This document shows, one piece after another, positions 1 to 64,000 of a stretch of DNA of 64,000 nt (position 1 is its first letter; each line of letters begins with the position of its first letter). A program made the position numbers and the translations under genes. This DNA is from Cristatella mucedo. Lineage: Eukaryota; Bryozoa; Phylactolaemata; Cristatellidae. The DNA lies in contig WPIO01000018.1 of NCBI GenBank assembly GCA_009760855.2, forward strand, positions 1,534,501 to 1,598,500, written 5' to 3'. The notes under the pieces are model-generated. The model worked only from the letters and a program-made list of their open reading frames with translations. It ran no database searches and had not been told where the DNA came from.

Positions 1-474
1 AGGTGTTAACTGTTATGAGATCTAAAGGGTAGACCACCTGTATTCACTCAAAGTTCTAAACAAACAATAACTGGTTAGGTTAACCGTGTGCGCCATCCAA
101 AAGCGATGCAATCCATTTGCGAGCTTCACAGCTTACTCTAAAGGTTAGCCTGCTCTCCATTACTGCTCCATATTTTGCAGTCTGTTCGCATCTTGCAATA
201 GCTGCAACAGCTGCAGCTGATGACGGTGAGACGATATACAACTTTCCATTCACTTCAGGAAAGCTACACCCTGAACAGCTACATGAGAGTTAGATATCCA
301 GGCAATCCATCATAGATTTCTGTTGAATCTCATTAAACTGCTCGCCAGCTTCATTTCTGGCTTTCAGTATAACTAACTGAATCTGAAGAGCCCATCTTAG
401 GCAGCCTGGGTTTGAGCTAAGGTTAAGATGCTCGCTCTTCACGGGGGTTCTTATCTGGTCAGAGCACCGTAGTG

Positions 475-503
475 TAATAATAATAATAATAATAATAATA
501 ATA
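475..503. repeat. (TAA)n microsatellite
   Basis: About nine TAA units. It abuts the 3' end of the minus-strand LINE copy that follows, so it is most likely that element's TTA-repeat tail read on the opposite strand. Confidence 0.85.
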
Positions 504-1565
504 TTAATGATGCAATTGATAAAGCGCCCTTAAATAAATCAATCTCTCTCTAGGCGCTTTACATTTGCTGCAAAGGGAAATTATATAAAATGGTGAGTAA
601 TATCATGCTTGATAAACGAACAAAATGAATAATATGGTTAGGGGTGACATGCAAAGGGTCAGCATGCAAATGTGGTTAGTGGCAGCATGCACAGTGTCAG
701 CACGCCTATGCACACGAAGGACGAATCGCAAGGACCCACTAAATGCTGTCCTAAATAGATGTGTTTTTAAGTTTTTTTTCCATTGTGGTCAGTTCAGGGG
801 ATGTCCTGACGCAGGTCGGGAGGGAGGTCCGGGCTTTGGAAGCATACGAACTAAATGCACGGTCTCCAAAGGATTTGAGGCTTGTACGAGGTATTGGTAG
901 ACTGTTGGATTCCGAAAAGCGGGTGGAACGATGCTTGGCCTGATGGGGGAGTATATCTGAGAGATAGGCTAGGGCCAAATAATGAAGTGGCCTAAAAGTG
1001 AGCGACAGAACCTTGAAGTCGATGCATTGCTTGACTGGGAGCCAGTGCAGGTCAGTGAGAAGTGGTGTAATGTGGCAACTGCAATGCTCACGACAGACAA
1101 GCCTAGCTGAGGAGTTTTGCTCCATCTGCAATCGCCTGATCGCACATGGTAGGCCAGTAAGCACTGAATTGCAGAAGTCGAGATGGAGGTCACGAAGGCA
1201 TGGACCAACTTTGACGTTGTATCCTTATCTAAACAAGACCGACGTTTAGCAATGTTATGAAGCTGAAAATAGGCAGATTCGACTTTGGAGTTGATATGGT
1301 CGTTTAACGAGAGGTCGCTTTGGAACATGGCACCTAGATTTCGAGCTGATTTAACAGGAGATATGCTGGCAGAATCAAGTTTGCGCGTCAGCCTTTCCAA
1401 TATGTGAATCACACTGGGTTTGCCCATAACTAACAAGTTAGTTTTATCATCGTTTAGTTTTAGAAAATTTGCTGCCTCCATATGCGGATGTCATCAATAC
1501 ATGCAGCAAGAGAGTTGAGAGAATTCGTGGTGCTCGAAGGATGGGAGGGATCAAAGCAAAGGTAC
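504..1565 (-). mobile_element. LINE family 1, 5'-truncated copy (RT C-terminal part and 3' UTR)
   Basis: Read on the minus strand, the segment 969-1481 encodes the region just after the reverse-transcriptase catalytic site of a CR1/L2-like non-LTR element (FLKLNDDKTNLLVMG, then SARNLGAMFQSDLSLNDHI and LDKDTTSKLVHAFV). It is followed by the C-terminal part (SFGDRAF near 800-900). Frameshifts and stops break it, so it is dead. Its 3' end carries the recurring AAGCGCC...GGCGCTTTATCAA motif at 515-560 and then the TTA tail. The copy is truncated at its 5' side near 1565. Confidence 0.88.
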
Positions 1566-2314
1566 AATTATTACAATACAAATAAAAGTATTATTATACA
1601 TTGCCCACTCTAAGCGGTGGTAATAGCCATGAAGGCCCTTCTGGCACAATATAGATGAGGCTGTTTCATCAGCTATCCTTAATATTGTACTTTAATTTAA
1701 GAGCAATGCATTCAAGCGAGTTTTTGCCCAAGTCGTTTTTTTTACTTTTTCACCGCATACAGTTAAAACGTATTAGATAACTGGTATTGGATCTATGTAT
1801 TTCCTAACTTTATTTAAAAAATACAATTTCATTAAAGTCTTCTGTGTTGAGTAACGATCATTTTACCTGCTCGTTCTAAATAAAGCTGTGATTGTAATAT
1901 CATCAACTACACCAGACACGTTTCCTTGCAAGCTGTAATGCTCACCTAGAACCAAGTATCTGCACTACACTGAGTTAAGCATCTCGTAAGACACTGACAT
2001 ACGAGTGAGGTAAAATAGACTGAAAGTGTTAAATCGATAGGTTGAGAGTGTAACTAAAAATTAAAACTAAAGCTGAAGTGCGTTTAACCTTATCAAGATA
2101 CAAAGCATAACATTCGTGCAAAAATAAATCTAAAAATTAGAGTTTTATAGACGTTTATTTGTATCTATGAATAATTGCAAGTCTCTGGGATCACATATGT
2201 AAGATCTCTAAAACCTTTGGGTTGCTAAGCGTGCATTGTAATGCATTGTAGAGTGATCCATCATGATAGAAACTGATTTAATCAAAGAACAGCAGTGGCT
2301 CCTGAAAGCTCAGT
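1566..2314. other. No gene seen; AT-rich spacer
   Basis: No open frame or recognised repeat was supported, apart from a short decayed trace near 1610-1650 that resembles the tail of SINE A (GGTGGTAATAGCC followed by AAGGCCCTTCTG). Confidence 0.5.
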
Positions 2315-2640
2315 AGAAATTATGCAGCAGCTTCAGCCCCATCGCGTCCTCTAGTCTCCAGTGGCCTATAAATTGGCTGCTCTATTCCATCAGACGGTTG
2401 GGACATGAATTTTGCTCTGAAGATCATTAACTGTGGAGAATCAGTTCTATTCCAATTCTTACATTTCAAAATCTTCTGTGCAATGCCATCTTCAGAGCAC
2501 TCATTTCCAGTAGTTCTGCCGTGCTAGTTCCATGAGAGCTTACTTACTTCCACGATAACTACTTACTTCATGACTGCCGGACTGACTCAGCGATGCTTCT
2601 TCCTTTCTTTTTGATATATAAACAATGGAGTTTATAAAGT
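2315..2640 (+). mobile_element. LINE family 2, decayed 3' fragment
   Basis: The order of sequence blocks matches the LINE family 2 copy read on the minus strand at 25.6-26.1 kb: the leucine/glutamine-rich CAGCAGCTTCAG block, AATTGGCTGCTCTATTCC, CTCTGAAGATCATTAACTGTGG, then the TACTTAC...CTGCC block. Heavily mutated and non-coding now. Confidence 0.6.
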
Positions 2641-4149
2641 ATGTAGACATGAATCCTCTTAGGCTTGAGTGAGATATGCAAAATCCCACAGCCTAAAAAC
2701 CACCCATTAATTGTTAAAGATTTGTTAACATTACATTACATTAAATTACATTGGAAATATTGCTTGTGTAAAGAGAAAAAGCTTGATTGGTCTGGTATTA
2801 ATATCTAAGGCTCTCAATTGGAAATATATCGTAGGGCTAGTTTAGCTTTGCATGTGAAAGCAAATTCCATTTGTTCTTGCGGAGAATTTGTCTTAAGCAG
2901 ATAAACAAATGTTTTCTTCTTATAATTGTCAGCATATTGGCATGCTTCTACTAAAAATGTAGAAAGTGTATACAAAGAGATTTAATTTCCTTTTGGAACA
3001 GTATAAATATCTACTAGTCCTTTTAATTGCATCTAATACATGTATTGTAATCCACTAAACGCCGAAGAAAGCCCGAAATACGCGAATTCATTAAGTGCAG
3101 ACACTACTTAGAGTCAATGCAATGAATCTCACGCTATCCCGTCATACATTGACAAGGCGAATGTTGGTACAGAATCAAGTAGAAAAATCCTCATTCAGTG
3201 ATTTTCCTTAATCTCCTTAGTTAGCTGCTACTGGCTTGGTCAAGGGTGGCTTTTAGACACATGCTAGTTCATCTTGCGATACAACCCTTGCAACTTCGCT
3301 CGCTATAGCTGCATCATGTCTACTGTAGTCAACTTTAGGAACTCTCATTAAACTCATGGTACATTTGGAATTTAATTAACCGGCTGAGAAGGTGCAGGTA
3401 ATGTCTAATGTTGGCTTGCAGAGTCAGAAATCCAGGACGCAGCAAAGATAAGTTTGCTGGAGATAAAAGAGGCTGAGAATGAGCAGCTGGAAGACTCCCT
3501 AGCAGAATAATGAGATAAATAGACGCCGGTGATTATTCGTAATTATTCGGTGACTGTGATGAAGGATTAAGAGATAGAAACCAAGTTGAAGTTTGGCCGC
3601 TGCGAGGAGCGTCTAGCCACTGGGTCACGAAGCTTAGGGAGTGTTTATTCGTAATTTACAAGTAACCATCGACCGAATCGGGAACTAGTGTGACTTGACG
3701 AGTATAGCATACATATTATACGTATAGCTAATTAGCTCTGTCAGAAAAAAAGCTTGCAGCTGTCGATTTAGCGGTATACTGAGCAGGAGGCATCAAAGCA
3801 GAATATGTAAGGGCTAGGTTTGCACTGGTTTGGAACACTTTTTGAGCTGCAACTTGGTTAGCAGCGAACCTCAGTTGCAGCACAGATTCGGAGGGCACGA
3901 AGCAAATAGAGTAGTGATTCTCGTGGCGACCAATCGTCAGTATATCCTTAGATAGTACAGTTCTGTAGTTGCCCACATTTACCCCAATAAGCCACTACCA
4001 CGCTGCGGTTCGGACGCTGTAAATATAGGTTAGGGAACTTATCTGCTTGAGATTAGAGTAGCACTTTTAATTTGAACATAGAAGAATTATGATCCACTCG
4101 TTGATAATAATCCCAACCGGCCTTAACTCAAACGAGCAGTAACTAAAGT
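2641..4149. other. No gene seen
   Basis: Only short chance open frames occur. The antisense 82-codon frame at 3728-3976 has no recognisable domain and no supporting splice signals, so it is not called. Confidence 0.45.
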
Positions 4150-4328
4150 AATAAATAAATACAGCTGATTTAACGGCCTCTTGTATAGCTACAGAAGAGC
4201 CTTTGGGGCTATCACCACCGCTTTCAATAGCGATAAAGGATCGCCCGTAGCAGGATTTGAAGCTACGCCCTCGAGGCTAAGGTCGTGAAAAGCAACCGCC
4301 TCACTTAGTGAACCATTACAGCTCACAA
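4150..4328 (-). mobile_element. SINE A (tRNA-derived), copy 1
   Basis: On the minus strand this reads as a tRNA-like head (block TGGTTCACTAAGTGAGGCGG as a box A relative, then a degenerate box B around 4255-4270). It is followed by the body block GGGCGATCCTTTATCGC..., a GGTGGTGATAGCC stretch and the AAGGCTCTTCTG end. The same architecture recurs at six other places in the window, which is what defines it as a SINE. Confidence 0.8.
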
Positions 4329-4689
4329 GCTTTGGCGGTAAGGTAACGGAATCAGCAATACATGAACTCGAACTCAATCAAAAGTTGAAAGCATACAACG
4401 TGCGACCTGGCTCGATCACGGAATACCCAGTGAGGCGATGCAATTTTTTTTTTAGTTGCATTGGCAGTGTAGCAATTCATCTGAAACAAACGGTAGGCAT
4501 GACGTCCAGTGGAGCTGCAAGAGTAATCGTTTTCTGAGCCACCTGTTTGGATTTGACAGAGATGTCAGGAAATTGCTTAATGTAGTTGCTAAAGTCCATG
4601 AACTATACATTAACGAAAGAAAGGCACCCTGGAGCCGCTTCGGTGGCCGAAACCACCAGCTCAGATGCCGCTTGTTGAGCTAGAACTGA

Positions 4690-7600
4690 GTACCCACTCG
4701 TTTGGTATTCCTGGCACTGTCTCAAGCCGCTAAGCAGGCTCCCCCACATGCATCACTGTGAATCTCTCTAACTTAGTGGCTATCAGGCCTGTTATAACTC
4801 CATCGGCCAGACTTAAAGCTGGCCTTTGGAATCCTCGATCAATGTGCAATAAACCTCTGGTAACAAGTGACCTTACTTCTGAAAATAATCTCAGCCTGCT
4901 CGCCCTAATTGAAACTTGGCTGAAATCGAATAACTGCCCGAAAATTAAAGGTGCTAACTTAACTAGTTTCTCGTTCTTTCGCACCCCTAGATTAAAAAAA
5001 ACTGGAGGTGGGGTTATTGTTATCGTGCGCTTGAAGTTCAACTTCAAGCCATTTGAAGTAACCTCGAAGCAGTCTTTTGAATCAGTGGTCTTGGTCTCAA
5101 CCGAAAAAGAGCCACTGACAGTGGCAGTAGTCTATCGCCAACCAGGTACCGAATCCTGTTTTATCTCAGATTTCTCTGATCTCATTTCGATTCTGTGTGC
5201 TAAAAATCAAACCTTCCTCGTTATGGGTGATGTCAAGGCTAACTTTAAATTTTTCTTCTCCTTCAGCACTGAATTTCATGCATTGTCAGACTCATTTTCT
5301 CTTGTGGCTCATGTGCATGGCCCATCTCACATCAAGGGTCACACACTCGACCGGATTTTCTCACATAACTGCAGTTTGTCATCACCAATTATTACCTAAT
5401 CCTGCTTACCTGACCACATGCAGATCTCATTCAATCTACAGTGTGTGTTTACCCCTCCTCTGAAATAACCTGTGAAAAGCGAAACCTCAAGATAGTTGAC
5501 ATCGATGCAGTCCGTGCGAGAATATCAGCTTCTCCTCTGCCGCTCAGTCATCCCTCCGATCTGCTATCATTGGAAGATAGCTGTAAGACGACACTAGCTG
5601 ACAAGCTCGACGAGTTTGAACCTTTGACTAATAACACTGTGCGCCCTCAGCCAGACTGCCTACGGTTTACCACAGCCAATAAACTAGCCAGGCCTACTCA
5701 GCACATGCTTGAAAAATCATACAAACGATCAGGACTGACTATCCATCGACAGGCATATGAAGACTACGGTAGGTCGTACCAATAAATCCTAGCAAAGAAC
5801 AAGTCTAGAATCTATAAAAACATTGTTAAACAACAGATGCACAATACAAAAATGTTGATGTCGACGATCAACCATCTCAACCGCTTCGAGATTAGCTCCT
5901 TACCTGATGATCCATGTGATGATCTAGCCGATTGCTTTTCTTGATTATTTGTGCAGAAGATTGAAAAGATCAGGGAGACCATTTCTGCGGTGACAACATC
6001 TCCACTAGAATGCTGTTCCCCGATTCATGGCTACACCTCAATGCCTACATTTAAGCAGGTCACTAATGATCTCGTCCTGAAGTTGATACCAATCCAAGAA
6101 GGCGACAAGTCCTTTGGACCCTATTCCCACTTTCCTGCTCCTTCGTTGCATTGATCTGCTGCTGCCATGCATAACTAACATCATTAATATATCATTTGCC
6201 TCATGTCATGTCCCGGCACCTTTCAAAAAAGCTGCAGTCAGGCCAATTCTCGAGAAAGCGACACTAGACAAAGAGAACCTGAGCAACTACCACACAGTCT
6301 GCCTCCTACCAATCCTATCTAAGACACTGGAACGGGTCATGGTGGACCAGCTGAACTTATATCTTAAAACTTCAAACCTTGCCAATAAGTTAAACTCTGG
6401 CTTTAGAGCTAATCGTTCCACTGAGCCGGCATTGCTTCAGGTGTACAACGACCTACGTAAAAATGCAGATATACGAAGAGTCTCTCTACTTGTTCTGCTC
6501 TATCTTTTGGCAGCTTTTGATACTATTGATCACAAAGTTCTTTTAGAGCACCTTTAATCTTGCCTGGGCATCACTGGCACTGATCTGCAATTGCTCAGGT
6601 GCTATCTCAGTGGGAGACTCCAGAGTGCTGACACGAATGGACAAAGATCATCAGAGGTACCTCTGAAATATGGGGTACCTCAGTGGTCCTTGCTAGTTTC
6701 CGTTCAGTACACGGTTTATACTCTCCCTCTTGCTGATGTGATTGCCAAGCACAATCTAGGCTTTCACTTGTATGCGGATGAAACTCAGTTGTACCTATGC
6801 TTCAATCCCTCGGAGCCTTCGAGACCTCGAATTCTCTCAACTCGCTGCATGTATTGATGACATCCACACAAGATTGGCAGCAAATTTTCTGAAACTAAAC
6901 GTTGATAAAAGTAACTTACTATTTATGGACGAACCCAGTGTGATTCGCAAATTGGAAAGGCTGACGCTCAAAATTGGCTCTGCCAGCCTATCCCCTGCTG
7001 AATTAGCTCAAAACCTAGGTGTCATGTTCCAAAGCGACATCTCGTTAGACGACCATATCAGCTTCAGAGTAAAATCTGCCTAATTCAGCTGTATGACGCT
7101 GCTAAAAATCGGGCTTGCTTAAATAAGGATGCTGCATCTAAATTGGTCCATGCATTTTTGGACATCCCTTCTTGACTTCTGTAACTCACTGCTTGCTGGC
7201 CTACTGGCGTGTGCAATCAGGCGATTACAGATGGTGCATAACTTTGCAGCTAGGCTTGTCTGTCGCGAGCGTCGATGGTGCCACACCGCACCACTTCTCG
7301 CCGACCTGCACTGGCTACCAGTCAAGCAACTGATTGACTTCAAGGTTTTGTCACTCACTTTTAGGTCGCTTCATTCTTTGGCTCAAGCCCGTCTCTCAGA
7401 TCTACTCCCCCACCAGGCCAAGCATCGTCCCACCAGTTTTTCGGAATCCAACAGTCTACCAATATCCGGTACGCAACCTAAATCCTTCGGAGACCGTGCA
7501 TTTAGTTCGTAGGCTCCCAAAGCTTGGAACTCCCTCCCGACTTGGATCAAAACATTCCCTGACTCGACCAAATTTAAAAAGAACTGAAAAACACCTATTT

Positions 7601-7860
7601 AGGACAACATTTTAATGGGTCCATGTCATTCGTTCTTCATTTGTTTATGCGTTCTGACACACAGTGCCTGTAGCCACCAACCACATTTGCATGCTGACCC
7701 TGTGCCTGTCACCCTTAACCATGTTATTCATGCTCATCAAGCATGACATTACTCACCATTCAATTGCATTTCCCTTTGCAGCAAATGTGAAGCGCATAGA
7801 AAGAGATTGAGCCCTGGCTCGACATACAACCGGGTTTGGTAATAGTGAGCACTTTGCTCT
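4690..7860 (+). mobile_element. LINE family 1, longest copy: endonuclease and reverse transcriptase, degenerate
   Basis: The most complete non-LTR retrotransposon in the window. An apurinic-type endonuclease domain lies at 4758-5397, with LALIETWL, VVYRQPG, a degraded GDFN motif (LVMGDVKANF) and a GHTLDRIF block. The reverse transcriptase follows in several frames over 6114-7083: LSNYHTVCLLPILSKTLERV, SGFRANRSTEPALLQVYNDL, AAFDTIDHKVLLEHL, and the catalytic-site region LYADETQLYL, in which the second aspartate of YADD is E. The C-terminal region with LVCRER and DLHWLPVKQLIDFKVLSL is at 7129-7512. The 3' UTR ends near 7810 with the AAGCGC motif. Stops and frameshifts break it into at least six pieces, so it cannot move by itself. 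The family is of CR1/L2 type; I cannot place it more precisely. Confidence 0.92.
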
Positions 7861-8519
7861 CAAGCTAACACCTAATGGGTCAAGTGAGTAAGGAATGTGT
7901 GGCACTAGTTAGCCTAAGTAATTAAGGCGGTTCATGACGTTGTACTTCCACTCATAATTTCCTGAAAGTAGTAGCACGTCAATTCTAACGTCGTTGTCTT
8001 CTTCATGGGGTCTCACTCGACCGTCAGACTAAAACGTTACGCGATAGAGTCCAACCAGTCGAGTGGAAGTAGTGTAATGAGCACTACCGCCGCAAGGCAT
8101 TTGGAACAGGCTTCGCTGGGCAGACAAAGTGGTATCGATCACAATCTGCGAGCAGACTAACTCCGAGCAGGTATCTGGTTGGCTGCTTGGGCTACTGCTG
8201 CTGCCTTGCCTTAACGTAAGAATGCTATTTCAATTATCTTTGATTTTGATAAGCTAAACATATCTCAGTATATAAGTTATGCACACATTGAATCAATTTT
8301 CGGTAAAGAAGGATGTGAAAAGTGTGATACTATTTATAGTATATCCTTAAATTAGGGCCTTAAACTTGGCACAGAGCAAAAGAAAAAGAGATAATGAGTA
8401 TGCTGATCTGGAATCTATTGTGAAGTATCTCAGCTTATAAATCCATAAACCACTAAGGCTAAGTCGGTGCTGAACTGGAGAATTTTTAAAGAACACTGAA
8501 TGCCTACGCGAGGTTTGGT
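7861..8519. other. No gene seen
   Basis: Spacer between a LINE 1 and a LINE 2 copy. No open frame, RNA gene or repeat was recognised. Confidence 0.45.
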
Positions 8520-9060
8520 AGGCGTGAGGTAGTCAAAAGACTAATTTGCATACAAAAAAGAGAAAGTGACAACCGTAGTTGAGTTAGTTGAAGATTGAAT
8601 GGCATGCAAGTAGCAGCTCAGGACGGCTAGAAAGGATGTGTCAAACTTGGTAGCAAGAGAGTATATGCCGTTGCATAAGAATTGTGGAAGCGAATTTCAT
8701 GGTACAGAACTTTCAAAGCAGAAGCTAATATGTATCAAGCCGTCTGTAGGAGTAGGAATAGAACAGCCAACTTCGTGTTCCAAGAAAACCTTGGGGCACG
8801 AGGAGTCTGAAACTGGTGCAGCACTTCAGGTAAGTACGAAGTAGCCAAGCTGTGGCAGGTCAGAGGTCAGAGACTATTACTCAGCCACCCCTGACCTACG
8901 GGAGCCATTGCAATACCTTGAGAAAAGGAGACACAAGCCTGAATTTCCAGTATGTATCTACTACTCCTGCATCCATATTCATCCCCAGCTGCAGAGGCCC
9001 AATCACATTTTAGGCAGCCGTGCCAAAACGGAATTATAGTAATGTCGATGCCTTTAAGGT
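8520..9060 (-). mobile_element. LINE family 2, decayed 3' part
   Basis: Matches the 25.6-26.3 kb LINE 2 copy block by block on the same strand: AAGTAGCAGCTCAGGACGGC, the CGTTGCATAAGAATTGTGGAAG block, GAACAGCCAAC, CTGAAACTGGTGCAGCA, then AGCTGCAGAGGCC. No intact frame remains. Confidence 0.75.
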
Positions 9061-9394
9061 ATGCATTTAGTTTATATGTTGCTGCTTTTTGATCATGATT
9101 TTTGCTTATTTTGCTTATGCTATATGGCTTTGGGGTCTTGACTAAAATTTTTCCTAAGAATGTGTAGAATTGTTCTGAGTTGGCACTGTTATGAGCAAGC
9201 TTTACTATGAAAAGCACCATACATCCGAGGTAAATATTAGCATAAATAAGAACACATTTCACCTTTTGAGGTTAAAGTTTTCTAAAGCTATTTATTTGCC
9301 GATATGTGCATGCCAGTAAGAAGAGTGTTGATGCCTGAGGGGGGCTCAAGACCTAAAGAGCTAGATCTAGCTACCCAGAGGGGACGTGAACAGA

Positions 9395-9472
9395 GTAAGC
9401 ATAAAAGCACACTTGATAGAGTGCCTGGAGAGAACTCAATCTCTTTCTAGGTGCTTTACATTTCCTGCTGGC
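9395..9472 (-). mobile_element. LINE family 1, short 3'-end fragment
   Basis: Only the terminal signature is left: CACTTGATAGAGTGCCTGGAGAGAACTCAATCTC and the AGGTGCTTTACATTT block seen at every LINE 1 3' end in the window. Confidence 0.7.
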
Positions 9473-10690
9473 TAGCTCTCTCAAGCCTTCCTGTGATTAG
9501 CTTCCTGGCAATAGCTGACGTTGCTAGAAGGATTCTCCTGACAAGCACACGTGCACACACAGACCAGTGCATGCTTGCATATGAGCCATGTTCGTATCAA
9601 TGCTGAATAGTTCGGAGGGAAGACCGATCGTTCGCACTCTCTAAACCAACGTTCAGTGTCAAATATCCGTGACACATAAAAGACCAGAGTCTGGCTATGA
9701 TTACTCTACCCATGTAGCATTGTGATTCCTTAAAGTCTGTGGACAGGCAGACGGAGTTCAGGAGCAGTAGCAGCTGATTGGGTATAACCTGTGGGTTTCT
9801 GCAACTAGCTTTTGCGGCCAGCAGCTGCACAGTTTAGTTCTTCGGTGCAGCCTCATCGTTCTAATGCAGTCAGACGATTAGTGAGGTCAACCAGATTTGT
9901 TTATTTATCAGCCCGTTAACGCGGTCAAAGCGATGTCTACACCAAAATAAAGGGCCAAAACTCACCTAATAATGCACGGGCGATGTCTCCACGACCAACT
10001 TGCCTGCTATATCGCAAAAATGATAGCTGTATAATTTTTATAGATCGGTCAGTTTGAACTATGTGGAGAGCATGAAAATTAAGCAACTGAAAAACCCCGA
10101 TTAGAAACAATGCAAAGTGGCAGACGTTCTACGCCTTCGCATCGAAATCCAAGATTTCAGAAACTACTGCAATACTCCACCGCGCCCAGTCAGCCTTGGA
10201 GTAGCGATTGTCGCTGTGTCGACGCCCGAGGATAATCTAATACTGAATAAGCAAGTGCTCGCAGATCTTTGGAAACCATTAGGCTAAGGCACTGCCGAAT
10301 ATGATCTTAAACAGCCTAATGAAAAGCGCTCCGTCAGAGTATAGCGAGTGGCTTCTTAACTTTTTTCGCATTGGCATATTTGTGCCTGCTGAAGAAAACG
10401 TAAATATTGAGCTCCGAGGAAGGGTTACACATATGCTGCGCACGCAAAAAACCCACAGCTGCTCAGTGCATTTGATCAGAAGATCTTCTGCTCCATAAAA
10501 AGGAAAAACTAGCACCGACTAGTCCAAGGCTGACGGTCTACAAAAGGCTCGTCAGCCTCAATAAATCACCACTGCCTAGCTGCCGCTAGCTGCGCGCAGC
10601 GGCTGCTATGTTTGGTTTACAGTTCGACTTCCTTCAAATACACCCAAGCAAGAGCTACGCAAAACATGAGAAAATGTGTTTGATAAAGGC
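9473..10690. other. No gene seen; spacer upstream of receptor gene 1
   Basis: No repeat or open frame with support. It could contain distal regulatory DNA for the receptor gene at 11584, but nothing specific is visible. Confidence 0.4.
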
Positions 10691-11583
10691 AAACAAACAG
10701 ACGAACGAACGTCGCGCTCTTTCGCGTTCGATTGAGTAAATCGTCAGACGCACAGCTCAATCAAAACCTCAATATTTTTGTCTCTGCGTCGCCACGCCGA
10801 GCATGCCCCTTCCCCACGCTCGCCAAGCGTCCGTCGAGAGTTGGGATCACTCTGTTCGCTTCCTAGCCGCGGCCGTTAATCGTTTGCAGTCAGCAAGTCA
10901 CTGCAAACATTGTCAATAATTGACGAGGTAGCAAAATCCGCCGTCTCCGAAGGCTGGCGGAGGGCGCGGTGGAGGCCGGCCGTGGCACGATCGCCCTCTC
11001 CCTCCCACATACCCGCCGCCCCACTGCTGACCAGCTTCCTCGATGGTTGTTCTGGCTATCGGTTCTGGGATGCATGCAATAGATCGGGCGCTCGAGCGTG
11101 CCGAAGAGGGACGCTTGCGTTCATACCGCCGAGCGATCATCTGTGATGGCGCTCTGTGCTAGCTGGATACGCCGGATGCAGCGCTCTGCACGATCGTGCA
11201 GAAGGCAGAGCCGGCAGCTACGGAGCTCGGATCCTCCGCGGTTCGTGTTAAGGTGGGCTGCGAACTTTCGGCCAGGCCATATTGTGGAATCGCAGATTGC
11301 TGACGTGGAGAAAACTCGCTGACAGCTCAATCAATGCAGCTGACGCAACTGAACTTGAAAGACATTGACTTTCGTCTTGCAAGTCATCTCGCTCGATACA
11401 CTTCCACCAGCACTTCGACCGCTGCAATCGGACGCCGACCCAGCAAAGCGCTGACTTCGGCTGCCTGCCGTTGCGGCTAGTGTTGTCGGGTTCGCCGAGT
11501 CGGACGAGCAGCGACACCGGGCCGGGCATCCACGCCACCGGCTCCACCTTCGGACCGACGACGCGCCGACATTTGCAGCCGCA

Positions 11584-12777
11584 ATGCCGGGACATTGGGG
11601 GCTGCAGATGCGCCGCACTAAAACGGCGCCATTGGAGCTCACCACGGCCGAAGGAGGAGGCGCCGCTCAGTTGCAGCAGCAGCAGCAGTCGCCGCCGCCG
11701 CCATACGGCGACGTCGGCGGTGGCTGTGACGACGCCGAAGCTGACCGCTCAGTAGGGCCAGAAGCAGCCGGCAGGGGAAGCCCCGGCGGCACGCACCGCC
11801 TCGGCTGGTCGGACGAAGGGCCCGTAATATCGTGTCCCTTCCACAAGACGCTCATCTTTAGCCTGACGGTGTTTGGACTGTTTTACCCGAAAAACTTCGG
11901 GGACATGTGGGGCAAGGTCAACACGCTGATGATGTTCTACTCTCCTGCGGTTGTTCTGATCGTCGCCTTCAACACGGCGCGCATGCTCGCGACAGCTTTC
12001 GACGCCGGCGACGACTACGCCGCCTTGTTCAACAAGATCAACTACGTCGCCTGGTTTCTGCTCTGCTCATTCAACATCGGCATGCACTACTACATGAGCT
12101 TCGCCAAGGGCGGCGTCCGGCGGTTCTACGAGAAAAAGAAAAAGTCGATCGGCCGCATGGCGCAGCTCGACATGATAGTGCCGTGCATGATAAAAGTGGA
12201 AGTCGTCTGCCTCGTCGTCGGCTGGTCTTTGGTAATAGCCAACACGGCTCTCGCTTGCCTGCGACTGTTCGACGCCGAGAGGTTCGACAGCGTACGGGCC
12301 CTGTGCCGCCTCGGACTGGGCAACAGCAGCACGACTCACGTCGAAGAGGAGGCGCTGCGCTACTTGATGGCCGCCGCGTTCGCCCTGGCGTCCGGCGCCT
12401 GGATATGGCCAGTCGTGTACATCGTGAACACGGCGCTGCACCTGAGCGCTTCGTACAAGTGCCTGAACAAGCGCATGCGTCGCCTGGTCTCGCACAGTCA
12501 AGCCGACTTCCTGAGAGACATCGGCAAATACAGACGCTTGCATCGCGGCATCACCGAGTGCGTGGAAGTGGCGGACTCCTTCTTTCAGTACACGATCGGC
12601 GTGCACGTCATCCTATACCTGCTCCTATCCATGATGGAGATCTACAACCTGGTTTTGTCCGACGCACTGCGCCAGAGCGACAACGCCGATCTGCTGGCCT
12701 CCTACATCATCTGGCTGGCGGCATCGCTGGTCATGCTCGCCGCCGAGTGCTACGCTTCTTCACTGGTCGCCCACAAC
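11584..12777 (+). CDS. Receptor gene 1, exon 1 (residues 1-398)
   Basis: The open frame starts at the first ATG of the frame and would run on to a stop at 12816. The coding part is taken to end at 12777, where AAC is followed by the strong donor GTGAGT. The paralogue's exon 1 ends at exactly the aligned position: 22 residues from the shared WL pair to the donor in both genes. The intron after it is phase 0. This exon encodes the N-terminal tail and segments 1-6, with blocks GLFYPKNF, FNTARML, VGWSLVIANTA, WIWPVVYIV and LLLSMMEIYNL that also occur in gene 2. A second in-frame ATG at codon 9 could serve as the start. Confidence 0.9.
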
Positions 12778-15700
12778 GTGAGTCCTTGCTTCGAGCTCGC
12801 AGTGCGCGTTCGCTGAGCTCGGCGGCCGTACCGCCAGCCCCCCCCCGGCCCGAGGAGGAAAGCAGCCGGCCGGCTCGCTCCGGAAGCAATTGGCCTAGAG
12901 AGGCTCCGGGCCCGCTGCGCTTCAAAGGGGCATGCGGATGACATTTGGGCGGCCAGCGCCTACCCACCCCCAGCCCTCCTCTTCCGTGATCGGCGGCGAG
13001 CGAAAAACGGGCTCGCCAGCCACAGTTTCCTATAGCAGTCGCCCTTTGGGTCTGAGCCCGAGGCGCTCGCTGGGCGCTCGCCGCTTGCGCCACCCGGGTC
13101 GATCGTTTGCTTGCGTCTTCGCGCCGTCTGCCCCGCAGCAGGATATCCTCGCCGGTCATGCTCTTTGGGAGCGCCTGAGCGAGCCGGCATTGCGCGTCGA
13201 CAGCTTAACCGACTAAGCGCGGCGCGTCGAGTTGAGCGTGGGCTCGCGCGCCTGATCGATACAGTCCGCTTGACGATCGAACCGCAGCGCTCGATTCTCG
13301 TTCGGACGACCGAGATGGAGCGACGAAACGGGCCCGTGCCTGCGAGCGATGGTCGCTCGAGAACGGCTCGGGCGAGAGCTTGAGCTCGTCACCAGCCCGG
13401 ACGCTCCGATATGCGAAACGACGATTTCCGGTGATATCTGAAGTTCGGCGAGTCTACCGAAAGGGAAGCGGGAGCAGCTTAAGCGAAACGACAGCGTCGC
13501 GAAGCAGCGCCGCTTGGGTGGGTAGAGGTGCGAGCGAGCAGCTGCGGAGCAAAGGCATTTGTTCAGCTAAAACGGCCGTCGGCGCTGCTAATCCATTTCC
13601 AATACGGGTCTCACCGCCCGGCTGCGCCGCCGCCGCCGAGCGCGGCAAACTGGCTGGACCGTTAAAACTGGCGCTGCCACTCGCGCCAGCGTTGCGGCGC
13701 AAGCTCACAGTCGAAAGCATCGGGTCTTAGTGGTAGGAGCCGAGTGGCGCTAGAGCTGGCGCTGCTCCCCTACGCCTGCGGCAGGCGCTCACGGGCGGCA
13801 GGCGCTCACGGGCGGCAGGCGCTGCTAACCATTCAAGCTCCGCCTCAGCCTCGCGTGCGACTGACCTGCAAGAGCACTGTCAACTTAAAGATATATAGAT
13901 ATATTTTAGAAAAGCGCTGGCACTCATAAGCGCATGCCGTGCCAAAGGTTGAAACGACTTAGCGCCCTGCAACTAACTAGACTACGAACCCCAACGAAAC
14001 GACCACAGTATTACGCCGCTAGCCGGCGTCCCGGTCAGCATACATCGCGCGGTCACAGGAGCCTGGAATGGTCGCCGTAATTACGAGCGCCGCAGAGCAC
14101 GCTTCGACTGTTTAGCATTGGCCGTTATAGTAAGCGCTGCCGTGGCGGTTTCCATATATTCCGAATGATCAACGGATACAGAGCGAAGTTCTTACGCCCA
14201 CCCGCAAGGCCGGCCACGGCTTGGCTCTACCATAAGTAGCTGAACTGCTGCATCCGTGTCTGGCTTCTCGTGACCCCATTTCCAGTACGGTCAATAAATA
14301 ACCTGTTCCATTCCTCTGCTTAAATATCGTCAGCGACAGAAGCTTTGCTCTAAAGGTCGTAGGCTGTGTAACTCACTTCCAAAGTTTTCACGCAACGAGC
14401 ACCACTCTCCTGCTGCCCACTATGCCACATCCTTTCTAGCAGTCCTGAGCTGCTACTTACATGTTACTCACTACCTCAACTGCTCTCCTCACTCTGCTAT
14501 GCTTTCAACTTTCTCTTTTTTGCGGGAGGTGAAGTTGGTTGGTTGCTTAGGCTGTGAGTGAGCCATACAAAACTCTCCTGCATAGCGCACACGTGGTCTT
14601 TTTGGAGTTACAGACACAACTACATTAATGTTAATATGATGTCGAGAAGTCATCCAGCGTGCCGAGAGCGTTGAGCGAGACGCTGCTGCCCTCCTGCCAC
14701 CCAACAGTTGGCCGGAGCACCTTTGGTTATAAGTCAATAAATATTAGCTCATTTTTACACTGGCAGAAGAGCCTTAACGGTTATCACCACCTCTTGCAGT
14801 TGGCAATAAAGGATCGCCCGCTGCAGTATTCTTCTCGGCGGCCTTGGCAAATAAGTGCAAGCTCCCAGGACTAGTCAAATTGTGATGCTCTTTCAGAGAT
14901 TCATTCTTTTCTTTCAGTCTCGAGCGACTTGCGAAATACTGTACAAGTTTTCAGAAAAGTGCGACAACTTAGAACACAATCAGATATTTCAGGTACGTCT
15001 GGCTTATATAGTGACATTGGTAATTGTCTGTAATTGCTTTCAGTGCAACTCTCATTTTGCGACATGCATGTAACTGAAGAAATGAAATCTCAACTTGCTA
15101 TGTCTTCAGACGGCGTTTGATAATTAAAATTTTTTTCATCATGCCATATCTGGTTTCTAGTGCTCATGGCTCGGGAAGCACTGCTCTCAAGCTCTGTCAC
15201 CACTCAACCGATCTAGCTGGCGATGTTTCAAAATTAACTGGCTCCCGATTAAGCGTCCGACATTGCGGCAAAGCTTCAACGTGGTCACCCATTGAACGGC
15301 GAGACTGCGCTAATGCCTAGACATTAATATGCTAGAGATTCCTATGTGCCTTTTCATTTCAAAGTCTCGGCTAGTTCTGTTCCTAATCTGCAGTTCCTAC
15401 TCAGTTCCCGCAAAGTGACCTCGCTCTGGCACAGCTGAGGAGGCACGGGAACGGAAGAGAAGGACCAGTAAGCAGTTTGTTTGCAGTTTCGGCCCTGAAG
15501 GTCAGCAATGGATCCAGTGGCCATCTTGCATTCTGTCTTAGTCGAACGCAATAATAAAGAGTGTGGGCTAGAGTTACGTACCTCGCTAAGCCTCGAGACG
15601 TACGACAATGAATATTATTAGCCCATGCTGATGATCGATTGTCAGTCATTTCAGAGGCTTATCGCGTTCTCTAGTCAAGCTTTCGCCGGCTGAGACTGAG

Positions 15701-17381
15701 CTATAACATTTTACTCCCTTGTCAGCAATCTTAATGCGAAATGATCCATTCAATTTAGTTCAGGGCATTGTGAGTTGATCGATATTAAGTCAGCCACGCT
15801 CATGCCATGGTGCCTCGTGCATTCCCGTCCACTGAACTCACAGGGAGCAATAGTAAGTATTGCAATTGACGATGCGGCAGATAACCTTGCCATCTTCCTG
15901 TCCATTAGACTTACGATAATGATGTGACCAACGGAGAGCGCTTCAAAAGCTGGTAAGTAAGTATCTGTAATCTTTACCCGTCTAATTAATGCATGCCGAA
16001 GTATCTGAGCATCAGGTGAACCTCGTTTGCAGTGCTTTGCCGTAGAGAGCAATGCAGTGCAGTAATCTTTTCATGGCCGTTTCGAGATAAAAATAGTCGT
16101 TAAAACTGGAATCGGTGAATAACCAGAATTAGGCTGTGTGTTTGGCATATAGTACAGAGTTAACACAAAGTGGTGAGGGCTGATAAATGTGTTAGGGTCA
16201 GATTCCGTCTACAGCCAGGATTCCACCACAACTAAATCAACCATCTGGGTAAATCACACGAGCTATTTGGAAAAGATAAATGAATTACATTTTAATGCTG
16301 TTGAAACCATTATAAAAACTTGTACAGCTCGAGCTGCTCGAAAAAATTTTCCTGTATTAGCAAGCTAGCCGGTTTGCTGGGGCCTTGTCAATCTGACCAT
16401 GCTCCAAACGATACTTTGCCTCTAAAATCGGCTTCGCCAAACTTCCCTAATGGTTGAAGTATCAGGTCTAAGCTTTTAGGCGAAGCCAGCAAGCATGATC
16501 TTAGCCTGTATGGTAATGATAACTTGGGCTGTATCTTGTGCTAAGCAATCTGAGTGGCATGCAATAAGGTTACACGTTTCTCAGCATTAGTTGGCAGATA
16601 GAGTGCAGTGTGCAGCTCTAAAGTGTGTTTACAGCTCATAGCGAATTATATCCTCAGCATTAGTAGCCATTTCTCAGCAGGTTAACCACGACACGAGTTT
16701 ATTTACTTGATGCAGATGTAATGATGCAGAGAGGTCAGCTTTAGATTGTACACTCTTATTAAAGTCGATCAATATTTTCCAATTGCTTGCACTGCCATCC
16801 ATAATCGGGTGGGTACAAAAATCCAGCACAAAAGCCAATCCAATTTTGGAACTATGGAGCTGTCTTATTGGAAAGCCACTCACGACGGAAAGCTAACCTT
16901 AGTTTCTCATGCATGTAAAGCGATGGCAAATCAAATGCCAGTGCAGTTAGGCCCAATGTCGGAAAGGATTGCACCCTCAGAAAGACGACAGTCTGAGATA
17001 TTTTTCTATCTAACAGGTTCAACTATTCCTGAGCCAGCTGGAGAGCCCTTCGGGATTCAACGTGATGGGTTTATTTGCATTGAACAAGGAGAGCGTGCTG
17101 ACTGTAAGTGGATTCGGCGTCTGTTGTCATCGAATTCCCCACGTCCTGTATATACAGTACCGGCTGCTTTTAAAACGGGTGTGAGGCAGAAATCAGGTCA
17201 TTTGCTTTAACTAACAAGCCGTGTGAAAAAAGTGAGGTGTCTTCTTGTATACACTTAAACCATTTTACCTAAGCTTCGTTGATGATCGGCATCTTGAGAG
17301 TCTCATTATTTTTTTCAGATTATGGGAACATGGATTACCTACTTCTTACTTGTGCTACAATTCGCACCACCAAAGTACTAG
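11584..17381 (+). CDS. Receptor gene 1: gustatory-receptor-like seven-transmembrane protein, four exons, complete
   Basis: The joined exons (11584-12777, 14918-14992, 17017-17103, 17319-17381) give a 472-residue multi-pass membrane protein. The N-terminus (residues 1-100) is long, disordered and rich in Q, P and G. Hydrophobic segments are near 115-135, 152-172, 203-225, 260-282, 333-353 and 370-390, and the seventh is in the last exon (about 453-466). The lysine-rich loop after segment 2 (EKKKKS, 183-188) and a glycosylation sequon (NSS, 247-249) after segment 3 fit an N-terminus-inside topology. The conserved block YRRLHRGITECVEVADSF (316-333) before segment 5 and the terminal TYFLLVLQF are the family hallmarks. 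In that family such proteins are ligand-gated cation channels for tastants or internal cues; which ligand is unknown. All introns are phase 0. Gene 2 at 46429 is its paralogue. Confidence 0.88.
11669..11705 (+). repeat. Q/P codon runs in receptor gene 1
   Basis: A run of CAG codons (five glutamines in a row) followed by CCG codons (four prolines) lies in the N-terminal tail, at residues 31-40. It is a small trinucleotide tract of the kind that varies in length between individuals. Gene 2 lacks it. Confidence 0.8.
13777..13823 (+). repeat. 17-bp minisatellite, about 2.8 units
   Basis: Unit GGCGGCAGGCGCTCACG is repeated nearly perfectly. The first unit starts with T instead of G and the third is partial (13 bases). 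It lies in intron 1 of receptor gene 1, inside the GC-rich block. Confidence 0.85.
14237..14640 (+). mobile_element. LINE family 2, decayed 3' part inside intron 1
   Basis: Matches the reverse complement of the 25.6-26.1 kb copy: AGCTGAACTGCTGCATC, CTGTTCCATTCCTC, CAGCGACAGAAGCTTTGCTCT, GTGTAACTCACTTCC and CGCAACGA, then the 3' end CACAGCC/AAAACTCTCCTGC. It lies in the same orientation as the receptor gene. No intact frame. Confidence 0.75.
14735..14850 (-). mobile_element. SINE A fragment, copy 2
   Basis: Carries AGAAGAGCCTTAACGGTTATCACCACC and AAAGGATCGCCCGC in the order of the other SINE A copies. It breaks off near the box B equivalent, about 70 bases upstream of receptor exon 2. Confidence 0.75.
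14918..14992 (+). CDS. Receptor gene 1, exon 2 (residues 399-423)
   Basis: A 75-base exon between a strong acceptor (TTCTTTTCTTTCAG) and a strong donor (GTACGT), phase 0 on both sides. It encodes 25 residues including CEILYKFSEKCDNLEHNQ. The matching exon of gene 2 (50009-50083) is also 25 residues, with C at a nearby position followed by E-I-L and K. In the receptor family this is the cytoplasmic loop between segments 6 and 7. Without exon 1 it would be too short to notice. Confidence 0.88.
17017..17103 (+). CDS. Receptor gene 1, exon 3 (residues 424-452)
   Basis: An 87-base exon with acceptor TTTTTCTATCTAACAG and donor GTAAGT, phase 0. The 29 residues start VQLFLSQLESPSGFN and end NKESVLT. 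Gene 2 exon 3 (50207-50293) has the same 29-residue length. Shared residues include L-F at 3-4, S-x-G-F, F at position 20, K-E and the final L-T. In gustatory receptors this stretch precedes segment 7. A longer open frame in another phase overlaps it (16746-17210) and is a shadow. Confidence 0.88.
17319..17381 (+). CDS. Receptor gene 1, exon 4 with the terminal TYFLLVLQF motif
   Basis: After the acceptor TATTTTTTTCAG the frame continues in phase 0 with IMGTWITYFLLVLQFAPPKY and a TAG stop at 17379-17381. TYFLLVLQF is a perfect instance of the TYhhhhhQF signature at the end of segment 7 in arthropod gustatory receptors and their relatives. The intron before it is only 215 bases. Position, phase and motif together make this the genuine last exon. 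Confidence 0.93.
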   Translation: MMGTWITYFLLVLQFAPPKY

Positions 17382-17564
17382 TTCCTCATCAGAGAGTGCA
17401 AAAAGTAACCGGTTACTATAAGCAATGAGCTACGACTGAGCATAATCCACTGCTCAGTCCAAATGTCATGCTGCTGGTAATCGATGATCGATGTCAATTC
17501 TATATTTATGATTAATCGTGTCAAAGAAAATGCAGCACTAAGAATAATTATACAACATTTTGAC

Positions 17565-17570
17565 AATAAA
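17565..17570 (+). promoter_or_regulatory. Poly(A) signal AATAAA of receptor gene 1
   Basis: Canonical AATAAA about 185 bases after the stop codon, giving a short 3' UTR. Confidence 0.6.
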
Positions 17571-18239
17571 GCGAAGCTTATCCAAATTTTTGCCTCTAAA
17601 ATATTTTCTATTCACGATTGCACAGTTCACAGGGTGAACATCATGCCGGTGGAGTAAAGTAAAGTTTGTTAATTAAGCACTACAGTTTTAAAATCGACCA
17701 AATTGGCTTTACGGCCATGAGCGTGCTTGCATGTACATGCTTTGTGGATACTATTTCTAACCATATGTTTATGCCTTCTTTATATGACACTTAAAGTACC
17801 TAGATAGAGACTACGTTCTTTTAGGGCTATATAAATGGTGTTATTAATATTGCAGCCATGAAGAGCGAATTTCTGCCGGACTGGAATCCTCGACCTAGGT
17901 CGAGAACTAGCAGCACCTTACCGTTGGTGGTCCATCCGTTAACACCATAATTCAGGAACATAACTAGAGCAGCCACCGTCTATCAGTGACTGCCACTGAT
18001 TAGCTGCTCAAACACCTTGAGAAGACATAGGCCACACGAAGACCGTTGTCACCTAAAGCTACCCGAGTATTGGGCTGTTCGCACTGCCTTATTTGGCTCT
18101 GTTTTATTTTTCACAGCCGATTAAACTACTATGGGATTGGAAAACCTTTCCATTTCATTTTTAATAAATACTCGACATTTATCTGGCACCCTAAAAATTA
18201 ATATATCTCTAGCCTATTTATGTATTCACGATATTTTCT
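17571..18239. other. No gene seen; spacer after receptor gene 1
   Basis: No open frame with support. It contains a 16-base perfect palindrome at 17889-17904 (listed separately). Confidence 0.45.
17889..17904. repeat. Perfect 16-base palindrome
   Basis: CTCGACCTAGGTCGAG is its own reverse complement. It has no neighbour of known function; it could be chance or a protein-binding site. Confidence 0.7.
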
Positions 18240-18535
18240 GACTTTTCCCGATTTTAAAAGGAACTAAAACGGGTAAATGCATAACATCATTTAGTGAGTC
18301 CCTGTGATTCTCCATTATGGGCTTATTCGTGCTGACAGTGTGCATGTTGCTAATATCCATACTTGCATGCAGACCCTGTGAATGTCAACCATAACCTTGT
18401 TATTCTTGTTGTGTAGCCACCATGCTAAAACTAACCATTCGATTGTGCTTTATTTGCAGCAAATTTAAAATGCCTAGAAACAGATTAATTCACAGAGGGC
18501 ACTATAACAAGGGTATTTTTATTATTATTACGGTA
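18240..18535 (+). mobile_element. LINE family 1, 3'-end fragment
   Basis: Contains the 3' UTR blocks TTTAAAAGGAACTAAAA, GTGCTGACAGTGTGCATG, CATGCAGACCCTGTG, CAACCATAACC and the terminal GCAAATTTAAAATGCCTAGAAACAGATT seen in other LINE 1 copies. It ends in a poly-T/TTA-rich stretch. Confidence 0.82.
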
Positions 18536-18736
18536 TGCTTCGAATAACGCAAGTTTTTTTATTATAACAAGCTCAAGGTTGGCAATCATGAGCAAAGAAA
18601 TGACCATCCACACGGAAACAGTTAATGCTGTGAAGAACACGTACCTGTTTAGCTTCATTTTAAATGCTTTAAAGTCAGGAGATGTCGTGACGTCAATAGA
18701 AAATGATTTTCAGGTTTCAGGAATTATTTTCAGGCT

Positions 18737-18742
18737 TTGTGT

Positions 18743-18817
<75 letters not shown>

Positions 18818-18834
18818 TGTGTGTGTGTGTGTGT
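18737..18834. repeat. (GT)n microsatellite
   Basis: About 48 nearly uninterrupted GT units, with one A and one C substitution. Confidence 0.97.
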
Positions 18835-19720
18835 TATTATACATGAGAGGCTCGCAACTTTTGAACAGCCAAAAAACTGAGGTCTTACAGTGCTAGCGTT
18901 CACTGGCGTCTTTCCAAATTAACCTCGGGCTACACATCACCCGGATAATCACTCTAGTCTGCAAGGCAACTCATGGCTGCTGCACAGTAGAGACGGTACC
19001 TGGATTCACCGTTAAATACTTGAGCTGAAAATCAATTTTCTTATCTCGGCATTCTCTGGACACTTACTACCGACTGATTGTTACAAGTTCTACCTGCAGG
19101 CTCTATTTTAATTAGTGGCCCACCAAGAATTTGTATCTAGGGAGGGATCGGAGGTGGCCGTTTTAAAGTAGAGACAAGAACATAATTTCATAGATGGTGA
19201 CCGTCAAAGTTTGGGAGTAGAAGGATCCCCAAGTCACTGTCCATAAAGGCGAATGCCCCTACCCATCCCCTGGCTCTTCCACTTATGATAATCCAATTTG
19301 ATTGATGACGACTTCTCCTCCGCCTTCTGCCACGTTGAATCTATTTGGAATGGTCTCCTTATTTATATCTGAGCACTTTACGGTCGTTAAATAGCAGTCT
19401 ACGGATTTTTCCTGAAGTTTAGAGCATATGCTGTCAAATCCTATGTTTTCATTTGCTAGCACTATTGAGCAACTTCGGTCACTGAAGCTTCTCAACACGA
19501 ATTTCTTCTTATTGTTATTAATCTGTAACTAATCACTGAAACTCTGTCCTATTGATGGTACTGTTATGTTGCCTCGATTTCTGACGCCTAAGGTCCAAAC
19601 TTCTTTTCTGGCCTGTCTCCCACCACTAGTCTATTTCATGCGGTGGATGAAGTTGAGGGAACTTCCAAGGTGTCTTAAGCTAAAATTATGAAGCGGGGCA
19701 TCCGCATCCAAGCACTAATC
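18835..19720. other. No gene seen
   Basis: Only short chance frames, for example the antisense 71-codon frame at 19283-19498, which has no recognisable domain. Confidence 0.45.
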
Positions 19721-19875
19721 GCCGAGCTGGGTTGGTCCAGCGGTTAAGGTTCACGCCCCGACTAAGGTCTGGCTGAGGTCGTGGGCTCGAGCCCTGAGGC
19801 ATATGTGAAGCACCTGAATATAGATTTAGTTCTCTCGGGGCGCTATACAAACGAATTATATAATGCAATATATGA
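19721..19875 (+). mobile_element. SINE B (tRNA-derived head, LINE 1-like tail), copy 1
   Basis: The head has a box A-like TTGGTCCAGCGGTTAAGG and a box B-like GTGGGCTCGAGCCC with tRNA-like spacing. The tail GAAGCACCTGAATATAGATTT, then AGTTCTCTCGGGGCGCTATAC and AATGCAAT, follows the 3' terminal sequence of LINE family 1. That is the expected design of a SINE mobilised by a partner LINE. Confidence 0.82.
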
Positions 19876-21649
19876 TCACCAACTAAAGCAGAATTCAGAG
19901 CAAAATATAATGGTTCTTCTGAAGGCACTACTATTTATGCATTCCGTGCAGATTTTAGACAATAAAATGCTATCAGGCTTCAGAAATGGCAATGACTTGA
20001 AAATTGCCAAATTGATCAAATCGTGTCTTGCCAAAAAGCTCTGTATCACCTTGTTTAACAAAGAATGATGTTTAGATTATCAAAAATCGATAGCCTTAAG
20101 TAAAAAAAATCAACGTTTTCAGGCAGACTACTGGCTGTTGAATTGGCTTCAAGTGCACAGGTAGCACTCGTTGTTGAAATTAAGAATTAGGTTGCCATAT
20201 TAATCGAGTCCAGTTATCAAACTGGCGTAGAAATCTGAAGGATACACCTTTAATATTGAATATATACGGTCAAGTGAATGTGAATGAATCTTTGAACTCA
20301 AGCATAAAGCGAAAATCTAAAATTCTACCCTTAAGGGAAACATTTATGGATTACTGATTCCAAGTGAAATTTATAAGCATAAATTGCAGCACTTCATTCA
20401 GCCGTCGAAATGCTTGCACTTACCACAGGAGGAAGGTTGGCTGGTAGATCGTCTTTCGTAAATGAACACCAAACAAACCTAATCTGCTATTAAGGGCAAT
20501 AAAAAGGAAACGTAATCGAAAATCAATACCGACAAATAATAAATAAATATAGAATAACTAAAAATATTAAATTGATTGTTAATAATAAATGTTTAAAAAG
20601 TTCAAGGAAAGCAATGTACAAGCTTGCTCTTTGAAGAGCATCTGGAGTGCAGAGCTACCAGTCATTTGAACATTCAGGTACGTTGCTAAGTTTTGTTTAT
20701 TTGAAGCAATTGCTAAAGGACGTAAACTGGCTTTTACCAGGTGTGACATGTATAGCTAAATGCTTAGTCATGCATGATATATTACATGACCGCACACAAT
20801 CTTTACTCGGCTTTATTGCAATCAATGCCGTAATATACTTGAGCTAAAGGAAACCAACTGTGGGCGTACAGCCTAGAAGGCGAGCCACCAGAGCAGCCTT
20901 TCAGCCCTCTATGGAAGCGATGGCTCTCCTCCAGGAGAGTAACTTGAATCTATGGTCCGAAAAAGCGCCTCCGACGAACCTGTCAGCCACTCTACTAGTC
21001 GTCGTACTAGCACGCACCCAAAAGACGTGTAGCTGGTAGGTCGAGGCTTGCGGCTTTCGTGTGAATCTAAAAGAAGCTCACGGAAAGAACCGGTATGCTG
21101 TTTTTGTTGGGTGAGCTCAGCTCACCCCTCTGAGGTGGATCCGTTGGGAGTCTCCTATAAAGTAGCCTTCTACGTGCATCTTTTTGATTACAATCTCAAT
21201 CTCTTCAGATTAAAAAAAGAGCTACGTCGGTAGGACTTAGCAAAAGAAAGAACCTGACAGATTCAACGAATTATCGGCCCCCGGTGGGAAGAGCGGCATA
21301 AAAATTTACACGAATGTTGCTTTACTCGTTTGCCCTGCCGCGGGCTACACGGTATTCCAGCCGTTCTAAAGGTGCAGATGCTGCTACAGTAGACGCTCTC
21401 AGGTTTCGCCAGCCTGTGCTGAGCTGAGTAAGTCGTCCAGCGACATCTCTGCTCTCTGGTCACGTGTAACTGCAGGAGTAATGGCAGCAGCTCGGGGCTA
21501 GATTTGCGTCTGTATGCATTAATTTATTATTTAATGCTGTAACCTCTATTTGGCAGGTGCTCCCTAGTGGTAATTTTGAAGCCGAGGCATTAAAGCCTCG
21601 CATTGAATTATGGAACAATTCCAATCTCCGTTTGTTTACTAGGGGATTC
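19876..21649. other. No gene seen
   Basis: AT-rich spacer with a few short open frames and no recognised domain. A 19-base hairpin lies at 21109-21127 (listed separately). Confidence 0.45.
21109..21127. repeat. Perfect inverted repeat (8-base arms)
   Basis: GGGTGAGC, a 3-base loop, then GCTCACCC. It can form a stable hairpin. Nothing around it indicates a role. Confidence 0.7.
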
Positions 21650-21808
21650 AAAATCTCTATTGTATAGTGACAGAAGAGCCTTTAAGGCTATCACCAGCTA
21701 CTTTAGTGGCAGTATAGGATCGCCCACAGCTCAGGATTCAAACCCATGACCTCGGGAAGGAAGTTGTGAAAAGCCACAGCCTTACCTAGTGGGCCATCAT
21801 GGCTCACC
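21650..21808 (-). mobile_element. SINE A, copy 3
   Basis: Minus-strand tRNA head with box A block ATGGCCCACTAGGTAAGGC and box B-like GGTTTGAATCC, then the GATCCTATACTGCC body, GGTGATAGCC and AAAGGCTCTTCTGTC end. Full length or nearly so. Confidence 0.85.
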
Positions 21809-22734
21809 AGCCATAGCTCAGTCACTGGTGGGCCAGGCTGGTAACTCTGACGTTTCGCGACAGTTGCCCGCTGGATGCAAGATTTTTTTCAGCCACTCAT
21901 CTCCTTTCGAGATATTGGCTGATCGGCATTAAAAGCATTTGTGAGCATGAGGTAATAAATTGGTGGAGCCCGCCCGATTAGTAGGCTGCGGTATCGTATA
22001 TATTGTCAAGGTATTTTCGTGATTGTCCATAGTTGCTCATGTGGATGGATGTAAGCATTTTTAGATATAAATTTTTAGTTATTAAGTAATGTGTATTTGA
22101 AATTACGTCTCTAGTAGTTGTGACTGATTTTGAAACTGGTAAATATCTTGTTGAGTGGTTCACCAGGTAAAACGTGTAGCCGTACCTGTCCACGAATCGC
22201 ATAACTGTACTCGTCAGCTGGCCATTTACCTGAACAAGTTATCCATCTATTCACCATAATGCACTCATAGTTATTCTTAAGTATTTTTTAGTTATGGTTG
22301 TTATTGACTATTAATCTGTGCTTAATTGATCCACTACGGAATGTCTTGCCACGGCATTATTACTTCAATTGTAGCTCCTAGCATGCTAAATGGTGCTAGC
22401 TTTGATATATTCTTGAACTTTCGCTTCCCATACAAAAGGCATGCACTGCAGAGTTCGCATAATCACAGCTGCTACATTTGATGCCTCGCTTTGTAAATAT
22501 ATCTACTCAATCTAAGGCTATGCATTTTCCACTTAATTATGGAAATGAAGCATATTCTCAAGTCGGACACTAAGCTATTGGTCTCAGCCACCAATTCGTT
22601 TATCTTACCTTGCAAGGTTAGCAGCCAGGCTGATGGTTGGCAGACTGTTTCTGACGATCATCAGGTGACGCTCACTAAGCAGTACCCCTAACTCAGCTAA
22701 TAATTAAAAACGGCTTCAATCAGATCAACACAAT
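21809..22734. other. No gene seen
   Basis: AT-rich DNA without a supported gene or repeat. Confidence 0.45.
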
Positions 22735-22880
22735 GACCCTGTACATGTCGTATCTCACCATGTTATACCTGATGAAATTCCGAATGTTATCATTAATCAT
22801 TTGGTCATGCTGTCTTTAAAAAATTTGTTAAGTACCTAGAACAGATTCAGTTCTCTGCACGGTCTTTCCTCATGCATTAT
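22735..22880 (+). mobile_element. LINE family 1, short decayed 3'-end fragment
   Basis: Blocks ATGACCCTGTACATGTC, CACCATGTTA, AATTTGTTAAGTACCTAG and CAGATTCAGTTCTCTGC follow the LINE 1 3' UTR order. Confidence 0.65.
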
Positions 22881-25639
22881 TAATGATGCTATTATTAGAT
22901 AGATATTAAAGATACGTGTCCTTTTATTAGACAAATATTAAAATATGTGTCTTTCTAATTAAAACCCCAAAAGCATAAGAAAATCAAGCATTCAGGCTAA
23001 CTGCTAGCCTTTTTTTTAGAGAAACTGAAACTACTCACAAAAACGTGCTGCCAAGGACGCATCTTTTATGTAAGACTATAATAAGTACGGTCATAGCTGC
23101 TGTAAAAAACTGCCGCGTTCTGTAAAGCGCTTGTGCGCTTATATAACGATGAAATTCTTCCCGGTAGCCACATTTCAATGATTTTTTTTGAGCAATATCA
23201 AAATAATGAAATTATTGCACTGCAAGAAAACGCCAGAGAAGTTTACGCTATTGAGGCTGTACGCGAATGCACTGTTAATTTAATCGCAGTTTAGTGTCCT
23301 CAGATGGATGATCAACTGCATTTTCCGTTTGATTTATTGACGGCACCTCGGCGTTGGATTGCGGCCCTGTGGCGTGCATTGATGGCTGGGACCTCTGATA
23401 AGGAAAGGTGGTTTAGGGTCAAGGAAGCTAGGCCGGGAGTAAGTGGTAACCAAATGCTTTTTGAGAGGCCTTGTTTGTTTTGCACCCTGTGAGCATTGTA
23501 AACATACGTGGTCACAGGCCTTTGTGGCGTTTCAACTGTTGATTTTCGTCGTTACAGTTGTCGCTGTTTATTCCTCTTGTCGCAGGTAAGCTGCATGTTC
23601 GACATAAATCAACCATAGCACCAGAGAGCTGTAGTGGTGGCCTCTGCAGGCATGTGCCACTGGGACTCGAACGTACCGAAGGCGCCTTCTATGTGGTGCA
23701 GCGGTTCCCCTGTCCAGATGCCTTCCAGATGAATCGAATTATACTAAGTAAATTTTTCAGTTGCCTACACAAGGCCGGTCATGGTTCGACAAATTCTAAA
23801 CCGGCCAACGTTGACGTACTGGTTTCAGCCTACTCGCGCTCTCAGATCGTCATTGGAGATTTATTTAGCTATTTACATTCGTCGCTTAAGGATAGTTGGC
23901 GACCGGAGCTTTTGATCTACTGGTCTTAGATTTTGGATCTCCCTTTCACAATGCTTCTAAAATCACGTCCTCCCTTCTGCCTAATGTGGTGTAAGCCGAA
24001 TTTGGAACTTCAGCGTTGTGAGGATGAGACAGATAAATGTCCTTGCTTACCAAAACATGATCCGGATTTGTCGTAATTTCATTATTAGGGTTCTGAGTAA
24101 TCAACCCCGGAAGCATTGAGCCAAGTCTTTAAGCTTTTCTTTGCCGGCAAGCAACACTAATGGTTTTCAGATATATATATATATATATATATATATACGT
24201 TTAAGTTTTTGTTTAATTTTGGAAATTATGGGCTGTCGCTCAAATAAACTGCTGTTCTTTCACTGAGCAATGTGCTAACGGAATACAACACTTCGGTCTG
24301 GATAGCAAAAATACGAATCGACAAAAATCGTCTAAAGCCTCGGTGATGCAAAGATTGCTACGATGCCCTACACTACTGCTTACACGTGCTTTTTCACTAC
24401 CCCATCAGCACTCAAACTATTAACAATGTATCCTAGTATTCACAATGCCCGATTCAATATATCAACATAAAGCTGCCACTGCTTCACTAAATGCATAGTC
24501 AAATACTGAAATCACATTCCATAATCTATTCGCAGAGAAAGTGCTGTCTTCTGGTGGAGTCTACCTAGGTTAATCCGTGAAGCAACAGTTGATCGATGCG
24601 ATTATACTTAATAACTGCTGGATTACTGATCTGAAAGCTATCGTCACATGAATAGGCTTTCTAAGTAATAATAGTTTAATCCCTATCCAATTTAATTGCA
24701 AAATGTTTATGGATTTCTAGCTACAAAAGAATTTCTAAACTTGTGATGGCGATAAAAAAATTGAAGAAAGCCCAAGGAACATGTCATTGAAACGGAAACA
24801 GTAAACTCTGTACTTTATCATCGTTATCTTCAAAAATCAATGGCCACTTTCGAGAAAAATGTGTAAAAATTATTTCTAAAAATTACAAAAATTGGCTTGC
24901 TAATTTAGTCATATTAGGACAGTGCTTGATCACCATACAATCTCAACTTTCATATGCAAGCACATTGCACTGATCTAATAATTCTTAAACCAATCTTAGC
25001 AATGCTACTCATCCGACTCACTTATACCCTTTACAAACCACAGTCCCGTCCATCGAGCTTGCAGAGATAGGGATTTCTGGAAGCTTAACGATGATGCTAT
25101 CAATCTAGAAAGTTTGGGTACAGCAACTGTCGGACCAACGTTGGAAAAGCCAACCCCAGAGATTGGTTGTATAGAATCGCACCACTGACATCTGAGCGTT
25201 TTTATCCAAAATGACTTGCTAATTAATGAGCACATTCCCTTCAATGTCAAGTCTCTCTAATATCAAAAGACGAGTATTGCTAAAGTAAATCCACGCTAGG
25301 ACAATTAGGTAATAGCCTAACTGGTGTTGGTGTTTGTGTGGTGGCTTCTGCATAAGAGCAATTTCCTTTATTCGGGAATCCTTGGCTATGACTTTAATCT
25401 TCAGCAACTGGTGCCAAACGTAGAATCTTATCAGTTATGTCATCGACTGTATAGCCGATGCATCACATCAATTTTGTCCTAACATTCCTTCCTCCCTATT
25501 AAGCTTTGAATCTGGTCGTAGGCTGAGAGTGAAAATGTTCGACCTTTGCCCCTGGCTACACAACGGCTAAGGTGGATGTCTTTGACGATGACTTTGCATT
25601 TTCGCTCATCCTATGCAGGAAATGGTAACCAATGTAATG
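22881..25639. other. No gene seen; two unassigned open frames
   Basis: Frames at 23304-23492 and 23558-23929 (the latter 123 codons from a non-ATG codon) are open on the + strand, close together and of higher GC than the flanks. No domain or splice context supports a gene. The span also contains a (TA)n run at 24171-24197. Confidence 0.35.
24171..24197. repeat. (TA)n microsatellite
   Basis: Thirteen uninterrupted AT units. Confidence 0.95.
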
Positions 25640-26915
25640 TAGTGTAATGTATCTCCGTCTGTGACTTCACAAAGTCATAAAGACCATGTGGGTGTTACGC
25701 AGGAGAGTTTTGTATAGCACACTCACAGCCTAAACGGCTTTTGGTATGCATTCGGTAGCCAACAGACTTCGTCTCACGTAACAAAGAGAAATTGGGAGGC
25801 ATGCCAGAGTAAGGAAAGCAGTTGAGGTAGTGACTAGCATGTAAGTAGCAGATCAGCACCTCTGAAAAGGATGAGCCATAGTCGGCAGTAGGAGAGTAGT
25901 TGTCGTTGCGTAAGAGTTGTGGAAGTGAGTTCCACAGTCTAGGACCTGCAGAGCTAAAGCTTTGGTCGCCGACGGTCTTTAAGTGGAGGAATGGAACAGC
26001 TAATTTATTGTCCACACAGGACCTGAGAGCGCGAACAGGCTGAAACTGATGCAGCAGTTCAGCTAGATACGAAGGGGCCAAGCCGTGGCGGGACTTGTGG
26101 GTCAGCTTAGAACTTTGCTCTGTATCAGTTGCTCAACCGGCATCCATCCTAACTCTTTTAGCAAAGGAGACACGTGCTCAAACCTTTGGAACTCGAGCGC
26201 TAGCCTTGCACCCGTATTCACAGTCAGCTGCAGTGGCCTAAAATAGCTATCTTTGATAGCCCAGCGAAAAGGGAATTACAATTATCAAGCTGAGACAGAA
26301 CCAAGGAGCTAGGTAAAGTTTTTACAAGCAACTGTGGGAGATATCTCCTAATCTTGGATATGGATTGAACGTGACGGCTAGCTGTAGACGCAGTCTTCTG
26401 AATGAAGCTTTTGAAATTGAGGCAGTTGTCGTAAGCGACACCTAAATTTTGAGCACGTGGCGATGGCTGCATAACTGCATCACCTATTAGAAGAGAAAAG
26501 CCTTTTAATCCAGCCACACACTTACGGAGTCCTAAGAGCAGCAGTTCAGTTTTATCATCATTTAATTTCAGGACGTTTTACCACATCCAGGATCAAACAT
26601 CAGCAAGGCAAGCATTCACTTTCTCAGTTGCTTCAGCAGATTCTGACGGTTTGAATGACAAATAGAAAAGAGTATCGTCAGCATAAAAGTGATATCCTAT
26701 TTCACGGGCCTTAAACAATTTTCCTAGATGTCGTGCATAAATTCAGAAGAGCAAGTGACCGAGTACAAACACTTGAGGGACTCCACAGGTGACCCATCTC
26801 GTGTGTGAGACCAGACGCCCACACGACACGGATTGAACACGATCGGACAAATACCATTTAAACCGCGCCAGTGCTTCATATGCCAGACCGATAGTTGTTC
26901 TCAATCGTTCAAGCA
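25640..26915 (-). mobile_element. LINE family 2, 5'-truncated copy (RT part and C-terminal domain)
   Basis: The minus-strand frame 25695-26081 has the typical C-terminal block of non-LTR elements (LAELLHQFQPVRALRS, then KTVGDQSFSSAGPRLWNSLPQ). Further upstream, 26224-26517 has SPRAQNLGVAYDNCLNFKSFI and QTASTASRHVQSISKIRRYL. The region at 26640-26900 is the decayed reverse-transcriptase core. The repeated 3' end TACATTACACTACATT is near 25640. Stops and frameshifts interrupt it. The RT is related to but clearly different from LINE 1. Confidence 0.88.
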
Positions 26916-28384
26916 GAACAGATTGTTATCAAGATTTCCCTTACAGTATGTAATAACCACCTAATTTGGCTACACGTTGGAACACTAAACTTTAAATTCC
27001 GATCAAGAATGGTCTACATGGTTAATGAATCAAGCGGAAATGTCGGGATTCCTGGCTCACTTCAGCCAGTTGGTGCAACGATGGCAATACTCGCAAGACA
27101 ACTTCGGGTGCTTTGGAGTTTACCTAAGGACAAATCGATTAATGTAATTAGAATCCAACTATTGCTGAAATAGCTGCAGCCATCATCGTACCTGCATGGT
27201 ACAGAATGCAGTGCTGGGAAGTTTTGCATCTATAGCAGACCTCAGGATCTAGTAACGAATCGTGGCTTGGAAAACTGCTTATTTATTTGATTATATAAGA
27301 AAAAACCTCCAAGTTTCACTATGAATGGTAAAATAGCATATCTGTTCATTGTATTTCTAATTAACAGGTATTTGAGGTGCATATTGGCGTTTGGTGTACT
27401 TCCAGCAGCCGTTGCAGACGAGGTTCTCCTAAGTCATTCTCATCCAAGGCCAATGCAAATACCGTGGAACGTGATATCCAGCACTAGTAAAACGCCGATA
27501 GAATCGATTTGCCATTTCCTTTCATTTGCTATGCAGGAATAGCCTTAGCGGCCACCGTATTCACGAGGAGAGCTTTAGAATGAGGCTCCCATTGGTGTGA
27601 GTCAGATATTAATAGCTTTTAGGTCACCGTTTCACGGTCTTCCGTTTGCTTGCAAGATAATCAATCGCTCTAATGTTTAAAGAGAGACCACTTTGACAGC
27701 TGTGGCACAGCAAATATTCCTTCAAGATTATCATATCGCAGTCTAGTATTTACTCTTCTCTGCAAAAATAGAACTAGAATGCAATGAGAGAAACTACTCT
27801 ACATAGTGGTCCAACATCATCACATTATCAATGGAAACAATCTCATTTGAATTGTGACAGACCACTGCATTGCCATTTGACCTGTCCAAAACCCCTTGCA
27901 TGAAACTGACTTTTAGGTGACTTAGCCTCAATAAGTGTGAATCGCAGTTGTTTCAAGCTCAATTCATTCCATTGCTGTATGGAATGCCAAGCTCTAAAAC
28001 GTGAGATAGGCATTCTAATTAAAAGCTTATAATCACCATGTTTTTTGTGCTTTCCTACATAAATCTTTAGGAAATCATTATCTAATACTCAAATGAGCAC
28101 AATCATTTTTCAGGCATTGGTCAACGGTGGAAAGGAATATTGGAAATTTTTCAAGAAACTACAGGCTCGAATAGAATATGTCATGCACCTTTGACCCTAA
28201 GGAATCTGCAGATTATGCAGATCAAAATTCCCACTTCAATGCTACCATATCGAGTCTCAGGACCATGGCCATTGAGACAGCTCAATAGGCAAGCATGAAA
28301 TTAACCTATATTAATATAGAAACTAAAGAACCGACAGTTTTATCTTATTTGTGATAATTGGCCATCCACAGTCATTGGAAAACG
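26916..28384. other. No gene seen
   Basis: Spacer with short open frames only (for example 26895-27173 and 27321-27542 on +). No recognised domains. Confidence 0.4.
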
Positions 28385-28929
28385 AAGTTCCTAATGCAGA
28401 CACTAATTAAGAAAGTAACGTTGGACCAAGAAATTGAAACAGTGCCCGCCTAATCTCCCCTAGATCGTTGCTATCAAACGCCTTAGATCGAGTTGTGTCA
28501 GATTAGCTGAACTATTTAAGTGAAATTACAAACCTAGTGAGCAATGGCCAGTCTAGTTGCAGTGCTGATCACTCCAAAGAGTCAGTATTGCATAGGGTTT
28601 ACAACGACCATCTCGAAAATGCCGACTCGGGGAAGTTTCGTTGCTTGTCTTTCACGATCTTCAGGCATAATTCGATGCTATTAATCACCAAGTCCGCGAT
28701 CGTCTCTTATCTCGCCTGGGAAGCATAGGTGGTGTACTGAAATGGTTTAAATATTGTCTCTCAGTGCAGGAATCTAGAGTATTGATGCGAACGAAAAAGA
28801 TCGTCCAAGGAATTGCTACGGTATGGATTACTTTTGGCTCTGTGCTTTGTCTGCCACCTTTATCTTTTATACTCTGTCTCCGTCTCTCTCTCTGTTTCTA
28901 TCTTTGTCTCTGTCTTTCTCCCTCTCCGC

Positions 28930-29000
<71 letters not shown>

Positions 29001-29920
29001 CCTCTCTCTCTCTCTCTCACTCTTTCAGATGTGATCGACAAGCACAGTCTAGGTTTTAAACTTCTATGCAGATGACGCTCAGTTGTACCTTTGCCTTGAT
29101 CCGTCCCAAACCTCCAGCTCGACGAGCACTTTAAGCAGCCAGGCTGTTGCATCTGCAGGAAATTGAGGTGTCCTCTTCCAAAATGACCTTGCACTAGCCG
29201 ACCTCGTCCAGCTCCTTGTCAAGTTGGCCTAATTTCCTCTTCATAACAGTGCTAAAACCCGGGCTCGCTGTGACAGGGATACTACATCGAAATCTTTTCT
29301 TTCATTGTTTTTATGCCGTCTTGACCTCTGCAGCTACCTAATTTCTGGTCTACCGACCAGTGCAAACAGGCGTATAAAGTTGATTTAAAACTCTGTAGCT
29401 ATTCTTGTCGGTCTTCAGCATAGCAGTTGCCACATCACACCACTGCTTTACGACCGGGACTGGCCACCAATAATTCAGCGAATCGGCTTCAAGGTCCGGT
29501 CACTTACTTTTAGGTCTGTTTATTCTCTGCTACCAAGCAGAAATGCTCTGTCAGCATGCCAGCCATTTTATCGCCAGCTTTCCAAATCAAATAGTTTAGT
29601 TACACCTCGTACGATTTTCAAATATTTCGGGGAATTCGCCTGTAGTTCGTAAGCTCCCAAAGCCCGTAACTCACTCGCTACTACTGACAAGACATCCCCT
29701 GACTTGACGAGGCACAAAAGATGCTAAAAACGCTCGTATTTATAGAAGCATTTATATATTCCTCGTGATTCGTCCTGTTCGTGGTTATGCATGCTAACAT
29801 TGTGCATGAATAATAACTAAAATACTAATTATATATCATGCTTCCTTCACAGCATACGTAAAGTGCCTAGAAAGAGGTCTGGTTATATGAGGCCGCTGTG
29901 TAGATGTATTATTATTATTC
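28385..29920 (+). mobile_element. LINE family 1, RT to 3' end, with a CT-repeat expansion inside
   Basis: Parallels the longest copy from about its position 6240 onward: the AGTATTGCATAGGGTTTACAACGACC block (YNDL), TCACCAAGTC, a YADD-type block at 29065-29100 (TATGCAGATGACGCTCAGTT, still encoding YADD), the C-terminal region, and the 3' end with AAGTGCCTAGAAAGAGG followed by a TTATTATT tail near 29910. Many frameshifts. A CT microsatellite replaces the segment before the YADD block. Confidence 0.88.
28868..29026. repeat. (CT)n microsatellite within LINE 1
   Basis: An impure run of CT with interspersed A, G and extra C units, read as S/L repeats in the open frames. It sits exactly where the intact LINE copy has TATACTCTCCCTCTTGC. 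Confidence 0.93.
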
Positions 29921-31214
29921 AAATAGTCTACTCGCGATTATGCGATGAACTATAGCCGAGGGAGAATAAAAGCTGGGGCCACGAGATAGGCAGGTAGCTG
30001 CTGTTCCAGAGTTGGCACTGACATTAGAGCTTATTTGAGCTCTATGCTAGAGAACCTTAGGTGCAAGGCATGGCCGCTGTTAAATGTCTGTAAGCGTCCG
30101 CTGCTGTCAAATAGACTCGTCTGAATTACGTGCATGGAGTTGATACGAGCGCTTGTCGTCGCTGCCGTGTTTCTGCTACTGCTGGCGTACCTGCATGCAA
30201 TGATGCAGCACCTACAAGTCGCCAGCCATGCTACAAGGCGCTGGCGTTGTCAGTAGTATTCCTTGCGAGTCGGCCAAGACTAGCACTATTACAAGCGCTG
30301 TGTTTGGGGTCCAGTTCTGACCGGACGTGAAAACCTCGCGCCGTATTTGTAAGAATAGCTGTTTGCCATCGACCCTCAGCTGCCGCACGCTATGCATGCC
30401 TACTGCTACCTGCAAAAGAGCAATCCTCACCCATCCTCGTACAGCATTACACCTCGCAGTTATCCTCTCCTCGAGCCTCATTGAGCAGGTGACAATTTCA
30501 GAGATATAGTCAAAACGTTAACGTACAATGCCCTACCAGGCAATGGAGGATTCAAATATTCAGCTTAACCGATGGCAAGGCAAACATTTCACTGCATCCT
30601 TACTATGCTGACACCGTGAGGACACGGTGTGAGGATGAAGCGTTTAAAACCTCTGAAATCCACCTTCGAAATGTCTTTATCCACTCTGCAACTCCAATTT
30701 CTCCTATCGGGATAGAGTAAAGCTACCTGCATCTGAGGTGTAAGCGGAAATTTTCACAAACAATACAATCTAACATTGACCTCTGTTTGGAGACCCCAAT
30801 GGTGCTCGCTAATAGAATATACCTCATAAGCCATACAAGGCCGACCAGAGGCAAAGGTCGATCTCCTTAAAACTTTGGGTATGACCTATTCAAACATGCC
30901 GTTAGCGAACGCAGCCAAGGCCGCTTAGTCAGCCTTGGTGCCTAGTTTGAAATATTCAAAAAAGGACTGCCTGTAATTGGTGAATAATCTTTAAACTGAG
31001 AACGTGGACTTGTAGCCCGATAAGCATCTGAAGTGGAAGCTGACAATTTAAGCTTAGAAGCCTCTTCAGCAAGCCGAGTAGCCACCCTGAAGTTCTTCGG
31101 CCACTAAGTGGGTGCATAGATGAAGTAAACATTCGTGGTGCTGCTCGTGACGAGTACCTAGTGCGGGTCACGCTATTGAAGTTTACTAAAGCTGCAGCTA
31201 GCACATCCTTAAAT
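29921..31214. other. No gene seen
   Basis: Moderate-GC spacer. Overlapping 60-90 codon frames around 30130-30510 on both strands have no recognisable domain. Confidence 0.4.
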
Positions 31215-32480
31215 TCGCGAGTCTTAGGCTATATCTGCAATGTAGTATATCTCCGTCTGCAACTCTACAAAACAGCAAACAATGAGCGGGTGTTATGCAG
31301 AAGAGGTTTGTGTGCTCAATAATAATTACTATACATTTGATATTCCACCCTCAGATAACTCAATCTTTTTCTGCAAACTTAACCTTAGCTGGAAAGGATG
31401 CAAGATCGATCGGTTAGTGGTAGCATGCTCAATGCCAACAAGCACAACACGGTGAGGACTGACATGCACAGGGTCAGCATGCAAATATGATAGTGGCAGC
31501 ATGTACACTGTCAACACATATAAGCATCATACAGGACGAATCACGTGGACCAACTAAATACTGTGATAAATTTAAGCGTTTTATTTTATTTTAAAAGCCA
31601 TCAAGGCAAGGGATTTCGTGACACAAGTCGGAAGTAAGTTCCGTGACTTTGGAGCATACGAAGTAAATGCACTGTCTCCAGAGGATTTGAGACTTGGACT
31701 AGAATAAGGTACGTGATTTGATTCCACAAACCCTGATGCCTTTTGGTATTCGCAAGGCAGCCGATGGAGTTATCTACACAGAAAAGAGAAAGTGAGCAGC
31801 AAAGCATAGTCAGGAGGGCAGTAGAGAAAGTTGATAGCTTTGAAGTAGCACCTCATGACGACTAGAAATTATTTTCGTCAGTCACCAGCAGGAGGAAAAT
31901 AGCGTAGCTTTGCTTAGCATATGTAGATGGGAGCTCCGCAGCCTTATACAACTGCAGCAAAACCGTCTATCCTAGCGGCTTGTAAGCATAGTAATGAAAC
32001 AGCTAGTTTCCTAATCTTACACGGACCTGAGGTCACGAGGAGGCTGAAAGTGGTGCAGCAGTTGGGCTAGATATGAAACAGCCAGGCCACGGCTGGCCTT
32101 GTGAGTCAGCATAAGAACGTTGCTACACAGCCATCGATCAACATGGAGCCATTCAAGTTCACTGAGTGAAGGAAGGATGTAAGAGAGCCGAAGCTCCAGG
32201 ATTGATTGGTTAACTACCCTTGCAGCCACATTCGTCATCAGCTTCGGTGGCCTAATGGCTTTTTCTGTATCCCAGCCCGCCCAAGTGGAATTTGCTATAA
32301 TCCCGATTAGCCAGAGCCGGGGAGGCAGTTAGATTTTGCAAAAAAATTCGGTCGACAGTACCTAATCCCAGACAAGGTTCGACTAGGCTGGAGATAGTCT
32401 TGCTAGTGAAACTTTCAAAATGTAGACAAATGTCAAAGAAGGCACGAATTCCGAGCACCTGGTGCTGGTTGGACAGCAGC
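31215..32480 (-). mobile_element. LINE family 2 copy split by a LINE 1 insertion
   Basis: The 3' end of LINE 2 lies at 31215-31320 (ATCTCCGTCTGCAACTC, GTGTTATGCAG). The body resumes at about 31720-32480 (CTTTTGGTATTCGC, then the frame at 32017-32238 with LAQLLHHFQPPRDLRS). Between them lies the LINE 1 fragment listed next. All parts are decayed. Confidence 0.75.
31321..31719 (-). mobile_element. LINE family 1 3' fragment nested in LINE 2
   Basis: AATAATAATTAC tail, CTCAGATAACTCAATCT, GACATGCACAGGGTCAGCATG, GTGGCAGCATGTACACTGTC and the ACACAAGTCGGAAGTAAGTTC block follow LINE 1 3' order on the minus strand. Confidence 0.78.
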
Positions 32481-32989
32481 CTTTGTTACTAGACGAGCCA
32501 AGTCTACTTGTCCAACCACAGACTTCGGGTCACCAACAATTTTTATCTTTGCTCAGTCATGCTAGGTAGTATTCTGCCAATTGGAAAACTTGGCACGTGT
32601 TTAGCTACGTTCTCAACCCAACAATCTTTGTAGTCCTTGACTTTTGCTATTCTCTCTGCTTCTGCTCGGATTTTTGAAGCGAGGCCATGCTCATTTAGCC
32701 CGGCCCGTGACCAAGAGGTTGTCTGGCACTAGCCTTCCTCTGCGACCTCCCCCAGTGTACTTGCAAGTGACCAAAATTTAATACCACCGTTACAAAGATA
32801 GAGTTCAGAAAAATTAAACGAATTGTTTGTACGAACCAATTGAATAGCTAGGTAAGTTCATGCGAATGTGTCAAAGCATCCACTGTGGTGAAATTTTTAT
32901 TTATCGGGACTCCGTAGGCCGGTGCCTCTACTCACATTTCACCAACGCTCAACTGATCAGCTCATTCGATCATAAATCAATTTTGTAGC

Positions 32990-33185
32990 CACAAAATGCC
33001 TTCTCTTTCCCAGCAAGCTCACAGGTTTTTTATCAAGTCTCGAACCGATTTCAAGGTCCTCTTATTGAATGACAGATCGTCTTGCTGCCTTGCACCAGCC
33101 TACCTATTTAACATTTGTGCTCCTCTCGTGAGTTGTCACACACCACTTTCTCTGACTGGCTTCCAATCATTTTTTAGTTCCTCAT
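32990..33185 (+). mobile_element. LINE family 2-like C-terminal fragment
   Basis: The frame 32996-33187 reads RTDFKVLLLNDRSSCCLAPAYL, which parallels the IDFKVLSL...LAPAYL stretch of LINE RT C-termini. Assignment to family 2 rather than 1 is uncertain. Confidence 0.55.
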
Positions 33186-35864
33186 AGTAAGTTGTCAGCT
33201 TACCGTGATTTAGCCTGCAGTTCAACATGCACTACTACACTCGAACCAGCCACTTGCTGTGGTTGCAAGCAGCAATGACTCTGCATCATTCGTGTCTCAG
33301 GTGAAGTGTATCTGCTACCTCAGATTTCCGTGAGCGAAATACACATCTTTGGTTATAGCTTGTTTTGCAAGCTTGCCTGTTCTTTGTTCAGTGCTTTTCA
33401 TGAAGCAGGGTGCTTGAAAACCATTGCCAGTGTATGTCTTCTTGTTTGCATTTACATGCTCGCCTAAAGCATGATGCTCGAGCACCAGCACTTTTTGATA
33501 TACATGCATACTACCATATCTGTCAGTAAAACGTGGTCGCTAATTCTTTTTTAGTGATTTTTAAAGCTCATAAGTGGAGATTTATTCCCCAAAGCACAGA
33601 AACGGGTATTTACTATTACTTTTAATTAATAACTATATAAATATATATCCCCTCATTTTCTGATGGCAGATGAATGGAAGCTTTTAGCTCGACAGAAAAA
33701 ATTAAGAATATCCAGCTCATAGAAATGTATTCGAGCTATAAAATAATACGCAACACAGCTCTGTTAATGGGAAACTAGATTAGTACTAGATATCGGTGAG
33801 GACAAACTAATTTAAAAGCAAGTAGCTAGCTTTCCAGACTTAAAACTTCGTGGTAGTCCAACAAAGTTAGTATTGTCACCAGAATTATCACCCTTCGAAA
33901 GCTTAATGTCCACTGTTATTCACTGGCTGACCCCTGAGCTGCTTCCAGTCTGTTAAGTAATGCAGATGGGGATGTACTAGGCTGCACACATTTAATGCTA
34001 AGCTGAGCCCATTAGCATAGATACAACCGTTCTCAGCTTGCACTGTTTCTGTACAGAGAGTTATGAAGGTTCACTTTGACATCTTGGCTGTACCATATTG
34101 GAGATGCCCTTGACTAATGAGCCTTTGAGGCGGAATAGAAAGCTGTTTAAGACATTCACACAGGAAAGACATGCTTAGATATTATGGGCGTGACCAAGTT
34201 CACAGGCTTCCGATTAAATCTACTTGTGTCAACCAGCTGCTCACCAGCTACAGCTGGTGTCTTTAGAGACCACCGTGTCTATCTATTTCAATCGTACATT
34301 AAAGATTTTCTTTTAGAGACAAATTTGCAGAGATCCTAGGAACTTTACGTCAGCTCGTAATGTTCATTAATAGGTAGATCTGGAGATCAGTTCTGCACTT
34401 TCCTCCTTCACTTGCCAATATTTTTAATTAGAAATTACCCTTGCTTCAATCTACCTTTCGGCTCCTCCTTGCTAAGAAGAAATATGTCCTGCCATAGAGT
34501 TTGTCGACAAATCTCCAGCATCTAGGGCTTTAGTAAAGAATACCTAGGCCAAAAATAAATAATTTACGGGTTTGAAAAATACTAACGGCAAGCAGGAGAA
34601 AGTTTAATAGATAATTGAAAGGTAGCTCTATAAGGTGTAGAAAAAACCGACTATGGATCAATGTGTGGTGGGCCACTTAATCTATCATGAGTGGTATTTA
34701 CTTGTTTGTTGTCGGTTTCAGTTCAGTGCAGCGAAAGTCGATGCTTAAAGCGATTCTGGAAATCAAAACACGAAGGATATCCGTTTTCAGGACTTGAGGA
34801 ACTCCCACAAGGGGGTTCTAAAAGGGGCTTGCACTGGAGCAGGTGAAACCACGTGAGAGCATTGCCTAGGGTTGTCATTTAGGGTCAACAAATAATTAAA
34901 GTCTGAGGCAGTTCTTCGATGCAACAACTTCAGTCAAGACCTTTGCCTTAATCGTATCTGCTAGCCTAAGCAACCGAAAAGCTATTTAGGTTCTCCACAG
35001 TTATTAATCCTGACAAATCCGACGTTTTTCGTTAGCAGGTGCTGGCCTTAGCTAAAGGGCTTGGTTTTCAGCTATTGAAGTTCCCCTGTGGTTAATGGGC
35101 AATGTTGCGGTTTGCTGTTGCAACCAGTCACGTTTGTGCCGAAGCAGTTACTTATCATGAATTCCCGTAGTTGGTTCTCACGTGTGGCTGCACGGGAGCA
35201 GGTGAAATAGATTACATCCGAAATAAATCAAACACACACCCTCAATTAGCAGGCAGAAGCTACGAGCCTAGTATCCTTTGGGAATTATTCAAAAAATGGG
35301 AACTACCTCTCACTGTTACTTGCTGGCAGGTTCAGGATTGCTCCGTATTCCTTTAGAAACGCAAATGCAAGAGAAGCCAAAAGTGTGCATAGCATGCTGC
35401 TGGCAGCCCGAAAGACTTCGGCAGCACCGAAATTGCAGCCGTTAGGCGTGTCCTGCTGCTCACATCGTTGCCATTAACTCCGACTGTTAGTGTTCTCCAG
35501 CTTCCAGTGCAGCCATATCCCAACGGACTCAGTCAGCAGCATACATAAATGCATGGAAGCAAAGAACCAAAGCACAGCATAGCAACGAGAGAGCTTTATA
35601 AGATTAAAGAGTATGCAGCTTCACCAGATAGATGCGATGAACAAATCTCGACGCCGGTGCCAGTGGTGAATGCGTGTGCAGGCTGCCTGACCATGTTACA
35701 CATGCTCGCAGGCTGGTGCTGCTAGAGCACTCCGAAAGTTGTTGCCAAATCTTAGTCCGTCGAATTAATTCTAGCACTTCCGTACGACGACTGTCGGTTC
35801 GAGTAATGCATGAGGCCATTTTAAATTTCAAGGAGTACGCTTGGTGAAAAAAATACTTCATTAC
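33186..35864. other. No gene seen
   Basis: No supported coding region, RNA gene or repeat. Confidence 0.45.
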
Positions 35865-36018
35865 ATCCTCTTATTCGATAGCGACAGAAGAGCCTTGACG
35901 GCTATCACCACCGCTTGCAGTGGTGATAAAGGATCGCCCACCGCAGGATTCGAACCAACGACCTTGGGGATGTGATACTGAAAAGCAACCGCCTTACCTA
36001 GTGAGTCATTACGGCTCA
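35865..36018 (-). mobile_element. SINE A, copy 4 (best-preserved tRNA head)
   Basis: Minus strand: TGACTCACTAGGTAAGGCGG (box A region), GGTTCGAATCC (perfect box B), CTGCGGTGGGCGATCC, the TATCACCAC...GTGGTGATA inverted repeat and AGCCGTCAAGGCT. The intact B box suggests this is among the younger copies. Confidence 0.9.
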
Positions 36019-36535
36019 AAATGAAAGAAGCCAAGGCTCTTCGGCCACTATTTGTGCGAGTCCTCAAATATCACTGTTCATTACTCCCCTTTTGCAGTAA
36101 CAGTGTTCCCTAGACAACTGACAGAGAAGTCAAGGCACCACTGGTTCATTTAAATCCTGCTCTCTCAAGATTTTTCTTATTTGGCTGTCGGCGGAGACCC
36201 AGCGGCAAGTTTCCATTGCTCAGATAATAGGTGTTGTTACGCCATGGTTTTAGCCTAACCAACGCATGATCATAGCCCTCAATATGCAAAGCTCAGCCGA
36301 AGAGGTTATCAAGTGCACATACCCCAGGGTTCTCTTATAGCTAAACTGCCTCATTTCATGGTTTATATTGTCATATTTATCGATTTAATAGATATCTTAA
36401 CTATAGGTTTTCACCACGACCAGAGTCTCAGCTGCTTATCTTTTTAAATTGGTAAAGCTACTTTGAATTGCATTCAGCACACATTGAGGACAGTCGCTCT
36501 ATGCGAAAGCTGCATTTTCAAAACTGTTAGACTAT
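36019..36535. other. No gene seen
   Basis: Spacer between SINE A and LINE 2 copies. Confidence 0.45.
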
Positions 36536-36990
36536 ACGATGTATCTCCGTCTTAACTCCATAAAGTCATAAAGACCATGTGGGTGCTACGTAAGAGAGTT
36601 TTGTATAGTGCACTCACAGCCTAAGCAGCTGTCGGTACGCATTTGGGAGCCAACAGACTTCGTCTCACGCAACAAAGAGAAAGTGGGAGGCATACCAGAG
36701 GCAGAAGAGCAGTTGAGGTAATGAATAGCATAGAAGTAGCAGCCCAGGACCACTGAAAAGGATGTGCCAAGTCGGCAGTAGTTGTCGTTGCGTAAGGGAT
36801 TGTGGAAGCGAGTTCCACAGTCTAGGACCTGCAGAGCTAAAGCTTCTGTCGCCAACGGTCTTTAAGCAGATCAATGGGAGAGCTAATTTATTGTCCACAC
36901 AGGACCTGAGGGTGCGAACAGGCTGACACTGATGCAGCAGTTCAGCTAGGCGTGAATGAGCCAAGCCGTGGCGGGCCATGTGGGTCAGCG
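36536..36990 (-). mobile_element. LINE family 2, 3' fragment
   Basis: The minus-strand frame 36665-36979 encodes LAELLHQCQPVRTLRSCVDNKLALP and KTVGDRSFSSAGPRLWNSLPQ with shifts. It is uninterrupted across the point where the 31 kb and 54-57 kb copies are split. It starts with the family 3' end ATCTCCGTCTTAACTCC. Confidence 0.85.
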
Positions 36991-37585
36991 TATGAACTTT
37001 TAAAAGTAATTAGTTAGTTTAGAAAAACCTAGCTCGAAGCAAAAATCTGAAACTTGAAAGGGAAATATGCTTGACTCGAACATTTCTCATTGCATTTTAA
37101 TGCAATGTGGTTGTCAATTTCCAAAGTACATTTTATGAAATCACCAAACCAGCTGTATTGATTTGCCTTGATCAATTTCAGCTTGCTAACACTGCAAAGA
37201 GGTTGTCCACGTTAGATAAGGGTGCCTTTCCATTGCATAGTTATGCCGTCTCAATTAGCATTCATTGCTACTGGAAGGTCTTCATGCTTGCACAATTAGA
37301 GCTAAACAAATTTGAAAAACGCCGAAGCTAGACTTGTCAGTCTTAAATGTCTAAATTTTCAGTTTACAGACTTTTGGTTGACCTCTACAATATTTCCAAT
37401 GTAAGCCGAATTTCTAATTTGAGTTTCCCATTTTCTTTAATTCTACTTCATAATATTCTTGCTTTCAATACATATAACTTTCCTTTAAGGCTTGCCTATC
37501 CACAAGAGGCCAGTCTGACTCCTCCAAGGTTACCGGTTCTTTATCAATCTCAAATCTTTATTGACCATGCCTTAATAATAATATT
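36991..37585. other. No gene seen
   Basis: AT-rich spacer. Confidence 0.45.
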
Positions 37586-38585
37586 GATAGTAATAATGCA
37601 TTTGATTAAGCGCCCTCCGAGAACTCGATCACTTTCTAGATGCTTTACATTCGCTGCAAAGGAAGCGTGGTTTAAACGAGGTGTAGGTAAACAGTTAGAT
37701 TCTGAAAAGCTGACGGTGCGATGGTTGGCCTGGTGGGGGAGTAGATCTGATGAATAGGCTGGAGCCATGGAACAGAGGGACCTATACGTGAGCGACAAAA
37801 CCTTGAAGTCGATCCTTTTCCTGACTGGTAACCAGTGCAGGTCGGAGAGAATCATATGATGTGGCGCCGGCAACACTCACGACAGACAAGCCTTGCTGCT
37901 GAGTTTTGCACCAGTGTTAGCACCTGATTGCACATGCCCGTAGGCCAGAAAGCAGAGAGTTACTGAAGTCCAGACGAGATGTCACGAATGCATGGACCAA
38001 TTTAGATGTGATATCCTTATCTAAATAAGCTCAAATTTAGCACTGTTATGTAACTGAAATTAGGGGGACTCGACTGTCGAGCAGATGTGGTCGTCTAACG
38101 AAAGGTCACTTAGAAACATGGCACCTTTATTTCGTCCAGATTCAACAGGAGATATTCTGGCAGAATCACTTTGGAGCGTTAGGTTTTACAATTTCTGAAT
38201 CACACTTGGTTTTCCCTTTATAATAAGTTAGTTTTACCCTTATTTAATATGAGAAGATTTTCTGCAAGGTATGTGGGGATGTCATCAGTACTTGCAGCAA
38301 GGGAGTTAAGAGAATTCGAGGTGCTCGAAGGCTGGGAGGGATCAAAGCAATGGTACAACTGAGTATTATCCACACAAAATTGAAAACCTAGATTGTGCTT
38401 GGCAATAAAATCGGTAATAGGGAGAGTATAGACCGTGAAAAAACCGGCCGTAGCACAGACCCCTGAGGTTTCCCGTTATTCAGAGGTACCTTGGGTGATC
38501 TTTGTTCGTTCACATCAATACTCTGGAGTCTACCACTGACATAGGACCTGGACCATTTCTTTGAATATCTCCTGAGCATGGAATC
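37586..38585 (-). mobile_element. LINE family 1 copy with an internal deletion
   Basis: Begins with AATAATGCATTTGATTAAGCGCC (3' end), then jumps after GCAAAGGAAGCGTGG straight to the C-terminal coding part (minus-strand LHWLPVRKRIDFKVLSLTYRSL at 37550-37876). Further RT blocks follow up to the region before YADD (SYVSGRLQSIDVNEQRSPKVPL at 38388-38579). Roughly 250 bases of 3' UTR are missing compared with other copies. Confidence 0.83.
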
Positions 38586-40159
38586 CAGTTCAGTCTGCCT
38601 TCATGGCACCACCTGACCAACGTTTAAAAAGAAGCACAGAATCCTCGTGATCTCCTCAGTATTCATGAAATTAAAGGGAATCAGCAGTTATTTGATTAAC
38701 AGTTCTGACACTGTATACTATCGGCCACTAATTTCTTTCCATTTCCAGCATATTTAGGAGCACACAAAGTGATTTTTCCTATCTCAAAAGCATCTATGGT
38801 ATTAAAAGTATTGCTGTTCTCTTTAAGGGAAATGAGTTAAGCCACCTCTAATGATTTATCAGTTCTAGTTCCAGTTGCAATGTTTTAGTTACTGATTGCC
38901 ATAAGAGCTAGATGCAAATTGGTCCATCTTGGGATGTGGTAATTGCAACGTTTATTGCTGTGGAAGGTCCAGGTATTTATTAAACAGTGCTCAACCATCG
39001 CTTAGCCCAGGCTTTTTTATACACAGGCATCACTGCAAGCACCTGAGCTACCGAAATATTATACTAGGGTTTATTGATTTCATTCTGTTATAATAATGGA
39101 AAAAGATGGTGGGGAGCTGCACATAGGTGATGTAATATCTAACATTGGTTATTCCTGAATGGATTTTTGACTCATGCAAGGATTATTAAGGAATGTGGCT
39201 ATAATCATGTTGTGGAACATGTGATTCGGGTGCCTGTAAGCACTGGACTGAGATCCTAGGAGAGCTCAGACTGCCTAAGCTGTGGTAGGCTCTCGGGTGG
39301 CCAACGGGCAGACAAAGTCTCTGGTGAATGAATCAGCACTCTGGCACAAATCCTAGCATTCAGGGCATCAGCAGGGAAATTCATCTACCACAAACTGCCG
39401 CCAGCTGTCAAGTGGGCTCGGAGCAAACAATAGCTGGACCATGCAAAACGATGCAGGCATGTAATATAAAAGCTTCCAGAGGAGTACAAGGCGACGAGGG
39501 AGAGTGCCTGATACCTCGACACAGGAAGCTCTCCGGAGGCTGTAAACTGGGATGGGCCTGCGTGGTTTCTGAATAAAGTGCTCAGTGTTGGAGAGGGAAA
39601 ACTTGCTGCTCTGTCGCACCACCCAACCCGACATTAGGTCGTGCGGATGGTTATCACACTCACCTCAAGTCAACTTCTAGGCTGTATATTTCTAATGACA
39701 GATAATCTTCTGGTGGCGATGATTCAGATGACAGATCATTTTCACAGATACATCTTCAAAATCCTAGGGATGGAAGGGCATGTAAAAGGAATTGACAAAC
39801 AATTGGGCTGAATATGTTCTTTGCTGCGGACCGCGATGCCTGGTACTACGCCTCTCCCAAGCCAATGTTGTAAGGTGAAAGGCAAAACAGCAAGCCACTG
39901 TCGTTGTCACTGTCATGCATAGCTCACTAGGTCCTTAAAAAGAGCTTCAGTCGAAGCATTATCAGTCGTCAAGTGGAGTATGGCATCAAAGTCTGTCAGG
40001 ATATGCATCAGAGGCATGTGGCTCCCAGTCAGGCGTCTACTTGGGTAATGCTTTTAAGTCTCTCACTGATCGAAACGCAACGCTAATGACGTTCTAGCAA
40101 CCAGAATTGCCATTGAAGCTAGTAGCTAAGCAGCTTGTAGTACGCACTGAAGAGAATAA
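38586..40159. other. No gene seen
   Basis: Spacer; open frames at 39328-39576 and 39368-39634 overlap on opposite strands and have no recognised domain. Confidence 0.4.
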
Positions 40160-40960
40160 ATTGTACGACAAATTTCAGTCGCTATTCAAGTAACACCACT
40201 CTACTGAACTTGCTCTCCTGCCTGTAGCTATCGAAACCGAATGCAGCAGTGATTCCAATAAGGTCTCTGACCTGGCCCTACTAAATCTATGAGCTGGGTT
40301 CGACACTATTGATCCCACTATACATCTTGAACTGTTGAGACGAACGATCGTTCTAGCAGACGAGGCACTGGCGCGCTTCAACTCGTACTTACCCAATCAC
40401 GTTCAAACCCTGTCGTATGTTGTTCAAGTCTCACGCACCAGACTTGTAACCTGCAGAGTCCTGCAATGGTTAATTAGCGATCGCTTGCCGATCTCGAATT
40501 AATGTGAATCTCTGCGAAAGTGATTTGAGTTTAATTGTTTGGCTATCACATCTATGCTGGTGATACTCAGCTGTATGTGTTGATTAAACCGTCAGAATAT
40601 GCAATTGGGATGGAGACTTGCTTGCTTGAATGCTTGCCTTGACAAAATTTGAGTCTGGAAGTCAGCCATATTCCTTTACCTAAACGATAATAAAACCAAA
40701 TTGCCACTCAAATGACACTCAAAGCTTGACGCTAGACTAGAAGACTTTGCCTTTCGTATATATGACGCTATTTTTGACCGTCACCAAGAGCTTGGAATTT
40801 AGGTGTCGTCTTCGACAACTCAATGCTTATTACTCCCATGCTACTTACTTCTTTGAATATCCTCCTGATTCAGCTAAACTTCTCACTCTGTCTTTGACAC
40901 AAGAGATGGCCTCTAACCAATGATACATGTAGCGAAAGCTGTAGAGTTGTAGTTTGCTAA
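40160..40960 (+). mobile_element. LINE family 2-like RT core, heavily decayed
   Basis: The + strand shows remnants AGFDTIDPTIHLELLRR (the AAFDTIDH motif) near 40290 and YAGDTQLYV near 40553 (the YADDTQLY catalytic block with one aspartate lost), followed by LNDNKT-like residues. Several stops lie between. Confidence 0.7.
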
Positions 40961-42281
40961 AGATGATTCTCCAGCGTATCACACACTTAGTATTTGCGGC
41001 TTTGCGAAGTTACGGATAAAACTATACTACATTTAAAGAGTAATACCATATTCACTACTATAAAGACGAGGATAGATATGCATAAAATCGTTTCTTTGAT
41101 GAGCCACATCAAAACCTTTGTATTAGACCGAATCGCAAGATCGCTTGTCGCTTTCTTGGTCTCTGGTTTGAGACTAGCTGCATTTATTCCTAACCGGCCT
41201 GCTGCCGGCAGGGTGACAGCAGTTATTTCACTACTCCAGCTGTAAAAATAAGGCTATAAACTAAGCAGAACCTTACCTTATTCCCATTTCTCTTACTGCT
41301 AGGTGCGAAGCGCTATCACCCGCTAGTGACTGTATGAAACTCCCTAAGAATTATATGTTCATGTCGGCTGCGTTAAACTGCTTAGAGAAATATACAGATT
41401 GCAGGATGTATTCAAAAAATAAGCTCTGGCTGAAATTTGTTCAATCTTCTGAAGGTGCAGGCAGTATCTTACTAAATGAATTATAGGGAACATGCCGGTG
41501 ATCTTCATATCAGCTTTGGTAGGAGAATCACGTCGGTAGGTCAAATGTAGTAAGAGCTCAGAACTGAATTGCATTTATCTCAACAGGAACAAAAGAAAAT
41601 GTTCAAAACTCAAGTGGGCATTATACACTTACTGCCGTTATTTTGCTTTATACTGCTCCAGTAATGTCTGAGGACGCTTCCACCACTCAACGTTTGAAGT
41701 TATCTAAACCATTTAAGACGACACTGTATCACCGTCGGCCGATAACACCTGAAGCCAACTGAATAGACTTACAAGCGGCATCCAAATTCTCCGACTTGCA
41801 TTATAACATACTCGTAGGTCATTAGAAAAGAAATTCAGGCAGTAGAGGACCCCTGTTCTAAGAAACTCTCTAGAGAGGGCTGTCGCCATCTCTTTGGTCG
41901 GACCAAATATGAGTTCTGGAACGTAAAATTAGAACACAAGTGTGAGATTCCAAGAAGCAAAGGTTTTAATGACCAATGAGAGAACACGAAACCAGAATAC
42001 TGATTCTAGATTTGTGTCGAGTAGAAACAGAAATAACCGAGTGCATTTGAAAAGCTCGAACGTCTGCTTAATGATGCCATTGCCCCAATTTCCATGCGAC
42101 CGAGCTTTTAAATTACTTTTCTAAATCAGTAAATGATTTAGAATTTTAACCATTGCCAGCCATAGTTTAACCAACTATTGAAGTGCTACCGTAGCCTCAT
42201 CGGCGAGTTGCTAGCTCCTCGCTCGAGTATGCTAACCTGGCCGAAATATACCGGGCACGTCATTATTCTGAGCTCAGTGCC

Positions 42282-42282
<1 letters not shown>
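40961..42282. other. No gene seen
   Basis: AT-rich spacer without supported features. Confidence 0.45.
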
Positions 42283-42367
<85 letters not shown>

Positions 42368-42371
42368 CTCT

Positions 42372-42402
<31 letters not shown>

Positions 42403-42411
42403 CCTCTCTCG
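42283..42411. repeat. (CT)n microsatellite
   Basis: About 40 perfect CT units, followed by a less regular CT/CCT/TTT tract to about 42411. Confidence 0.97.
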
Positions 42412-43500
42412 CACACACTCACTCTGGAGTCATCCTCTTGGGCTAACCATAGCCAGGTCGTTCTCCGACAGAGGTAGGAATTTATGGATAAAAGATAAAG
42501 CTTTGACGCGGACCGACAGACCTTCAGAATGACGTAGGAGGACCCGGAGTAGCCGGTGAATTCCGGCTCACCGCTGCTGCGTCGTTTTTCCACACCTGTT
42601 GCCGTTCCGCTCTCTAAGCAGGTGCAGCCCTCGACAACTAGCCGCGTCCGGAGCTGAGCAATCTATTATTCTCCGACGAAAAGACTTTCCGTCGGCCTGA
42701 GCTCACCCCACTATTTGTAAAAGTCAGCCTCGGCTCAGCCAAGTAGATATTTCGGGTTCATTGGACAGATAAGGTGCTGGTGCGACGTGCTGGTCGTTCT
42801 TTATTTGAGGTTTGCTGCACCGACACGCTCAGCACTGGCAGAGAAGCCGAGGCTTAAATCCGTAGCTACAAACTAATTTCGAATGCTTCTCAACCTCTTG
42901 TCAGTGCGATGCTCTCACCGGAGGACTTGCACCGATGCGAAAAATGCGTGCGGCAACCTTGCCCCACTCTCCGTAGGGCCGGCTTTTGGACGCTAACGGG
43001 GGGGGGGGCTGGGGCGTTCTCTCACGGTCTCTCTCGAATAGCGAAGCTACGCTCGCAGCCGTACGAAGTCCATTTGTCGATTACGTAAATCCATTACTCG
43101 GCAATGGTTCGTCAGGATTTTGCGGTGACCGTCGGCCACAGGCGGAGCTCTTCTCTGCATACCGTCAAAGGAAAATGAGCATTGTCCCTGCGGAGAATTA
43201 AAAATAAATAAAGAAATCTGAGACAACTCGCAGCGCTACTGTCAGCCGGAGCTGAACCATAGCGGCTTTCAGCCTGCTTGCAGCTGGCAGCAAATAGCAT
43301 TGGAGCTGCAGGATCCGGAACTGCTGCTCCGATTATCACCTTGCTAAAGCTCTCGATCGCCAGATGAAATCGTTTTTCGGTAGCACCTAGCGATGACGTC
43401 CAGGACCTCGCTGCTCGAAACATCGCGTTGAGCTGAAACCAACATAGGTACAACGCGGATGCAGAGATTTATCCTGGAGACATTCGTCAGACTTTGAGTC
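42412..43500. promoter_or_regulatory. GC-rich block upstream of receptor gene 2 (possible promoter)
   Basis: Clearly richer in GC and CG dinucleotides than its flanks, with an 11-base G run at 42998-43008. It lies about 3 kb upstream of the receptor gene 2 start codon. By analogy with gene 1 it may hold a promoter with a 5' UTR exon spliced to 46.4 kb, but no donor or transcription start was fixed, and it may belong to an unrelated transcript. Confidence 0.3.
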
Positions 43501-44625
43501 CCAATAAAAGACATACCGAACAATGATAACTTGGCTAGTTCAATAGTTGTCGGCCACCAGCACTTGCAAGCTTGACCGTATTAGTGTGACCCATCAATAA
43601 GGTGACCATGGCTTGGTTTTTTAGCTTCAAAGCTATGTTTAATGCAATATTCACCGCGAATATTAAGCAGAATGCCGAATATTTTGTCATTATTAAAGGT
43701 AATTTAGCAGGTTCAATAAATTTTGACTGACAATGGTCTTCGGGAGACAATATATCTTGCTGGCAAATTCGATGTGCTGCCGTAGCTGCTGTGTCTACAA
43801 TAATATTAATGAAAGCAAAGAGAGTTATTTTCACAGCAAGATATTTATTTAGCCGTCGCGAAAAAAATCTTTCCAGGCACTTAACATGTCCTTTAAAGAT
43901 TGCGAGTCCATTGGTTAGTCATTTGTTGTGGAATGACAGAATGCCCTACGATCCAAATGAGAATATGCACATCATAGAGGCAGTTAGGAACAAGGCCCGT
44001 GTTTACATTTTTCTAATACCATCAAACAGTAGATCAGGTAATGTCAACGGTTAGAAAATTCAGGATTTAACCACTTTGGATGTAGGCGGAAGAGTTTTTA
44101 AGAAGATTAAAGTTCATTGTAAGAACAGGCTAACGACCAGAGTCGAACAAATGCATCGTTCAAAATGCAGTGTGATTAGGAGCCATCGGATAGACAGGAC
44201 AGGCAGGTCAGAGAAAGAGAACGAAGGGAACTAAGAGTCGATAGAACCTCAAAGAAGTCAAAACGCACCTTGCCGGGAGAGTCGGTGCCGATTGATGAGC
44301 AATGGTGTGAGAGTTTTTCAGGCTACTATCATGGCACCATGCTTGTGGCATGCTGAAGTGCTTCTTTTGAAGGAGTATCACTGTCGGGACCAGGAGGCCT
44401 CGTGATACAGGTGGGAATCAAAAGATTGATGTGGTGTGTGAAGTTGCTCTGTCTCGGTGGGGCTTGGCTAGGGTGACATGTTGACTGTCAGGTGCACATA
44501 TCAATGACCACTTGGGCTTTGAGTGATCTGTGGAAGAGAATTCAGCTTCAGTTCCACACACTCGTTCTCGATCTGTGGAGTTACCGACAGCAGGCACACT
44601 CAGGTCAGAACATCCTTTGGACTCT
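43501..44625. other. No gene seen
   Basis: Short frames at 43535-43834 (-) and 43791-44054 (+) lack recognisable domains. Confidence 0.4.
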
Positions 44626-44950
44626 TGATGGTAATAACAATAATGCATTCATGTAGCCCACTCAGCACATTTAATCTCTGTCTAGGCACTTTGCACACGG
44701 TGAAAAGCATACAAAATCAAATGGTTAGCTGAAATATCAACAGTAGCAACATGCAGGCATGGTGTCCGAAAAATCACAACTGGCACATTGCAAAGACCCA
44801 GCAAATGGCTATAGAAGCAGGTTCATGCTTAGATTATTTTAATTTTCATCAATTAAAGGGCGGTTGCCACGTGAGTTCTGAGTGATATTCAAGCTTTGAG
44901 AGCATGACAACTAAAAGCACGGTCTCTAAAGTACTACAGGTTGGATCAAG
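44626..44950 (-). mobile_element. LINE family 1, 3'-end fragment
   Basis: AATAATGCATTCATG, CTCAGCACATTTAATCTCTG and AGGCACTTTGCAC mark the LINE 1 3' end. Then AGCAACATGCAGGCATG and AAGCACGGTCTCTAAAG follow in the same order as other copies. Confidence 0.72.
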
Positions 44951-46428
44951 GCTTAAGCAAGTCCTCCAACGGAGTCTTGCTTCCTACCTTCCTGCTACCT
45001 GCTTCATTCCTGCTCAAATCTTACTTCGGTCTTCCTTTTCGTGGACGGCTAAATCTTAATCTTTCTCTGTGTGTTGATTCTTACTCCCTCTGCCGACTGA
45101 GCATTAACAGTACACTCACTTTTGTTAGGGAGATAGCAATTAGCTCTCCACGATGGACCTTTCTACAGCCAAGCTTCGCTAACACAGCTGTTAGAATGAA
45201 ACCTGTCCACTATGGCCTTCACCGTATGCCACCTCTTAGTAGGGTATTTATATGCCGAGCTTAAACTGTCAGTTAAACTTGAAATAGCCCGAAACAAACA
45301 CTTCGGTGATTTCATTGCTCAAGTCGTCAGCCATTCCTTTCCAAGCAATGGCAAGTGTGTGGCCTGAATCGCACAAGGAATTCGTCACCTGCAAAGTCAT
45401 GCCCGAGTCTCGGCAGAAGAAGTAGAACCACGTTTTGCTGCAGAAGCTTCGTTGACTCTTCCTTAAGTATTGAACTACCCTTAAATATTGGTTAGACATA
45501 CGCCGAAGACTCGAGAAAAATAAAAACCGGTAGAAAGCAAGACCCCAGTCTAAATCCGGCTTTAGCTTCTGCCGAGGAGCTGCATGCAAATGTCACTTGA
45601 TTATTGATCGCAGCTTAGTTGTGGCAGCGATTGAACGCTGCTAACTTCCTGTCTGCTCTGAATGGCTATTGAGTGGGCCTTTGCATCCTTTAGTCGTCGG
45701 TCTGATAACCAGCTGTCATCTTTCTTTCAGCAGCTGAGGCAGGGAAGAACTGTCTTGACCGTTATTGTGTTATTGCCCAGGTCACAGCCAGTGCGAACAA
45801 CCTCATTGTCTTTATCTGCAGTCAGACTTCTGAACAGCAATCTGATGCTGGGCTGCTAGAGCAGGGACGTCCACACACTAATGTGCCTTCATTGTCAAGG
45901 TGCAGGCACTTCACCCGGTATGTAACCATAGTTTTCCACCCACAGGAAGGGAATGGGAGTAAGCAGCAGAAGCTGAGGCTGCAAACAAATAAGCTTGCAT
46001 CGTCAGTGGTCCATCTGTTCTCATCTGAGACTGTGTGTCTACGTGGGAGGTCCAGGCCAACTCCAATAGGGTAGCAGATGGCTCCGCCCTACAGCAGGCG
46101 ATTGGCCTTTGCTGGCAAAGATTAGAAGCTTGATTGCTGCTGAGACAGAGCCACCAGTGCCAACTAAGCCTCTTGCCTGTTGTAGATTGACTATCTGTGG
46201 GAGCCACGACATCTCAACCTAGCCAGCCAGCAGCCAACTAGATCATTGGTTCGACAGCAAGCTGGCAAGCAGCAGTGGTGGCTTGCCTTTGGCACTGCCC
46301 CTATGCTAGGAGACTGCAAACCGGCTGAATATACCTTGTGAGTAGACAGCATCTAAGGCAATAGCTTTGCTTGAGGTAGGCAAGCTGTCTGCTCAGTTTC
46401 ACTGTCTGTCGTCCAGCTGGCTGTTGAA
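44951..46428. other. Region upstream of receptor gene 2; no exon supported
   Basis: Open frames at 44941-45264, 45662-45859 and 45883-46074 have no family signature. The 5' UTR of receptor gene 2 should lie here or further upstream. Confidence 0.4.
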
Positions 46429-47679
46429 ATGAACCTTGACCTGCCAAGAGATTCGGAGGGGCCTCTTCTGGTGAGTGGTGCCTCACCTCAAACTCCTCCC
46501 AATGATGGCATCAGCAGAGATTTGACAAACGTGGACATGGCTGGAGCTGTAGAAAGAATTGAACGGCCTTCAACACAATCAGGTGCAGAGGCAGGACAAA
46601 AACGGGTCAAGAAGGCGCCAACATGCAGTGACGTGCGGATGGCCTTAGTGAGATGCCACTATCACCGAATCGTTTTGTGCAGCATGATGGCATGTGGCCT
46701 ATTTTACCCACGCCACTTCGACATGTGCCGGCGACGCTGGCAGATGCCACTCATGGTTTACTCATCGCTGGTTCTTTTCCTCATGGCTTTCAACACGTGT
46801 CGTGTGCTGCTCACGTCGTTTGACAGCAGTGATAGTCTGAGCGACATGCTCTTCCATAAAGTGAACATAGTATGCTGGCTGACGGTGTGCACCATCAACT
46901 ACATCGTCCACTATGTAATGAGTGCCCACAAAGCTGGCCTGCGGCGCTACTACATTAAGATGGTAGCCGTAAGGAAGGAATTCTTAGACCGAGGCATCTG
47001 TAGCTCCCACGAGAGTATCGCCCGAGTCGAGATCTCCTGCCTTGTAGTCGGCTGGTTCTTTGTCCTGGTCAACACTGCATACGTGCTGTATGGCATCATA
47101 CAAGAGCAGAGCGTCCTCTTTCCCACCGAGGCTCACTTCCGAATGTGGAGTCTGCAGCTTCCCCTCCAGGAGCAGCTGCATCAGTCATCCACAGCCAACA
47201 GCACTCATGTCTTGCCAGCTGCATCTGCAAGTGAGGCTATGGGGACAGCTGCTGTGCTTGGTGGCCGAATCCTCTTTGGCTTGCCTGTATTCTTCTACAG
47301 TGCTGCATGGGTTTGGCCAGTCGTCTACTTCATCGACGTGTCCATGCATGCCAATCAGTTGTTCGGCGACCTCAACAATCACCTTCGTTCGGAAGCTAAA
47401 GGTGGTAGACTTCTTGCCAGCATTGCCATCTATAGACAACTGCACCGAAAAGCTTGCAAAGTCGTATGCATTGCCAATGGCTACTTCAAGTACCTGCTGG
47501 GTAGCAACATGCTCTTTTACCTCCTGCTGTCAATGGTGCAGATGTACAGCCTGCTCTGGTCGCCCAGTCTACACGCCCCAGACAACTTGGACCTGCTGGT
47601 GGCGTTCGTGGTCTGGCTGTGCTGTTCAATCTTCATCTTGACCGTCGAATGTGTGGCAGGTTCTGTGACATCATCAAAG
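46429..47679 (+). CDS. Receptor gene 2, exon 1 (residues 1-417)
   Basis: The open frame begins at ATG 46429 and stops at 47760 if unspliced. The coding part is taken to end at 47679, before the donor GTAGGT in AAAGGTAGGT, phase 0, exactly aligned with the gene 1 donor. Segments 1-6 are in this single large exon. Codon 37 is another ATG, but the first is kept because the conserved region starts only at about residue 76 and gene 1 also has a long tail. GC content is lower than in gene 1 exon 1. Confidence 0.88.
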
Positions 47680-50293
47680 GTAGGTTCTCGCAAACTCTTG
47701 TCTCCTGTTGCCTCAAAACGGGCAAACATTCATATTCCCAGTCACTATCAAAAGAGCTGAGGAACCAGCTAAAGTTGTCAAGAAATGGATAATTGTGCTT
47801 CTATTGTATGGACAGCTGTGATTTCTTAGAATACCAATCATATGCAAAAAATAAACTGGCTTTAGGTTTTGTCAGTTTCTGGCTTGGTCTGGAGTCACTA
47901 CTATGAACTCGCATGTAGACAAGCTAGATTTGGACACCGAAGGCTTTGGCATGAAACTGTGAAATTTGCAAATGAGGCTTCCTCCACACTTAATTTAGGG
48001 CTTAAATAGCAGCAAGCCAGCATCTGGTTTAGGATTGCGCGATCGACAGCGGCTAGTAATGTTAACAGAGGCAACAGTTTCTAAAAAATTGGTGCTGGCA
48101 AAACAGCAAACTTTCTTGTACTCGGGAAAGTGCGAGAGATAGGTAGAGAGATGAAAGAAATGGAGGCCTCGTATATGTGGCTCATCACACTGTTACTAAA
48201 TCTCAAGCCATATAATATGGCAGCACTGCCAAGTTGGCTTGGGGGAAAAGATAATATGCTGAGAAAAGGAAATAGGCTTATTTGACGGAAACATGTTTGG
48301 CCGAGTCGACAGACTCAGCCCAAAGACTGAGTTACTTACCAAGTGACTTGGAAAAATATGACTAGGTTGAAAATTACAACTCATTCAATTCAAGCCTGTT
48401 AGTATATAGGAGATTATTGAGCCTAATATTATTACTAGCTCACTATCTGTGCGTGTTAAAACTTCCCCTGCCATTACTAGGTTTAAAAAGAAGCTTAAAA
48501 CACACCTAATATTGCAGCATTAAGTGGGTCTTAGCGATTCGTTCTCCCGTCTTAATGCCTGCTTTTACTGTGCCTGCTGCCTGCGGATGTTACCACAAAT
48601 CTTTGGTCATGCTTTCTATACAGCATTTGTATATTGCCTTGGATGAGATAGAATTCTCCGAGTATGCAATGCAATTTTAATATTATGATTATTATTATTT
48701 GTACAAGTGGTCTGCAAAGTATAGCTACACGAGGCCAAAATAAAGGGACTGGATGCCATAAATCAGCTAGAGAAGAAATTACCAACGAACTATGATTAAT
48801 ATGCTTTACTAGTTCAGCTGACACTTGCTGAAAGGCTATTCAACCAATCAGAGACTCAGCCATGTATCTCCTATGCTGAACAAGGTGCAATAGTTTCTGG
48901 CTGATCAACGGATGAGGAGTACAGTTTTTACCTGACCCATAAGACTTGTCATGGCTTGGCTTCTTTGTAACTAGTTGAACTTGTGCATTACTTGCAGTCG
49001 TATCCTGATACCGTATCCCATGTAGGCAATAAACTAGTTAGTGTGTACTTTGGCTTTAAGACAATTGGTGACATAAACTTTTGCTCTATAGGTATTAAAC
49101 TTTAGAACCCACTTAAACCATTTTTATGCAACGACATCCACCCTCCTAATGTTTTCTATGGCAAGCCCTTTCAACTCGTCCTGAGCAGTTACTTCCTAGC
49201 TACTCACTTCCTCGACTGCCAAGTTGACTCAGCTAGGCTTCGTACTTTTTCTTTGTTTTGTGAGACCTAATTGTTAGCTAATTGATGTGCTCCAAAAGCT
49301 GCTAGCGCTTTGATTTTGACAAGGAAAACTGTCCTGCGTAATGCCCACGTTGTCATATCTTTGTAGAGTTACAGACTTTCATTGATTACGTTAACAGTTT
49401 TCTTAAGCTCGTAAATGAAGCCTTAAATCATAGGCACAAGCTCAGCTATTTTTGATTAATACTGACCAAGACAAGTACCAGCTGTGATACTGGTATTGCA
49501 TACCTAGATTAACTATATACCGAGATACACGGTGTACTCTGTATTTACACTAGCATTCTTTTTCATCCATTACTATACTGGGTAGTCAGCCAATGCAGGT
49601 CTCGGTAAATTTAGACCACTACAGTTTAAATTCACGATTTATTTCTGGACAACTTACTGCAATCGTTGCTGAAATGAGAACAGGATATTGATCAAAGTGA
49701 CGTTAATCTTACGTTATGTCCTTAGCTGTCACGTGGACACCACATAGTTGAGACCGTTCAACTGCATGTAGCTTAGCACCTGGCTATACAAAGATGCCTG
49801 CAAGTGGCAATCACATCGATTAGTTGGTTTACCAGTGTTGACTTTGTTATATCATTCTAAAGAAATTAATTGATACGTTGCCTTAATATATCAGTTGAGT
49901 ATGACTAATCGAGCTCATTCAGGTGGTTTCTTGTCTGGTTAAGCACAATTAATTGCCACTAATTCAGCAATAATACTGCTTTCACATACCTGCACGATAT
50001 TTTTTCAGGCAAGGCAGTGTATGGAAATATTGTTGAAGCTTAACGAAGAAAGTGAAGAAATAGGAAATAAGCAGTTACTAGAGGTGAGTTTTTCTCCGAG
50101 TCCTGAAGATCGTATTCACTGAGATTGCTCGCGATACACTCCAGTCTCAGGCTCGTTACACTCTGCAATTACATGCTGAATACTTAAAATGGAAGTTTTA
50201 ATGCAGATTGAACTATTCATTGCGAAGTTGAACACCAGCATTGGATTTACCAGCTTAGACATGTTCGTGGTCAGCAAGGAGGTCACATTGACG
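46429..50293 (+). CDS. Receptor gene 2: gustatory-receptor-like protein, exons 1-3 (C-terminal exon not identified)
   Basis: Exons 46429-47679, 50009-50083 and 50207-50293 encode 471 residues without the terminal segment. The N-terminal tail is about 75 residues. Hydrophobic segments are near 107-127, 146-166, 201-222, 281-302, 354-373 and 388-408. Blocks shared with gene 1 are GLFYPRHF, AFNTCRVLLTSFD, LVVGWF, WVWPVVYFID, YRQLHR, FYLLLSMVQMYSLL and DNLDLLVAF. The loop between segments 3 and 4 is about 25 residues longer than in gene 1 and also has a sequon (NST, 257-259). All introns are phase 0, with exon 2 and 3 lengths identical to gene 1. The predicted role is a membrane receptor/channel for chemical or internal signals; the ligand is unknown. 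Either the last exon is diverged or distant, or the gene is damaged. Confidence 0.8.
48440..48712 (+). mobile_element. LINE family 1, decayed 3'-end fragment
   Basis: AAAACTTCCCCTGCC, GGTTTAAAAAGAAGCTTAAA, CACACCTAATATTGCAGCAT, GTGGGTCTTAGCGATTCGTT, GAATTCTCCGAG and a TTATTATTATT tail follow LINE 1 3' order with many substitutions. Confidence 0.72.
49080..49400 (+). mobile_element. LINE family 2, decayed 3' fragment
   Basis: AGAACCCACTTAAACC, TTTATGCAACGACATCCACCC, CAGTTACTTCCTAGCTACTC, CTCGACTGCC and AAACTGTCCTGCGTAATGCCC match the sense strand of LINE 2 in order. Confidence 0.7.
50009..50083 (+). CDS. Receptor gene 2, exon 2 (25 residues)
   Basis: Between acceptor GATATTTTTTCAG and donor GTGAGT, phase 0 on both sides. 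It encodes ARQCMEILLKLNEESE..., the counterpart of gene 1 exon 2 (C, E-I-L, K and a shared Q four residues from the end). Not visible as a stand-alone open frame. Confidence 0.88.
50207..50293 (+). CDS. Receptor gene 2, exon 3 (29 residues)
   Basis: Acceptor TTTTAATGCAG and donor GTACGG, phase 0. It encodes IELFIAKLNTSIGFTSLDMF followed by nine residues ending in LT. This is the pre-segment-7 stretch of gustatory receptors and is the same length as gene 1 exon 3. The intron before it is only 123 bases. Confidence 0.87.
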
Positions 50294-50630
50294 GTACGGA
50301 TTTACTTTTTTTTACCTAGTATAGAATGTATGGGATACTTACTCAGCTGCTCTTTCAAGCAGCCCATTCGCTAAATCCAACTGGCGCGATTTGCTGTCGC
50401 TGATGTCTAGTTTTTTTATTCTCGCTTTGTAGCAGATTATATTGCTGTGAGTTGGTAGTGCACCGAGCCTAAATTGAGGGAGATGATAATAGCATCTTCT
50501 TAATTGATGACATCAATCGTGAGTGATGCCTTTTGAGAGCTTAAAAGAGCAGTTGCAAACAAATCGCTTTCTAAGCATATCGGCAGATTAAGGAAAGTGG
50601 CGGCTTCTAGAGACGAGCAGTGATGGGCAT

Positions 50631-50697
50631 GAGCATCATCATCGATCGATATCGATTTCGATGATCGAGATCGGTATCAAATCATCGATATCGATGG
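50631..50697. repeat. Cluster of ATCGAT palindromes
   Basis: A 67-base stretch made almost only of ATCAT, ATCGAT, TCGATATCGA and close variants. It lies just downstream of receptor gene 2 exon 3. It could be a low-complexity repeat or a cluster of binding sites. Confidence 0.75.
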
Positions 50698-50793
50698 AGT
50701 GAATTAAATGCAGAGCACTGAATAAATGTAATGCTGTAGCAATGGATCAACATAACACAAAATAACACGTAAAGGGCTTGCTAAGGATTTTAG

Positions 50794-50919
50794 TTTGGCT
50801 GTAACATATCGATCTTTATTGACAATGCATGTTGTAATTATGTATATGTACATTTCTTGCAGCACTGGCCGGTTCCGAGGTCCAATAGGGTACCAGAAGC
50901 TGCCATCTTACAACTTTAA
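50794..50919 (+). CDS. Candidate terminal exon (a) of receptor gene 2
   Basis: After GGATTTTAG a phase-0 frame of 41 codons ends in TAA. It contains NYVYVHFLQH, resembling TYhhhhhQF but with N for T, one residue too many before Q and H for F. The exon would be twice as long as gene 1 exon 4, and the acceptor is weak. Listed only as a candidate. Confidence 0.2.
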   Translation, partial: FGCNISIFIDNACCNYVYVHFLQHWPVPRSNRVPEAAILQL

Positions 50920-51754
50920 GTAAGAACCTGGCAGTGCCGTGATTTTACTATCCCTGCATACATCTGTCACGTACATTCGATGCAGCCAGATAATGGAATC
51001 TGAATTAATCAATAAAAAACGTGCATGTAGCAGCATCATGCTGGGGCTCCATCAAGCCTGTTCCAACCTGTCTTCGCTCGACTTCATTCCATCTTTATAT
51101 CTGTTTTTGCTTCAAGCGGTTTCCAATCGTGCTGTTGTATATTAGCCAACTGATGATACTAAGTTGCATGAAACTAAGTAGCCTGTTAAAAAACCCTTCC
51201 ACCCGCGAAGAATTATTTAAGCAGTTTACAGTGGCTCTGGACCTGTATTCACTGCACCACTGAATATTTGCGTAGAGTTGTATCGAGCGACGAAAGAAAA
51301 CATTAGCTATTTTCAAAGTGAAAGAGACAGATTTACATGTGTCGGTGACCCAACGATGCCTATTTACCAAAATCCTGGCAGCCAGCTGTCAGATTCAGGG
51401 GAAGGGTGTCATGGTATGAGGTTACCTCAGCAAAATGGTCTGGCAGTCTTGCATTGCAAAAGCAGGTGCTAGGACATGATATTGTATTTTAAACGTCATA
51501 CTCCCAAGTGCGAAATTAATTAGTCGAATGGAATTTATTTTCAGCATAATTACGACCCCAGACACATTACCAACATAGTTGAATAACTGTTTTTACAATT
51601 AATTCAATGTTGTTGACCTACTAGCGATGTTACGATTTGTCCGAGTCAGTCCACGGACCTTAACTAAATCGACCACTTGCCGGATAAGGCCGAGTTAGGG
51701 TTCTGCCTACTGGGTGTCATTATCCCATTTGCTGGTAACCTTTTTAACCTGCAG

Positions 51755-51826
51755 GGAGTGTGTACTAGCTTAACGACAGTTGTTTGCTACCGCTTGACCA
51801 GTTCAGTGCCTGGACAGATCCACTAG
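51755..51826 (+). CDS. Candidate terminal exon (b) of receptor gene 2
   Basis: A very good acceptor (ACCTTTTTAACCTGCAG) is followed in phase 0 by 23 codons and a TAG stop: GVCTSLTTVVCYRL and nine more residues. Threonines at positions 4 and 7 line up with those of gene 1 exon 4, and the length is similar. The Q-F pair is absent and an arginine falls in the hydrophobic stretch, so this is a weak candidate. Confidence 0.2.
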   Translation, partial: GVCTSLTTVVCYRLTSSVPGQIH

Positions 51827-52434
51827 GTTGTTACAAACAAGAGGTGCAATCCCGTAACAACTTGATATCTTAAACACGGTATGGCTATCGCTGATAATTG
51901 CAGGAATATAATTTGCATTTGAATTGCAACCGGTGTGCATGTTTTACTTTATGGCAACTTGCCTCATTTCCTGAAAATTTAAGTGAGTTGCCGACAGTAA
52001 TGGTGGATACGCGAGCCCTACAAATACTTTTGCATATGAGTGCATAGGCTATAGCCGTCCTAGGTTAGGACAAACTTGCACTCTGTATGATTGGTCTATG
52101 AAAGAAGTCCTATTAGGAAAAAACAATTATTATCTTTAGATCCTTAATCCTTAAGCTATATGTTTTCTTTCATTGGCTACCGAGAATAATTGTTTCGGTT
52201 TGTAACGTGCTGCTCGAAAGGATTTCCTCCTATTGAACATTTGAAAACTGGAGATAAGTGCACTTAATTATGCCCACTTAACAGCAAACAGATAACTCAG
52301 TTACTGGTGGCTGGATTCTCCGGAATCTGGTGGCTGGCCTGGCACCCTACTCACCTATTCGCTCTGCCATCGCTCAGCCAGAGCGGCAGTCGCCGAGGCA
52401 CGAAACCAACCATGACCAATCATGTGGTTCTAAA

Positions 52435-52600
52435 AATATTAGCAGATTTAACAGCCTCATTCTTACAGCAGCAGAATAGCCTCAACAGCTGTCACCAAAT
52501 TTCATTGGCAAATAAAGTATTTCCCACAACATTACTTGAACCTAAGACGTGGGTCATGAAGAGCTACCACATTGCTTACTGGGGTGGCTAGGACCATGGT
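52435..52600 (-). mobile_element. SINE A, decayed copy 5
   Basis: AGCAGATTTAACAGCCTC, AGCAGAATAGCCTCAACAGCTGTCACC, TTGAACCTAAGACGTGGGTC and the box A end in the usual order. Heavily mutated. Confidence 0.65.
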
Positions 52601-53794
52601 ACAATTATCATACTACTCAGTAATAAGCTTCAAAAGTCTGCTGGCAGAGCCAAACGGTAAAGTGTTAGTATCTCCAAGTAAGGAAGAAATGACTTCGCTA
52701 GAATTTGCAGAGGTTACTCGTCTAATAGGAGATGCGAAACCTATATCGCCAGCTAGCACACTGAGGGAATTCGGCAGACACCCACGTGACCTTGGTCACC
52801 TCCAGCCCACCATACTGACGCTTGCCTGCAGTTGAAGCCACTATGGCTAAACGAAGCTGGATTAAGCCGCGTTTACACTAGCGACTTTCCTCCTTGCCGA
52901 TGCTAAGTTGTCTCCTATTTATTGAGTTTACACTGTTGAGTCAGGAAAGCATTGGATGACTGATTGCTGCCTGCAGTCCCCCTGCTCTAATGCAGGAGGC
53001 TGGTGAGAAAATAGCCTTTAACTGGTAGGCCTCCCACCAAGAGCCTACACCTACAGAAGTTGAGTTTGCCACTCCAGTCATCATTGTAGATCAGTATAAG
53101 ACTAATACCAACGAAAGCATCATAAGCACATACAAGTATTATATTTTCAAGTGCAAAATTTTTAAGTCATGTGTGCCGTTACGGGTGTGTTGTGTACTGT
53201 GCTAACTAATATGAGCTATAGCGGTTTTTTGGGCATTTAGTAAGCAGACCTACGCCGTCTTCTGTGTAGAAAGATGTTAAGCAGCAGCTAAAACGCATAA
53301 GAATCTCATGTCAAGGGACTTGTTCTGAATTCCTCAATTTAACTCCAGCCTATGAAGAACAGCCGTTTTTGTTTTGGTTGTACGTGTATGTGCCGAGCCC
53401 TGGGGTTGTGACTGGTCGGCTTATACAACTAAGATGCTTACAATTCAATCAGCTTCTTCTCCATGACAGCTGACCGATCGGCTTCTCCCCTAAGATACAT
53501 GAAGTAGTAGCCCAAACCGGAAAGAAATCGGCACACAGTCAGCTCCCATTTTGGATCAAAGTCAACCGTGTAAATGCAGCTCAACGGATATTGTGACTGG
53601 CCACCTGTGGTTTTACATCTTGGTAGGTTGCTAAACCGGAGACCGCTAAGAACCTGGGGATAAGTAAGAAAGCTTTTGGACGGGACGTTAGGAACATTTC
53701 CATGTTAGTGATGATGAAGGACTCGCCTGTGACTGAATGCATGAGCATGCTATCAGATGATTGGCTACTTCAAATTTAGTTCCAGAAGGCATAT
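52601..53794. other. No gene seen
   Basis: Short frames only, including 52572-52835 on +, without recognised domains. Confidence 0.4.
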
Positions 53795-53965
53795 TTTATG
53801 GTCCACCCCGGGTCTCTGACATCGTAACTTCACAGGAAACAAGGTGCTAGCTCTTCGAGACTGTGGTCTTGGGCTCAAATCTACAGTGAGCAATCCTTTA
53901 TTGCCAACTGCAAGAAGTAGCAACAACGGGTAAGGCTCTTCTGCCACTGTGTAAATAAAGCACCT
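53795..53965 (+). mobile_element. SINE A, decayed copy 6 (plus orientation)
   Basis: GTGGTCTTGGGCTCAAATCTACAGTG (box B region), AGCAATCCTTTATTGCC and AAGGCTCTTCTGCCACTGT, in sense order. Confidence 0.65.
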
Positions 53966-54069
53966 AAATCAGATAGTGCCCTGCTTTGCCTAGCTTTGAC
54001 AAAACACTACAGATTAGCACAAAAAGGATCCACAGTGATCCGAGGGTGAGCATAAGGGTAAACTAAAAC

Positions 54070-54164
54070 GGTTTATGGTATCTCTGTATGTTGTTCCACG
54101 AAGATACAAAGATACGTGAGTGTTTGACAGGAGAGTTTTATACTGCTCACTCATGACCTTAATA
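54070..54164 (-). mobile_element. LINE family 2 3' end, separated from its body
   Basis: ATCTCTGTATGTTGTTCCACGAAG and ACAGGAGAGTTTTATACTGCTCACTCATGACC are the LINE 2 3' end. The rest of the same copy appears to resume at about 56860. Confidence 0.75.
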
Positions 54165-54197
54165 ATGTCATTAATAATAATAATAATAATAATAATG
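54165..54197. repeat. (TAA)n microsatellite, LINE 1 tail
   Basis: TAA units (one interrupted) at the 3' end of the following minus-strand LINE 1. Confidence 0.88.
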
Positions 54198-55318
54198 CAC
54201 TTGATAAAGCACCCTCAGAGAACTCAATCTCTTTCTTGGTGCTTTGCATTTGCTGCAAAGGGAAACGTGATTGAATGGTGACTGCTTGATAAACAATGCA
54301 AATACCATGGTTAGGGGTGACATGCACAGGGTCAGCATGCAAGTGTGGTCAAAAATCCTAAATCCTAGCTGATTAAACAGCCTCTTTTTGCATATCGACA
54401 GAAGAGCCTTTACGGCTATCACCACCACTTGCAGTGGTGATAAAGGATCGCCCACCGCAGGAATCGAACCACGACCTCGGGACCGAGGTCGTGAAAGCAA
54501 CCTCCTTACCTTTGTAATTATCCTAGTTGCCATCATAGTTAGTGGCAGCATGCACAGTGTCAGCGCTCATAGGCACATGCATGACGAATCAAAGGGACCC
54601 TCAGAATTTAATGTAGTCAAGTCAGGGGATGCCGTGACGCAACTCGGGAAAGAGTTCCAGGCTTTGGGAGCATACAAACTAAATGCACAGTCTCAAAAGT
54701 ATTAGAGGTTTGTACGAGGCATTGGTAAACTGTTTGATTCTGAAAAGCGGAGGTACGATGCTTGGCCTGATGGGGTAGTAGATCTGCGAGATAGGCTGGA
54801 GCCAAAGAATGAAGTTACCTAAAAGTGAGCGAGAAAACCTTGAAGTCGATCCATTGCTTGACTGGTAGCCAGTGCAGGTCAGCGAGAAGTGGTGTGGTGT
54901 GACAACTGCGACACTCACGACAGACAAATCTAGATGGAGAGCTTTGCACCAGCTGCAATCACCAGATTGCACATGCCGATAGGCCAGCAAGCAGTGCGTT
55001 ACTGAAGTAAAGACGGAATTTCACGGATGCATGGACCAGCTCAGACGTGGTATCCTTATTTAAACAAGCTTGGCTTTTAGCAACGTTACGTTGCTGAAAG
55101 TCAGCAGGCTTGATTGTGGAGCTGATGCAGTCGTCTAACGAATGGTCACGATGGAAAATGACACCTAGATTTCGAGCCGATTAAACAGGTGATATGCTGG
55201 CAGAGTCAATTTTGAGCTTAAGCCTTTCAAATTTTCGAATAACACTGGGTTTGCCCATAACTAGTAAGTTAGTTTTATCATCGTGTAGTTTTAGAGGATT
55301 TGCTGCCATCCATGTGCA
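54198..55318 (-). mobile_element. LINE family 1 copy, interrupted by SINE A
   Basis: The 3' end at 54198-54354 and the body at 54540-55318 are split by a SINE A copy. The minus-strand reading includes SGDCSWCKALHLDLSV, LTCTGYQSSNGSTSRFSRSL in shifted frames, then QNLGVMF-like and LNDDKT-like blocks near 55150-55310. 5'-truncated where the next LINE 1 tail begins. Confidence 0.83.
54355..54540 (-). mobile_element. SINE A, copy 7, inserted in LINE 1
   Basis: TCGACAGAAGAGCCTTTACGGCTATCACC, the perfect GTGGTGATA partner arm, AAAGGATCGCCCACCGC, GAATCGAACC (box B) and the AAGCAACCTCCTTACC box A end. It sits inside LINE 1 between CAAGTGTGGTC and GTTAGTGGCAGCATG, which are contiguous in other copies. 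Confidence 0.9.
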
Positions 55319-56860
55319 GATAATAATAATATTAATAATGTACTTGATAAAGCACGCTCAGAGAACTTAATTTCTGCCTAGGCGCTTTAGATTTGCTGCA
55401 AAGGGAAATGCAATTGAATGGTGAGTTAAATCATGCTTGAAAAACAAAATGAAAAACATGGTTAGGGGTGACATGCACAGGGTCAGCATACAAATGTGGT
55501 TAGTGGCAGCATGCACGGTGTCAGCACGCATAAGCACATGAAGAATGAATTGAAGGGACCAACTATACGCTGCCCTAAATAGGCGTGTTTTTAAGTTCCT
55601 TTTAAATGTGGTCAGGTCAGGGGATGTTCTGACACAGTTCGGGAGGGAGTTCCAGGCTTTGCGAGCATGCGAACTAAATGCACGGTCTCCAAAGGATTTA
55701 AGGTTTGCTTGACGTATTTCTAGACTGTTGGATTCCAAAAAGCTGGTGGTACGAAGCTTGGCCTGATGGGGGAGTATGTCGGAGAGATAGGCTGGAGCTA
55801 TAGAATGAAGTGACCTAAAAACAAGCGACAAAACCTTGTAGTCAATCCATTGCTTGACTGGTAGCCAATGCAGGTCGGCGAGAAGTGGAGTAATGTGGCA
55901 ACTGCGACGCCCATGACAGACAAGCCTAGCTGCTGAGTTTTGCACCAGCTGCAATCGCCTGATCGCACATGCTAGTAGGCCAGTAAGCAGTGAGCTGCAG
56001 AAGTCGAGACGAGATGTCACGAATGCATGGACCAACTTAGACGTGGTATCCTTATCTAAACAAGCCCGAATTTTAACAATGTTATGAAGCTGAAAATAGG
56101 CAGATTTGACTGTGGAGCTGATACGGTCGTCTAACGAGAGGTGGCTTTGGAACATGACACCTAGATTTCGAGCTGATTCGACAGGAGATATGCTTGCAGA
56201 GCCAATTTTGAGAGACATCCTTTCCAATTTATGAATCATACTGGGTTTGCTCATAACTAGTAAGTTATTTTTGTCATCGTTTAGTTTTTAGAAAACTTGC
56301 TGCCATCCATGTGGGGATGTCATCAGTGCATGCAGCAAGTGAGTTTAGAGAATTTGAGGTGCTCGAAGGCTGGGAGGGATCAAAGCAAAGGTACATGTTA
56401 TCAATACATGCAGCAAATGAGGTGAGAGAATTTGAGGTGCTCGAAGGCTGGGTGGGATCAAAGCAAAGGTACAACTGATTGACATCCGCATAGAAGTGAG
56501 AGCCCTACATTGTGCTTGGCAATCACATCAGCAAGACGGAGAGTATAAATCGTGAAAAGAACCTGACCTAGCACGGAGCCCTGAGGTACCCAAAACTTTA
56601 GAGGTGCTTCGGATGATCTTTATCCATTCACGGCGATACTCTGAACTCAGCCACTGAGATGGAACCTGAACCACTGCAGTGCAGTGCCAGAGACGCCCAG
56701 GCGAGATGAGAGGTGCTGTAGAAGAAGTTTGTGATCAATAGTACCAAAAGCTGCCGATAGATTGAGCAAAACAAGCAGAGACACTCTACCTATGACTCCA
56801 TCCCTAAGCAGGTCGTTGTACACCCGAGGCAATGCTGCCTCTATGAAGTGATTAGCTCTA
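55319..56860 (-). mobile_element. LINE family 1, best-preserved C-terminal half
   Basis: The frame 55367-56254 (295 codons, minus) is intact across the C-terminal part of the RT protein: SARNLGVMFQSHLSLDDRI, LDKDTTSKLVHAFVTSRLDFC, LVQNSAARLVC, LLADLHWLPVKQWIDYKVLSL and SFGDRAFSSHARKAWNSLPN. Upstream, 56647-56913 carries the SAAFGTIDHKLLLQHLSSRL block, and a duplicated YLCFDPSQPS stretch lies at 56274-56474. The 3' end has the AAGCGCC motif and an ATTATTAATATTATTATT tail. This is the youngest-looking LINE 1 here. Confidence 0.92.
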
Positions 56861-58400
56861 AACGGCTTTCGGTAAGCATTCGGTTGCCAACAGCCTTCAA
56901 CTCGCGCAACCAAGAGAAAGCGGGAATCATCGCAGATTCAGGAGAGCAGTTGAGGTAGTGAGTAGCATGAACGTTGCAGCTCAGGACAGCTGAAAAGAAA
57001 AAGCATCAGTCGGCAGCAGTAGAGTAGATGTGGCTGTGTAAGAATTGCGGTAGGGAGTTCAACAGTCTAGGACCTGCAGAGCTAAAGCTTCTGCCACCAA
57101 CGGTCTTTAAGTGGAGGAATAGAACAGCTGATTAATTTTGCATACATGACCTGAGGGCTCGAGGAGGCTGAAACTGGTGCAACAGTTCAGCTAGGTAAAG
57201 AGAAGCCAAGCCATGACTGGCCTTGTGGGTCAGCATAAGAACTTTGCTCTGTAGCTGTTGATCAACCAGCAGCCACCCTAGATGCTTTATTTAAGGATAC
57301 ACGTGGTCAAACCACTGAGACTTGATAACTAACCTTACAGTCACATTCGTTACCATTTTCAGAGGCTTAGTTACTTTTTTTGGTAGCCCAGCCAAAAGGG
57401 AGTCGCAATAATTAAGCCAAACAGAACTAAACTAACAGAGCTAGTTATGTTTTGCAACCTACCATGGAAGATAGCTACTTATATTCAATAGGAAACGGAC
57501 GTGATTGCAAGCTGTAGAAGCAGTCTTCTAAATGAAGCTTTTGAATTTAGGCAGCTGTTGAAAACGATTCCTAAGTTTTGAGCATGTGGTGATAGTCGCT
57601 CGACATCATCACCTATTAGATGAGCAAAGGCTTCCAATTCTGCCAAACGCTTAGGGTTTCCTACCAGCAGCAGTTCGGTTTTCTCGTCATTTAGTTTCAA
57701 TAAATTCTCCGACACCCAGGATCAAATATCGGCAAGGCAAGAATTCATTTAGTCAGTTGTTGCAGCTAAGTTCGAAAGTTTGAATGACAAATACAGCTCA
57801 GTGTTTACAACATAAAAGTGATATCCTATAATAGGCCTTGATCACTTTTCCCAGAGGTTGAGCATAATTGAAGAACAGCAAGGGACCAAGGACGAACCCT
57901 CGAGGGACTTCACAGGTGACTGGTCTCGTGGTTAAGACCTGACCCCATGCAACATCGATTGAACACGATCAGAAAAGTACGATTTAAACCAAGCCAGTGC
58001 CTCGTCTGCCAGACCGATCGTTGTTCTCAATCGTTCAAGTAGGACATCGTGAGCATTCATGTCGAAGGCAGCTTATAGATCTAGCAGAGCTAGAGTAGTG
58101 AAATTCCCTTCGGCGATGCCACACACAATGTCGTTGTTAACATGGTGGAGAAAGTTTTTAGTGGAGTATCGCCTCTTGAACCTCGATTGAAATGTTTCTG
58201 ACATACCATTCTTTTCAATGTATGTTAAACGGATGCATAGCGACACTTTTTCAAGTATCTTTGACAAAGAAGGAAGATGGAAAATTGGCAACAGTTAGCA
58301 CGGACCTCTGTATTGAATCCATTCTTTTATGTAAGTATCGATCTAGCGATTGCCGATTCGAAGAACTTGGGTACGACCCCTTTTTCAAAAGAAACATTAA
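56861..58400 (-). mobile_element. LINE family 2, RT core to C-terminus
   Basis: Minus strand: 58073-58291 has FHLPSLSKILEKVSLCIRL and MSETFQSRFKRR and ends LALLDL (RT motifs). 57485-57715 has LLKLNDEKTELLLVGNPKRL and SPHAQNLGIVFNSCL. The C-terminal CTGTGGAACTC-type block is at 57050-57100. Frameshifts break it. Its missing 3' end is the fragment at 54070-54164. Confidence 0.85.
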
Positions 58401-58707
58401 AAGGCTCGGTTATGGGTTTACGACAAAAGCAAGAAAGAAAGCTTCACTACTAATAAAATGCTTCAAAGATCCAAAAAGTGAGTGGGGATGGCTCTACAGC
58501 CACTCAAAGATTGAAAATTAATTTGATAATTGGAGATACATCATCACCTGATACTTCGAGACAGTAGCTGAATACCACCGGCTACGAAATAGAACACATA
58601 GTGAGTGGTTTTACATGCTATATAATGTAATGTAACCCTGTAACTAGACAAGTTTTTGCAAGGCCGAATGCTAATCAAATAGGTAGTCAGATGAAAAAAA
58701 TCATGTG

Positions 58708-58860
58708 TCTAGCACTCCAAAAGACTTCAATCTCTATTCAGGTGCTTCATATGTGCCTCGGGGCTCGAGCCCACGATCTCAGCCAGACCTTGGTCGGGGA
58801 AAGAACCTTGACCACTGGATCATCTAGCTATCAGCACGGCTTATACGGCTCGAGCGGTGG
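58708..58860 (-). mobile_element. SINE B, copy 2
   Basis: Minus strand: GATGATCCAGTGGTCAAGG (box A), GACCAAGGTCTGGCTGAGATC, GTGGGCTCGAGCCCCGAGGC (box B), then CATATGAAGCACCTGAATAG and AGATTGAAGTC. Same order as copy 1 at 19721. Confidence 0.82.
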
Positions 58861-61800
58861 TGACCGTGCTTTATAAGTATGAAGCTTGTTGTCGCTTTAA
58901 TTTTGGCATAGTTTTCCTACCGTTTGGAACCCCATGTTAGATTTTATAATCGGCTCCTGCAGCACTCAACCAAGTGGCTATTGTTAGGCTCGGGATAAAA
59001 AAAAACTTGCGACCTCTATGTAAATTCACAAACGCACCCACAAATATATGTAATGCGTGTGCTTATGCATATGTGAATACAGGTGTGTATATATACTAAG
59101 ACAAATAGTCTGGCTTTCAGTACTTGCTACTCCTGAAAACATCCGAGGGATCTCTTTCTAACCTAATGCAAGGGCCAAATTTTGCTGGTATCAGTACTAG
59201 TTTCAAGTCACGAGTACACCTTAATAATAATGATAGCTCCTCTGGAAAATGAATGAACTTGCATAGTAAAGCGCTAGCATCGTTTACGCCCTAGCTCATA
59301 AAAATTGCAACTTGCATTAAAAAAGCTTCTACTCTGCTTGCCGAAAGCTCCACCGGCTGGCATTTACAACTGCCTCTTTAAGCATGTTGGCTACGTGGAA
59401 AGGTTATCGTACCTCTAAAGGTGGAGCATTATGCCAAGAAAGATTCTCCGTTTTAGTTCAGGCTGATATGTTGGAATTTGACGCCTGATGCAGGCTTCTT
59501 TTTTTTTGAGTCATGCATCAGAAATTTCTCTCTCGTTTATTTTTGAATGCTGGTCGGTGATAGATGCAAATCCTCAGCTGCTGTCGAAAAAAATCCATTT
59601 TTTAAATCAGCTGGCGGCTAGTAAGAGTTATTTTATTTTGCCAAAGGCGCTCACACGGCAAAAGTTTGTGTGGGTCTAAAAGAGCATCGCCCCCAATCAA
59701 TGTCTATGGAACTTCAACTGCCCCAAACCCCCTTTCTTTGCCTTTAGGACCAGTTGTCAAGTGTGGCACGACATAGATCTAGTTGCTGAAACTAGGGCAC
59801 GTCACAGTGTGACTCTTAATTTTGTCGCGGATGAAATAGAAAGCCTCCTTAGCACCCTTACTCTCTAACAAACCAAGGCTGGCAAGTTTCCTGGTGCCTA
59901 GCGAGTCAGCCGAAACACATCGTTTGGTGGTGGTAGTTCAAAAGGGCCAGAACCTCAAATAGCAAGCCACATTATTTTATAGAACCACGACCGTCGCCAT
60001 ATTGAACTTTAAAACCGGTTTGCTAGGGGATGCAGTCTATATAGCCAGCCAAGGTCACAATAAAAGCTTTCGCAGCCAAGCAGTTAGCCACAACAGAAAC
60101 AATGAGCAATACTTGTACTTGTATATGATTGGGCTTCCCCGGTAATACTTTTGACCAATACTATCTTTGTTGTTTCGTAAAAATAAGAAGATGCTAGTTG
60201 TCATTCTCCGGAAACTTTAGATAAATCGCAAAAGATTTCTCACTGTCACCTAGCATGCATAAGTGTGGCTGACGTAAAGCTTAAGTTGTTAATATAGCAT
60301 GTGATCTCGCTAACTTAATCACAATGACACTAATGCTGCTAACTTCGGTGGTCATTGGGGTAGCCGTAAATCGATCGGATGGTTTATTAGTACTAGGTGC
60401 CTCAGAGTCCACACATTTCCAAAAAACAAGTAAATCTATGAAAATACTGAACCTCTTGCAAAGGGCTAAGATGCCAATGAAGCTAAAACTCTCTTTCCTC
60501 CCACCATATGTCTGCTGCCTTTGAACCACCAACAAGCTAGTAGTAGTGCTTATCAATCTTGCCAACTAACCCAGTTTCGAGAACCTTACTTTGGCAGCCT
60601 GGTGACAGGGACTTTCATGTGACATCGTAACCAAGCAAAATAGCTAAATAAAATTTAAGTCATGGCTCAAGCCATATGTGACCCAAAAGCTGGTAGATTA
60701 GCTAAGCGAGATGTTTTGACGGATCGTTCTGATTCTAAGGTGCAGTTCAGATACTTTATAGCTTCCTTTACCCGATAATAAGGACCTTCACTTATAACGT
60801 GTGCTGGCTTAGCGTTGCAATCGTTTGCTAATTGGCAGAAGCTTTCTCAAAGGTGCGACGATTGTCACGATCTTAGTTATGTACTTGCAAGCACATTCTT
60901 CTGCTTGTCCGCCTCTGCTGTTGCCTGCCTATATTGATTTTCGTCCAAAGTGCTCCATTCAGTCAACTTGGATAAGCAGTGCAATCGTTGATTTCACTTA
61001 TACAAGTAGATGCACTAGAAGCTGAAGCTATGACGTGTGGCTGCAGATACCCTAGGTTGGCTACCAAACACATATCGATATCGATGTTGCTAGAATTTTT
61101 GTGGAGCCCCACTCTACCGATCGTAAAGAAAGACTATTTTTTCAAGAGCCTTTTCAAGACCTTTCGCATCAGAGTGTATAGAAGGCAAAAGAAGAAACAA
61201 AAAGCTTGCAAGGGTTTGTGGCCAAATACTGACTCGGCGTCTTTAAAATTAGGCACAAGCTAGCTCGGTGAAATTAATCCTTATTCAATTTTGCAGGGTT
61301 AGTGGCCATTCCTTCCTTTGTTTTTTATATGTGGTGGCCATCAATGATCATTACATAAATTATGCACTGTAGGAAACGTTTGCTACCGATATTCAAGAAT
61401 ACTAAGCAATGGCATGTTTGAGGGGTCTTTGATTAAGCAAATATACGGCTGCCTTTACGAGCCCATGATCCTGGCTTGTAAATTTGCATGCAGCCAAGGG
61501 CTACGATTGAGAACAAATCAATGTGCCGATTTCATAGATTACAGCTGATGTTAATGAAAGGCTTTTATAGTAATATACACAATTCTTTTCACAATAAGGA
61601 ATTATTCTGACTAAAGTTTTAAGCATAACAAATTGATCTAGTATAATAAAGGAACGCAATTTTTGGCTAGACAGTACCTACATACTTACAAAGAGTGTGG
61701 CAATGAACTAGTGTTATCTAGCACACACAATTTCCATGTACGCAACCACGGAAAAAGTTATATATGACAGTGTCCTTAGCCTAATTTCATGTATAATTCT

Positions 61801-64000
61801 GGAATCCAGCAATTACGAAATCGGATCGAGCCTGAATAAAAGGTTACACCGAGAGCCGGATGAAACTAGTAGGATCAGCATATTCAGGAACGTATATCCA
61901 GTGTCGATGAATACGATTAATTTTATCAAGGCATTAATAAGTTGTATGCTTTAGCCTTCTTAATAAATTGTGTACACTTTAAGATTTTCGTATTGCTCTA
62001 ATTATGCTGTTACTAGACCTCATTGCTTATGGACTCGCTTCACTGAGTCCTAGTATAATTACGCCTCTATTACAAGTCTCTCCTGGAATTACTGGTCAAC
62101 ATTTTGCCGCATGCGCGAGCGACGGACCAGAATTTCTCACTTTAATTAGTAGATATTAGTGAGTTCATGCTGCTGTCGTATGAGTTTACACGTATGTCTA
62201 GTATAAGCTATTTATGATTTCACCCGAAATCACTCTGGAGTTGCCAATGATTGAAAGTTCGCATATCAATAAACCCAACGTGGCCTTTCCCCACATAGAG
62301 CTAAAAGACAATATTCAAGTGATTGGGTTCTTTTCGTTAACATATGTACATGTACCATTAGCCATGCATTCATAAATTTAAACATGCTTAATGTACGATA
62401 ATTTTAGTTAATAATTAGCCCAGCCTCGATAACTTAATAATTTAATTGAAATAGAGCGTTGCCTTACTCATTCAAGGTCTATGGTGTTTTAAGTAGTCAT
62501 GATAGCCTCGACTTCAGTCTACACAAACACCAAAAATACTCAAATACATAAGTAGTTTCTCTAACGATCGAGGTCGACAAGGTCGAGAAAGTTAGTAGCA
62601 AAGCTTAAGCAAAGAAAGTCTGGTGGGTATGAAAAGTGTGCCGACTCCATGGGAAATAGCATTCACATTATCGACTGATTATTGGGATGTAGGTTTTATA
62701 GTGTAGTATGTCCTAAGTATTCAAGCTGAAGTACATGCTAGTATTGACGAACGGTTTACGCTAGGCAAAGATGTAGGCTACTGCTTGTATAAATGATGAA
62801 TCATAGTGCCAAGAATTATGATAGTTAGCCAGCAACTATAAAGTATGAAAGTGAGCGGCAGTGAGCTGATGCATTTCTTTTATCGCAAGCCAGACCTATG
62901 ATTGGCGAGTGCACAGTTAGTAATGGATAAGGATTGTGAATTGTGATGCACGTTGAGGTAAGTAATGTATCGTAGGAGATCAACTATAAATGACCTTAGA
63001 CAGAGTCTGCTAATAAAACTGCTGTCCTCATCTTATGAAGTCTAAGTAGACGTTATATAGATAGTTTGCTGCAAAACCAGGGTTAAACATTGTTATTTAG
63101 AAGAAACTTATAAATTATGCAAATATAACTAGCCAGTTCAAGTCTGATCGTTCAGTCTTGCTCCTTTAACATTCAAGGCCCCATTATAACGGCTGATGGC
63201 AAGTAAGAGATTCGGATTGCTATTTAATTTCGAAGAATAGTTGTAGGCATCATTATATGGAGAGTACCAGTAACACACTTCTTGGTAACTTTTGTGAACC
63301 AAGTATGCCTGAAAGATAGATAGAAACATTGCTTGATATCACCTGAAAACCTAGGTTTCGGTAACATAAGGTGAGCTATCTATCATAACAAATCCCAAAT
63401 AAATGAATCGAAGCGCCTAAAGATATTTGAGGCTTTTGGCTCCAAATATAACAAATTTCGCTAGCCGATTGCATCGAGCGTAATTCTTTCACAAGGTTTT
63501 ATCAAAGCCATATAACTGTACGGTAGCAAAGTTTGAGGTTGAAATAATTTACCTAGAGATTAGGCTATTTAACGTGTCAATTGCTGTGCCTTTTGTTTTT
63601 ATGATCCTTTTGATTTTAAACGGTAAATAGTATGAGCTCCATGCTAGGGCTCAATGTTTTATTTGCCTAACTTTGACATATGCAAAGAGTCTTGAATGTA
63701 AACTACCACATGTTTAAAGTGCTAAGAAAAGAGATTCACTTCTCTGAAGGTGATATAAACGATATGTGTCATTGGTATCAATACTATAAAGTGGTCGCTG
63801 CAATCCTACTGTCCCCTTAATAAGATACGGTTTGGCAAATTACTTTTCAGCCAAAAGTACTTTCTATGATTACAGCTAGAACTTAGGAACAGCAAAAACA
63901 GGAGTCCAATGAAATTATGAAAAGTGCAATAACGGCTGAAGCATACAAAGCTTAGCACTCAAATTGCAAAACGCTTCTGAAAACTGCCCTCCAGCGGTCG
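58861..64000. other. No gene seen; AT-rich region to the window end
   Basis: Five kilobases of AT-rich sequence with only short open frames (for example 59488-59679, 60979-61263, 61736-61954). None shows a domain, splice context or conservation clue. The missing last exon of receptor gene 2 could in principle lie here, but nothing convincing was found. Confidence 0.45.

Follow-up and report, generated by a model that had tools for sequence, protein, structure and literature searches.

The window analysed here is a stretch of 64,000 nucleotides (C99:1534501-1598500 of a genome assembly of 572 Mb in 688 contigs), in which an open-frame scan revealed two large open frames, at positions 11584-12816 and 46429-47760, containing the first exons of two predicted genes on the + strand, G1 and G2. 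Exon 1 of G1 (11584..12777; 398 codons, 1194 bases), which is estimated to encode membrane spans 1-6, ends in phase 0 immediately before GTGAGT. It is followed on the same strand by an open exon 2 (14918..14992; 75 bases) with AG and GTACGT borders, which can be aligned to exon 2 of five other copies of the gene, and by exon 3 (17017..17103; 87 bases) with AG and GTAAGT borders, which was retrieved with exon 3 of G2 as the sole seed. Exon 4 (17319..17381, + strand; 63 bases including the stop codon) encodes IMGTWITYFLLVLQFAPPKY, corresponding to a TYhhhhhQF end. The three introns, of 2140, 2024 and 215 bases, are all GT..AG introns in phase 0. A second possible in-frame acceptor for exon 4 lies at 17301, 18 bases upstream; position 17319 was chosen because it is the start aligned with the other copies. 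The spliced model of G1 (1194 + 75 + 87 + 63 bases) comprises 472 residues, reproducing the product and the 63-base exon 4 given in the original prediction.

G2, also on the + strand, has the same organization. Its exon 1 (46429..47679; 417 codons, 1251 bases) ends in phase 0 before GTAGGT, and is followed by exon 2 (50009..50083; 75 bases, AG and GTGAGT borders) and exon 3 (50207..50293; 87 bases, AG and GTACGG borders). Exon 4, of 60 bases including the stop codon, encodes VFGAWLTYFLLIVQFNPPR, carries the sequence TYFLLIVQF and is located beyond a 14.6 kb intron at C99:1599400-1599459 (window numbering, 64900-64959), which places it 900 bases past the window end. The spliced G2 model comprises 490 residues and its product shows 34% identity to that of G1, the two first exons stopping at the same alignment column. 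The plan that had been claimed for both genes (a large exon 1, then exons of 75 and 87 bases, all in phase 0) is thus present in the sequence with its exons, borders and phases, but the 38.7 kb span is not a unit; its end point, 50293, is where exon 3 of G2 ends.

The original prediction described a diverged tandem pair; the genes are indeed tandem and diverged, but they form no pair. Judging from the predicted models, G1 and G2 open a tandem array on C99 that comprises seven or more copies and has grown by local duplication. Seven were located, all on the + strand within about 133 kb and with first exons spanning C99:1546084 to 1679329, and six of them (G1, G2, G4, G5, G6 and G7) have predicted models of four exons each, with exon 4 ranging from 60 to 81 bases across the array. 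The exons of G1, G2, G5, G6 and G7 are open and have GT..AG borders throughout, whereas exon 1 of G4 contains one in-frame stop. The first exon of G3 is open and followed by a GTACGT donor, and the exon scans detected no 3' exons in the 10 kb between it and G4. G3 may be either cut short or spliced to exons 2-4 of G4; sets of 3' exons used in common by several first exons are known from insect gustatory receptor genes.

Most of the 3' exons stood out clearly from chance candidates. In a first scan, exon 3 was sought with exon 3 of G2 as the only seed in the sequence following each of the seven first exons, over 25 kb at most, and it ranked top in six of the seven stretches (scores of 59, 63, 50, 49 and 79, in addition to G2 itself), with runners-up of at most 6 in those six; with this seed, no exon 3 was found for G3. 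Exon 2, sought in the same scan with the exons of G1 and G2 as seeds, scored 66 in G4 and 35 in G7 (runners-up, -3 and 4) and was weak in G5 (15) and G6 (8), with runners-up of 6 and 5. A motif search located exon 4 in G1, G2 and G4 and missed that of G5, G6 and G7, which came top (59, 59 and 70; runners-up, 15-17) in a second scan seeded with exon 4 of the former three. For this second scan, the seed set was enlarged and the search extended to both strands of all 264 kb. The + strand contained 238 open AG-75-GT stretches, of which six reached 91-136 and the next 17; the best on the reverse strand was 20. The corresponding 219 AG-87-GT stretches included six at 121-142 and one relic at 53, followed by a score of 11 (reverse-strand best, 14), and the 5425 last-exon candidates included six at 59-80, followed by 22 (reverse-strand best, 24). 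These scores consist in part of self matches, because family exons served as seeds (five of the six exons 2, five of the six exons 3 and three of the six exons 4).

Elsewhere in the genome, contig C44 contributes six more copies and C4 a seventh, giving at least 14 copies with exon 1 intact or nearly so; all genome-wide counts are lower bounds. In each of these seven, a GT follows the codon matching the end of exon 1, as judged by eye. The search for 3' exons beyond C99 covered two of the seven, both on C44: in copy L033, exon 2 (75 bases) and exon 3 (87 bases) are present, with no exon 4 found in the 1.5 kb remaining, and in copy L029 no 3' exons were found within about 5 kb. When the 14 first exons were placed in a tree, the C44 copies grouped together (support 80/89), as did G1, G3 and G4 (99/97); the C99 copies formed a single clade in just 34% of bootstrap trees and are not shown as one. 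The alignable intron parts of G5 and G6 are 84-93% identical, with a Ks of 0.11 in exon 1 and of 0.21, derived from 9 silent changes, in exons 2-4; by these measures the two genes arose from a recent duplication. The recent copies show purifying selection at the level of their predicted coding sequence, with Ka/Ks values of 0.36 between G5 and G6 in exon 1 and likewise in exons 2-4, and of 0.33-0.38 in three recent C44 pairs.

Several further elements were observed. A broken copy, whose nearest relative is the C4 copy, lies at 163709-164691 in window numbering, and a copy fragment with stops is found at C50:348535-349214. A C44 copy is weakly matched (40.8 bits) by a divergent open frame at 182861-184510 in window numbering, to which the exon 3 observed at 192247 (window numbering) may belong unless it is stray.

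The mitochondrial contig of the assembly, C688, was also inspected. It contains cox1, matched by Pfam, and the large ribosomal RNA, matched by Rfam, the other protein genes being named by eye from their translations. TGA codes for tryptophan; the codons AGR and ATA occupy sites at which other animals have serine and methionine. The genes nad1, nad6, cob, nad4L, nad4 and nad5 lie in this order on one strand, and predicted trnP and trnT genes occupy the opposite one. The same arrangement is tabulated for the nemertean Lineus viridis in the excerpt available of PMC2728741, and this block is given for molluscs in the accessible part of PMC4189740; we read it as lophotrochozoan. The remainder of C688 is rearranged: atp6 adjoins cox1, and both nad2 and cox2 have the opposite orientation; the contig carries one cox2 and an exact repeat of 2119 bases. 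In the genome, the mollusc haemocyanin domain PF14830 had no match, but neither did any control give a signal, so that this absence carries no weight.

To assign the genes to a family, the predicted proteins were compared with the Pfam profile 7tm_7 (PF08395; curated cut-off, 26.6 bits), the score being treated as an independent test of exons 2-4. The first-exon frames alone gave 23.2 bits for G1 and no match for G2, and the spliced proteins reached 67.3 and 55.0 bits, in agreement with the gustatory-receptor-like identity that had been proposed for them. Since decoys in which G1 was joined to chance exons scored 24.2 bits in one case and gave no match in the other, the gain is due to the proposed exons and not to extra length. 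All six spliced paralogs exceeded the cut-off (47.6-67.3 bits). When first exons were scored singly, five of seven fell under it (G1, G2 and the C44 copies L029, L031 and L032, the last three giving, between them, one absence of a match and scores of 23.3 and 26.3 bits) and two, G5 and G6, exceeded it. Of the two profiles that the original prediction had put forward for comparison, 7tm_7 was matched by all six proteins and Trehalose_recp (PF06151) by G7 only (33.2 bits against a cut-off of 21), 7tm_7 being the stronger match for this protein as well (47.6 bits). No further Pfam family exceeded its cut-off in the six spliced proteins, none of the six matched NCBIfam, and 7tm_6, the profile of insect odorant receptors, was absent from their Pfam matches; the 7tm_6 profile matched nothing in the genome, and no control genome gave a signal with it either.

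Motif and gene structure point in the same direction. The TYhhhhhQF motif is exact in three of the six proteins (G1, G2 and G4), while SF replaces QF in G5 and G6 and QY replaces it in G7. Three phase-0 3' introns are present in all six complete models, which were picked by mutual likeness, and the spliced lengths of 406-490 residues fit the range of about 350-500 taken for the family. The hallmarks used for the assignment derive from the available portions of PMC9998090 and PMC7746228, the latter describing animal gustatory-receptor-like proteins (GRLs) as marked by 3' introns and a motif in TM7. Taken together, profile scores, motif and introns indicate that G1 and G2 are almost certainly members of the GRL family of the animal insect-chemoreceptor superfamily (7tm_7).

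The membrane topology, whose prediction had also been proposed, was estimated with a hydropathy script of our own and no dedicated topology program, at a threshold of 1.0 for the alignment average and 1.25 for single proteins. The alignment-averaged profile yields seven spans, the number expected of the family, and single-protein profiles yield seven in four of the six proteins and six in G5 and G6; G1 taken singly gives seven picks, but one of them (81-99) is foreign to the averaged set and another span (152-170) is missed. With the N-terminus placed inside, the loops contain 32 lysine and arginine residues inside versus 9 outside, and loop lengths are 113, 36, 56 and 61 residues inside and 19, 37, 12 and 5 outside (G1 numbering in both cases). 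Seven membrane spans with the N-terminus inside are estimated on this basis. A fold model computed from a two-sequence alignment of only the two first exons of the window had a mean pLDDT of 43.9 and a pTM of 0.27, values too low for it to serve as a model of the fold. A search of the PDB with a profile of the six proteins returned nothing at an E value of 0.01; at E 10, its best matches were two insect Orco sequences (PDB 8v00 and 6c70) at a non-significant E of only 0.26-0.27, the pore helix at the Orco C-terminus being aligned in register with the last exon, and a Reelin fragment appeared at 0.9.

A mechanism can be proposed from these features by analogy with BmGr9, as described in the accessible text of PMC11100771, and with Orco. 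The product of each gene, some 400-490 residues long, would cross the membrane seven times with its N-terminus in the cytoplasm; exon 1 would provide spans 1-6, exons 2 and 3 the part ahead of the pore helix, and exon 4 the pore helix itself with its TYhhhhhQF motif. Four such subunits would assemble into a ligand-gated cation channel, with the gate formed by the Q-F residues at which the last helix ends. The variable spans 1-6 may give each copy a different binding pocket and hence different ligands, the most likely task being the sensing of external chemicals. As a whole, we consider it rather probable that the genes of the array are GRL genes encoding tetrameric ligand-gated cation channels for external chemosensing; within this statement, we infer the tetramer, the channel, its gating and the chemosensory role.

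Other explanations were weighed against this one. The weak scores of several lone first exons (23.2 bits for G1 and none for G2, together with those of C44) and the lack of significance in the PDB search might suggest an unrelated family of seven-span membrane proteins, alike through hydrophobicity. Nevertheless, all six spliced proteins score well over the 7tm_7 cut-off, the sole other Pfam match above its cut-off, Trehalose_recp, is also a gustatory-receptor family, and the 3' introns and the pore motif are present, so that such an origin appears extremely improbable. Alternatively, the array might be decaying, with most copies, perhaps G1 and G2 among them, being pseudogenes kept by chance. 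The in-frame stop of G4, the absence of detected 3' exons between G3 and G4, the broken copy at 163709-164691, the stray exon 3 at 192247 and the stop-bearing fragment on C50 would all be in keeping with decay. Yet the exons of G1, G2, G5, G6 and G7 are open with GT..AG borders, G1 and G2 have both stayed open despite being only 34% identical, Ka/Ks between G5 and G6 is near 0.36, and G3 may use exons 2-4 of G4; a decaying array is, in our view, very improbable.

A different question is whether genes of this family serve external chemosensing at all, or have an internal or developmental function. According to the part of PMC7746228 at hand, there are very few data on expression or function outside insects and several lines of evidence speak for other roles, a sea-anemone member possibly acting in apical body patterning instead of sensing. 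Repeated local duplication followed by divergence, as seen in the 14 copies and their tree, is by contrast the pattern of a chemoreceptor family, an argument drawn from pattern only. We regard an internal or developmental role as possible though rather unlikely, and external chemosensing by GRL channels as the preferred reading.

The GRL kind is already known across animals, the available sections of PMC7746228 listing annelids, nematodes, molluscs, echinoderms, hemichordates, cnidarians and placozoans. For annelid genomes, the accessible part of PMC6223215 cites 12 genes of the gustatory-receptor-like type. Because GRLs have been reported in molluscs, annelids and others (PMC7746228, same sections), the array members belong to this known kind and are further members of it. 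Compared with known animal GRLs of the 7tm_7 type, the present copies are diverged among themselves, as the comparison of G1 with G2 illustrates, and they include the two proteins with SF and the one with QY in place of QF. They share the TYhhhhhQF pore-helix motif with BmGr9, the insect fructose receptor of solved structure (PMC11100771, accessible text), whereas the PDB matches of the six-protein profile include no solved GR. They differ from insect odorant receptors, whose 7tm_6 profile has no match in the genome, a result shared by the control, and the Trehalose_recp profile reaches its cut-off in just one of the six copies.

On a broader scale, and tentatively, a lophotrochozoan lineage may, like arthropods, have expanded its GRLs independently, tandem duplication giving rise to several clusters. 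The copies would then be tuned to different waterborne chemicals, with changed pore gates (SF and QY) and perhaps with 3' exons shared, as between G3 and G4, and taste would depend largely on channels and not on G-protein-coupled receptors alone; we offer this as a conceivable, if unlikely, scenario. At the level of annotation, a gene set without the exons of 75, 87 and 60-81 bases would lose the family assignment of many genes, because five of the seven lone first exons fall under the 7tm_7 cut-off and two over it. The array, with its recent and old paralogs and its ancestral gene plan, would provide material for identifying the chemicals to which such channels open, and the natural SF and QY copies would offer a chance to see whether altered gates conduct.

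In G3, the third gustatory-receptor-like (7tm_7) copy of the array, the first exon on the plus strand is open and ends in a good donor (ORF 74337–75611, in window numbering continued along contig C99 beyond the window). The 3′ exons of G3 itself were looked for behind this first exon and before the next copy, G4, and none were found. A full set of 3′ exons, numbers 2–4 of G4, follows behind G3 on the same strand (87067–92521, likewise outside the window), and the first exon of G4 carries a stop. The first exons of G3 and G4 may be two first exons belonging to one gene.

Farther along the same contig, a GC-rich open frame of 550 codons (182861–184510, window numbering, outside the window) weakly resembles the copies on contig C44 and is perhaps a highly divergent family member. 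A family-like fragment with several stops (C50:348535–349214; 46.2 bits) is a relic on a fourth contig.

Within the window, G+C reaches 0.55–0.62 around gene 1 (10001–14000, 2 kb steps), and gene 2 lies within a weaker peak of 0.505 (46001–48000); the remaining steps range from 0.37 to 0.48. A 78-base unit occurs twice at 56317–56473, with 91% matches between copies. A non-LTR retrotransposon fragment at 6114–6557 (plus strand) matches Pfam RVT_1, a reverse transcriptase, at 29.9 bits versus a cut-off of 29.6. The Pfam search returned no match for 4758–5399 and 7129–7512 (plus strand) or 55367–56254 and 969–1481 (minus strand), which we take, from their likeness to L2/CR1 elements, to be probable non-LTR retrotransposon pieces.

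The mitochondrial contig, C688, has a rearranged gene order and contains an exact 2119-base tandem repeat, part of which is also present as an inverted 1.8 kb copy. Outside it, cox1 pieces containing TGA, some with other stops as well, occur at C166:4375626–4376390, C83:2826–3735, C549:2641741–2642010 and C299:634220–634540; these look like insertions of mitochondrial DNA.
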